A stretch of 64,000 nucleotides of DNA from Siphonodentalium dalli (Eukaryota > Mollusca > Scaphopoda > Gadilida > Siphonodentaliidae): NCBI GenBank assembly GCA_032622095.1, contig CP136064.1:249707827-249771826 (forward strand). Reading direction: 5' to 3'. Position numbers and translations under genes: made by a program. Positions 1 to 64,000 of the stretch are shown piece by piece. Numbering within the stretch: the first letter of the stretch is position 1; each line of letters opens with the position of its first letter. The notes under the pieces were generated by a model that ran no database searches, was not told the origin of the DNA, and was given only the letters and a program-made list of their open reading frames with translations.

Positions 1-1150
1 GCAAACGGGCGTTGGGGATTATCCCTCAAAGAGTCGTTTTCGGGATCCGTATACCTCTTTAACAAACATCGCAGAAGGCAATACGAGGACACCATGCATG
101 TGTTTGTGAAAGATGCAGATATGTCCAGATTTGGTGCGACAAATATACACACGAGCTGCATGTGTAACGCATTTTGTGGAGAAAACAAAACATAACGAAT
201 TATTGTTTAGTAAGCAAATGTAACTTTTTAAACGAATTCCAAATGTGAAAAAGAAATACGACGCATTCTGAGTTACTCGACTTAACATACGACAAAACGT
301 TTGTAAACATAGTAACCGGTTATAAATGCGTCGTATTTTTTTTCTGCACCAAAATCTGTCATAGAGGACAAAATTAAAAAAATATTTGGGAAAATCATGA
401 ATAAAAAGAAACAGATATAAGAATTTATTTTTTATCATACAATTTATACAACATGGAGTATACATATAGCATACACATGAACTATCCGAGAATACCAAAT
501 TTTCACAACAAGTAGTATTGTGGTTTTAACCACGAGCCTTTATATGATGTATGCATATGTACTTTTTTTGGGGTAAAACAAATATTCTGCATGGGCACCT
601 GTAACTCCAGTAGGTTTATTCCTTTCAATTTTTTCTTTTTAGCAGATATTATTTGTAGAATAATATCAAACAGAATGCCACTATACCTGATGTTCATACT
701 AGTATATATATGTTTGGTATTATTCAGTTTACCAGTGATATCAGCACCTGTGGAAGAAAGTTCTTAGGAACATTCGAACTTTCCTTATGCCCCACGCAAG
801 AAGCTAACACAGCAATTCTAATTAATTAAATATAGCCTATCTCTTCCCAGAAAGTTTTATATATATTCCGGGGTATACAATAAAAATTTGAATCGAGACA
901 CCTTTCCGGTTTCCATCAATTAATATAAATGTTATTTATAGTTTCTTATCACATCCGCGGGACAGTTTTAGAGGCTATTTTTAAAGAACAGATTTCGTGC
1001 GAAAACGTTTGTAGCATATACAAAGCGTACAAAGAAGAACTCTATTTTTTAGACCCCCCCCCCCCCCCCCCCAGCTGCACAATCTCGGCAAATTCTTTTA
1101 GCCGCTAGTGGACATTCTGTAGTTCCTTTTATTGCACGATCCAGCGATTT
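1..1150. other. No gene seen
   Basis: A+T-rich DNA with chance ORFs on the minus strand only (for example 19-498, no recognisable domain). Confidence 0.6.
1054..1072. repeat. Poly-C run (19 C)
   Basis: Homopolymer just 5' of the LINE remnant. A 15-G run follows the same LINE at 2646-2660. Confidence 0.9.
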
Positions 1151-1154
1151 AATG

Positions 1155-2521
1155 TGACAAGAATGGGAATTGTCGGTCCAACATATGATCTATTACAAAC
1201 TTGTTTGGACAATCGGCATCAGCGAGAAATCGTTTCAAACTAGAATTTCTGCTGGATGTGTGTCTCAGTTGGTGCGCCCCAGGGATACATACTCGGCCCT
1301 CTTTTTCTTTTATCTACATTGATTATATTGTACACAATGTTACGTGCAATATAAGGCTTTTTGCCGATGGTACCTCTTTATTTCTATCCATTGAAGACCC
1401 AGTTATTGTCGCAGAAGTAATCAACAACGATATATATAGTCTGATTTTCGAATAGTCTCAAAAATGGCTTGTGAAATTTAATCCAATGACAACAAAATAA
1501 CTTCTAGTATCATGGAAAAATAACCTAATCGACCGCCCTCCCCTTGATATGTTGGTAAGGATATTGTAGAAGTCGATACTCACAAACATTTAGGTCTTAC
1601 CTTTAACAGAAAGATCACATCACTGCATGATATTGAAAATCGAGCCGCAAGTCGAATGTATATACTGAGAAAGTATAAATTCATGCTAGACAGGAAAACC
1701 ATTGAGCGTATATACTTGGCATATAACCTTCCAGTGTTGGAATATGCCTCAACGGTATGGGGTAATTGCTCAGTCGAAGATTCAACCGCTCTGGATGATA
1801 TTCAATACGAGGCTGCTAGATTAGTCACGGGAGCAACTATAGAAGCTGAAGTAAAAGAATCATTACTACGGGAAACAGGTTGGAACACACTATAGTAGGA
1901 GAGAAAACACTAAACTTGTGCAATTTAAAAAAATGATTAAGAGAACCACGCCCCTTACTTATATTACTCTCGTTCCTATTGAATCTGGAAGTCTAACCAA
2001 TTATAATTTCAGACCAAAAGGTCTCAGGACTTCCCAGAGTTTTCACGACAAGATACGAAAATTCATTTCTTCCAGCTACCGTCAAATCATGGAACAACCT
2101 TCCACCAGTGGCGAAAGAATGTAAAGCAGTCTCTGACTTTAAGAATTTTCTTTTAACCGATCGCATTATCATACCGTCATATTATTTTACAGCGTACCGA
2201 AGAAATTGTCAAATCTCCCACTGTCACATGCGAACGAACTGCAGGAACCTGAAATATGACCTGTTTTGTAATAATTTGAATAATAGTCCATTTTGCGACT
2301 GTGGATAATTAGAAACTGCCGAGCACTTCTTACTCCACTGTCCAATATTCGAGCGTGAAAGAGTCCATTGTTTAGCTAGTCTACTGTGAACTTGAATGTC
2401 AGTATATTACTGTATGGGTCTATAGATATATATAATACCAAAATGCAGACATATTCATCGCCGTACAAAAGTTCATCGACGATACCGAACGATTATCTGA
2501 CATAATATGGTTATGAACTGT
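1155..2521 (+). pseudogene. LINE reverse-transcriptase remnant (jockey/CR1-like), plus strand
   Basis: Broken ORF2 C-terminal half. The region carries LLQTCLDNRHQ, then IDYIVHNVTCN, then a mutated catalytic box FADG in place of FADD, then the thumb-like segment ILRKYKFMLDRKTIERIYL...VLEYAS, and a C-terminal zinc knuckle (CDCG...ETAEHF...HC). Stops and frameshifts (for example a stop after CDCG near 2306) show it is dead. The same family occurs inverted at 7239-8590. Confidence 0.82.
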
Positions 2522-2662
2522 AAGACGTGAACCATATCATAAACAAATTGTGCTCTCGTATACTCATGCTGTTTCTTTCAAACAATTCATAAGGATTACG
2601 ATGTTTTTACCGTCTCTGATATTTCCCAGCGCCTCCCAATGCAGAGGGGGGGGGGGGGGGAC

Positions 2663-3001
2663 TCTGGGGGGATGGACGAGCTAAATGCGGCGAATCAGTT
2701 TCGCAGCTCGATATTGACGATAACCGTGTAATTGTCATACAACTTCGTACACGCACAAGCTATGTCTTCAAGTTTACCAACCATCAACGAATCACTCTTA
2801 CGCTGTCAACAAATGTTTTTCGTCAAAATTGTGAAATCCTTAGAGAAACACATATGATTGTAAACAGTTGGGCTATAAGAAACATCTTTTCATGTCCTTT
2901 CGACGATGCAAATTTCATCGATGAGCATTTTCAATTTGTGAAACATTGCGTATGTAGTCTACTATCACCATCTGATTTCAGCCCTGTTGATCAAATTTTA
3001 A
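2663..3001 (+). CDS. Unrecognised open frame truncated by a MITE
   Basis: A frame open for about 110 codons before the MITE at 3002 and on to 3117 through it. It includes LDIDDNRVIVIQLRTRTSYVF and FSCPFDDANFIDEHF, with codon-like composition unlike the surrounding A+T-rich spacer. No clear start; the only internal Met used by a simple ORF call is at 2854. May be an old gene or transposon fragment cut by the TTAA insertion. Function not recognised. Confidence 0.3.
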
Positions 3002-3498
3002 AGGCACGTGAGGCCTTAGTTGTCGAAAATATTCATATCTGTTCCAATCACCGTAAACAGAAAAAAAACAGTAAAACGCATACAGTTTCGTTCATATATA
3101 CCAAGACCAACGCGTAAACAGCATGTTATCACAAAGACCTACTATATTTTACCTAAGCAAGAGCCTGATTGTGTTACAGAAGAAAGCACAATGCTACTGG
3201 CTAATCACACACAAATGGCATAAACGCTCTTTAGTAGTTCCGTATCAGGAATTCACCCACAAAGAACGCTCTTTATGTTTACCATTATAATATAAACAAA
3301 CACCAGAAAAGTAACTTTTTATGCTTTTGTTTACATAACAATGGTCAACCATATGAGAATAACATACTGTTTATGCGATATTTATTATTTGTATACGGAC
3401 AAAGTCTGTCTACATTTTGATGTTCTTTCTGTTTGTGGTGGTTTTTGACGGTTGGAAATATTTTCACAGGATACCCACCGTCAAGGCCAACCGTACCT
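3002..3498 (+). mobile_element. TTAA-flanked MITE, subfamily A
   Basis: 497 bp, opposite orientation to the 19641 copy. TTAA at 2998-3001 and 3499-3502. More diverged (GCGGT changed to GTGGT near its right end). Confidence 0.85.
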
Positions 3499-3502
3499 TT
3501 AA

Positions 3503-3929
3503 AGGCACGGGTGGCGTTCCTTGCAGAAATATTCATATTTGTTCAAATCGCCATCAACAGAAGGAATATTAAAATATATATAGTTTTGTTCATATGCCAA
3601 ACATAATCAGCGCGTAAATAGTATATTGTCGTCAAGACGTACGGTGGTGTACGCAAACAAGGGCCTGCTCGTGTTACATAAGTTTTGCTTCTGTTTACAT
3701 AACACAGCTCAATTCTATTGGTTAATCACACAAATGACATAAACGCTCTTTATTATTTCCATATCAGATAAACAGTAACAAATAACGCTCTTTATGTTTA
3801 CCATATCCGGATCTAAACAAAAGCCAGGTTCTGTAACGTTTTTTGCTCTTGTTTGCATAACAAAGGAAAACCAGTTGACAATAACATACTGTTTATGCCA
3901 TATTTCTGATTGGTATAAGAACAAGGTCG
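3503..3929 (+). mobile_element. MITE subfamily B, right end lost
   Basis: Shares the TTAA at 3499-3502 with the preceding subfamily A copy. Starts AGGCACGGGTGGCG. Matches the complete B copy at 14236 until AACAAGGTC, then is replaced by LINE sequence at 3930. Confidence 0.78.
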
Positions 3930-4372
3930 AGAATTTCGCACCATCGTTTTTGGAGACGAATTCCCTGCAAAACGGGTTTCAGTCGGGTGTCAGTTGTCTT
4001 ATGACATCATTCATGGTATCTGAGAGTATCTCCTATACGTCTGAGAGGCAGAGCAGACTACATGCCTACTATTTGGACGCGTGGGAGCCGTTCGTTCGTT
4101 ACTGTTTGGGTAGATGGTTTATAGTACAAGCTATACACCAGAGACAGTTTCAAGGCAAAATTTTCAGATTAATCCATCAACTTTTGACTGGCATCTCTTT
4201 TTGTCTAATGTGTAACAATTGCATAAGCCATTGGACCCATATGGTGTACGGAACGCGCCAAGGTAATACGTTTTCGCCAATATTTTATATTATCTTCATA
4301 GATGATTTATTATACAGGATAGAAAAGTCGAACGTTGGTTTTAAGCTATCCAACATCAATTGTTCTTCATAA
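3930..4372 (+). pseudogene. LINE reverse-transcriptase fragment, second family
   Basis: An open frame reads LQNGFQSGVSCLMTSF, a decayed YLDAWEPF where families have an aspartate-bearing block, and GTRQGNTFSPIFYIIFIDDL, the conserved RT block before the catalytic loop. The catalytic loop is missing because the sequence changes at about 4375. It directly abuts the truncated MITE. Confidence 0.7.
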
Positions 4373-4375
4373 CAG

Positions 4376-4622
4376 AATATATTCAACAGAATATATGCAA
4401 CAAATGAATGAATTTGAGCCATGGATTAGTGCAAGATACACTCAATACAATCAAAATGGTAATTATAATGAAATGAATTTATGACAGGAGTCATCATTCA
4501 TCATTCATATATAGAGCAAACGAGTGTATATATCCATGGCTCAAATTGCATATATGTTGCATATATTCTGTTGAGTATAAAAGGAGATGGTCTCATAAAT
4601 GGCCGGATTTAGTGGACAGTCC
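4376..4622. repeat. Interspersed fold-back repeat, related to 12491-12665
   Basis: Two inverted modules around CAACAGAATATATGCAAC and GCCATGGATT. The right part (ACTAAATCC inverted, GAGACCATCTCC) matches the plus-strand sequence at 12491-12665. Confidence 0.6.
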
Positions 4623-4940
4623 TTGTGATTTAACATGTTACGAAACATTGTGGCCGAAAACGTGCATCTACATGTTCATTTAACATTCACGTTAATATTG
4701 TTAATGTATAAAAACTATTTGTAATGTTTCCCAATTGTTTATGCAGTGAAATAACTTGTCAAAATTATTTAAATAAATTATTTTATTTTCACAACAGCAT
4801 CTTAAGTTTTTAGTACTCATGTCTTCCTTGAAACATAATTATATTAATTGAGAAGAATGGCTTAAAGCCACACCCTCGTCGATTTAAAAAAGAATTTTCG
4901 ATTTTGTTGTATTCCTGTGTAAGAGTAGGATGATAGATAT

Positions 4941-5099
4941 ACATACGATAATAGCATATATAGTGTGTTTTGAGATGGACGATATCTCAATGAGTTGAAA
5001 ATGGAATACATCGCGAGGTTCTGCCGAGCGAAATATTCCACTTTCAACGAGCTGAGATAACGTCCAACTCAAACACACTATGCTATTATTGTATTTATC
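4941..5099. repeat. Fold-back element with ~60-bp arms
   Basis: The left arm (ATAGTGTGTTTTGAGATGG...) is inverted at the right arm (...CTCAAACACACTAT), loop near 5011-5030. The outer ends GATAATAGCA and TGCTATTATTGTA also pair. Confidence 0.7.
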
Positions 5100-7030
5100 T
5101 TGTACCGACCATATTTATTTATGAATTTTTTGGGCACCATTTTGAGGGGTTTTTTTTCTGAGTGAAACTCTGCGTTTTCGCATGTTGTTTACACAAATTG
5201 CCGTTGCGCATAAATACGTGTTAGTAAACCTGGAACAGCAGTTAGTACGCAATACGGTTTTAAGTTCGAGTCGAAGAAAGAATATATATATAGTTCGCGT
5301 ATCAATTTCTATAATATCGACTGGGAAGACAGTTCGATATAAAATACATTTGTGTCATATGCCAACATTTAACCACAGGAATTTGTTCTATTATAAACAT
5401 ACAACATTATAAATGCGTCAACGTTGCTAAGCGTGTCGGGGTCACACTGCATATAGTCCGTTTATGGTATTAATATAACACGCATATATATGTGTATTAT
5501 AGATGAAGTATAATGCATGGGCAATATCTCCAACCGGTATAAGATCAACTCATATCCATTCTGCACATACTCCGAACAGCCCCGTAACTGATAAACATTT
5601 AGTAAACCATTCTATACTGAATGGATTATCTCATTCAGTAATAAAAGTATACATTGGAACGGTCTATTATTCATTTGGAGGGGTGTTCGAGGAAAATAAT
5701 CTGACTAAAGATAACAAAAGTGCAGAAAGAGTGCTATTCATTGGATGGAAATGTTCAGATAATAAGTTGTTATAGCTAAAACATATTGTTTCGACATTTC
5801 CTAAGGTCGCTTTTTTAATGTAACAAGGGACTCTTTTTTCATTCGAGGGGATAATTTCTTTCTTTCTTTCACATCATAAACTCCGTATATGAGTATAACA
5901 TATATCTATGAACCTATCTTTATCACAGAATCGACAAGAACGACATCGTTTAATAACCTGGTTTGAAGCGACTCACGATGTTACGGTAGCAATACATGAT
6001 TTCTGACCATTTTCACAATTTTAAGGGGTTACTCTACTCCAACTTTCTGTTGCCCCATGGTCATTGATAAGTAACACACGAATGCTTGGTTGCAAGATAC
6101 TGAAATGGTCGGAGCATATATATATGTCTGTATTGACCGAATTGTCATATCACAAGTTGAATTAACTCATTTGTACTGACAATGCAAAATCCTCATTTTA
6201 ACAATATTTTAGGTTTTCGCTTTTGGGCGACGGTTTAGGCTTATGATTCATCAGTCTCCTTGACAAGCCGACGATAATCCTAACGGATGTATATCTCAAG
6301 AAGTATCTATTATATCTCATTTCTACAACGACGCGGCATTCCCAATATGACGTAATAAACCATTTCCAAATCTGCAGTGCATTCCTGGTGTGGTGAATGT
6401 TTGTGAGAATCGTTGCATTTAGAGATAGTTATAAATACAATACGATGCGAAAGAATAATCAATCACGAATATCGTTGACTGATAAACACTCGAAGATGAT
6501 GTCTTCTATATTTGGATGAGTAAAATGAGTTATGGATATATCGCTTGTATTCAGTTTTCGAACAATAGTTGAGTTTGACAATGCGTGGGAAACTTGTCAA
6601 CACGTCATTTACCTCTGATCTGTGAAGTGATATGTTATTTTATTTTCAGAAATGTAGAACAGTGTATGCATATGCGGGGGATCCATCCCATTCACAACCA
6701 ACTCATTCGGCATTAAATAACATAGCTAATGTAGGGCGTAGGCTTTGTGTCCGTATATAGCATATAATTTGACTGGTCATGCTCGCCCAGCGTCGACCTC
6801 TACTCTTGGCGCGCCGGACCAGCTCAGCAAAATGTCCTGCCATATAAATACGCGCTTAATAATAACCACTTATATGATAGATATAAATCAAGTTAATTAA
6901 ATGACTAAAACTGAATACATCCTAGAAAGATCTAAAATGAACACGGAAATTAATTAAATGTATTATGGTTATATTATGCGTGATGATGCACACGTAACTA
7001 TATATATTATTTGTATATAATTATTTGTAA
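5100..7030. other. No supported gene; one unrecognised 90-codon ORF
   Basis: An ORF at 5503-5775 (plus) has no recognisable motif. The rest is A+T-rich spacer with TATATA runs. Confidence 0.5.
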
Positions 7031-7238
7031 TTTGTCTAGAATGTCTTATATATAGATGTTAGACAATAAATATGATGATGATGATGCCATAAACCAATGA
7101 AATCCCGCGCGTGCTTCGCCACTGTCCAATCAAATGGAGGGAATCCCATCAAAGCATGCAGTAACTGATTATACAAGAGATATCCGGAGACGTAAATATT
7201 GTAAAATTTTCTTCGGCTTTTTAAAGACTGATAGTTCA

Positions 7239-8590
7239 CAGTTCATAACCATATAATGTCAGTTAAATCGATTGGTGTCGTCCATGAAATATTATACGGC
7301 GATGAATATGTCGGCATTTTTGGTATAAGATATATCTATTGACCCATAGAGTAATATTTTGACTTCCAAGTTCGGAGTTATAGATTAGCTAAACAATGGA
7401 TGGACCCTTTCACGCTCGAATATTGGACAGTGGATTAAGAAGTTCTTGGCCGTTTCTAATTATACAGTCGCAAAATGAACTTTTATTCAAATGGTTGCAA
7501 AACAGGTCATATTTCAATTTACTGCAGTTCGTTCGCATGCGACAATGGGTAGATTTTACTTGGTCTTAGGTACGCTGTATAATAATATGACGGTATGATA
7601 ATGCGATCGGTTAAAAGAAAATTCTTAAAGTCAGAGACTGATTCACATTCTTTCGCCTCTGGTGAGAGGTTGTTCCATGATTTGACGGTATATAGCTGGA
7701 AGAAATGAATTTTCGTATCTTGTCGCGTAAACTCTGCGAGTCCCGAGACATTTTTGTCTGAAATTATAATTGGATAGTCTTCCAGATTCAATAGGAACGA
7801 GAGTATATACGTAAGGGGCGTCGTTTTCTTAATCATTTTAAAAATTGCTCAAGTTTAGTGTTTTCTCTCCTGTTAGATAGTGTGTCCCAACCGGTTTCTC
7901 GTAATAATGATTCTTTACTGCAGCTTCTAGTTGCTCCCGTGACTAATCTAGCAGCCTCGTACTGATTATCTTCCAGAAAGGTTGAATGTTCAACTGAGCA
8001 ATTATACCCCATATCAAGGAGATATATTGCAACACTGAAAGGATATATGACAAGTATATACGCTCAAGCGTTCTCCTGTCCAGTATGAATTTATAATTTC
8101 TCAGTATTAACATTCGATTTGCGGCTCGATTTTCAATATCAGTGATGCCATCTTTCCACGTACCGTCCCTGATAAAAGTAAGACTTAAATGGTTGTGAGT
8201 TTCGACGTCTACAATATCCTTGCCAGACAACTGAAGTGGAGCGTCGTTAGGTTAGGTTACGATTGTGTTATTTTTCAATGATACTAGAAGTTATTCTGTT
8301 TTCATGGGATTAAATTTCACTATCCACTTTTAAGACCATTCGAAAATCAGACTAATGTCGTTGTTGTTGTTGTTGCAATTTCTGGGTCTTCAATGTATAG
8401 AAATAAAGAGGTATCATCGGCAAAAAGCTTGTATTGCACGTAACATTGTGTACAATATCATCAATGTAGATAAAAAAGAAGAGGGCCGAGTATGGATCCC
8501 TTGGGCACACCATGCAGCTGAGACTCGGCTCCAACAGGAATTCGATTTTGAAACCATTACTCCCTGATGCCGATTTTGTTTAAACGTATT
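7239..8590 (-). pseudogene. LINE reverse-transcriptase remnant, same family, minus strand
   Basis: Mirror copy of 1155-2521, homologous through GGTTATGAACTGT at the 3' end. Includes LGP/IYIDDIVHNVTCN, a region reading FADD if a 1-bp deletion is allowed for, and the LDRRTLERIYLSYIL segment. Further 3' lies an ATG/CAT microsatellite near 7072-7086, possibly the element tail. Confidence 0.82.
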
Positions 8591-9190
8591 TTATTTGCTC
8601 AATGCATAGTATTAACATACACACAAGCAAAAGGGATGGGATGACAAGTGCTTCACTTACAGTATCATCCTCTCCCCATTGTCAAAGCACTGAATATTTA
8701 CAAACTAAACGCTGACAAGAGCAAGGAAATATGTTATAACAATATAGCTATGTACAAGTAATGACAACTAACAGTAGAATTGATGCATTGTTTCACATGT
8801 TCTGTATGAGAGAAGGAAGAGTGATACAACAAAAACGCGATAGAGATACTGAAATTAAGCAAACGGTAGGAAGGATGGAGAGTGAGAGAGAGATAGAGAG
8901 ATAAAGGTATTGCAGGGTGTCGACAGCTTTACTGGGTTCGATAAATATTTAACATCAATGGCGAAATATCCTATGGTTAATTCGCTTTCGCGTTCTTATG
9001 TCAGCTCTACACATCTCAGACGTCGAGATCGAAACGTCCTGAAAAAAACACTATTATTTTCTTTCAATATACCGATAACATATATATAAAATGTCCATTG
9101 GGCGCATATAATCTAATATTCGGCCGCCAATCGTTATTTTTATAACGATTAAAAAAAATTCCGAAGTTAGCCGAAGATTTTGTTGTAGAC
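8591..9190. other. No gene seen; GA-rich patch
   Basis: Purine-rich GAGAGAGAGATAGAGAG near 8881-8902; otherwise nothing recognisable. Confidence 0.55.
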
Positions 9191-9194
9191 GAAG

Positions 9195-9266
9195 TCACGT
9201 GATCATCAGCCCGATCACGTGATTGTCACATGTAAACAGAAGCATAGCACGTGATCGATCACGTGG
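9195..9266. promoter_or_regulatory. Cluster of four CACGTG (E-box) palindromes
   Basis: CACGTGATC occurs at about 9197, inverted near 9221, and as the back-to-back pair CACGTGATCGATCACGTG near 9249-9266. Such boxes bind bHLH-Zip factors; whether this is a promoter is unknown. Confidence 0.35.
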
Positions 9267-9363
9267 TAACTCATTGACAACGCATAGATACGCGACGGCG
9301 GTATTTTAAGTTTGCATGTAGTCGATCGCGGCCTTTGAAGATTGTCGCGTTATCACACTGCGA

Positions 9364-9663
9364 ATGCAAAACTTCGCCGAAAACATCGACTTTCTCGTAA
9401 TTAAATGTCTTTATCGTGTTATTATTACTATTATTATATGTATCGCGATGTGTTGTTACTATAAAGCCATGCCCGTATATTATTCAGTTTTGCGCGCATT
9501 TATCTATATAAAAGCGTGCTCGTGTTTATATATATTTTTTCGTTACCGGAATAGTCCAAGTTATATTATATATGCATATCAAGATTGCATATATACGCGA
9601 AGACTTGCACAGTTATTAGGCAATTATCATCTCGTAAACAGTCCAATTTCAAGATGCCATTAG
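9364..9663 (+). CDS. Possible small membrane protein ORF (99 codons), unrecognised
   Basis: Uninterrupted ORF with a hydrophobic segment at about residues 12-31 (VIKCLYRVIITIIICIAMCC) and Cys/Tyr-rich remainder. Upstream DNA (9190-9360) is locally CpG-rich with four CACGTG boxes, and AATAAA lies 13 bases after the stop (9676-9681). Against it: no homology recognised, A+T-driven hydrophobicity, and the AATAAA belongs to a motif shared by repeats here. Confidence 0.25.
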   Translation: MQNFAENIDFLVIKCLYRVIITIIICIAMCCYYKAMPVYYSVLRAFIYIKACSCLYIFFRYRNSPSYIIYAYQDCIYTRRLAQLLGNYHLVNSPISRCH

Positions 9664-10129
9664 TCGTGTGTCAATAAAGAGCGTTTCGTTTTAATTTATC
9701 GTAACGCGGTAAAACAACACAAAATTGGTTTATTGCTGTCGGATTTAATCAATTATAATCAAGTCATTCATTACCAATATGATATGATAAGTTCATTTTT
9801 CCTTGGTTATGAATCATGTATATATTTGGGCAATATGGTGTTTATATATATTTCGGAATATTGCTTCCCCCACCCCAAAACAATCTAGCCGACTGTCACT
9901 GATGGAAATTCACTGCATCTATGCATGGTTATTGGCCTATAAAATTAGCACTCTAGCGATGCGGTCTATTGAATATCCAGGTCATAAATCGACCTCTATG
10001 TGTCAATTACGCATAACAATAGGGTTATAAAATATATAAATGTTCGCCGTGGTTCGTTTAAACATCCAATCATATATAACACTTTTTGAAGGAGGGATAA
10101 TAATCCGGTTTAATATGGAATCACATATT

Positions 10130-10530
10130 CAAGTGCTCTTTATTCGCAATATATCGTAATAGTGAACGCTCTTTATTGCGTCAAGGTAAAGGGACTCGAC
10201 TTAGAACAGTTGTTCTAGTGATTGTTTACTGATTACAACGATACAGGTCAATACATGTACATGAACTTCCGATATGTATGCTTTATATATCCTTCCATCA
10301 TTGTCATAGCAATTTCCACTTTATTAAACTCTTTTTATTCGTACCATATTAGGAAAACTCTTAACATGGAACGCTCTTTATTGAGCCATGGTGAAGGAAA
10401 TGGGGACTCGACTTAAAATAGTTGTCATCGTGAATTATTCATCAACATACTCCCCGCTTTAACTGCAATTGTATGTATTCGTAACCATGACTGACTCGTC
10501 AAATTAAACGCTCTTTATTTGGTATATGTA
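10130..10530 (+). repeat. Degenerate tandem block with CGCTCTTTATT motifs
   Basis: Two ~210-bp modules, each GAACGCTCTTTATTG followed by AAGG(A/T)AA and GGGACTCGACTTA(G/A)AA(C/T)AGTTGT, plus a third motif copy at 10506. No ORF of note. Confidence 0.6.
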
Positions 10531-11239
10531 ATCGGTTTCTGATTTTGCGCAACGGGTTTCCCACAGAAATCCTGCCAAATGTCACGTAAACGAACATCGT
10601 TTGGAAATGAATACAGCATATGCCTAACTGAGAGTCACTAGAATGAATGAATGATTGTAAATACGCGACACTCGGGGCATATATACGGAAAATTAAAACA
10701 TCGCGAACACGCACCCGAATAAAGTTCACATGCCGGCTCGTGTTTTTATAAGCTTTATACGAAAGTGTTATCTACCCCGCTCAATCGTCCCTCTATATTT
10801 TTTGTCAAAACAATACCGTAACTTTCCAAACAGCACTTAAGACAAATCACAAGTGAAGATAACTCACCGCGCGATGACAATTCACCATGTGTACACACTG
10901 CTATTGATATGCCCCGCAGTAATTCCATTACACTCACGCGCTGATGTCGATTCCGGATTTTCCATCGCCATATAGGTAGACATAATTAACTCCGACTCCG
11001 ATTCCCAGTTTTTAATTAGTTTACCTCGCTTGACGTCATGCGAGGTTTTGCGACGGAGATAGCCGACAACCGGTGGTGGTATTATTTATTTATTTCTCGG
11101 CTTATTTATTACGCGATTTTTATGGGACTTGGATCATTGTGATCACAATAGGGGTGGCTTTCCGATAGAGTTTTGTTGTTTCATGAGGATAGTAATCCTT
11201 TAATGAACCGATGCACGTAATTAAAGATTACAATATTCG

Positions 11240-11870
11240 TATCGTCACTTATATGTGGGTTGCCGAACAAAAGTGATTCACATCAATAGGTATCAAACTA
11301 TTGTACAGCCTAAGTCTTTCTCTAGCATATAGCGTGCATTCAAAGAAATAGTGGTCAACAGTCTCATCGCCGAGACCACAACTACACAGTTTAGAGTCTA
11401 TCAAATGGTTAACTACTTTCTGTTCCCGCAAGTCACCACATCGACACCGGAGCTGGCATTGTATAACATTAGAACGCCGCTTTCCAACTGAGAAATATTT
11501 CGGTGGTTTCAGTTTACTATTTGCGAACTTTATCTGTTTGTTTTAAAAAACTCTAGACGAGAGTTTCTGCAATAGGGTTCTAGAGCATTCCATTCTGCGA
11601 GACATTTGGGAAACAGATGAGTCCATTCGTTTAGTGTCGCGGCGGAGAGGGGTAAAATCAGTTGCATTTCTGAGGTCATAATCAGTTGTATCGGCAAAAC
11701 GGGTGGTAGCAGAGAGACCAGATAATTTGCAGCTTTCTTGTTTACGATGTTATGTAGAACCGATAGTCGTTTAGTATATCGTCTGCTGTCTATAGGGTAT
11801 CCCAGCCAATTTCTAACATAAGCCAAATAATTTTGTAATGTGTTGTGATAAACAGGCGATTTTCGTATAA
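11240..11870 (-). pseudogene. LINE ORF2 C-terminal remnant, minus strand
   Basis: Two open pieces in different frames. One carries NWLGYPIDSRRYTKRLSVLH and ...NEWTHLFPKCLAEWNAL. The second carries a zinc knuckle, CSCGLGDETVDHYFFEC, followed by YARERLRLYN. This is the usual end of LINE ORF2. A frame break lies near 11440-11530. Not the same family as the 1155 copy. Confidence 0.72.
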
Positions 11871-12490
11871 TTATGTATTCATATGGCCTAGGATCGACTT
11901 TGACAATGGCGGTAATATATACATGCACTGTACAAGGTTCAAACTGTACAATGAATGTTAGACAATCTGTGACTATTACTGAAAGACGTGGATGTATTGC
12001 ACGAGTGATAAGTGGTAATGGTGAGCTATATAGGTGCAAGGAACTCGATCACAAGATGTATTCTAACTCTAAGGACAACCACAATGGACACTGCTGCATG
12101 TGTGTGTGCTCGCGAAGGTACAGTCGTAAAAGGACGCCATTCCCATTCGCGAACTCCCATACGGAGCCATCTGTGAACGCAAAATTCTGACTATGAAATT
12201 GTTGATCTGATTTACAGTATTCAAAATCTGTGCCATTTATTGACGTTAGCGCTTCATATACTTGGCGTGGATGCTTGTTTGAGCCGACAACTACTGGCTA
12301 CATGATTCTTCTCGCCAACGATCAAGAAAGTTTACAAAAGTAAGTCCTCAACATATATATGGTCATATCTCCAATTATGTGGGTTTGTTTGTAATGAAAT
12401 TTGCAAAGGTGATCTTTCTTTCCTTAATACACAGATCTGAAATCAACACCATTTGAGCGAGAATACGCGCATTTTCATAATTTTCCTTAA

Positions 12491-12665
12491 AGCGGGACTG
12501 TGCACTAAATCCGTCCATTTATGGGACCGTCTCCTTTTGTACTCAACAGAATCGATACAACAAATGAATGAATATGAGCCAAGGATTAGTGGAAAATACA
12601 CTCATGTTCAATATGAACGATGCAAACAACATGTTAATTATAATGAAAATGAATGTATGACTCGA
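12491..12665. repeat. Interspersed repeat copy preceded by TTAA
   Basis: Starts AGCGGGACTGTGCACTAAAT just after TTAA 12487-12490 and shares ACTCAACAGAAT and AACAAATGAATGAAT with the element at 4376. Could be a third TTAA-type family; the right end was not found. Confidence 0.5.
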
Positions 12666-12719
12666 GTCATCTTTGCAGGATTTCATTACGTACAGTACTA
12701 TACAACCTTGGCGATATAG

Positions 12720-14230
12720 TCTAATATATGAGGGGGCGAAATTTTTAAATCTTTTTTATAAACCAAGTTTGATCGCAAAATAGCCCACCCTTTATAGATG
12801 TATACACATGTCCCCGAGCACATCGTGATATGGCCTAGCGGTTGAATCGACGGTAAACTCTAATGATACATAAAACATATGCCCGAACAGGAATTTAAAC
12901 CAGGAGCCCGTTGGCGGGAAGTGATATCAGCTTCCAAATATTATTTCACTAAAAAGTCATAAAGAGCATTTATTTTTGTTTTGCCTCCCTAGTCCTTATA
13001 GTGATATACATTAGAGAGCATTACGTAAATACGTAAGTGTATGCCATAAGTAATACGATTAGGAAGTATTTTTCAGTTTCAGTCGTGTTTTGAGCCCCAT
13101 TTTGATGATGAAATCTTAGGTGACTTATTGACGATTCGTTCAATATGCAGTGGCTGATCGCCTCAATAGAGTTCAGATAAAAAGAAGATACTAGTCGATA
13201 TATATCATTTCAAGCATATTTGTCGACAAGATTCGTTAAATGTATAGAAATGTTTAGATTGCAGAATGTCAACTTCACACTTCAAGCATCGATAGACTCT
13301 ACCATTAACATATTTGTGGCGTTATTGATTAGTCGAATAGTCTGGAATAGTGGCTAAAATGTAATCTGCTGATAAGTTCGTCATAATATCTTAGTGGTCG
13401 CGTATAATACGGACTATAAGATACCCCATGTCCATAACCGATACAATAAACCAACAATAACTGTTGCACGGACGAAAAAAATGTATGGCGGAAAAAGAGT
13501 TATAGTCTGTCTACGATTTAAGTGCGACGTTGAGGTCTCCACGCCGATTGTGGTCGAGTAAACGGCATTATCGCGTATATTTCGACATTCGAATGTGGCA
13601 AAAACGCTCCTTACCGTGTTAAATCAGGAGCATATCCATTTAACGGCGTTTTAAAACTTTGAGGTTAGATCAAATTGACGAGGCGAACGTTTAACATGCG
13701 GGGGAAATAACTCCATCTATCAAACCACAATTGGTATACACATCCAGAGCCGACTAAAAAAACCAGCTTGGCGTTTTTAAGATTTTGAAAACCTGTTTGA
13801 ATGCCGTTTTCGTGTGTAGTCTGTTGGGATATACAGCAGGTAGTTACTTACTTTTATGACATACTTTTACGCCAATATTAAATAATTACATGTTGTGGCG
13901 CCAATTTAGTTGGTTTATAGGGGTGTTGATACTGAATGAAAACTCGCTTTTGAACATTTTACACATTTTTGTTTACAATGTTTTTACCATCTTATACTGA
14001 AATTTGTTTACATTTATGCTTGTTTACCGCTATGCTCGAATTGAAATCAAAACATGTTACATTTACCCATATAATATTGTATACACAGAATTCTAACTTT
14101 GAAGGTATACACAATTGCACATGCATAATCGCGCAATGCTACACTATATACGGCATTTGTAAGACCCCCACTCCAGATGGTGATTCTATCGTAAATGAGC
14201 AAAACAGTGTCCCGCGATCTTAGGTCATCA
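12720..14230. other. No gene seen
   Basis: Contains a weak tRNA-like patch near 12830-12905 and a chance ORF at 13969-14223; no motif recognised. Confidence 0.5.
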
Positions 14231-14235
14231 TTTAA

Positions 14236-14652
14236 AGGCACTGGCGGCGTTCGTTGCAGAAATATTCATATTTGTTCAAATCGCAATCAACAGAAGGAAT
14301 ATTAAAAAATATATATATAGTTTTGTTCATATGACAAACATAATCAGAGCGTAAATAGTAAAGTGATATAAACGTTCTGTATTATTTCCATATCAGGAAA
14401 GCAGTAACAAATAACGCTCTTTATGTTTACCATATCCGGATCTAAACAAAAGCCAGGAAACGTAACGTTTTTTGCTTTTGTTTACATAACAAAGGGAGAA
14501 AAAAATTTGACAATAACATACTGTTTATGCCATATTTCTGATTGGTATAAGAACAAGGTCTGTCTATATTTTACTATTCTTTCTGTTTATGGCGGTTGTT
14601 GACGAAGCTGAATATTTTAACAGCATACCCACTGCAAACGCCGCCCGTATCT
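14236..14652 (+). mobile_element. TTAA-flanked MITE, subfamily B
   Basis: 417 bp with TTAA at 14232-14235 and 14653-14656. Ends AGGCACTGGCGGCGTT and, inverted, AGATACGGGCGGCGTT. Internal sequence is related to subfamily A. Confidence 0.82.
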
Positions 14653-15282
14653 TTAAAAGACAATTGCTGTCCCATAGTCAGGAGATGTGCATTTCCTTGT
14701 AGCTGATGTTATGTTGAAATTTGTGAAGAAAATAAACATAATGTTATAACATAAATTACAGAGAGAAGAATAAATCTTGTTTTCCATACAGGTATGAAGT
14801 AAATTCAGGTAATTGAATATTTCGAATAAATGTATACTATTTTATAACAAAAATATATATTTATTTAGTTAGATTTAATAAACTACATCTATATGAACTA
14901 TTTTTTGTATTATCTAGCTGACTTAACCCATACATACCCATCATATTACCAAAAACAGTCTTATTTGAGATTTGGCAGAAAGGTGATCTGGTTGTGATGC
15001 CCATGCATGTCACAGGTCTGACCCTCCCCCCCTGAAACCAAGTGTGTCAGTTTGATTCAGGGCTTGGATCACATGGACTTCTACCAATTTTCCCAAAACC
15101 AGAACAAGTGAAAGAATTTCTTTTAAAAATTACTATCCCGGTATCAGATATCCTAAACATCCCAAGTTTAGTATATTTGATACCCATTTTTGTTTCTAAT
15201 TAATTATTTTCACCTTTTCTGGTTTGGGACAATTGATTCATGTTTTCAAATCACTGAAACCGACACATTTGCCACCAAGGAG

Positions 15283-15458
15283 TGTCATATGACACACCTA
15301 GAAAAATGCCTGTGTCAGCCCAAATGTGTTATCTGACACACGCGACACACATTCTGAGGACAAATTGGACGACACATTTGGATAATTTTTTCATAACTAT
15401 ATGTGTCAGATGACCTATTTGACCGACACAGGCTTTTTTTGCAGGTGTGTCGTTTGAC
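15283..15458. repeat. Fold-back cluster of TGTGTC motifs
   Basis: Left arm 15283-15340 (CATATGACACACCTAGAAAA...ATCTGACACA) pairs with right arm 15402-15458. Further TGTGTCAGATNACC copies lie outside at 15476-15510. Confidence 0.6.
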
Positions 15459-15525
15459 CTGGTGTATGATTATATATGTGTCAGATTACCTGGATTCTGA
15501 TGACACAGAAATACTTATCAGTGCA

Positions 15526-15695
15526 TGATTGTTCAGCTGATAACGTAGTAATATATCAACAGACATTTTCAAGCATCATTAATTAAAAAACTTCTTAAAC
15601 ACCCCCGTGTACGTGGTATCGCCAACCGGAAGGTATCACCAAACAGACCATGCGGTTTTGATAAATGAACATATCTTCCCTCAGATGAATCTACA
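15526..15695 (+). repeat. Left arm of a long-range inverted repeat
   Basis: About 170 bp from ATGATTGTTCAGCTGATA to CAGATGAATCTACAT, inverted at 19277-19440. Together they enclose the split MITE and the Helitron. Confidence 0.78.
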
Positions 15696-15854
15696 TGAAT
15701 CTTTGACATCCCAAATCCTATTTGGCGACATCTCATCGAAGGATCGATTCGCGGCTTTGACCCCCGAAATTATGATGGGTACCCACACTTGGTCGCGGAT
15801 AATATTTTTGCTAACCGCTCTGTATGTATGCCTGACAATGTGATGGTTAATTAA

Positions 15855-15994
15855 AGGCACGCGAGGCCTTAGTTGTCGAAAATATTTATATTTGTTCTAA
15901 TCACCGTAAACAGAAAAACATTAAAACGCATACAGTTTCGTTCATATATACCATGACCATCACGTAAACAGCATGTTATCATAAAGATCTACTA
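15855..15994 (+). mobile_element. MITE subfamily A, left 140 bp of a copy split by a Helitron
   Basis: Begins after TTAA 15851-15854 with AGGCACGCGAGGCCTTAG and stops at ...CTACTA where the Helitron begins. Confidence 0.85.
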
Positions 15995-16014
15995 TCTATA
16001 TCTATATTTGCGAA

Positions 16015-16045
<31 letters not shown>

Positions 16046-18680
16046 GTTCTATAGAAATTCACAGGGGACCATCTAGATGATGCCAAAGGGGTCTACTAGG
16101 AGTAGCTTTTTACGAGAAAGATAATGGTCGGGGTTAGAATTTTCACAAGTGACGCCGTTGTTGTCAGGGGAAGAAAAGGGGGAGGGGCAGAACAAAAATT
16201 TGTCGCCGATTGCCACCAAACTTATATATAATCATCCCCATAATATGAGGAATCTAATGGCGTGGTTTAAATATGGAAAAAGTTGCGCCGTTCGCGTCAG
16301 GGGTGCCCGGAAGTGGGGGGGGGGGGGGGGCAGATTTTTGTTCTGTCGCTGATTGCCACGAAACTTACATATAATCATCCCCATGATATGAAGAGTCCAA
16401 CGGTGTGGTTTAAATATGTAAAAAGTGGCGTCGTTTGAGACAGGGATGAACGGAAGGGGAGAGGGGCACAAAAATTGATAAAACTTATTTTAGCGCCGAT
16501 TTCCACCAAATTGATATATATTCTTCTTCATGATACAAGGAATCTAATTGTGCGATTTAACAACGCCAAATTGTAGTTTTTGAATGAGAGATTGGGAGGG
16601 GTGGGCACTAAATTTGATAATAAGTCGCCGATGGCCACCACACTTATACAAAATCATCCCCATGGTATGAGGAGTCTAATGGCGTGGCTTTTATCTGTCA
16701 AATGCGGCCTCATTCGAGCCAGGGTTGCATTGAAAGGGACATGGGCACCAAAATTGATGCACAATTTTTTTAGCGCCAATTTCCACCAAATTGATACACG
16801 TTCTTATCCATGATACGAGGAATCTAATCGTGATTTAAAGACGCCATAGTGGTGCTGTTTCGGTGAGAGATGGAGAGGGGAGGGATTGGCACCAAATTTG
16901 ATAAAAAAAATTGTTTAGTCGCCGATTATATATCACATAAACAATCATCTCCATGATATCAGGAGTGTAATCGTGTGGTTTAAGGATGTCACAAGTGGGG
17001 CCATTCGAGTCAGTGGTGTATAGAGATGAGAGGGACACAAAACATTATATCTATATGTTTAGTGCCGATTTAGTGATACGAGGAATCTTATCGTGTGGTT
17101 TAGATACACCAAATTGGGTGAGATATATGGGGACCTTAAATTTGATACGAATTTGTATACTCGCCAATTTTCACCAATTTCATATATATGCATCTCTAAT
17201 CTCTAATGAGTCTTACTGTGTGCAGCTTGAGTCCTAAATAGGGACGGGATGGTCACCAAAATTGATACAAAATATTTTTAGTACCAATTACCATCAAATT
17301 CAGACACGTTCTTCTCAAATGATACAAGAAATAAAATCGTGTGTCTGTCTGTCTTTTTGTCTGTCTGTGTGCGTTCTATATATAACTTCACGCGGTACAA
17401 TCGAGATGGCACCAATGCGTTCTAAGAGGGGTAACATTTTACAAGGAAGATAATGGTGCGGGTTAAAATTTTCTAAAATGACGCTGTTGGTGGGAGGGGA
17501 AATTAAAAAAATATGGTGAAATAGTTTTGTCGCTGATTTCCACCAAACGAATACATAATCACCTTCGCAATATGGCGTTGTTCGAGTCAGCGTTGCATCA
17601 ACAATTGATTTAATAATTCGCCGATATCCACATATAAGTAATATACAGTCACCAGGCCATCTCCATATCATTTTAAGTAGTTGGGCGTTCACATTTGACA
17701 ATCCCGACATATGGTGACCCACATAAGTCACTTGAACAATTGTATCTTCTTAACAGTCATATTTATATGGGAATGGCAATCAAGGCATTCACACAATGAG
17801 CTAGCAAAAAGAGATAACTAGAAGAAGCATTAAACGTATATATTTATCATTCTATTGAAGAGATACATATATTCGTGCAAACTGAGAGACCTCGAACCGT
17901 CAGAGGGTTGCATATATATAATAACAAAACTTAGTCTGTTCCATTCAATACAGTTTCCACAAAAAGTTACAAATTGTCAAGAGATATGGAAGGCCTGTTC
18001 AAAAATAGTGGTCACAGTGTGCAGTCAAATATAGTTTCTTCTGATATACAAGAAAATGCAGTTAGTAGCACAAGACTTTTCAGGATCCTACCAATACTGA
18101 CATCTGACAAGGGTTTTAGTACAGACTCATCGACTGACATAAACAACTCAAAATCTCGCTCTGTGCCTGGCACATGTAGCTGATATGTTTGCGCAGCAAC
18201 ATTTCGTTTAAACTAAGAATATTTAGCCAATATATAGCACCATGAACAGAGGAGCACCTGGAAATTTCTTTGAAACATCTATATCTTAATGGAGATATGA
18301 TAGCCAGGTGTCCTCGAGATCTTAGTCCAACCCACTAGATTGATTGATACATCTCAATATGTAAAACCCAATTATCATCTTTTATCGAACTAATGTGTTT
18401 ATGATGTTCATGTATCATATTATAACGTCTAATGTATACGCAGTTGTAAATAAATAAATACTTCATTATTGGTGGAACGGATTAATCGCGATAAACAGAA
18501 TGACAATTGACAAGGTGAGCCACTACTTATATTCCATGACTGTAATAATCATGTTTTGTTATGCTATTTGAATATACAATTTATGAGAAAACGTATAACA
18601 CTTTAAGCAAGAGCATTCTCTATTCCCAACAAATATCCACAGCATACATTAACCTGAGCAACGCCGGGTAACCCTGCTAG
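15995..18680 (+). mobile_element. Non-autonomous Helitron nested in a MITE (2686 bp)
   Basis: Begins TCTATATCTATATTTG, ends CTAG, and sits between A and T of the MITE with no target duplication, which are the rules for Helitrons. A GC-rich palindrome, GGGTAACCC, lies just before the end. No Rep/helicase ORF is visible; the longest ORF (17974-18183, 69 residues, Ser-rich) is unrecognised and may be captured DNA. Most of the interior is a degenerate tandem repeat (16200-17560). Confidence 0.84.
16200..17560 (+). repeat. Degenerate ~145-bp tandem repeat inside the Helitron
   Basis: About ten copies of a unit containing CGCCGATTNCCACCAAANT followed by ATGATA(C/T)GAGGAATCTAAT. Copies start near 16203, 16347, 16492, 16625, 16772, 16918, 17061, 17160, 17280 and 17529. 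A GTCT microsatellite precedes the array (16015-16045) and a similar one recurs near 17340-17370. Confidence 0.75.
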
Positions 18681-19034
18681 TATTTTATATAAGCAAGAGC
18701 CTGATTGTGTTACAGAAGACAACACAATGCTACTGGCTAATCACACACAAATGGCATAAACGCTCTTTATTAGTTCCATATCAGGAATTCACCAACCAAG
18801 AACGCTCTTTATGTTTACCATCATACTATAAACAAACACCAGAAAAGTAACTATTTATGCTTTTATTTACATAACAATGGTCAAACATTTGACAATAACA
18901 TACTGTTTATGCGATATTTCTTATTTGTATACGGACAAAGTCTGTCTACATTTTGATGTTCTTTCTGTTTGTGGCGGTTTTTGACGGGTGGAAATATTTT
19001 CACAGGATACCCACCGCCAAGGCCAACCGTACCT
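18681..19034 (+). mobile_element. MITE subfamily A, right 354 bp of the split copy
   Basis: Resumes at TATTTTATATAAGCAAGAGC and ends before TTAA 19035-19038. The two parts add to 494 bp, the length of the intact copies, which fixes the Helitron borders. Confidence 0.85.
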
Positions 19035-19276
19035 TTAAACATATATTTTTCAATTGATACACGCATTATCCGCCGTCAATGGCTGATAATTACGTTTCAA
19101 ACGAACTACCTAACGTCAAAAGGTGTCTACTCTTTATGATAAAATCGGAAATGAGCCGGAATTGCCATTAAATTTATCGGGATGAGAGCAAGCTATGGTC
19201 GTTATCCCATTGAGGGAACATTCCGCTTTATGAAATTATGTTTTGAATAGTGGATATCATCATTCAACTAGGAGAT

Positions 19277-19440
19277 ATATAGATTCATCTGAGGGAGTTT
19301 ATCAAAACCGCATGGTCTGTTTGGCGATACATTCCGGGTTGGCGATACCACGTACACGGGGGTGTTTAAGATGTTTTTTAATTAATGATGCTTGAAAATG
19401 TCTGCCAATCAGTCTGTTGATATATCAGCTGAACAACCAT
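19277..19440 (-). repeat. Right arm of the long-range inverted repeat
   Basis: Inverse of 15526-15695; shares CCCCCGTGTACGTGGTATCG and CAGACCATGCGGTTTTGATA with small indels. Confidence 0.78.
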
Positions 19441-19640
19441 GTATAGTCATTATTACCTCATCACTAGAACCCCCTGTCCAAGTTTAGTTAATGACATTTG
19501 ATAATGTGAGACAACCGATGAGGGATTCCTTCTAATTGGCATTGCAGCAGACTTTTACAAATTTTATCAACATTTTCAATCAGGAAAATTTACCTGATCC
19601 AGGGTTAAAACATCTCTGTCTGAGCTCATCGTTTGATTAA

Positions 19641-20134
19641 AGGTACGGTTGGCCTTGGCGGTGGGTATCCTGTGAAAATAATTCCACCCGTCAAAAACCG
19701 CCACAAACAGAAAGAACAACAAAATGTAGACAGACTTTGTCCGTATACAAATAAGAAATATCGCATAAACAGTATGTTATGGTCATATTTTTGACCATTG
19801 TTATGTAAACAAAAGCCTAAAAAGTTACTTTTCTGGTGTTTGTTTATATTATGATGGTAAACATAAAGAGCGTTCTTTGTGGGTGAATTCCTGATATGGA
19901 ACGAATAAAGAGCGTTTATGTCATTTGTGTGTGATTAGCCAGCAGCATTGTGTTGTCTTCTGTAACACAATCAGGCTCTTGCTTAGGTAACATATAGAAA
20001 ATCTATATGATAACATGCTGTTTACGCGATGGTCATGGTATATATGAACGAAACTGTATGCATTTTAATGTTTTTCTGTTTACGGTGATTGGAAAAAATA
20101 TGAATATTTTCGACAACTAAGGCCTCACGTGCCT
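19641..20134 (-). mobile_element. TTAA-flanked MITE, subfamily A
   Basis: Also 494 bp, flanked by TTAA at 19637-19640 and 20135-20138. Nearly identical to the copy at 56380, so both moved or were copied recently. Confidence 0.87.
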
Positions 20135-20139
20135 TTAAG

Positions 20140-21946
20140 GTTCCACTTTTTTCTGATTTTGAAAAAAAGTAGTAAATTGTTCTTCAAAATTATGCAAAGT
20201 TTACTAACTAATGAACCCTCCACACTATTTATTTTTCAAAGTAAATGCATTTTTCATGTGAATCTGCAGATGGTTCGCCTAGCGTTAAATGAAACCTACG
20301 CATATTTGTTCCTGTGGAGAAATGAGATTCATGGGGCACAACAGTTGAAAGTCAAGTGACCACCTGATTAAATGAATGTGGCATAACTTCTCATGCTTTA
20401 TTAGATGAATCATATTATTAAATTAAACTCAAATTCCAATCTGCATTTTTATTCTGAATTTGTGTATTACTAGGGGTTTCCAATTAAAGGGACACATGGC
20501 GTAAAAGACACAATGTTTACAAACAACATCAGTTTAATAATAATAGCTATATATCAAGTTTCAACATGGGTTATGTACAAAAAATATGAAGAAAGGCCAC
20601 ATGCCCTTTATTTTATACTGGTGTAAATACTATAGGCAGCCCCCTGCGGTTGTGGAGGAGTAACAAGTATAAGAGTTAAAACAGCCTGGGCTGTGATTGG
20701 TTCAGGCAACTCTTTAAGGATTGGCCATTTATAAATGAACAATCGGAACCCAAAAAGATCATTAATATATGGTCAATCGCAACCACGCGTAGTCGACTGT
20801 CCATTTAGAAAGAACCATTAACGCTAATCATTTAATTTAATTTTTATTAACTAAATAACGGAGATATTTGAAGAAGTGTTTTTGACGAAATAACGGAAAT
20901 ATTTGAAGAAGCCCAAGTCTCCCCATGTCCACCCACCCAATAGATGAATTTGACTTATATTTCACCAGAGTTGATCTATTCTGGTGTTTCAATTTCTCAT
21001 ACAAATCGCCGTTATTTAGTAAAGGTACATTCTTTATAGAGTTATTACCCTTCAGATTAAATATGAAGCTGACATGCAGGATTATTTATATTTGTCGTGA
21101 TTTAGTGGTCAATCCCAAGCTCACGTGCCACGTGTTGCAAGATTGACCATTAATTTTTAATGAAAATTTAGGTACGGGTTGTCCATTTATTAATGGTCAA
21201 ACTTATGCGCATTAGGTGGATTGGTTGCATGAATTAGAAGAAAAATGTTGACAAAAATTCAAAGAATCATTCTACCACATACTTCATTTGCCAAGAGGCC
21301 CATTTATTAAAGGTGAAGTCTGTTGTGGTTTTTTTTAGAATTTTTAAGTGATGTCATGATTAAAAAATTACAATATTTTTTAGTGCGGAACAGATACTAG
21401 TTATGAAAACACGAACATTTGAAGTGGATTCCCTGCTAGTTGGTATTTGTTTTTTTATTGGGAAAGTTTCCACAGATGTCAAGCTTACATAATCTGAAGG
21501 CAGTTTGAGTGTTTCCATTTTGGCCTCTGATCACCAAACGTTAGCATTGAAGCATATGGAAAATATTTACACCAGTGTAACCTAAAGGTATTTTATCAGT
21601 TGACACAATTGCTTGACATGAAAACGGCCGTGACAGATACGTCGTGAACTACATCTCAATGAGTAAACATTTGTCCATTTTCGCGGTCAAATAAAAACCA
21701 CAATTTGTTAAACATCTGAAACAGACTTCAGATACACGTATAAACTAATTGTTGTGCATATTTATCTCTATTCGTGGTGGCAATTTTGATCCTTATCAGC
21801 ATTTTAACGATAAGAGCGATGTTAATTGGGGGACTATATTTTATCCAACGCATTAAATTTCAAACAAAAAATCGTGAATTGGCTGAGCGTTTTCTATGGT
21901 TTCATATTTCGTTGATAATTACAAGGCATGTGTGAGTCGAGTTAAC
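20140..21946. other. No gene seen
   Basis: A+T-rich. TTAAAGGGACAC near 20485 resembles the start of a TTAA-type element, but no partner end was found. Confidence 0.5.
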
Positions 21947-22156
21947 GTGTTATGTTATCTGACGGTTTATATTTAGGGTATAACGGTGTGGTGTTATAGG
22001 TTAATATACTGTGCAAATAATCGTTTATGGGCCCCGTCTTCGCCGTCGCCCATTAAATAAATTTGCCACAGTATATTCGCCTTGTATGTGCCTTCCCTAA
22101 ATCACAAAATACCACACCGTTATCCCGTAAATATAAGCCGTCAGATAACATAACAC
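21947..22156. repeat. Fold-back element (~210 bp)
   Basis: Outer arms GTGTTATGTTATCTGACGG...GGTGTGGTGTT and the inverse at 22108-22156. Inner arms AATATACTGTGCAAAT and TTTGCCACAGTATATT also pair. Confidence 0.65.
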
Positions 22157-22798
22157 TATATACGATAATTGCAACTATTTCTTTTCAATAAAACTATCCG
22201 ATTTCTATGTCTATTGTAATATGTTATTATGTATGTTTCGTTTATATTTGAAACCTACTTGCGTTTTATGTTATGTTTATTTGGGAAATACAAATTCAAA
22301 TTTTGTGAGAGAAAAAAAAAGGATCTCAACAAACAGAATACAATTGTCATATTCCACATGGAAGTGGAACTAGATATGTGCCGACATGGAATTACGGGGG
22401 GTGTTGCCCTCATCTGTGGACAATGCCCAACTCTAAAACTATTTAGAGCACAGTCCCGTTGTTGCAATCGTTCCCTGATTTTAGGTATAGCACACCAATT
22501 CCCAAGGCTGGCGAAGGAATAGTTCAGTCAGTAATTATCCCATTGTTATGCGCACGTAACTCATAACAGACAAATCGCACGGGCGCTTCAGAGTGGGACC
22601 AGTCCGTGTTGTTTCGGACATATCTATTCACATTCAACGGCGATCAGTTCATGTTAATCACGTCTTTGGGCGTGGCTAACTGGCTATTGTGTCCAATCGC
22701 AGCCAGAGCACGGATTGTGCGTCGTGATCAAAATACGCTCAAAGGCACATTTCCAGTTGATTGCATTATGTGGGATCAATTGTGCTCTAAGTCGGTCA

Positions 22799-22877
22799 GA
22801 GCACGTGAATAGTTCTTTACCAGAATAAATCTCGTCTTCGACTTAATTGATTCTGGTAATGAACAATTCGCGTGCTC
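22799..22877. repeat. Hairpin with ~28-bp arms
   Basis: GAGCACGTGAATAGTTC and its imperfect inverse GAACAATTCGCGTGCTC, with ACCAGAAT/ATTCTGGT closing a ~23-nt loop. Confidence 0.65.
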
Positions 22878-23405
22878 TAACACTTACGTAAAAATAACAC
22901 AAATTTCTTCACATTATCAAATGTGAAAGTTTCTGTTTTTATACCACAATGTTCTTACTTTTGATTAAACTTTTAAACTGAAATTGCCATAAGTTGGACA
23001 GTTTCCACTATAATGCATGTTAGGCTACACATTTCCAACAATTGGAAAGCTTAAGGTACCAGTTGGTCTATTCCAACCAAAGAGGTACAAATTTTATTTT
23101 CCAGATATCGGTCTGGTTCAAGGATGAAGTGCAGTTTGACATAACAGGTTGGGCATACTCAAAAAGTATTAACTTCCACACTCTAAGTAAACTGTTACTC
23201 GCAAGGCAAAGTTGATACTTCCATCTTCGCAGGTAGTAATCCCATTTCTTACATTTAGTTTACCACTGACAAATTATTTAACAATTTTCTAAATTCAATG
23301 AAGATAAATGGAAATAAATTATATACAACTAACATAATATGACGTGCATTGGGCACGAGAAAACAGAATGTCAAGATGGTGCATGAGAAATCAAATATAA
23401 AAAGG

Positions 23406-23449
23406 ACACACACACACACACCCTCACACACACACACACACACACACAC
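23406..23449. repeat. CA microsatellite
   Basis: (CA)n interrupted by CCCT. A shorter CA/TA run is at 24314-24338. Confidence 0.95.
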
Positions 23450-24751
23450 CCACATCAGAAACAGGACCAAAAAATATTCGGAAAAAAAACATGGCAACCA
23501 GTTGGAAAACTGTAAATGGAGCAATATAAAATTCCTCACAGTTGGTATTTGGTCTGGTTCTCATGGAGCTACACAGCTAAAAATTTCGAAGCTTGGCGTT
23601 TGACACCAAACGGAAACCGTGTAGCCACGTTCATATATATATATATGAGGAACAGGAGGTGATTAGAATTCAATCTGGTAGTCGTCTAACATTAATGTTT
23701 AGGTGACCCCAACTGGTATCAAACTGGAAAAAAGTTTCTATCCATCTAAAACAATTACTAATAATTGCACACAAGTTGACCCATCTGTAAAATATAATGT
23801 AAATGTAAACATGTGCTCGGACTAAATTTTCAAATAATTATTCTTCAACTCTTATTCTTCAAATAAAATTATTACCCATTCAGAAAATAAGTGATGATAA
23901 GGTAAGTGAATCTCAAATATTATTTTCGCTTCCAAAAAAACAACAACATATTTTGCAGCAAATAATTTCAAGTTGCCTATTCTCGCGGTAAACATGTGTT
24001 TCTGGTCATGTCAAGTGAGGTCCGCTGATCCTTAACAGATAACAATTGAAAATTAAATCAAGTACGCAAAACGGCAGAAACAAATAAATTTTTATAAAAT
24101 AGATCTCGCACCAATACACTAACTTCGGGTGGCATGGCTCTCTTAACTTGCGAGTCCGGATTTATAATAGAGTAAGCCTGACCATGTGCACGACGTCACA
24201 AATAAGGACATAGCTATATAAGCCGAACCAAACTTGATGGTCAGTTTCAATGATCGTTCAACGTAGAAGCATTTTGGCCATTGGGCGGCTTGTTGATAAT
24301 TGAATAATTATCACCACACACACACACATATATATATTGTGTCTGAATATCCATCAGTCACATAATATACGATGTATGCATTTTTATATCTGCTAGTTTG
24401 TTTATGCTCTCGAACTATAGCTGTAATGTCAGGAGGTGTGTTTTAAGTATAGATACTCAGTTCGGGAAGTGAATGAGAGCAAATAATTTCACGAGACCTG
24501 GTTATGCTGTTTCCGTTTATAGATGGGGCATCAAGCGTCAAGCTTCGAAATTTTAACATGGTTGATCATTTGGCCTTAAGACACTCCCCCGTCTGGTTTT
24601 ACCATTTACATATAAGTTGAGCTGCGTTGAAAGCAGACAATATAGTAACAACAACACGACCGACGCCTTAGACTATAGATCTCAATGACAATTCCCCAAT
24701 CTTCCTTTGTTCAAACATCAATATTGACAGTTCAATAAACGACGTGAGTGA

Positions 24752-25146
24752 GGATACGTTCATACGCTGGCAAGTTTTCACGGTATGTTTTTGCGGGCAT
24801 GTCGTCATAGAAAACCACATGGTGCCAGAATATGAACGGAAACAAGTACATAACGTGCATCTTTACCAAAGCGAAAGCCATGAGAAGTAAAAATTTAGAT
24901 AGTTCCACTTGTAACTGTGCTACTGGAATTTGCCTTCAAATGCCTGAGATAATTGCATGCTATGCAAAGGCAAATTCCGGTAGCATCGCTACAGGTGGAA
25001 CTACAGAGATATTACGTCGCACGTAGTTAGCTGTGGTACAGATGTACATTATGTGCTTGTTTCCGTTCATATTCAGGCGCCATGTCGTTTTCTAATACAA
25101 TATGCAGACCATACCGTGCAAACTTGCCAATGTATGAACGTACCCT
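24752..25146. repeat. Nested fold-back element (~395 bp)
   Basis: Outer arms around GATACGTTCATAC and GAATATGAACGGAAACAAG pair with 25035-25146. An inner inverted pair (GTTCCACTTGTAAC... / ...TACAGGTGGAACT) lies at 24901-25008. Confidence 0.68.
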
Positions 25147-25657
25147 TAATGTTGAAGGTCGCACGATGGATTGTGGCCCTATAGTCCTGAGCCATCCTAT
25201 ACATTTGTAGTGATATGACATCAGTGGACATATAAGCGACATTGGATGATAAATCGTGCATTTCTCCATGACCCCCTGGACTACTTGTCATTTACATATC
25301 TTGTGTAACTCTTCTGAATCATAATGACAACAAAATAATGTTTATAAAACAAGATTTCAAACTACAAAATAGCTTTCTTATAAATACAGTCCTGAGTGTT
25401 TGGTTATACAGCTAAAATGAAATGTGTCTTGATTGGGGTGCTAACAAGACAACGTTACCCTTATTGGTATGATGCAGGTAAGCTCCGAACGTTGCCGTGG
25501 GGTCGCCAGAAGTTTCTTTTCTAAACAATATTAATTTTAAAAAGTGTGTTCCGGACAGGTGTCTTCGGTTTGTATTCATTATATTATACCCGGAGACTAT
25601 ATAAAATTTATCAGGAATAGATATATGACCTTCAAGTCATAGTATTATATTCAAATA

Positions 25658-25821
25658 CAGTAATGCTCTAATTAATCGACCTCTTAACCACAGCAGAATT
25701 ATGGGTAACTTTTCAGGATTTAGTCGGAAATATGGCTTGTTGCCATTCATCGGAAAGCTCTCGGCGAGAGTTACCCATAATTATGCTGTGGTTAAGAGGT
25801 CGACTAATTAGAGCATTACTG
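25658..25821. mobile_element. Fold-back MITE with TA flanks (mariner/pogo-like)
   Basis: Arms of ~53 bp: CAGTAATGCTCTAATTAATC at the left and its inverse at the right, separated by ~56 bp. TA lies at 25656-25657 and 25822-25823. TA flanks with CAGT ends suggest a Tc1/mariner-superfamily derivative. Confidence 0.7.
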
Positions 25822-25989
25822 TATTTGTTTGTTTGGCGGAAAATATTCAAATAAGCAGAAAAAATCGACTCGACCCACAATCCATTTCCGGTAGGTAATA
25901 CCTTGAGATTCGTTTGAGGTAACTTTATTGACGTTCCAGAGTTTATGGCTAGCCTAGTCATGGACTAGCCGATGTGGGGGGGGGGGGAG

Positions 25990-26347
25990 ACAATAATAAT
26001 AATGTATATCATTTATATAGCGCTTAATACCTGGTGTAGCTCTAAGCGCTTACATTATTACCCCAGCTGTTTTTTTATTGTGCCTGCTGCCATTTTACAG
26101 GCGCTTCACTAGAGCGGCTTACGGATACCCAACAACCAGGTACCTATTTTTCGTCTAGGTACGACGAAGCGAGCACAGTACAAGCGACCTTGCCAAAGGG
26201 TCACAACCTGGCGCGAGGTTTGAAACAGCGTGTGGCTATTATCCGGCCAAGCCACTGTTGCGCAGACGATAGTCCACCGACAGGGCGCGAACTCATGCCG
26301 GAGCGTTGACACCATTACAAGTCCGACACTCTAACCACTGGACACTC
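25990..26347 (-). mobile_element. tRNA-derived SINE
   Basis: The minus-strand head resembles a tRNA: CCAGTGGTTAGAGTGTCGGACT (A-box region) and GAGTTCGCGCC (B-box region) at tRNA spacing. A central conserved-looking body includes AAATAGGTACCTGG, and a tail with GCGCTATATAAATGAT ends in a TTA/TAA microsatellite. No coding capacity. A- and B-box mutations make transcription uncertain. Confidence 0.68.
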
Positions 26348-26349
26348 TA

Positions 26350-27141
26350 TTCCACAGATTCTCAAAAGCAATCTGAATAATGTTCCTTCACGAAAGGTAC
26401 AGTTTGTTGTATTGTATGTTGCTTTCAGGGTCCGCGCTGACCCGAAATTTACTTTTGCCAAATGAAAATAATTTTTGCCAAATGCTGTTAGAAGTTGCCA
26501 AATGATATCAGTTTCTACAATATTGTGTCTTTTATTTCGACTATTTAGACAATCGCTGCTTGAGCGACCTTTGATATCGATAGGAAAGCAATTCATTATT
26601 AATAATTCTCGCCTCTATACTTGGGTTTATCATAGAACAATAAACCAACAGCATGACAATGAAATTGTAGAAGGGTTTCTTCATGAGAAAGGCTCATCGG
26701 AACAAAGAGGGTTAGCTATGTTAGCGTCACCACCAGACATACTAGCAAACCATCCACCCGTCGATTCTAATGATATCAGATTAAATGCATCTTGATAAAG
26801 GTGTTAACTTTTCATAACCTTATAAATCACCACCAATAATACCATAAATGAAAGAGTTTCCTGAATTGAGTGGTATTGGTTGACAAATATTATTAAATTT
26901 TGAGGAATCAAAAGTGACTTGCCAACATTTTTGCCAATTGAAAATATTTTTTGCCAAATGTGAATTCTTTTGCCATTGGCAAATTTGGCTAGTGGTGGCG
27001 CGAACCCTGGTTGCTTTGGTTTAATTTTTTTCTTTGTTGCACCAACTACCTCTAATGTGGTGTGATCGGACTCATCGTCAACTTGAGTTTGTGTTGAAGC
27101 CCTTGAATAGTCGATACCGGATGACAGTAATTCATTTAGCC
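26350..27141. other. Possible decayed coding or repeat fragments
   Basis: TTTTGCCAAATG recurs near 26455, 26475 and 26948. A minus-strand frame (27151-26804) begins LNELLSSGIDYSRASTQTQ and looks less random than its surroundings, but its 5' end lies at the MITE border and nothing is recognised. Confidence 0.3.
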
Positions 27142-27144
27142 TTA

Positions 27145-27502
27145 GGCCCAAACAAAAATAATGCCTGTGTTTAGGGTTATATGGTCAAAAATAATTAGGG
27201 TAGGTAGGTATGATTTTTTTTTTTTTTCTTCAAATTTTGTTATTCTAAATTCCATAAGGTCATTGACAATTCAATCTAGAAAGCTTCACAGTTCAGATTA
27301 ATTGAAAGGTTCAATACTAATTATTGTTAATCTTGATTTAGTCAGAGCACTAGACTAATAAAACTTTCAAATCTTGTTAATAGGAGAGGTTTGAAAATGG
27401 GTAAGATACCTTTCGATGCCCTTCCCACTGAGCAAAACAAAAAATAGGCACCTTTTTCCAGGGTAGGTAGGGAAACCCTAAACATAGGTTCTGTTTTTGG
27501 CC
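27145..27502. mobile_element. MITE with TTA target duplication (PIF/Harbinger-like)
   Basis: 358 bp. Inverted ends GGCC...ATGCCTGTGTTTAGGGTT at 27145-27178 and the inverse ending AAAACAGAACCTATGTTTAGG on the other strand. Flanked by TTA at 27142-27144 and 27503-27505. A T-run lies at 27213-27228. Confidence 0.62.
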
Positions 27503-28892
27503 TTATAGAACGGAACTATTCCACGATGAGTTACTCCATGCAGATCAGATGTTGATTATTTGTTGCACGGCTAGAATGATCACAGCGACGTAGATTACAT
27601 GGTGTCCTGGTTCGCCTGTGGACAAGAATGAGAGTATCATGCGATTATGAACAAAAATACATTAGCAAATTGGGTATACATGCATACGTAAACGACGTTA
27701 AAGCGGCAATCATAACTGGAGGAGGTCGCGACATCACCTCGATGTCCACCGATATTAAATCTAGTTTGATTCCATAAGAGATAGATAGCAAAGAAAATAC
27801 GATATCAACCAGCGCAAACCTCTGAAGTATATTATAATCCCGCCAGATGCTGCAATGTTATAGAAATAGTGACTTATTCGGCTCAGTCCGTGACACATAT
27901 GTCCATATTTGCCTGGTTTACAGCCGATATTGTTGAATATTTCATTTTGACAGCAATAATTTAATGACAAACTATGCGTTTATTTCAGTGAATAAAACCG
28001 ATAACTGAGTACCGTGGTAACATACCTATTGCACACATTGCACACAATTGTCTACTACTGATAAGAATTGCGAATAGCTAATATTAGTCGTAATTATGTC
28101 GGACGTTTCACTAACCCTTTCGCTACGAGTCTGTTTCTGAGAAAATCATGCCTCTCGAAGTAATGTGATATGGTGCTTTTTTCCGTGATTATTTTGTACT
28201 TAGCGTAATTGAAAACAAAAGTTATGATGGAAACGGCGATATGGAAGTGGACGAGGTACGCGTATATGTTACACATGTATATATACATATACATGAATAC
28301 CTCGCGTTCAAATATTCCTTCCTGATCACGATGTCGTTGTTGACTTCATTGCTGGCAACATGCCTTAACTTATTGTGAACAGAATTTCTATCAATCGTCA
28401 AGACTAGCGCTATTTGTTTCGCAAAATTCTCCTTTTTTACAGCGAACCAATGATTTGATTGCCACAATGGCTATAATTGTACATTTCAAGGACACAAGCT
28501 TAGAGGCAACTCCCACTTTGATAACAAGAGAAACGACATCGAATGTATTACTATTTGATTTATTTGTGAGGCTTGCTGAAACCCGAAACCCTAAGGCATT
28601 ATTTCGGATATGGTCAAACGAAAAGATAGAAAGAACACAAATTCTAGTGACGTAGTACCCAATTGCTAATTCGTAATTCAGTAGTAGTTCATCGTGCGAA
28701 AATTTCCGATGAAAAACAATGTAGCATTTAACTAATCTTTCCAAATATTTCAACAACACCGATCGAAAGCAAAGCATTTGAACTACGGACGAATCACGAA
28801 TTCAAATGTTTACTAGTTTATTCGGGACGAATTATTGGGTGATAAACAAACGGCGATGAATCCCCGAGAATAGTCACTGCGTCTAGTTCGTG

Positions 28893-28922
28893 TATAATAA
28901 TAATAATAATAATAATAATAAT
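28893..28922. repeat. TAA microsatellite
   Basis: About ten TAA units with no ORF across it; could be the tail of an eroded SINE, but no tRNA head was seen nearby. Confidence 0.95.
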
Positions 28923-29545
28923 GTCTATGATGTTTGTCTAAAATTTATGAAAATAACTAATTTCGCACGATTATTTGCTATATTCCATTCAGGAAACATC
29001 AGCGGAGCGTTTTACATAACTCTAATTATAAATTATTCAACCGAGTGCATCGGCTAAGTAATACTTATCACTTTGATGATGTGAAATAAGCGCCTTTAAT
29101 ATAAGGAACGTCAACTTGACGTGAATGTTCTAGTGCATTATGTGGTATCAGTTTTCGTAAGTCCTCGCATCAATGCACGTATCGATGGGAATGCTTTCAT
29201 TCGCAATATACCAACAATGGCGATTGGTTAGAGGGCACTAAATAATTAGTTATGTCACATTGGTTTCTGCACTTGCAGTGTATCTTGAATACGAGTTCTG
29301 GTGCGCGATTGTTTTTATAACATTTCAAATAAATTACGAATTCAAGAAATTCCCATGACATGTACAAATGTGGGTTTCCATAACATTCCAAACCTGAAAC
29401 GCGTTCGTGTCCAAATAATGCCGGGAGATTTTGGCCGGGTATTGGCTTTCGAAATATGTACAAACATGTTGTGGAATACGTATTTTGAAAAGTTGAAAAC
29501 AGGTGTGATTCAAAAAGTACTCCTCAGTGGACAAAAGCCAAAATA

Positions 29546-29612
29546 GTGGTCCGAGATCAGGAATAGTCCATGAGCGGCAGGTGAATTGACTATTCCTCCT
29601 CCAGGACCACTA
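29546..29612. repeat. Short hairpin
   Basis: AGTGGTCC...AGGAATAGTC pairs with GACTATTCCT...GGACCACT around a ~20-nt loop. Confidence 0.55.
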
Positions 29613-29899
29613 ATTTGACATAGTCAACGACAAGACGTGCATTACTTATTATATATGTCATTTGTGAATTATTCACATTTTTATTTGCGCTAATTTTGAA
29701 AACAGTTCTGAGATTAAGTTTACATATCTACGTGAATCATTTGGCGATGTCAGGACAGTATAGCATTGTTATTATTAAAGTTATGTGAAACACTCCGGTA
29801 TGGTGATGAAAGTGAAATAGAGAATATTATTGCTCAAAATTGTTATTTTTATTAATATTAATCCAAATAGACCACACACACCGCCACTCTTATATATAA

Positions 29900-30806
29900 C
29901 TAGAAGGTGACCCGACTTCGTCCGGGCTATTCAAAAACCAAATTTCAAGTCGATTGCTCCACCCGTTTACGAAATCTGGTCTGCGCATGCGCGAAACTGG
30001 CGTCGCACGGGCTCGACGACCCGATAAAATTCGTATCCGGGGCAAGATACATTCACATACCAAATTTCAAGTCGATAGCTCCACCCGTTTACGAAATCTG
30101 GTCTGCGCATGCGCGAAACTGGCGTCGCACGGGCTCGGCGACCCGATAAAATTCGTATCCGGGGCAAGATACATTCACATACCAAATTTCAAGTCGATAG
30201 CTCCACCCGTTTACGAGATATATAGCCCAATGTCATTTGCGGATACCTCGGCCGGTGATGAGTTAACGCGACATCGGCCGGATAAGAGTTAACGCGATCA
30301 CGTCACGATATGTTGATGGCGTAATATATTTACGCAATGATTTTCGATGAGCGAAGCATAGTCCTGCGTTCTTCCCGATAATTAAGGTAGAAACTTTAAA
30401 CGTACACAGGCGTGTGATGCATCATTGGAAAGATGAAGCGCCACAGATTCTAACCGTGCAAATTATATGACTGGCAATTTATTATTCGCGCTGAAATATA
30501 TTAGCGCAAAACGGCGTAAAAACAGATTTGACCTCGGCACGTGAAAAGTTGACCTCGGATCTGAAAATTAATAGGCCTATGCCACTTCCCGACAGAAAAT
30601 ACCCCCACATACCAAGTTTCATCGAAATCGGATCGGCCGTTATCGAGTCCATCGCGAACACACACATTAATAGGCCTATGTTACTCCTGACCCGAAAATA
30701 CCCCCACATACCAAGTTTCATCGAAATCGGCTGGGCCATTTTCGAGTCCATCGATTACACACAGACAGATACACACACACACAGGTCTTTCAAAATATAT
30801 AATAGA
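29900..30806 (-). mobile_element. Short Helitron (907 bp), minus strand
   Basis: On the minus strand it begins TCTATTATATATTTTG after an A and ends CTTCTAG before a T. A hairpin formed around CCCGGACGAAGTCGGG lies about 10 bp before CTAG. No coding capacity for Rep/helicase. Confidence 0.77.
29939..30225. repeat. 122-bp tandem repeat, 2.3 copies, in the short Helitron
   Basis: CAAATTTCAAGTCGA recurs at 29939, 30061 and 30183 with almost identical sequence between. A second, ~99-bp repeat with CCAAGTTTCATCGAAATCGG lies at 30603-30750. Confidence 0.85.
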
Positions 30807-30809
30807 TAA

Positions 30810-31838
30810 TTAAATGCAATGGCTCTCGGTGACGAAATCATTTGTGTTAGTTTATCGCAGATAGTTGCGTCCCGAATCGAGATGTAAATATTTACAATTG
30901 AGCGTAGTTCAGACGATGTTTTCTATGGAGTTATATGGTCGACTTCTATGAAATTTTCGGCGATGTTAGTAGAATGCTAGATTTACGAGGTTGGCATAGC
31001 AACTGGGTACTACATTGTAATGTGTCAGTTTAACGCACTCAAACAAGTCCATACTATGTCTTTAATAACCAACATCATCGCTTCGCGGCTCATGAATTTA
31101 TTTTTCTCAAGTCATGGTTAACAAAGACATTTGAGGAAATTTATAATTTCATTTCGATTAAAAATGGAAAAGGAAGTTATACTGTTATCTCGATAGTTAC
31201 CGTTAGCCTCCGCTTGCCAAATTAAACGGACAGAAACAATGTAAAGACGATGGACAGCTAGGAACGGACACATCATTGAAATACATTGTTAAGTATATTG
31301 CTACACCGATATTGCATGCAACATGTACTATATAATGCAGCTTTAGTGATTCGGTTACCATAAAATAAAAACCATGCGCGATTATTCGTCGACGGTAGGG
31401 CAGTTTGATAATATCGGATAATAGTATGCAGTATGCAGCCAACCAGATCGCAACACAGTAACGAGATATACACTATTCGAGTATTAGTATATATTTACAT
31501 ACTAAGTGTGATTATCACTAAATCCAGCATTCTGATTGGTCGGCGCCCACGTGGCTAGTTAGAATTATTTCTCGGTGAACGCGCAACAGCTCATAACTGC
31601 AGCCTCATAACAACATCGTCGCGTCATAGGTTTTGGAAAGACGAACGCGTAATGTTTTGGGCGCATTTGGACTCGCGCAGGATTGACTTAATAAATCATC
31701 GGGTTTCAATATAAAGAGAAATTGTTCCTGTTAACTTTTGCCAAGAGTGCTATGGGATATTTTTGGCTGGTTTTGTCACGATACACTTTTCGATTTAAAT
31801 ACATTTACAAACGTGGCTTTTTCGCTAAATGTAAATAA
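30810..31838. other. No gene seen
   Basis: Spacer between the short Helitron and the long hairpin; no motif recognised. Confidence 0.5.
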
Positions 31839-31997
31839 ATATAAGGATTAACTGTCACGTGGACTGTTTTTATGGAGATGTAACCGCAAGGTGAGTGGTC
31901 ATAACTTGTATGTAAGAAGGGTTTTACACAAGTATGACCACTCACCTCGCGGTTACATCTCCATAAAAACAGTCCACATGGCAGTTAATCCTTATAT
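31839..31997. repeat. Long near-perfect hairpin (two ~70-bp arms)
   Basis: Left arm 31839-31909 and right arm 31928-31997 with an 18-nt loop. Shared core includes GACTGTTTTTATGGAGATG and ACCGC(A/G)AGGTGAGTGGTC. Very few mismatches. Confidence 0.82.
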
Positions 31998-32133
31998 ACA
32001 GTGTGCAAGAGGCACATAACCCAAACTGTCCAAATGTGGCCAGGACTTTATGGACACGACTTCCATCAACAACATATCTGTTTACACACATGATGAACGA
32101 ATAATGTCACACACATTAACTTAACAGTTAACT

Positions 32134-33380
32134 TATTTTGATGGAGATGGAAATTTGGCCACATTTTTCCAGCTGGAGGTATAGAACGGTAATTTGTTCT
32201 ATACGGCCCCTCTCTGGTGACCAATTAGGTCGAGCGTTAAGGGCCGAAACATATCACACAAACAGGCTGTATTTGATGTCTGTTATACCAGAGTTACGCT
32301 CTTGAGAACTCTTTGCTGGTATAGTTTTTTCGATCCCAACTTTTTAAATGCTATCTTTTGGACATGGTCTTAGTAAACATTTTCCAAAATGGGTTAATTA
32401 TTTTTCCTCCAAAACCATCAGGATATACCGATAGTCAAACACTGCATAACAATAAACATATACACAAACATACCACCAGAAAAGGTGTGCCATTTATAAT
32501 AAGGTTTATAAAATCAAAATATATAATATCTGACAGCGATAAACTGTTGCTGTATGTATGCATCTATGGAAACCATTTAACTCTATCCATATATTTATGA
32601 ATTTACTAACAATTTTCATCCTATGGGCAACGATAACCCTTAACGATATTATGAGTAACTGCTCGTCCAATAAGAGACGATAACCTTCAACTATATATAG
32701 TTTGCCCAAATTATCATATCTGACATACACGTTAACATGTTGGCATAGAACTTAACTATGATATGAGAAAGGAGTGATATACATTATAACTGTAAGATGT
32801 GCGTCGTATACATCATACATAAAATGGGAGGGGTACTATGCATCATAACTATGGATGGAAATGTGGTAATATACGTCATAAACATATATTTGGGAATTTG
32901 CAAACAATATCCATACATCTAATATACTACATTACTACGATGACCTTTAACTATATTTATCGGGAGCTACATGTATATATTCTCATACAATGCACACTAC
33001 GATGACCTTTAACTATATTTATCGGGAACTACAGGTATATATACTCATCCAATGCATGCTACGATGACCTTTATCTATATTTGTGTAACTATGGGTGTGT
33101 AACTTCTCTGTATACTCAATATATACATGTATATGCCTTATACTATTATCGCATAATTAAAACTTCACATAACCGATGAATAATCAACCGTTCTACTATC
33201 CTAACTGTTTTTGTTGACTTTTAGATAGCCGTGGGTTCACGCCTTCCGGTTACCAGTCGATGCATCACGCGGGTTTTTATCTGCCTGCTCGGTGTGTCGG
33301 TGTGGTGCTTGCGGATCTTGCCAAATAAGTTATCATTCCTGACATCCCCTTTGGCATAATTGCCATAAACCATAAAACAT
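32134..33380 (+). repeat. Direct duplication, copy 1 (~1.25 kb)
   Basis: Near-identical to 35351-36586, 3217 bp downstream at the left edge. Starts TATTTTGATGGAGATGG and ends ATAAACCATAAAACA. Both copies keep an 80-codon ORF (32358-32600) and a 74-codon antisense ORF, but identity is as high outside them, so conservation reflects recent duplication rather than coding. A small ORF ending at 33221 (minus, ...IKTRVMHRLVTGRREPTAI) is frameshifted in copy 2. Confidence 0.9.
32936..33075 (+). repeat. ~63-bp minisatellite inside duplication copy 1
   Basis: Two full and one partial unit of CTACGATGACCTTTAACTAT plus ATTTATCGGGA(A/G)CTACA. The same array is at about 36144-36290 in copy 2. Confidence 0.8.
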
Positions 33381-33759
33381 ATACTATCCGTCGGTGAGGC
33401 TTTTGGCAACACGCAACATTCGTTTTTAAACATTTGACGACTTAATTTCACACTCTTGTTATATTCAGTTTATTATACCTTTAGTTAATAGACAGACTCG
33501 TTCTTATTTTAAGTACCCGTTCATTTGTTGATCTTCATGACGTTATGTACTTCAGATCGGCCATATTGGCATTAGTGCGATACAGGTACCGATGGCATGT
33601 ACATGGTTGCAAAAAATTACTAGTTACAAAACTAGTTACAAAACTTATTGATTGCACGTGTTAAATATGTATATATACATGTATACCTACATATATCACA
33701 GATGGTGGCACTGAGTTCATTATTATTACACTTTTGCTAATTGACACATAGACTAACAT

Positions 33760-34830
33760 TACTTCCAACAGTATAGTTGGTTATATTAGGTAATTTGATT
33801 CCTAGCATATATAACAATTATAAATGGTAATAGCGGTATGTTATAATCATTAATTTCGGAATGATCACGTCCATTTTGATACCTGTTTACAATATTTTAC
33901 AATTTTATGAATACTCTTTAATGATATGGTTTTAATCACTTATATGCTCAAGTAACAACGCTCTTTATAAGAGCCCATACTAACCTAAGTAATGGCCGCA
34001 GCTCGGAAGCATTCACCATAATCAATCTTGGAATTAATATGTAGCATCCACATCCCAGCAGTACAGTTGGTCATATAGCACGAATTTGTTTCCGTAGCTT
34101 TTAGGTTATAGAACACATTGGTGATGAAATTAAATTTTTATAATGATATAATCACACCCCTTAGGATTTTCCTACCACCACGCGAACGCGCCTCTTTGTT
34201 ATAATCACTAATTTCGCGGTAGGCATGTCCATTTTTGATACCCATTTACGATAATTTATAAAATTTTATGTTGAGTCACTTACACATTCAAGCAACAACG
34301 CTCTTTAACAGAGCTCACGCTAACTTAATGGTATGGCCCAGCTCAGAACCATTCAACATAATCTATCTTGGCATTAAGATATAATATCCACACCCCAACA
34401 GTACAGTTGGTTATATAAAACGAATTTGTTTCCGTGACTTTTAGGGGATAGCATATATTGATGCATGATATTGAATTTTTATAATAATATAAATGCAACT
34501 CCACCTTAGGATTTCGCTACCACCACGTGTACGCGCCTCGTTGTTATAATCATTAATTTCGCGATGGACACGTCCATTTTAGATACCCATTTACGATATT
34601 TTTTACAATAGTATGAATACTCTTCAAAGGTATGGTTATTAGCCACTTACTAGTACTAGTACATGCTCATGCAACAACGCTCTTCAAAAGAGCTCACACC
34701 AACTTAATGTAATGCTCGCAGATCGGAACCATTCACCATAATCTATCTTGGAATTAATATATATTATGCACACACCAACAGTACAGTTGGTTACATACAA
34801 CGAAATTGTTTTCTGAAATCTACAACTTAG
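33760..34830 (+). repeat. ~340-bp tandem repeat, about 3.5 copies
   Basis: Anchors CAACAGTACAGTTGG near 33766, 34057, 34396 and 34777, and CAACGCTCTT near 33957, 34297 and 34676. Units include ACCACGCGAACGCGCCTC. A partial unit recurs at 35128-35245 beyond an unrelated insert. Lies between the two duplication copies. Confidence 0.78.
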
Positions 34831-35350
34831 TTTGTAAATAAAACGCATCCGATATATATCCCTTTAAATAATTTTTGCACGCACCTGACTTGTGACGTCA
34901 CTGGTAAGTACGTCATACCGGAGCGAGTGGTTGTGACGTGTTTCTGTAACGTCTGGTACTTCAGAGCTGTGACAGCCATCTTGGGGTAGACTACACATTT
35001 GTATTCAGTACCATAACATATGTAGTGTTTTCTAAAATCAGGCATATATGCCGCACGGACAATCATATATTACGTGAGGGACCACACATGAGGACTCTGA
35101 CCTATATTCTTATAAAAAGGTAACATAGCTTTTCAGTTATAGCGTACATTATCGCATGAAATTGATATGTTATAAAATATAAACACAACTCCCCCATGTA
35201 TGATTTCCCTACAACCACGTGAACGCGCCTCGTTCATCGCACGAATCTGGTGTTAATATATCGTGTAAAATCTAAACAATTAACGGACTCGTGATTACCG
35301 GTATGAGAGACTCTCGTTCGCGCGGATTTTTTATCTAGTTTGACGTCATG

Positions 35351-36586
35351 TATTTTGATGGAGAGGGAAATTTGGCCACATTTTTCCAGCTGGAGGTATA
35401 GAATGGTAATTTGTTCTATACGGACCCTCTCTGATGACCAATTAGGTCGAGCGCTAAGGGCCGAAACCTATCACACAAACAGGCTGTATTTGATGTCTGT
35501 TATACCAGAGTTACGCTCTTGAGAACTCTTTGCTGGTATAGTTTTTTCGATCCCAACTTTTTAAATGCTATCTTTTGGACATGGTCTTAGTAAACATTTT
35601 CCAAAATGGGTTAATTATTTTTCCTCCAAAACCATCAGGATATACTGATAGTCAAACACTGCATAACAATAAACATACACATAAACATACCACCAGAAAA
35701 GGTGTGCCATTTATAATAAGGTTTATAAAATCAAAATATATAATATCTGACAGCGATAAACTGTTGCTGTATGTATGCATCTATGGAAACCATTTAACTC
35801 TATCCATATATTTATAAATTTACTAACAATTTTCATCCTATGGGCAACGATAACCCTTAACGATATTATGAGTAACTGCTCGTCCAATAAGAGACGATAA
35901 CCTTCAACTATATATAGTTTGCCCAAATTATCATATCTGACATACACGTTAACATGTTGGCATAGAACTTAACTATGATATGAGAAAGGAGTGATATACA
36001 TTATAACTGTAAGATGTGCGTCGTATACATCATACATAAAATGGGAGGGGTACTATGCATCATAACTATGGATGGAAATGTGGTAATATACGTCATAAAC
36101 ATATATTTGGGAATTTGCAAACAATATCCATACATCTAATATACTACGATGACCTTGAACTATATTTATCGGGAGCTACATGTATATATTCTCATCCAAT
36201 GCACACTACGATGACCTTTAACTACATTTATCGGGAACTACAGGTATATATACTCATCCAATGCATGCTACGACGACCTTTATCTATATTTGTGTAACTA
36301 TGGGTGTGTAACTTCTCTGTATACTCAATATATACATGTATATGCCTTATACTATTATCGCATAATTAAAACTTCACATAACCGATGAATAATCAACCGT
36401 TCGACTATCCTAACTGTTTTTGTTGACTTTTAGATAGCCGTGGGTTCACGCCTTCCGGTTACCAGTCGATGCATCACGCGGGTTTTTATCTGCCTGCTCG
36501 GTGTGTCGGTGTGGTGCTTGCGGACCTTGCCAATATGTTATCATTCCTGACATCCCCTTTGGCATAATTGCCATAAACCATAAAAC
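35351..36586 (+). repeat. Direct duplication, copy 2 (~1.24 kb)
   Basis: Second copy, lacking a short CATTACTA-containing stretch near the minisatellite and carrying a few indels. Its right end lies 20 bp from the candidate poly(A) signal of the EGF gene. Confidence 0.9.
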
Positions 36587-36605
36587 AATTATGAAGATAC
36601 ACGTC

Positions 36606-36611
36606 TTTATT
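36606..36611 (-). promoter_or_regulatory. Candidate polyadenylation signal AATAAA
   Basis: AATAAA on the minus strand about 215 nt past the stop codon of the terminal mucin exon. It sits just beyond the end of the 1.24-kb duplicated block, so the 3' UTR would end next to that block. Position fits a short 3' UTR but no downstream GU element was verified. Confidence 0.35.
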
Positions 36612-36824
36612 CGTAAAATATTAAAATGTTTGTTGGATATAGCGCAACATTTCGGATCATATGATGGGGAACCCCCACTATGTACTTATGATATGTCGTG
36701 CGAAATTTCGCAGCATTAGTATGGTTTGTGCCGCGTTGGTTGGTGTGTGAAACATAAACGTCGAATGCTATTGACAGCATATTCTGAAGACTGCAGCTGA
36801 TGGCTTCGCCTCAGCATTATAATA

Positions 36825-37249
36825 TTAGGGGTACATGTAGACAAATAAGAAAGAGACCCACATCGTTAACATTATATAGATATTATGATTACTTCTAATT
36901 GAGCTGGAGTATGTTGTTGTTGCAGTGGTCGTTGTTGGTTGGACCGTGCTTGTTTCACTTGTTGATTGGGCCGAGCTTGCTTGACCAGTTGGTGTGACTG
37001 TGCGTGTTATATTCGTTGTGGGTGTGTTCGTTGTCGTTGGTGTGGCTCGGCTTATTTCACTTGTTGATTGGGTCGAGTTTGATTGACTCGCTGGTGTGGT
37101 TGGGTGCGTTTCACTTGTTGTGGGCATGTTCGTTGTCGTTGTTTGAGCCGAGCTTGTCCCACTTGTTTGTTGGATCGATCCTGTTTGTCCATTTGTTGTG
37201 GTTCGGTGTGTTTCAATTGATGTGGTCGTGTTCGTTGTCGTTGTTTCGT
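36825..37249 (-). CDS. Terminal exon: Ser/Thr-rich mucin-like stalk with C-terminal hydrophobic GPI-type signal
   Basis: The exon starts after an acceptor ending ATTATTGCAG with two bases AC, the same phase-1 start as the EGF exons, so it joins the last microexon (T|AC, Tyr). It encodes 140 residues plus stop. The first ~105 residues are three imperfect ~34-residue repeats rich in Thr and Ser, with N-glycosylation sequons (NTT, NST, NIT). The last ~19 residues are hydrophobic (IYIMLTMWVSFLFVYMYP) after a small-residue stretch (SSSIRSNHN) and reach the stop with no cytoplasmic tail, as expected of a GPI-attachment signal. A membrane anchor without a tail is the alternative. A second frame is open through 37052-37405 (NGCEV..., then Gln/Arg-rich), so an upstream exon or a different reading cannot be fully excluded. 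Confidence 0.68.
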
Positions 37250-40200
37250 CTGCAATAATCGATGGCATATAATAATACACACTGTCTGAACAGGTCGCAT
37301 TTGAGTTGGCTCAACACGAAGATATGTTATAATTTGATTGTCACAACCAGTTTCATAGTTTGGGATGTCAGATTTTGAATTTGTAACTTCGCACCCATTA
37401 ACCATAACATATTCCTAAATCTTTGAAGTTCTTCATTCCACGAATTTAAATTTCCACATGAATTCTAAAACATTTTCACATGTTGGAAACTTCCATCTTA
37501 ACACTCCAAAATATGAAGCAACTTCAAGCAAGGTTGAATTTGACCATTTTTGAATCAAAAGTTTGAAACCCTGAATGCACCTTTAACCACCAAATGTATA
37601 TACATCATGACTGTTGAGTCATGGCACTGTTTGGTTTCTGAATATTAAATATTAGATGCCAGAAATTGTCATGACTCAGAATTTATGCTAAATATTAGTT
37701 GCGTAAAGTTAATATTTTTACTATGTGCACTTATGTGCATACTTCTCAGCCAGGAGTTTTGTGAGGACTATATATGCTTTATGTTCTTGACAGGGCCATG
37801 GTTAATTAAGTTTATGTTTAGCGTCATCCATGATTATGTATAGTAACTCAGTAATGTAGTGAGTATTCATTGTTAATTATTCACGATATGTTTCTTAAAA
37901 TACTCATATAGTACAATGTGATTACTTAACACCAGCTTTGTTTACATTCATTTTATGTGAATGAATCAATAATTAATCGGATCATTATGATTTCCTGCCA
38001 AACAGGAAGTGCTGCGATTGGCACTAAAATTAAGCATAAAATTAATTAACCATGGCCTAACATTAACTAACATGAGGATGTGCAATTGCCTACAAACATT
38101 GCTTATGATGCTAAGGCTTAAGAGGATTAACCACTTTAGCAGCATTTTTAAAAAACAAAATGTCAACGTAGTGCACGTACATGTCTGGCACGTCCTGGGT
38201 TGGGCTACTTTGGCTGTACTGAATTGTTGTGGTTTAACCTGGCAGTGTGAAATCCACCGTTTATCTGCTTTGTGGAGGTTGTGTGATAACGCGTCCCATT
38301 GGATAAGCATATGAACTAGTATGATACTGAATTTGAACCATTGTTTTTGTGAAACATGAATTTAGATTATCAATCTTTTATCAAATCATGCATGGAAGAA
38401 AGCGGAGGTTGTACCCATCCGCAAAAAGGGTGACCATAGTAACCCCAACAATTACAGGCCTGTGTCGATACTTAGCGTGATGGGTAAAGTTTTCGAAAAA
38501 ATCGTTTTAAAAAAGCTTCTTGATCACCTAAACAAAAACAATCTTTTGTACGAACACCAATCAGGTTTCCTGCCCAACCATAGTACCGAGGGTCAATTAA
38601 TTGAAATATTTAATAATTTGCTTAAGGCTATTGATGATGACATTATGACATGTGCTGTATTTTGTGATGTATCAAAGGCTTTCGATAAAGTTTGGCACGA
38701 TGTGGTTATAGTAAAGACAAACAGCTACGGAATACATGTTAAAATACTACAGTGGTTTCGAAGCTAACTTAGTGGTCGATCACAAAGAATGCGATTAAAT
38801 TCTGAAACATCCCAATACAAAAGGATTGCGGCTGGCGTTCCTCAATGCTATGTACTGGGGCCTGTGTTTTTTTATTTTTGATATACATCAACGATATTGG
38901 GGATAGAGTTTCCTCCAAAACACGCCTTTACGCCGACGACACCTGTCTATTTGAAAGTCATAAAGACTTGCAACCATTGGAACGAACTCTTAGGTCGGTA
39001 TTCTTGAAAAGTAAGACGGTTGTGAAACAATCTGAAATCTTTTCGTTCAGCCCATGCCGATATTCTATGATATGGCCTACATACATTTCCAAATATTTAA
39101 AGATACGTAGATACGTGGATAGGCAACTGTTTACTCCAAACGGGGTGTTCTCACCATCAATATTTGTTTGTAGATTCCATATTGTGCTAGTTATTAAAAC
39201 TAGAAAGATAATCTTTCAACTACGAATTGTACTCGTAGTTTGTGAGCATTATGTCATATTACGTAATCCCAGTGGCTGCAGTCTGGCCATCATCAGCCAA
39301 TTAATTAATGTAATTCTAATATTAATGTGTTATTGGAAATGTGTGACATTCTTGTCATGCGTTTGCTGAATTTGAAGTTCGCCATTAACAGTGGTTATTG
39401 ATATTTAGACGAAAAGGAGTTATGTTTCGAAAACAATACATCAAACAATATACTAATAAAGGAACACATCCCTAATAAGATACCCATATAGCTAAAGACT
39501 CAGAAACGCAAACAAAACATTGTAGTAATCGTTTACGCTAAAGTAAATGCAATTTCCAACTTTTATTTTGTTCGGTAGGGAACAGTGATTGCATGTAGGA
39601 AATGATACTCACAGTTGTTCGTTTGGTTACCTGCAATGTTAGATTGATAGCAAGTGAGTGGTCATCTATGAGTCTGTTGGTGATGTGGACTCATCATATA
39701 AATTGGTGAAATAAGTAACTAGGCATTATCTCACATGATAGTTTAGCGCCCAGTGTGGATGTGTTGATGTATACTATAAATTGAGATCCAACTACTGAGG
39801 AATCTTAAAACATATTAGGAGATTCATGCTGCTGAAAATTAATAGAGTATGGTCAGTTTTAATGCCTAATACGAGACGCATGACTATAATATAATATTCT
39901 TCACAAAAGCTGTAAGGACTAAATTCGAAACAATGAACACGTTTAAGCTTATGCGGGGTGTCTCTGTTTGCGAATAAATCGTGCTCAAAAAGGTAATTGT
40001 GTCAACATTGTTGTTAAAGCGGTAATCTTTAAACGAACAGACTCAAACAAGAAAGAAAATCAAACTCAGTTTTCGACATTTAGTTTTCCAAACCATGCTC
40101 CATAATTCCGGGGGGGGGGGGTAAATTGCATCGGTATTCTCCAAAAATAATTAGATTTAGTTTATGTTCAAACAGGTCAGTATTCTTGAAAAGTAACACG

Positions 40201-43200
40201 GTTGTGAAACAATCTGAAATCTTTTCGTTCAGCCAATGCCGATATTCTATGGTATGGCCTACATACATTTACAAATATTTAAAGATACGTAGATACGTGG
40301 ATAGACAACTTTTTACTCCAAACTGGGTGTTCGCACCATTAATATTTGTTTGTATATTCCATATTGTGCTAGTTATTAAAACTGGAAAGATAATCTTTCA
40401 ACTACGAATTGTACTCGTAGTTTGTGAGCATTATGTCATATTACGTAATCCCAGTGGCTGCAGTCTGGCCGTCATCAGCCAATTAATTAATGCATGTATT
40501 TATGTAACAACGCGATATCTACGCTCCATGCCCATTGATACTGACATGACTTAATATCCGGCCAAATTGACCACGTGAATATATTATATAATTACTTCAA
40601 AATAGGCTCCTTTTTGTGCTGAAATTCGCTGCTATGAAAAAATGCACACCGAGAACGGAACATACATGTATAACTACCTATAACGAGACGTAACGGCATT
40701 CACGTGATTACACAGTGTGTATTGTGATTTCAATCACACCATCGTCACGAACTATAAATATTAATTTTCTTACATGGACGATTTGGTTGAGAATTGGTCA
40801 TTTTTACTTTTGAGTACTTCTGTGATTATCAGCTATCGATATATGGTTATCAGAGTTACATCAATGCTCACAATACATATGATGAATAATTGTTTATTTT
40901 AATTTACCTTGCACACAGCTTATCTGGGGATGCTTCAGTTTGCAAATCAATCGTTTTAAAAACGGTAAAATATTGATTCCATTATAAACCAGGTTGACGA
41001 TTTATTTAACAAAATGACCTGTATTTACCCAATATATAAATATATACTCGCTATACTCACATCTGTTTCCGGTCCATCCAGTGTAGCAATAGCAGGTGTA
41101 GTTTCCGTCCATACTGTTATCACCGCAAGAGCCGTGATCTCCACAAGGGTTATACACGCATGGTGACGTGTCTGTTGAAAACAAGGAACCCGGCTTTAAA
41201 GTGTGGTTAATTGATCACAATCTGTTCAAATCTTAGTGTTCTTAATAACTCGAATATTAATGTGTTATTGGAAATGTGTGACATTCTTACCATGCGTTTG
41301 CTGAATTTGACGTTCGCGTCAACAGTGATTATTGATATTTAGACTAAAAAGACATATGATTCGAAAACAATCCATCAAACAATATACTAATAAAGGAACA
41401 CATCCCTAATAAGATACCCATATAGCTAAAGACTCAGAAACGCAAACAAAACATTGTAGTAATCGTTTCCGCTAAAGTAAATGCAATTTCCAACTTTTAT
41501 TTTGTTCGGTAGGGAACAGTGATTGCATGTAGGAAATGATACTCACAGTTGTTCGTTTGGTTACCTGCAATGTTAGATTGATAGCAAGTGAGTGGTCATC
41601 TATGAGTCTGTTGGTGATGTGGACTCATCATATAAATTGGTGAAATAAGTAACTAGGCATTATCTCACATGATACTTTAGCGCCCAGTGTGGATGGGTTG
41701 ATCATACTATAAATTGATATCCAACTACTGAGGAATCTTAAAACATTATATTAGGAGATTCATGCTGCTGAAAATTAATAGAGTATGGTTAGTGTTAATG
41801 CCTAAAACGAGACGCATGACTATAATATAATATTCTTCACAAAAGCTGTAAGGTCTAAATTCAAAGTGCACAACGAGAACGGAACATACATGTATAACTA
41901 CCTATAACGGGACATAACCACATTCACGTGATTACATGGTGTGTATTGTGATTTCAATCACACCATTATCACGAACTATAAATATAAATTTTCTTACATG
42001 GACGATTTGGTTGAGAATTGGTAATTTTTACTTTTGAGTACTTCTGTGATTATCAGCTGACGATATATGGTTATCAGAGTTACATCAATGCTCACAATAC
42101 ATATGATGATTAATTGTTTATTTTAATTTACCTTGCACACAGCTTATCTGGGGATGCTTCAGTTTGCCGCAAATCAATCGTTTTCAAAACGGTAAAATGT
42201 TGATTCCATTATAAACCAGGTTGACGATTTATTTAACAAAATGACTTGTATTTTCGCAATATATAAATATATACTCGCCATATTCACAGCTGTGTCCTGT
42301 CCATCCAGTGTAGCAATTGCAGGTGTAGTTTCCCATACCGTTATCATAACAAGAGCCGTGATATCCACAAGGGTTATACACGCATGGTGACGTGTCTGTT
42401 GAAAACAAGGAACCCGGCTTTAAAGTGTGGTTAGTAGATCACAATCTGTACAAGCCTTAATGTTCTTAATAATTCGAATATTAATGTGTTATTGGAAATG
42501 TGTGACATTCTTGCCATGCGTTTGCTGAATTTGAAGTTCGCCATCAACAGTGATTATTGATATTTAGACGAAAAAGAGTTATGATTCGAAAACAATACAT
42601 CAAACAATATACCAATAAAGGAAGACGTACCTAATAAGATACACATATAGCTAAAGACTCAGAAACGCAAACAAAACATTGTAGTAATCGTTTCCGCTAA
42701 AGTAAATGCAATTTCCAACATTTATTTTGTTCGGTAGGGAACAGTGATTGCATGTAGGAAATGATACTCACAGTTGTTCGTTTGGTTACCTGCAATGGTA
42801 GATTGATAGCAAGTGAGTGGTCATCTATGAGTCTGTTGGTGATGTGGACTCATCGTATAAATTGGTGAAATAAGTAACTAGGCATTATCTCACATGATGG
42901 TTTAGCGCCCCGTGTGGATGGGTTGGTGTATACTATAAATTGAGATCCAACTACTGAGGAATCTTAAAACATTATATTAGGAGAGTCATGCTGCTGAAAA
43001 TTAATAGAGTATGGTCAGTGTTAATGCCTAAAACGAGACGCATGACTATAATATAATATTCTTAACAAAAGTTGTAAGGACTAAATTCGAAACAATGAAC
43101 ACGTTTAAGCTTATGCGGGGTGTCTCTGTTTGCAAATAAATCGTGCCCAAAAAGGTAATTGTGTCATCATTGTTGTCAAAGCGGTCATCTTTAAACGAAC

Positions 43201-46200
43201 AGACTCAAACAAGAAAGAAAATCAAACTCAGTTTTGGACATTTAGTTTTCCAAACCATGCTCCATAATTCCGGGGGGGGGGGGGTAAATTGCATCGGAAT
43301 TCTCCAAAAATAATTAGATTTAGTTTATGTTCAAACAGGTCAGTATTCTTGAAAAGTAACACGGTTGTGAAACAATCTGAAATCTTTTCGTTCAGCCAAT
43401 GCCGATATTCTATGGTATGGCCTACATACATTTACAAATATTTAAAGATACGTAGATACGTGGACAGACAACATTTTACTCCAAACTGGGTGTTCGCACC
43501 ATTAATATTTGTTTGTATATTCCATATTGTGCTAGTTATTAAAACTGGAAAGATAATCTTTCAACTACGAATTGTACTCGTAGTTTGTGAGCATTATGTC
43601 ATATTACGTAATCCCAGTGGCTGCAGTCTGGCCGTCATCAGCCAATTAATTAATGCATGTATTTATGTAACAACACGATATCTACGCTCCATGCCCATTG
43701 ATACTGACATGACTTAATATCCGGCCAAATTGACCACGTGCATATATTATATAATTACTTCAACATAGGCTCCTTTATGTGCTGAAATTCGCTGCTATGA
43801 AAAAATGCACACCGAGAACGGAACATACATGTATAACTACCTATAACGAGACGTAACGGCATTCACGTGATTACATATTGTGTATTGTGATTTCAATCAA
43901 ACCATCGTCACGAACTATAAATATTAATTTTCTTACATGGACGATTTGGTTGAGAATTGGTAATTTTTACTTTTGAGTACTTCTGTGATTATCAGCTAAC
44001 GATATATGGTTATCAGAGTTACATCAATGCTCACAATACATATGATGAATAATTGTTTATTTTAATTTACCTTGCACACAGCTTATCTGGGGATGCTTCA
44101 GTTTGCAAATCAATCGTTTTCAAAACGGTAAAATGTTGATTCCATTATAAACCAGGTTGACGATTTATTTAACAAAATGACCTGTATTTACCCAATATAT
44201 AAATATATACTCGCTATACTCACATCTGTTTCCGGTCCATCCAGTGTAGCAATAGCAGGTGTAGTTTCCGTCCATACTGTTATCACCGCAAGAGCCGTGA
44301 TCTCCACAAGGGTTATACACGCATGGTGACGTGTCTGTTGAAAACAAGGAACCCGGCTTTAAAGTGTGGTTAATTGATCACAATCTGTTCAAATCTTTGT
44401 GTTCTTAATAACTCGAATATTAATGTGTTATTGGAAATGTGTGACATTCTTACCATGCGTTTGCTGAATTTGACGTTCGCGTCAACAGTGATTATTGATA
44501 TTTAGACTAAAAAGACATATGATTCGAAAACAATCCATCAAACAATATACTAATAAAGGAACACATCCCTAATAAGATACCCATATAGCTAAAGACTCAG
44601 AAACGCAAACAAAACATTGTAGTAATCGTTTCCGCTAAAGTAAATGCAATTTCCAACTTTTATTTTGTTCGGTAGGGAACAGTGATTGCATGTAGGAAAT
44701 GATACTCACAGTTGTTCGTTTGGTTACCTGCAATGTTAGATTGATAGCAAGTGAGTGGTCATCTATGAGTCTGTTGGTGATGTGGACTCATCATATAAAT
44801 TGGTGAAATAAGTAACTAGGCATTATCTCACATGATACTTTAGCGCCCAGTGTGGATGGGTTGATCATACTATAAATTGATATCCAACTACTGAGGAATC
44901 TTAAAACATTATATTAGGAGATTCATGCTGCTGAAAATTAATAGAGTATGGTTAGTGTTAATGCCTAAAACGAGACGCATGACTATAATATAATATTCTT
45001 CACAAAAGCTGTAAGGTCTAAATTCAAAGTGCACAACGAGAACGGAACATACATGTATAACTACCTATAACGGGACATAACCACATTCACGTGATTACAT
45101 GGTGTGTATTGTGATTTCAATCACACCATTATCACGAACTATAAATATAAATTTTCTTACATGGACGATTTGGTTGAGAATTGGTAATTTTTACTTTTGA
45201 GTACTTCTGTGATTATCAGCTGACGATATATGGTTATCAGAGTTACATCAATGCTCACAATACATATGATGATTAATTGTTTATTTTAATTTACCTTGCA
45301 CACAGCTTATCTGGGGATGCTTCAGTTTGCCGCAAATCAATCGTTTTCAAAACGGTAAAATGTTGATTCCATTATAAACCAGGTTGACGATTTATTTAAC
45401 AAAATGACTTGTATTTTCGCAATATATAAATATATACTCGCCATATTCACAGCTGTGTCCTGTCCATCCAGTGTAGCAATTGCAGGTGTAGTTTCCCATA
45501 CCGTTATCATAACAAGAGCCGTGATATCCACAAGGGTTATACACGCATGGTGACGTGTCTGTTGAAAACAAGGAACCCGGCTTTAAAGTGTGGTTAGTAG
45601 ATCACAATCTGTACAAGCCTTAATGTTCTTAATAATTCGAATATTAATGTGTTATTGGAAATGTGTGACATTCTTGCCATGCGTTTGCTGAATTTGAAGT
45701 TCGCCATCAACAGTGATTATTGATATTTAGACGAAAAAGAGTTATGATTCGAAAACAATACATCAAACAATATACCAATAAAGGAAGACGTACCTAATAA
45801 GATACACATATAGCTAAAGACTCAGAAACGCAAACAAAACATTGTAGTAATCGTTTCCGCTAAAGTAAATGCAATTTCCAACATTTATTTTGTTCGGTAG
45901 GGAACAGTGATTGCATGTAGGAAATGATACTCACAGTTGTTCGTTTGGTTACCTGCAATGGTAGATTGATAGCAAGTGAGTGGTCATCTATGAGTCTGTT
46001 GGTGATGTGGACTCATCGTATAAATTGGTGAAATAAGTAACTAGGCATTATCTCACATGATGGTTTAGCGCCCCGTGTGGATGGGTTGGTGTATACTATA
46101 AATTGAGATCCAACTACTGAGGAATCTTAAAACATTATATTAGGAGAGTCATGCTGCTGAAAATTAATAGAGTATGGTCAGTGTTAATGCCTAAAACGAG

Positions 46201-49200
46201 ACGCATGACTATAATATAATATTCTTAACAAAAGTTGTAAGGACTAAATTCGAAACAATGAACACGTTTAAGCTTATGCGGGGTGTCTCTGTTTGCAAAT
46301 AAATCGTGCCCAAAAAGGTAATTGTGTCATCATTGTTGTCAAAGCGGTCATCTTTAAACGAACAGACTCAAACAAGAAAGAAAATCAAACTCAGTTTTGG
46401 ACATTTAGTTTTCCAAACCATGCTCCATAATTCCGGGGGGGGGGGGTAAATTGCATCGGAATTCTCCAAAAATAATTAGATTTAGTTTATGTTCAAACAG
46501 GTCAGTATTCTTGAAAAGTAACACGGTTGTGAAACAATCTGAAATCTTTTCGTTCAGCCAATGCCGATATTCTATGGTATGGCCTACATACATTTACAAA
46601 TATTTAAAGATACGTAGATACGTGGACAGACAACATTTTACTCCAAACTGGGTGTTCGCACCATTAATATTTGTTTGTATATTCCATATTGTGCTAGTTA
46701 TTAAAACTGGAAAACTAGAAAGATAATCTTTCAACTACGAATTGTACTCGTAGTTTGTGAGCATTATGTCATATTACGTAATCCCAGTGGCTGCAGACTG
46801 GCCGTCATCAGCCAATTAATTAATGCATGTATTTATATAACACGATATCTACGCTCCATGTCCATTGATACTGACATGACTTAATATCGTGCCAAATTGA
46901 CGACGAGAATATTTTATCTAATTACTTCAAATTAGGCTCCTTTTGGTGCTGAAATTCGCTTCTTTGAAAAAATGCACACCGAGAACGGAACATACATGTA
47001 TAACTACCTATAACGGGACATAACCGCATTCAAGTGATTATATAGTGTGTATTGTGATTTCAACCACACCATTGTCACGAACTATAAATATAAATTTTCT
47101 TAAATGGACGATTTGGTTGAGAATTGGTAATTTTTACGCTTGAGTACTTCTGTGGTTATCAGCTATCGATATATGGTTATCAGAGTTACATCAATGCTCA
47201 CAATACATATGATGAATAATTGTTTATTTTAATTTACCTTGCACACAGGTTATCTGGGGATGCTTCAGTTTGCAAATCAATCGTTTTCAAAACGGTAAAA
47301 TGTTGATTCCATTATAAACCAGGTTGACGATTTATTTAACAAAATGACCTGTATTTACCCAATATATAAATATATACTCGCTATACTCACATCTGTTTCC
47401 GGTCCATCCAGTGTAGCAATTGCAGGTGTAGTTTCCCATACCGTTATCATAACAAGAGCCGTGATATCCACAAGGGTTATACACGCATGGTGACGTGTCT
47501 GTTGAAAACAAGGAACCCGGCTTTAAAGTGTGGTTAGTAGATCACAATCTGTACAAGCCTTAATGTTCTTAATAATTCGAATATTAATGTGTTATTGGAA
47601 ATGTGTGACATTATTGCCATGCGTTTGCTGAATTTGAAGTTCGCCATCAACAGTGATTATTGATATTTAGACGAAAAAGAGTTATGATTCGAAAACAATA
47701 CATCAAACAATATACCAATAAAGGAAGACGTACCTAATAAGATACACATATAGCTAAAGACTCAGAAACGCAAACACAACATTGTAGTAATCGTTTCCGC
47801 TAAAGTAAATGCAATTTCCAACTTTTATTTTGTTCGGTATGGAACAGTGATTGCATGTAGGAAATGATACTCACAGTTGTTCGTTTGGTTACCTGCAATG
47901 TTAGATTGATAGCAAGTGAGTGGTCATCTATGAGTCTGTTGGTGATGTGGACTCATCATATAAATTGGTGAAATAAGTAACTAGGCATTATCTCACATGA
48001 TACTTTAGCGCCCAGTGTGGATGGGTTGATGTATACTATAAATTGATATCCAACTACTGAGGAATCTTAAAACATTATATTAGGAGATTCATGCTGCTGA
48101 AAATTAATAGAGTATGGTTAGTGTTAATGCCTAAAACGAGACGCATGACTATAATATAATATTCTTCACAAAAGCTGTAAGGTCTAAATTCAAAGTGCAC
48201 AACGAGAACGGAACATACATGTATAACTACCTATAACGGGACATAACCACATTCACGTGATTACAAGGTGTGTATTGTGATTTCAATCACACCATTATCA
48301 CGAACTATAAATATAAATTTTCTTACATGGACGATTTGGTTGAGAATTGGTAATTTTTACTTTTGAGTACTTCTGTGATTATCAGCTGACGATATATGGT
48401 TATCAGAGTTACATCAATGCTCACAATACATATGATGATTAATTGTTTATTTTAATTTACCTTGCACACAGCTTATCTGGGGATGCTTCAGTTTGCCGCA
48501 AATCAATCGTTTTCAAAACGGTAAAATGTTGATTCCATTATAAACCAGGTTGACGATTTATTTAACAAAATGACTTGTATTTTCGCAATATATAAATATA
48601 TACTCGCCATATTCACAGCTGTGTCCTGTCCATCCAGTGTAGCAATTGCAGGTGTAGTTTCCCATACCGTTATCATAACAAGAGCCGTGATATCCACAAG
48701 GGTTATACACGCATGGTGACGTGTCTGTTGAAAACAAGGAACCCGTCTTTAAAGTGTGGTTAGTAGATCACAATCTGTACAAGTCTTAATGTTCTTAATA
48801 ATTCGAATATTAATGTGTTATTGGAAATGTGTGACATCCTTGCCATGCGTTTGCTGAATTTGAAGTTCGCCATCAACAGTGATTATTGATATTTAGACGA
48901 AAAAGAGTTATGATTCGAAAACAATACATCAAACAATATACCAATAAAGGAAGACGTACCTAATAAGATACACATATAGCTAAAGACTCAGAAACGCAAA
49001 CAAAACATTGTAGTAATCGTTTCCGCTAAAGTAAATGCAATTTCCAACATTTATTTTGTTCGGTAGGGAACAGTGATTGCATGTAGGAAATGATACTCAC
49101 AGTTGTTCGTTTGGTTACCTGCAATGGTAGATTGATAGCAAGTGAGTGGTCATCTATGAGTCTGTTGGTGATGTGGACTCATCGTATAAATTGGTGAAAT

Positions 49201-52200
49201 AAGTAACTAGGCATTATCTCACATGATGGTTTAGCGCCCCGTGTGGATGGGTTGGTGTATACTATAAATTTAGATCCAACTACTGAGGAATCTTAAAACA
49301 TTATATTAGGAGAGTCATGCTGCTGAAAATAAATAGAGTATGGTCAGTGTTAATGCCTAAAACGAGACGCATGACTGTAATATAATATTCTTAACAAAAG
49401 TTGTAAGGACTAAATTCGAAACAATGAACACGTTTAAGCTTATGCGGGGTGTCTCTGTTTGCAAATAAATAGTGCCCAAAAAGGTAATTGTGTCATCATT
49501 GTTGTCAAAGCGGTCATCTTTAAACGAACAGACTCAAACAAGAAAGAAAATCAAACTCAGTTTTGGACATTTAGTTTTCCAAACCATGCGCCATAATTCC
49601 GGGGGGGCGGGTAAATTGCATCGGAATTCTCCAAATATAATTAGATTTAGTTTATGTTGAAACAGGTCAGTATTCTTGAGAAGTAACACGGTTGTAAAAC
49701 AATCTGAAATCTTTTCGTTCAGCCCATGCCGATATTCTATGGTATGGCCTACATACATTTCCAATAATATGTGTTTGTATATTCCATATTGTGCTAGTTA
49801 TTAAAACTAGAAAGATAATCTTTCAACTACGAATTGTACTCGTAGTTTGTGAGCATTATGTCATATTACGTAATCCCAGTGGCTGCAGACTGGCCGTCAT
49901 CAGCCAATTAATTAATGCATGTATTTATATAACACGATATCTACGCTCCATGTCCATTGATACTGACATGACTTAATATCGTGCCAAATTGACGACGAGA
50001 ATATTTTATCTAATTACTTCAAATTAGGCTCCTTTTGGTGCTGAAATTCGCTTCTTTGAAAAAATGCACACCGAGAACGGAACATACATGTATAACTACC
50101 TATAACGGGACATAACCGCATTCAAGTGATTATATAGTGTGTATTGTGATTTCAACCACACCATTGTCACGAACTATAAATATAAATTTTCTTAAATGGA
50201 CGATTTGGTTGAGAATTGGTAATTTTTACGCTTGAGTACTTCTGTGGTTATCAGCTATCGATATATGGTTATCAGAGTTACATCAATGCTCACAATACAT
50301 ATGATGAATAATTGTTTATTTTAATTTACCTTGCACACAGGTTATCTGGGGATGCTTCAGTTTGCAAATCAATCGTTTTCAAAACGGTAAAATGTTGATT
50401 CCATTATAAACCAGGTTGACGATTTATTTAACAAAATGACCTGTATTTACCCAATATATAAATATATACTCGCTATACTCACATCTGTTTCCGGTCCATC
50501 CAGTGTAGCAATTGCAGGTGTAGTTTCCCATACCGTTATCATAACAAGAGCCGTGATATCCACAAGGGTTATACACGCATGGTGACGTGTCTGTTGAAAA
50601 CAAGGAACCCGGCTTTAAAGTGTGGTTAGTAGATCACAATATGTACAAGCCTTAATGTTCTTAATAATTCGAATATTAATGTGTTATTGGAAATGTGTGA
50701 CATTATTGCCATGCGTTTGCTGAATTTGAAGTTCGCCATCAACAGTGATTATTGATATTTAGACGAAAAAGAGTTATGATTCGAAAACAATACATCAAAC
50801 AATATACCAATAAAGGAAGACGTACCTAATAAGATACACATATAGCTAAAGACTCAGAAACGCAAACACAACATTGTAGTAATCGTTTCCGCTAAAGTAA
50901 ATGCAATTTCCAACTTTTATTTTGTTCGGTAGGGAACAGTGATTGCATGTAGGAAATGATACTCACAGTTGTTCGTTTGGTTACCTGCAATGTTAGATTG
51001 ATAGCAAGTGAGTGGTCATCTATGAGTCTGTTGGTGATGTGGACTCATCATATAAATTGGTGAAATAAGTAACTAGGCATTATCTCACATGATACTTTAG
51101 CGCCCAGTGTGGATGGGTTGATGTATACTATAAATTGATATCCAACTACTGAGGAATCTTAAAACATTATATTAGGAGATTCATGCTGCTGAAAATTAAT
51201 AGAGTATGGTTAGTGTTAATGCCTAAAACGAGACGCATGACTATAATATAATATTCTTCACAAAAGCTGTAAGGTCTAAATTCAAAGTGCACAACGAGAA
51301 CGGAACATACATGTATAACTATATATAACGGGACATAACCACATTCACGTGATTACATGGTGTGTATTGTGATTTCAATCACACCATTATCACGAACTAT
51401 AAATATAAATTTTCTTACATGGACGATTTGGTTGAGAATTGGTAATTTTTACTTTTGAGTAGTTCTGTGATTATCAGCTGACGATATATGGTTATCAGAG
51501 TTACATCAATGCTCACAATACATATGATGATTAATTGTTTATTTTAATTTACCTTGCACACAGCTTATCTGGGGATGCTTCAGTTTGCCGCAAATCAATC
51601 GTTTTCAAAACGGTAAAATGTTGATTCCATTATAAACCAGGTTGACGATTTATTTAACAAAATGACTTGTATTTTCGCAATATATAAATATATACTCGCC
51701 ATATTCACAGCTGTGTCCTGTCCATCCAGTGTAGCAATTGCAGGTGTAGTTTCCCATACCGTTATCATAACAAGAGCCGTGATATCCACAAGGGTTATAC
51801 ACGCATGGTGACGTGTCTGTTGAAAACAAGGAACCCGTCTTTAAAGTGTGGTTAGTAGATCACAATCTGTACAAGTCTTAATGTTCTTAATAATTCGAAT
51901 ATTAATGTGTTATTGGAAATGTGTGACATCCTTGCCATGCGTTTGCTGAATTTGAAGTTCGCCATCAACAGTGATTATTGATATTTAGACGAAAAAGAGT
52001 TATGATTCGAAAACAATACATCAAACAATATACCAATAAAGGAAGACGTACCTAATAAGATACACATATAGCTAAAGACTCAGAAACGCAAACAAAACAT
52101 TGTAGTAATCGTTTCCGCTAAAGTAAATGCAATTTCCAACATTTATTTTGTTCGGTAGGGAACAGTGATTGCATGTAGGAAATGATACTCACAGTTGTTC

Positions 52201-55200
52201 GTTTGGTTACCTGCAATGGTAGATTGATAGCAAGTGAGTGGTCATCTATGAGTCTGTTGGTGATGTGGACTCATCGTATAAATTGGTGAAATAAGTAACT
52301 AGGCATTATCTCACATGATGGTTTAGCGCCCCGTGTGGATGGGTTGGTGTATACTATAAATTGAGATCCAACTACTGAGGAATCTTAAAACATTATATTA
52401 GGAGAGTCATGCTGCTGAAAATTAATAGAGTATGGTCAGTGTTAATGCCTAAAACGAGACGCATGACTATAATATAATATTCTTAACAAAAGTTGTAAGG
52501 ACTAAATTCGAAACAATGAACACGTTTAAGCTTATGCGGGGTGTCTCTGTTTGCAAATAAATAGTGCCCAAAAAGGTAATTGTGTCATCATTGTTGTCAA
52601 AGCGGTCATCTTTAAACGAACAGACTCAAACAAGAAAGAAAATCAAACTCAGTTTTGGACGTTTAGTTTTCCAAACCATGCGCCATAATTCCGGGGGGGG
52701 GGTAAATTGCATCGGAATTCTCCAAATATAATTAGATTTAGTTTATGTTGAAACAGGTCAGTATTCTTGAGAAGTAACACGGTTGTAAAACAATCTGAAA
52801 TCTTTTCGTTCAGCCCATGCCGATATTCTATGGTATGGCCTACATACATTTCCAATAATATGTGTTTGTAGATTCCATATTGTGCTAGTTATTAAAACTA
52901 GAAAGATAATCTTTCAACTACGAATTGTACTCGTAGTTTGTGAGCATTATGTCATATTACGTAATCCCAGTGGCTGCAGACTGGCCGTCATCAGCCAATT
53001 AATTAATGCATGTATTTATATAACACGATATCTACGCTCCATGTCCATTGATACTGACATGACTTAATATCGTGCCAAATTGACGACGAGAATATTTTAT
53101 CTAATTACTTCAAATTAGGCTCCTTTTGGTGCTGAAATTCGCTTCTTTGAAAAAATGCACACCGAGAACGGAACATACATGTATAACTACCTATAACGGG
53201 ACATAACCGCATTCAAGTGATTATATAGTGTGTATTGTGATTTCAACCACACCATTGTCACGAACTATAAATATAAATTTTCTTAAATGGACGATTTGGT
53301 TGAGAATTGGTAATTTTTACGCTTGAGTACTTCTGTGGTTATCAGCTATCGATATATGGTTATCAGAGTTACATCAATGCTCACAATACATATGATGAAT
53401 AATTGTTTATTTTAATTTACCTTGCACACAGGTTATCTGGGGATGCTTCAGTTTGCAAATCAATCGTTTTCAAAACGGTAAAATGTTGATTCCATTATAA
53501 ACCAGGTTGACGATTTATTTAACAAAATGACCTGTATTTACCCAATATATAAATATATACTCGCTATACTCACATCTGTTTCCGGTCCATCCAGTGTAGC
53601 AATTGCAGGTGTAGTTTCCCATACCGTTATCATAACAAGAGCCGTGATATCCACAAGGGTTATACACGCATGGTGACGTGTCTGTTGAAAACAAGGAACC
53701 CGGCTTTAAAGTGTGGTTAGTAGATCACAATCTGTACAAGCCTTAATGTTCTTAATAATTCGAATATTAATGTGTTATTGGAAATGTGTGACATTATTGC
53801 CATGCGTTTGCTGAATTTGAAGTTCGCCATCAACAGTGATTATTGATATTTAGACGAAAAAGAGTTATGATTCGAAAACAATACATCAAACAATATACCA
53901 ATAAAGGAAGACGTACCTAATAAGATACACATATAGCTAAAGACTCAGAAACGCAAACACAACATTGTAGTAATCGTTTCCGCTAAAGTAAATGCAATTT
54001 CCAACTTTTATTTTGTTCGGTAGGGAACAGTGATTGCATGTAGGAAATGATACTCACAGTTGTTCGTTTGGTTACCTGCAATGTTAGATTGATAGCAAGT
54101 GAGTGGTCATCTATGAGTCTGTTGGTGATGTGGACTCATCATATAAATTGGTGAAATAAGTAACTAGGCATTATCTCACATGATACTTTAGCGCCCAGTG
54201 TGGATGGGTTGATGTATACTATAAATTGATATCCAACTACTGAGGAATCTTAAAACATTATATTAGGAGATTCATGCTGCTGAAAATTAATAGAGTATGG
54301 TTAGTGTTAATGCCTAAAACGAGACGCATGACTATAATATAATATTCTTCACAAAAGCTGTAAGGTCTAAATTCAAAGTGCACAACGAGAACGGAACATA
54401 CATGTATAACTACCTATAACGGGACATAACCACATTCACGTGATTACATGGTGTGTATTGTGATTTCAATCACACCATTATCACGAACTATAAATATAAA
54501 TTTTCTTACATGGACGATTTGGTTGAGAATTGGTAATTTTTACTTTTGAGTACTTCTGTGATTATCAGCTGACGATATATGGTTATCAGAGTTACATCAA
54601 TGCTCACAATACATATGATGATTAATTGTTTATTTTAATTTACCTTGCACACAGCTTATCTGGGGATGCTTCAGTTTGCCGCAAATCAATCGTTTTCAAA
54701 ACGGTAAAATGTTGATTCCATTATAAACCAGGTTGACGATTTATTTAACAAAATGACTTGTATTTTCGCAATATATAAATATATACTCGCCATATTCACA
54801 GCTGTGTCCTGTCCATCCAGTGTAGCAATTGCAGGTGTAGTTTCCCATACCGTTATCATAACAAGAGCCGTGATATCCACAAGGGTTATACACGCATGGT
54901 GACGTGTCTGTTGAAAACAAGGAACCCGTCTTTAAAGTGTGGTTAGTAGATCACAATCTGTACAAGTCTTAATGTTCTTAATAATTCGAATATTAATGTG
55001 TTATTGGAAATGTGTGACATCCTTGCCATGCGTTTGCTGAATTTGAAGTTCGCCATCAACAGTGATTATTGATATTTAGACGAAAAAGAGTTATGATTCG
55101 AAAACAATACATCAAACAATATACCAATAAAGGAAGACGTACCTAATAAGATACACATATAGCTAAAGACTCAGAAACGCAAACAAAACATTGTAGTAAT

Positions 55201-58200
55201 CGTTTCCGCTAAAGTAAATGCAATTTCCAACATTTATTTTGTTCGGTAGGGAACAGTGATTGCATGTAGGAAATGATACTCACAGTTGTTCGTTTGGTTA
55301 CCTGCAATGGTAGATTGATAGCAAGTGAGTGGTCATCTATGAGTCTGTTGGTGATGTGGACTCATCGTATAAATTGGTGAAATAAGTAACTAGGCATTAT
55401 CTCACATGATGGTTTAGCGCCCCGTGTGGATGGGTTGGTGTATACTATAAATTGAGATCCAACTACTGAGGAATCTTAAAACATTATATTAGGAGAGTCA
55501 TGCTGCTGAAAATTAATAGAGTATGGTCAGTGTTAATGCCTAAAACGAGACGCATGACTATAATATAATATTCTTAACAAAAGTTGTAAGGACTAAATTC
55601 GAAACAATGAACACGTTTAAGCTTATGCGGGGTGTCTCTGTTTGCAAATAAATAGTGCCCAAAAAGGTAATTGTGTCATCATTGTTGTCAAAGCGGTCAT
55701 CTTTAAACGAACAGACTCAAACAAGAAAGAAAATCAAACTCAGTTTTGGACATTTAGTTTTCCAAACCATGCGCCATAATTCCGGGGGGGGGGGGTAAAT
55801 TGCATCGGAATTCTCCAAATATAATTAGATTTAGTTTATGTTGAAACAGGTCAGTATTCTTGAGAAGTAACACGGTTGTAAAACAATCTGAAATATTTTC
55901 GTTCAGCCCATGCCGATATTCTATGGTATGGCCTACATACATTTCCAATAATATGTGTTTGTAGATTCCATATTGTGCTAGTTATTAAAACTAGAAAGAT
56001 AATCTTTCAACTACGAATTGTACTCGTAGTTTGTGAGCATTATGTCATATTACGTAATCCCAGTGGCTGCAGACTGGCCGTCATCAGCCAATTAATTAAT
56101 GCATGTATTTATATAACACGATATCTACGCTCCATGTCCATTGATACTGACATGACTTAATATCGTGCCAAATTGACGACGAGAATATTTTATCTAATTA
56201 CTTCAAATTAGGCTCCTTTTGGTGCTGAAATTCGCTTCTTTGAAAAAATGCACACCGAGAACGGAACATACATGTATAACTACCTATAACGGGACATAAC
56301 CGCATTCAAGTGATTATATAGTGTGTATTGTGATTTCAACCACACCATTGTCACGAACTATAAATATAAATTTTCTTAAAGGTACGGTTGGCCTTGGCGG
56401 TGGGTATCCTGTGAAAATAATTCCACCCGTCAAAAACCGCCACAAACAGAAAGAACAACAAAATGTAGACAGACTTTGTCCGTATACAAATAAGAAATAT
56501 CGCATAAACAGTATGTTATGGTCATATTTTTGACCATTGTTATGTAAACAAAAGCCTAAAAAGTTACTTTTCTGGTGTTTGTTTATATTATGATGGTAAA
56601 CATAAAGAGCGTTCTTTGTGGGTGAATTCCTGATATGGAACGAATAAAGAGCGTTTATGTCATTTGTGTGTGATTAGCCAGCAGCATTGTGTTGTCTTCT
56701 GTAACACAATCAGGCTCTTGCTTAGGTAAAATATAGAAAATCTTTATGATAACATGCTGTTTACGCGATGGTCATGGTATATATGAACGAAACTGTATGC
56801 ATTTTAATGTTTTTCTGTTTACGGTGATTGGAAAAAATATGAATATTTTCGACAACTAAGGCCTCACGTGCCTTTAAATGGACGATTTGGTTGAGAATTG
56901 GTAATTTTTACGCTTGAGTACTTCTGTGGTTATCAGCTATCGATATATGGTTATCAGAGTTACATCAATGCTCACAATACATATGATGAATAATTGTTTA
57001 TTTTAATTTACCTTGCACACAGGTTATCTGGGGATGCTTCAGTTTGCAAATCAATCGTTTTCAAAACGGTAAAATGTTGATTCCATTATAAACCAGGTTG
57101 ACGATTTATTTAACAAAATGACCTGTATTTACCCAATATATAAATATATACTCGCTATACTCACATCTGTTTCCGGTCCATCCAGTGTAGCAATTGCAGG
57201 TGTAGTTTCCCATACCGTTATCATAACAAGAGCCGTGATATCCACAAGGGTTATACACGCATGGTGACGTGTCTGTTGAAAACAAGGAACCCGGCTTTAA
57301 AGTGTGGTTAGTAGATCACAATCTGTACAAGCCTTAATGTTCTTAATAATTCGAATATTAATGTGTTATTGGAAATGTGTGACATTATTGCCATGCGTTT
57401 GCTGAATTTGAAGTTCGCCATCAACAGTGATTATTGATATTTAGACGAAAAAGAGTTATGATTCGAAAACAATACATCAAACAATATACCAATAAAGGAA
57501 GACGTACCTAATAAGATACACATATAGCTAAAGACTCAGAAACGCAAACACAACATTGTAGTAATCGTTTCCGCTAAAGTAAATGCAATTTCCAACTTTT
57601 ATTTTGTTCGGTAGGGAACAGTGATTGCATGTAGGAAATGATACTCACAGTTGTTCGTTTGGTTACCTGCAATGTTAGATTGATAGCAAGTGAGTGGTCA
57701 TCTATGAGTCTGTTGGTGATGTGGACTCATCATATAAATTGGTGAAATAAGTAACTAGGCATTATCTCACATGATGGTTTCGCGCCCCGTGTGGATGGGT
57801 TGGTGTATACTATAAATTGAGATCCAACTACTGAGGAATCTTAAAACATTATATTAGGAGAGTCATGCTGCTGAAAATTAATAGAGTATGGTCAGTGTTA
57901 ATGCCTAAAACGAGACGCATGACTATAATATAATATTCTTAACAAAAGTTGTAAGGACTAAATTCGAAACAATGAACACGTTTAAGCTTATGCGGGGTGT
58001 CTCTGTTTGCAAATAAATAGTGCCCAAAAAGGTAATTGTGTCATCATTGTTGTCAAAGCGGTCATCTTTAAACGAACAGACTCAAACAAGAAAGAAAATC
58101 AAACTCAGTTTTGGACATTTAGTTTTCCAAACCATGCGCCATAATTCCGGGGGGGGGGGTAAATTGCATCGGAATTCTCCAAATATAATTAGATTTAGTT

Positions 58201-61200
58201 TATGTTGAAACAGGTCAGTATTCTTGAGAAGTAACACGGTTGTAAAACAATCTGAAATCTTTTCGTTCAGCCCATGCCGATATTCTATGGTATGGCCTAC
58301 ATACATTTCCAATAATATGTGTTTGTAGATTCCATATTGTGCTAGTTATTAAAACTAGAAAGATAATCTTTCAACTACGAATTGTACTCGTAGTTTGTGA
58401 GCATTATGTCATATTACGTAATCCCAGTGGCTGCAGACTGGCCGTCATCAGCCAATTAATTAATGCATGTATTTATATAACACGATATCTACGCTCCATG
58501 TCCATTGATACTGACATGACTTAAAATCGTGCCAAATTGACGACGAGAATATTTTATCTAATTACTTCAAATTAAGCTCCTTTTGGTGCTGAAATTCGCT
58601 TCTTTGAAAAAATGCACACCGAGAACGGAACATACATGTATAACTACCTATAACGGGACATAACCGCATTCAAGTGATTATATAGTGTGTATTGTGATTT
58701 CAACCACACCATTGTCACGAACTATAAATATAAATTTTCTTAAATGGACGATTTGGTTGAGAATTGGTAATTTTTACGCTTGAGTACTTCTGTGGTTATC
58801 AGCTATCGATATATGGTTATCAGAGTTACATCAATGCTCACAATACATATGATGAATAATTGTTTATTTTAATTTACCTTGCACACAGGTTATCTGGGGA
58901 TGCTTCAGTTTGCAAATCAATCGTTTTCAAAACGGTAAAATGTTGATTCCATTATAAACCAGGTTGACGATTTATTTAACAAAATGACCTGTATTTACCC
59001 AATATATAAATATATACTCGCTATACTCACATCTGTTTCCGGTCCATCCAGTGTAGCAATTGCAGGTGTAGTTTCCCATACTGTTATCATAACAAGAGCC
59101 GTGATATCCACAAGGGTTATACACGCATGGTGACGTGTCTGTTGAAAACAAGGAACCCGGCTTTAAAGTGTGGTTAGTAGATCACAATCTGTACAAGCCT
59201 TAATGTTCTTAATAATTCGAATATTAATGTGTTATTGGAAATGTGTGACATTATTGCCATGCGTTTGCTGAATTTGAAGTTCGCCATCAACAGTGATTAT
59301 TGATATTTAGACGAAAAAGAGTTATGATTCGAAAACAATACATCAAACAATATACCAATAAAGGAAGACGTACCTAATAAGATACACATATAGCTAAAGA
59401 CTCAGAAACGCAAACACAACATTGTAGTAATCGTTTCCGCTAAAGTAAATGCAATTTCCAACTTTTATTTTGTTCGGTAGGGAACAGTGATTGCATGTAG
59501 GAAATGATACTCACAGTTGTTCGTTTGGTTACCTGCAATGTTAGATTGATAGCAAGTGAGTGGTCATCTATGAGTCTGTTGGTGATGTGGACTCATCATA
59601 TAAATTGGTGAAATAAGTAACTAGGCATTATCTCACATGATACTTTAGCGCCCAGTGTGGATGGGTTGATGTATACTATAAATTGATATCCAACTACTGA
59701 GGAATCTTAAAACATTATATTAGGAGATTCATGCTGCTGAAAATTAATAGAGTATGGTTAGTGTTAATGCCTAAAACGAGACGCATGACTATAATATAAT
59801 ATTCTTCACAAAAGCTGTAAGGTCTAAATTCAAAGTGCACAACGAGAACGGAACATACATGTATAACTACCTATAACGGGACATAACCACATTCACGTGA
59901 TTACATGGTGTGTATTGTGATTTCAATCACACCATTATCACGAACTATAAATATAAATTTTCTTACATGGACGATTTGGTTGAGAATTGGTAATTTTTAC
60001 TTTTGAGTACTTCTGTGATTATCAGCTGACGATATATGGTTATCAGAGTTACATCAATGCTCACAATACATATGATGATTAATTGTTTATTTTAATTTAC
60101 CTTGCACACAGCTTATCTGGGGATGCTTCAGTTTGCCGCAAATCAATCGTTTTCAAAACGGTAAAATGTTGATTCCATTATAAACCAGGTTGACGATTTA
60201 TTTAACAAAATGACTTGTATTTTCGCAATATATAAATATATACTCGCCATATTCACAGCTGTGTCCTGTCCATCCAGTGTAGCAATTGCAGGTGTAGTTT
60301 CCCATACCGTTATCATAACAAGAGCCGTGATATCCACAAGGGTTATACACGCATGGTGACGTGTCTGTTGAAAACAAGGAACCCGTCTTTAAAGTGTGGT
60401 TAGTAGATCACAATCTGTACAAGTCTTAATGTTCTTAATAATTCGAATATTAATGTGTTATTGGAAATGTGTGACATCCTTGCCATGCGTTTGCTGAATT
60501 TGAAGTTCGCCATCAACAGTGATTATTGATATGCAGACGAAAAAGAGTTATGATTCGAAAACAATACATCAAACAATATACCAATAAAGGAAGACGTACC
60601 TAATAAGATACACATATAGCTAAAGACTCAGAAACGCAAACAAAACATTGTAGTAATCGTTTCCGCTAAAGTAAATGCAATTTCCAACATTTATTTTGTT
60701 CGGTAGGGAACAGTGATTGCATGTAGGAAATGATACTCACAGTTGTTCGTTTGGTTACCTGCAATGGTAGATTGATAGCAAGTGAGTGGTCATCTATGAG
60801 TCTGTTGGTGATGTGGACTCATCGTATAAATTGGTGAAATAAGTAACTAGGCATTATCTCACATGATGGTTTAGCGCCCCGTGTGGATGGGTTGGTGTAT
60901 ACTATAAATTGAGATCCAACTACTGAGGAATCTTAAAACATTATATTAGGAGAGTCATGCTGCTGAAAATTAATAGAGTATGGTCAGTGTTAATGCCTAA
61001 AACGAGACACATGACTATAATATAATATTCTTAACAAAAGTTGTAAGGACTAAATTCGAAACAATGAACACGTTTAAGCTTATGCGGGGTGTCTCTGTTT
61101 GCAAATAAATAGTGCCCAAAAAGGTAATTGTGTCATCATTGTTGTCAAAGCGGTCATCTTTAAACGAACAGACTCAAACAAGAAAGAAAATCAAACTCAG

Positions 61201-64000
61201 TTTTGAACATTTAGTTTTCCAAACCATGCGCCATAATTCCGGGGGGGGGGGTAAATTGCATCGGAATTCTCCAAATATAATTAGATTTAGTTTATGTTGA
61301 AACAGGTCAGTATTCTTGAGAAGTAACACGGTTGTAAAACAATCTGAAATCTTTTCGTTCAGCCCATGCCGATATTCTATGGTATGGCCTACATACATTT
61401 CCAATAATATGTGTTTGTAGATTCCATATTGTGCTAGTTATTAAAACTAGAAAGATAATCTTTCAACTACGAATTGTACTCGTAGTTTGTGAGCATTATG
61501 TCATATTACGTAATCCCAGTGGCTGCAGACTGGCCGTCATCAGCCAATTAATTAATGCATGTATTTATATAACACGATATCTACGCTCCATGTCCATTGA
61601 TACTGACATGACTTAATATCGTGCCAAATTGACGACGAGAATATTTTATCTAATTACTTCAAATTAGGCTCCTTTTGGTGCTGAAATTCGCTTCTTTGAA
61701 AAAATGCACACCGAGAACGGAACATACATGTATAACTACCTATAACGGGACATAACCGCATTCAAGTGATTATATAGTGTGTATTGTGATTTCAACCACA
61801 CCATTGTCACGAACTATAAATATAAATTTTCTTAAATGGACGATTTGGTTGAGAATTGGTAATTTTTACGCTTGAGTACTTCTGTGGTTATCAGCTATCG
61901 ATATATGGTTATCAGAGTTACATCAATGCTCACAATACATATGATGAATAATTGTTTATTTTAATTTACCTTGCACACAGGTTATCTGGGGATGCTTCAG
62001 TTTGCAAATCAATCGTTTTCAAAACGGTAAAATGTTGATTCCATTATAAACCAGGTTGACGATTTATTTAACAAAATTACCTGTATTTACCCAATATATA
62101 AATATATACTCGCTATACTCACATCTGTTTCCGGTCCATCCAGTGTAGCAATTGCAGGTGTAGTTTCCCATACCGTTATCATAACAAGAGCCGTGATATC
62201 CACAAGGGTTATACACGCATGGTGACGTGTCTGTTGAAAACAAGGAACCCGGCTTTAAAGTGTGGTTAGTAGATCACAATCTGTACAAGCCTTAATGTTC
62301 TTAATAATTCGAATATTAATGTGTTATTGGAAATGTGTGACATTATTGCCATGCGTTTGCTGAATTTGAAGTTCGCCATCAACAGTGATTATTGATATTT
62401 AGACGAAAAAGAGTTATGATTCGAAAACAATACATCAAACAATATACCAATAAAGGAAGACGTACCTAATAAGATACACATATAGCTAAAGACTCAGAAA
62501 CGCAAACACAACATTGTAGTAATCGTTTCCGCTAAAGTAAATGCAATTTCCAACTTTTATTTTGTTCGGTAGGGAACAGTGATTGCATGTAGGAAATGAT
62601 ACTCACAGTTGTTCGTTTGGTTACCTGCAATGTTAGATTGATAGCAAGTGAGTGGTCATCTATGAGTCTGTTGGTGATGTGGACTCATCATATACATTGG
62701 TGAAATAAGTAACTAGGCATTATCTCACATGATACTTTAGCGCCCAGTGTGGATGGGTTGATGTATACTATAAATTGATATCCAACTACTGAGGAATCTT
62801 AAAACATTATATTAGGAGATTCATGCTGCTGAAAATTAATAGAGTATGGTTAGTGTTAATGCCTAAAACGAGACGCATGACTATAATATAATATTCTTCA
62901 CAAAAGCTGTAAGGTCTAAATTCAAAGTGCACAACGAGAACGGAACATACATGTATAACTACCTATAACGGGACATAACCACATTCACGTGATTACATGG
63001 TGTGTATTGTGATTTCAATCACACCATTATCACGAACTATACATATAAATTTTCTTACATGGACGATTTGGTTGAGAATTGGTAATTTTTACTTTTGAGT
63101 ACTTCTGTGATTATCAGCTGACGATATATGGTTATCAGAGTTACATCAATGCTCACAATACATATGATGATTAATTGTTTATTTTAATTTACCTTGCACA
63201 CAGCTTATCTGGGGATGCTTCAGTTTGCCGCAAATCAATCGTTTTCAAAACGGTAAAATGTTGATTCCATTATAAACCAGGTTGACGATTTATTTAACAA
63301 AATGACTTGTATTTTCGCAATATATAAATATATACTCGCCATATTCACAGCTGTGTCCTGTCCATCCAGTGTAGCAATTGCAGGTGTAGTTTCCCATACC
63401 GTTATCATAACAAGAGCCGTGATATCCACAAGGGTTATACACGCATGGTGACGTGTCTGTTGAAAACAAGGAACCCGTCTTTAAAGTGTGGTTAGTAGAT
63501 CACAATCTGTACAAGTCTTAATGTTCTTAATAATTCGAATATTAATGTGTTATTGGAAATGTGTGACATCCTTGCCATGCGTTTGCTGAATTTGAAGTTC
63601 GCCATCAACAGTGATTATTGATATTTAGACGAAAAAGAGTTATGATTCGAAAACAATACATCAAACAATATACCAATAAAGGAAGACGTACCTAATAAGA
63701 TACACATATAGCTAAAGACTCAGAAACGCAAACAAAACATTGTAGTAATCGTTTCCGCTAAAGTAAATGCAATTTCCAACATTTATTTTGTTCGGTAGGG
63801 AACAGTGATTGCATGTAGGAAATGATACTCACAGTTGTTCGTTTGGTTACCTGCAATGGTAGATTGATAGCAAGTGAGTGGTCATCTATGAGTCTGTTGG
63901 TGATGTGGACTCATCGTATAAATTGGTGAAATAAGTAACTAGGCATTATCTCACATGATGGTTTAGCGCCCCGTGTGGATGGGTTGGTGTATACTATAAA
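36825..64000 (-). CDS. Multi-EGF-domain protein gene with interleaved 18-bp microexons and a mucin-like C-terminus (5' end outside window)
   Basis: Spliced minus-strand gene. Fifteen EGF exons alternate with 18-nt microexons at 63833-63850, 62607-62624, 60741-60758, 59515-59532, 57649-57666, 55284-55301, 54058-54075, 52193-52210, 50967-50984, 49101-49118, 47875-47892, 45935-45952, 44710-44727, 42772-42789, 41547-41564 and 39613-39630. A terminal exon follows at 37249-36825. EGF exons begin after CAACAG and end before GTGAGT or GTGAAT. Microexons begin after TTGCAG and end before GTGAGT. Every exon starts and ends in phase 1, so any number of pairs keeps frame. Joined, the window encodes roughly 780 residues: repeats of 42-43 residues (six-cysteine EGF plus linker NQTNNYTSP), then a Thr/Ser stalk. 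No calcium-binding EGF signature precedes Cys1. The start codon, signal peptide and upstream exons lie beyond 64000. The specific gene is not recognised; Notch-like or fibropellin-like EGF proteins are only architectural analogues. Confidence 0.82.
37412..38392 (-). other. Intron of the EGF gene, 3' part
   Basis: Lies between the last microexon and the terminal exon. No further EGF or linker exon found; the remaining part of the intron is the LINE fragment and U0. Confidence 0.6.
38393..38993 (+). pseudogene. LINE reverse-transcriptase fragment abutting the EGF array
   Basis: Conserved blocks in order: WKKAEVVPIRKKGD, NYRPVSILSVMGKVFEKIV, HQSGFLPNHST, FCDVSKAFDKVWHD, AAGVPQ...LGPVFF and the catalytic loop LYADDTCLF (YADD at 38929-38940). 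An in-frame stop after WFRS and a frameshift near 38880 make it a pseudogene. It ends exactly where U0 begins and lies in the intron between the last microexon and the terminal exon, antisense to the gene. Confidence 0.85.
38994..40175 (-). repeat. Truncated end unit (U0) of the 3.1-kb EGF array
   Basis: Starts abruptly at 38994 against a LINE fragment. Matches full units to about 39310, then jumps at AATTAATGTAATTCTAATAT to sequence equivalent to 41250. About 760 bp including one EGF exon are missing; the microexon 39613-39630 remains. Confidence 0.85.
39613..39630 (-). CDS. Most 3' microexon (18 nt), last before the mucin exon
   Basis: Reads GTAACCAAACGAACAACT. The leading GT completes the Cys6 codon of EGF exon 41061-41171; then NQTNN; the final T is completed by AC of the next exon (Tyr). 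It is the only microexon not followed by an EGF exon, because the end unit has lost one (see unit at 38994). Confidence 0.72.
41061..41171 (-). CDS. EGF exon, A type (111 bp)
   Basis: Pattern C-x4-C-x5-C-x10-C-x-C-x8-C with the last Cys split T|GT. Includes GDHGS before Cys3, DGNYT before Cys4 and GWTGNR before Cys6. Donor is a good GTGAGT; acceptor tract is TTCCTTGTTTTCAACAG. Last EGF before the stalk. Its upstream partner is microexon 41547-41564 across a 375-nt intron. Confidence 0.82.
42288..42395 (-). CDS. EGF exon, B type (108 bp)
   Basis: Differs from the A type by GYHGS, YDNGM with one codon fewer between Cys3 and Cys4, and GHS before Cys6. The donor is GTGAAT, weaker at +5. Followed by microexon 41547-41564 across ~723 nt. 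Confidence 0.8.
44224..44334 (-). CDS. EGF exon, A type (111 bp)
   Basis: Same residues as the exon at 41061-41171, with GTGAGT donor. Followed by microexon 42772-42789 across a long intron of ~1.43 kb that carries the long-monomer-specific segment. Confidence 0.82.
45451..45558 (-). CDS. EGF exon, B type (108 bp)
   Basis: GTGAAT donor; GHS before Cys6. Followed by microexon 44710-44727. Second B exon of the two oldest-looking units. Confidence 0.8.
47391..47498 (-). CDS. EGF exon, chimeric A/B (108 bp)
   Basis: The 5' two thirds are B sequence (GYHGS, YDNGM, CNC) but the 3' end is A sequence (GNR, GTGAGT donor). The switch lies in the ~20 bp encoding CYTGWTG. First chimeric exon counted from the 3' end; followed by microexon 45935-45952. 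Confidence 0.81.
48617..48724 (-). CDS. EGF exon, B type (108 bp)
   Basis: GTGAAT donor. Followed by microexon 47875-47892. The flanking intron has GTCTTTAAAG where the more 3' units have GGCTTTAAAG, a marker of the later subclass. Confidence 0.8.
50483..50590 (-). CDS. EGF exon, chimeric A/B (108 bp)
   Basis: B body with A-type GNR end and GTGAGT donor; followed by microexon 49101-49118. Identical in protein to 47391-47498. Confidence 0.81.
51709..51816 (-). CDS. EGF exon, B type (108 bp)
   Basis: GTGAAT donor; followed by microexon 50967-50984. Confidence 0.8.
53574..53681 (-). CDS. EGF exon, chimeric A/B (108 bp)
   Basis: GTGAGT donor with B body; followed by microexon 52193-52210. Confidence 0.81.
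54800..54907 (-). CDS. EGF exon, B type (108 bp)
   Basis: GTGAAT donor; followed by microexon 54058-54075. Confidence 0.8.
56380..56873 (-). mobile_element. TTAA-flanked MITE, subfamily A, inserted in an EGF-array intron
   Basis: 494 bp between direct TTAA copies at 56376-56379 and 56874-56877. Imperfect terminal inverted repeats: AGGTACGGTTGGCCTTGG against AGGCACGTGAGGCCTTAG. Sister units have the uninterrupted site TTTTCTTAAATGGACG, which shows insertion into one TTAA with its duplication. TTAA targeting is typical of piggyBac-type elements. No transposase ORF, so non-autonomous. Confidence 0.88.
57165..57272 (-). CDS. EGF exon, chimeric A/B (108 bp), next to the inserted MITE
   Basis: GTGAGT donor. 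Its downstream intron, before microexon 55284-55301, holds the 494-bp MITE 285 bp past the donor. The next EGF upstream is another chimeric exon, not a B exon, because one short monomer is missing here. Confidence 0.81.
59031..59138 (-). CDS. EGF exon, chimeric A/B (108 bp) with G-to-S change
   Basis: Like the other chimeric exons except YDNSM instead of YDNGM before Cys4. Followed by microexon 57649-57666. Confidence 0.81.
60257..60364 (-). CDS. EGF exon, B type (108 bp)
   Basis: GTGAAT donor; followed by microexon 59515-59532. Confidence 0.8.
62123..62230 (-). CDS. EGF exon, chimeric A/B (108 bp)
   Basis: GTGAGT donor; followed by microexon 60741-60758. Confidence 0.81.
63349..63456 (-). 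CDS. EGF exon, B type (108 bp)
   Basis: Most 5' complete EGF exon in the window; GTGAAT donor; followed by microexon 62607-62624. Confidence 0.8.
63833..63850 (-). CDS. Most 5' microexon in window (18 nt)
   Basis: Same 18 bases as the other fifteen microexons. Its GT must complete a Cys codon from an EGF exon beyond 64000, so the array continues off the right edge. Confidence 0.75.

Follow-up and report, generated by a model that had tools for sequence, protein, structure and literature searches.

The scaphopod Siphonodentalium dalli contains an array of 53 predicted microexons, 52 of them 18 nt long, which alternate strictly with 52 EGF exons. We read this array as the repeat-bearing middle of one nuclear gene, in which the microexon is a real linker exon that was duplicated together with its EGF exon, and assign this reading a probability of about 0.55. 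The array consists of whole units copied as blocks, it has an inverted paralogue, and its frame is kept outside one frame-shifted stretch. In the preferred reading, the repeated DNA block would comprise two phase 1-1 exons, the linker microexon of 18 nt and an EGF exon, and would have been multiplied and afterwards held alike by unequal exchange or gene conversion. Judging from the genomic sequence, the gene would be transcribed and the microexon most probably spliced into the transcript, with a donor choice that is likewise predicted. The product would be a secreted or cell-surface glycoprotein with a signal peptide, a small domain, about 52 EGF domains and a Thr/Ser-rich, mucin-like stalk.

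Extent, composition and duplication of the array

The window analysed is a stretch of 64,000 nt on contig CP136064.1 (C4:249707827-249771826, with C4 denoting this contig in all coordinates), within a 2.2-Gb genome of 9 contigs. On its minus strand, the 18-nt microexon GTAACCAAACGAACAACT is present in 16 copies between 39613 and 63850, which are all exact (16/16) and each have TTGCAG directly before and GTGAGT directly after them, and every interval between two microexons contains exactly one EGF exon (15/15 intervals). The initial annotation had described precisely these 16 flanked copies, interleaved with 15 EGF exons on the minus strand, and the introns it gave as examples, bounded by 41172/41546 and 41565/42287, match the exons at 41061-41171, 41547-41564 and 42288-42395. 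No Rfam match was obtained within the window.

The array extends beyond the window, reaching from C4:249838226 down to 249747433 over approximately 91 kb, and follows the pattern m(Em)x52 for its 53 microexons and 52 EGF exons. Among the microexons, 49 are exact, three carry one substitution (two reading ...GAACATCT and one GTAACGAAA...), and one contains an extra A, resulting in 19 nt. The predicted exon therefore has a length divisible by three, 18 nt, in 52/53 copies, while the flanks ttgcag and gtgagt are found in 53/53 copies and GT forms the first two bases of all 53. Our searches required or nearly required these flanks, and the strict alternation indicates that no copy was missed. The EGF exons are 111 nt (n=32), 108 nt (n=19) or 109 nt (n=1) long, and the acceptor tcaacag precedes all of them (52/52). 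The introns measure 370-376 nt from microexon to EGF exon and 723-1933 nt from EGF exon to microexon. Phase 1-1, previously claimed for all exons in the window, applies to EGF exons and microexons throughout the array, and fitting phase-1 exons lie on both flanks. A loss of the microexon from one 3813-bp interval was considered and rejected, since the 19-nt copy is present there. Beyond the array, a search of the 2.2-Gb genome allowing up to 3 substitutions returned only two further copies, both exact and both in the inverted paralogue 107 kb away, and no older or diverged copies elsewhere. The features inside the window are collected in Table 1.

Table 1. Selected features of the array and its downstream flank, in window coordinates.
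Feature	Position	Strand	Basis
Part of the array inside the window: 16 microexons and 15 EGF exons	39613..63850	-	sequence
Microexon, most upstream in the window by gene order	63833..63850	-	
EGF exon of HSC type (108 nt) with GTGAAT as cysteine-6 donor and G|GC 9 nt further on	63349..63456	-	
Microexon	62607..62624	-	
EGF exon of NRC type with GTGAGT as cysteine-6 donor and A|GC 9 nt further on	62123..62230	-	
Microexon	42772..42789	-	
EGF exon, example of the initial annotation; cysteine-6 donor GTGAAT	42288..42395	-	
Microexon, example of the initial annotation	41547..41564	-	
Final EGF exon of the array	41061..41171	-	
Final microexon; no EGF exon found downstream, next predicted exon is the stalk	39613..39630	-	
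Array-intron remnant past the last microexon; EGF exon of that unit missing	38992..39310	-	
Predicted last coding exon: Thr/Ser-rich stalk, hydrophobic C-terminal tail and stop	36825..37249	-	

The units of the array, introns included, differ from each other by 3.4% on average, and the nearest relative of a unit is 0-2.75% apart and often lies 2-7 or about 30 units distant. As judged from these alignments, this is the pattern of block duplication combined with exchange within the array. The proposal of the initial annotation that the microexon was amplified with its EGF thus holds, as whole units were copied as one block. Because few duplication events gave rise to the array, its copies are not independent observations, and the count of identical copies makes the array look more striking than it is.

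The same applies to the constancy of the microexon, which is identical everywhere because the whole unit was recently copied. In 51 aligned units, 2/18 of its columns are variable versus 161/947 in the other introns (p=0.75), and we rejected its sameness as a sign of selection on these numbers; both distinct substitutions found in it alter an amino acid. A 108-column stretch, reaching from 60 columns ahead of the first microexon base to 48 past it, is poor in variants (7 variable columns versus 161/947; Fisher p=0.003), a stretch picked after inspection of the data. The most constant 78-column windows listed contain 4 variable columns and the one ending with the microexon contains 5. Since these most constant windows start 91-98 columns upstream of the microexon, it is mainly intron sequence that makes up the constant stretch.

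The gene around the array and its inverted paralogue

The array is the middle of one gene, which is made up of a signal-peptide exon, a domain exon, the array and a stalk with a hydrophobic tail. The signal-peptide exon lies upstream on the same strand and is coding from C4:249861232 to about 249861077, and it is followed on that strand by the domain exon at approximately C4:249843572-249843408, which ends in GAAG|gtgaga. Phase-1 joining to a microexon yields G|GT (Gly) at the end of the domain exon and T|AC (Tyr) where an EGF or stalk exon follows the microexon, while an EGF exon cut at the donor of the initial annotation joins to the next microexon as T|GT, restoring the sixth EGF cysteine. 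The stalk exon has the phase-1 acceptor ttattgcag|AC, so that its junction with the last microexon reads T|AC (Tyr). Between the last microexon and the stalk, the two parts of the intron remnant at 39159-39310 and 38992-39092 align to unit positions 1069-1322. The predicted coding sequence consists mostly of the 108-111 nt EGF exons together with the stalk exon of about 425 nt. A search for the exon or exons linking the signal peptide (phase 0 donor) to the domain exon (phase 1 acceptor) did not find any, the product of the small domain exon had no Pfam match, and no ZP domain was matched in the stalk exon. The signal peptide and the hydrophobic C-terminal tail, which lacks a cytoplasmic part, were judged by eye; ending at the stop as in GPI-anchored proteins, this tail may serve as an anchor.

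The inverted paralogue is situated on the plus strand at C4:249920-249955 kb and contains the same parts in the same order, namely a signal-peptide exon, a domain exon, a microexon-EGF-microexon group with a single EGF between two exact microexons, and a stalk. Its signal-peptide exon is identical to that of the array gene (156/156 nt), its domain exon differs by 6 nt and 5 residues, and there are three stalk exons with an acceptor of the ttattgcag|AC type plus one partial copy. The aligned stretches of both genes, which are mostly intron, are mostly about 95-98% identical, and the paralogue is therefore too young to test for selection on the microexon. Searches with the signal-peptide and domain exons matched only the array gene and the paralogue, so there is no diverged relative in which conservation of the microexon could be compared with that of the introns.

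Donor choice, microexon and predicted product

The EGF assignment follows from a match to Pfam EGF (PF00008; 43.4 bits over three units, cut-off 21.5) and from six cysteines in EGF spacing, the sixth of which hinges on how the exons are spliced, and the best solved structural relatives are the EGFs of Notch1 (E 1.6e-23). Encoding one EGF domain per exon is ordinary. Two rival donors lie 9 nt apart at the end of each EGF exon. The initial annotation had placed the donor at a GT which splits the codon of the sixth cysteine (C6) within TGT GAG TAT; at this place, 7/15 exons of the window, including the example at 42288, read GTGAAT instead of GTGAGT. In the whole array, this reading gives GTGAGTATA in 26, GTGAGTATG in 12 and GTGAATATG in 14 exons, which corresponds to GTGAGT in 38/52 and the weak form GTGAAT in 14/52. 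Nine nt past the GT donor, all array EGF exons (52/52) read GCGAGTA. Compared with the donor consensus (A/C)AG|GT(A/G)AGT (PMC2490688), the GTGAGT form matches at 7/9 and the GTGAAT form at 5/9 positions, while the GC site matches at 7 if preceded by G and at 6 if preceded by A; for donor strength we relied on these counts over U1 duplex energies, which used an 11-base U1 end and were not position-locked. All exons with the weak GT donor (14/14) carry the better G|GC form of the GC site, which, with three haplotypes only, weakly suggests that a usable donor is retained in every exon. An EGF exon extending past the GC site was rejected, as a stop lies just beyond it in units 22 and 27.

The comparison set comprised 20 EGFs at ten loci elsewhere in this genome, some of them near-identical to each other, which were taken from 12 of the 15 EGF matches beyond the array and paralogue (two on contig C1 and one on contig C3 were omitted). 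Twelve of these 20 have a GTR donor exactly 9 nt on, i.e. two codons plus one base past C6, and 2/20 have a GTR 6 nt further on. Five more, which belong to one locus with frames of 157-260 codons, contain no phase-compatible GTR within 30 nt, and the remaining one continues directly into another EGF. GTGAG at the C6 position was seen in 3/20. The GT donor may therefore be wrong for some or all EGF exons of the array.

If the GC site were used, the EGF would not need the microexon to be complete, and the 18 nt would be either an optional exon or no exon at all. The latter possibility, that the 18 nt are a piece of copied intron and the EGFs join directly via the GC donor, appears doubtful to us. 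The resulting linker, C6-E-Y-(D or N)-T-S-P-C1, would have an ordinary length, and this alternative draws on the GTR donors that 12/20 other EGFs of this genome have at this exact position. Ordinary EGFs often have TGT GAG or TGT GAA after C6, so that GTGAG may simply be coding and the GAA of 14 copies would be a synonymous variant of GAG; moreover, the direct reading stays open when the frame-shifted copy is excluded, and the 18 nt show no greater constancy than the introns. Against this stand the rarity of GC donors, which make up less than 1% of donors and usually have a stronger context (PMC2490688), the agreement of the array's GC site with the consensus at only 7 or 6 of 9 places, and the upstream GTGAGT donor in 38/52 exons. 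This alternative also leaves the paired splice sites of the 18 nt and their matching phase to chance.

How often chance would supply such a match was estimated with a microexon-like rule, set after the 18 nt had been seen: C/TAG preceded by at least 8 pyrimidines in 15 bases, followed by 6-36 nt open in phase 1 and by GTRAGT. On the minus strand, the rule returned 53 candidates, of which 52 are the 18-nt copies and one lies in the 73 kb outside the array, and no further candidate was found in the array introns; the plus strand of 164 kb contains 4 candidates, none of them inside the array. This corresponds to a chance rate of about 0.02 per kb, or roughly 0.02-0.04 per ancestral unit of 1.2-1.9 kb, to which the number of copies adds no weight because all go back to a single ancestor. 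Use of the GT donor would require the microexon to start with GT or GC to give Cys, a further factor of about 1/8. Taken together, the rarity under the rule and the cysteine-rebuilding start favour a real exon over a chance match. Allowing up to 3 mismatches, a search for a spliced retrocopy with a microexon-EGF junction found none. Recursive splicing at TTGCAG|GTAACC, where the start of the microexon agrees with the donor consensus at 7/9 positions, was set aside as unneeded in introns of 0.4-1.9 kb.

With the microexon as a linker exon, the linker between two EGF domains would read C6-NQTNN-Y-TSP-C1 with the GT donor and C6-E-Y-G/S-NQTNN-Y-TSP-C1 with the GC donor. With either donor, the microexon would lengthen the linker and bring two predicted N-glycosylation motifs, NQT and the NYT that is formed only across the junction; the joined models contain 144 such motifs with the microexon versus 66 or 41 without it. 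The EGF_Teneurin profile scores the GT donor with microexon highest (38.1 bits), followed by direct joining via GC (33.9), the GC donor with microexon (32.4) and the form in which C6 is lost (24.7), whereas PF00008, the EGF model in widest use, does not reach C6 and thus fails to separate these cases, with 44.3 bits without and 43.9 bits with it. Joining the exons directly via the GT donor strips C6 from every domain (255 versus 306 cysteines).

A stronger version of the preferred reading would make every EGF domain dependent on the microexon for its last disulfide. According to this version, the usual EGF donor would have been lost (GT to GC) and splicing shifted by 9 nt into the C6 codon, after which an 18-nt exon starting with GT would have rebuilt the cysteine and added a glycosylated linker, and the pair would have been multiplied to 52. 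All these steps taken jointly seem unlikely. If this held, inclusion or skipping of the microexon would flip all domains between folded and misfolded forms, and the gene would be a case of a protein domain that is complete only with a microexon spliced in. If transcripts agree with the preferred reading, the gene would offer about 50 near-identical natural replicates of a microexon, its acceptor and a rival donor pair within one gene, with natural variants among them (GTGAGT/GTGAAT, A|GC/G|GC and CTAAC/CTACC), so that microexon recognition, use of GC donors and co-ordination of splicing would be measurable on single long reads.

A regulated cassette, in which the microexon is included or left out by cell and the GT and GC donors 9 nt apart compete, overlaps with the preferred reading in taking the microexon as a real exon, and donor choice would set whether C6 needs it. 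We regard this as rather improbable. All four splice combinations (GT donor with microexon, GT direct, GC direct and GC with microexon) are in frame without stops, when tested with the frame-shifted EGF copy dropped and the consensus 18 nt at every position. CTAAC is located upstream of the microexon in 42/53 copies and TGC at its acceptor in 53/53, but TGCAG is common at ordinary acceptors, CTAAC is absent in 11/53 copies and a long pyrimidine tract is missing. Microexons that depend on the eMIC (SRRM3/4) are marked by a UGC near the acceptor, a strong CUAAY branch site and a long pyrimidine tract; for flies, UGC and CTAAC have been reported at such exons (PMC8797185). The genome contains an SRRM_C (eMIC)-like exon, which reaches 24.6 bits and stays below the cut-off of 27, and one bacterial control genome also gave a sub-threshold match. 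GC donors are described as enriched at alternative splice sites (PMC2490688), but 53 cassettes controlled in step would be unusual. CTAAC, TGC and the sub-threshold SRRM_C match together offer a thin hint of regulated inclusion.

The initial annotation was not aware of a description of this arrangement. Our searches, which covered the open-licence PMC library, likewise returned no account in which each pair of neighbouring EGF domains is separated by a copy of an amplified microexon, but the parts of the array are not unprecedented, because exon-pair duplication was put forward for elastin and splicing in an EGF linker is known from teneurin-3. For elastin, array growth by duplication of alternating exon pairs was proposed (PMC3291537), and both genes alternate two kinds of exons many times, a likeness in process without family membership; elastin is a vertebrate matrix protein with cross-linking domains, without EGF and without a microexon. 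In teneurin-3, nine residues spliced into the linker that separates EGF7 from EGF8 (insert A) alter assembly (PMC11058771) and shift the relative placement of the two domains there; like the predicted array microexon, insert A is a short spliced peptide in an EGF-EGF linker, but teneurin-3 has one 9-residue insert in one linker, whereas the array has a predicted copy in every linker. The micro-exon genes of schistosomes also use small symmetric exons for secreted proteins (PMC4350168), and their coding region consists mostly of microexons, unlike that of the array gene, where they alternate with the much longer EGF exons. Tandem EGF domains in a predicted surface protein are shared with Notch-type proteins and with the egg-coat proteins HrVC70/HrVC120 of Halocynthia, which have 12-13 EGFs and a C-terminal ZP domain (PMC9265791) instead of about 52 EGFs, a separate predicted linker exon and a stalk exon without ZP match; the variation of HrVC70 falls between C3 and C4 as well as in its connecting regions. 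Camel WAP is a cysteine-rich domain gene in which a GC donor occurs and an unlikely cryptic splice site is used (PMC6350295); the cryptic site there is an acceptor at another intron, whereas the array has rival donors 9 nt apart in each EGF exon.

Reading frame, selection and assembly

The joined reading had been described as continuous, which is true within the window, where the 15 EGF exons and 16 microexons are free of frame-shifting changes, but not for the whole array as assembled. One EGF copy outside the window has an extra base (109 nt) and shifts the frame, and the joined array as assembled contains 90 stops, all past this copy, in a count that took all EGF exons and the 52 microexons from the substitution search and excluded the 19-nt copy. 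The frame-shifted EGF copy and the 19-nt microexon are both located in units 29-32, which span about 7 kb and hold 24/33 of the private small-insertion columns; single repeated bases account for most of these, and the tally leaves out two large insertions located in other units. Because the small insertions concentrate there, we consider the frame-shifting bases in units 29-32 a probable assembly error. The remaining 51 EGF copies and 52 microexons retain their length and frame.

That the array is not a working gene, being instead an expanding degenerate tandem duplication or a copy-number artefact of the assembly without a full-length product, is very improbable: the extra bases in one EGF and one microexon with the stops downstream, amino-acid changes about as frequent as expected free of selection, and the single EGF of the paralogue would fit it, but these bases lie where single-base insertions are crowded into a short stretch, like poorly polished sequence, all other copies are in frame without ever losing the inner five cysteines, and fitting exons shared with the paralogue stand at both ends.

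In the 51 EGF copies (frame-shifted copy excluded), 15 codons are variable and 12 of these changes replace an amino acid, set beside an expectation for random single changes of about 248 replacements to 69 silent changes and 25 stops. With 19/111 variable columns in the 51 aligned units, the EGF exons are about as variable as the introns. Since the EGF exons vary like introns and 12/15 variable codons are replacing, these data do not demonstrate purifying selection on the array, and only the cysteines suggest it: the five cysteine codons contained entirely in the EGF exon (the analysis script added the sixth) never change their meaning in the 51 copies, in which no stops arose either.

Microexon acceptors and donor types of the EGF exons

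At positions -12 to -8 relative to the microexons of the minus-strand array, in which 18-nt microexons alternate with EGF exons, 42 of the 53 microexon copies have CTAAC and the other 11 have CTACC or CTGCC instead. The EGF exon following these variant copies carried the GTGAAT form of the donor at the sixth-cysteine codon in all cases (11/11); three of the 14 GTGAAT exons were preceded by CTAAC. Comparing the exon ends by eye, we observed that the final bases of the microexon and its adjoining donor (GAACAACT followed by GTGAGTAT) are similar to those of the NRC-type EGF exons, which carry GTGAGT at this codon (AAACAGAT followed by GTGAGTAT). Judging from this likeness in sequence, the microexon may have been derived from a duplicated exon end.

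Insertions within the array

Small insertions private to single units, each consisting of a microexon and an EGF exon with introns, were concentrated in units 29–32: these four of the 52 units contain 24 of the 33 private small-insertion columns, a count which omits two large insertions. The small insertions in this stretch are mostly single repeated bases, and both the frame-shifted EGF exon and the 19-nt microexon are located there. Units 29–32 probably represent poorly polished sequence. Two array units carry an insertion of a roughly 500-bp dispersed element; its complete or partial copies elsewhere in the window are about 92–99.6% identical, and weaker copies are also present.

Coordinates of features in and around the array
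Feature	Window	C4	Remark
Open frame with 62-nt tandem repeat, occurring twice	32509-33082; 35726-36291
Dispersed element, whole or partial copies	56376-56877; 19613-20138; 2994-3503; 18673-19040; 15851-15995
Array units 29-32		249780985-249787909	beyond window; insertion-rich
Interval between array gene and paralogue		249861-249921 kb
Repeated stalk exon region of paralogue		249949001-249955172

Paralogue and duplicated 3' regions

The array gene and its inverted paralogue are divergently oriented with about 60 kb between their first exons, and contain about 52 EGF exons and one, respectively. The region of the predicted Thr/Ser-rich last coding exon (stalk exon) of the paralogue is present in three copies spaced about 1911 bp apart and one partial copy. 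Each of the three has its own acceptor, tail and stop, and the copies could serve as alternative last exons. Downstream of the array gene's stalk exon, the same open frame occurs twice with a nearly identical 62-nt tandem repeat about 3.2 kb apart, which is an additional local duplication.
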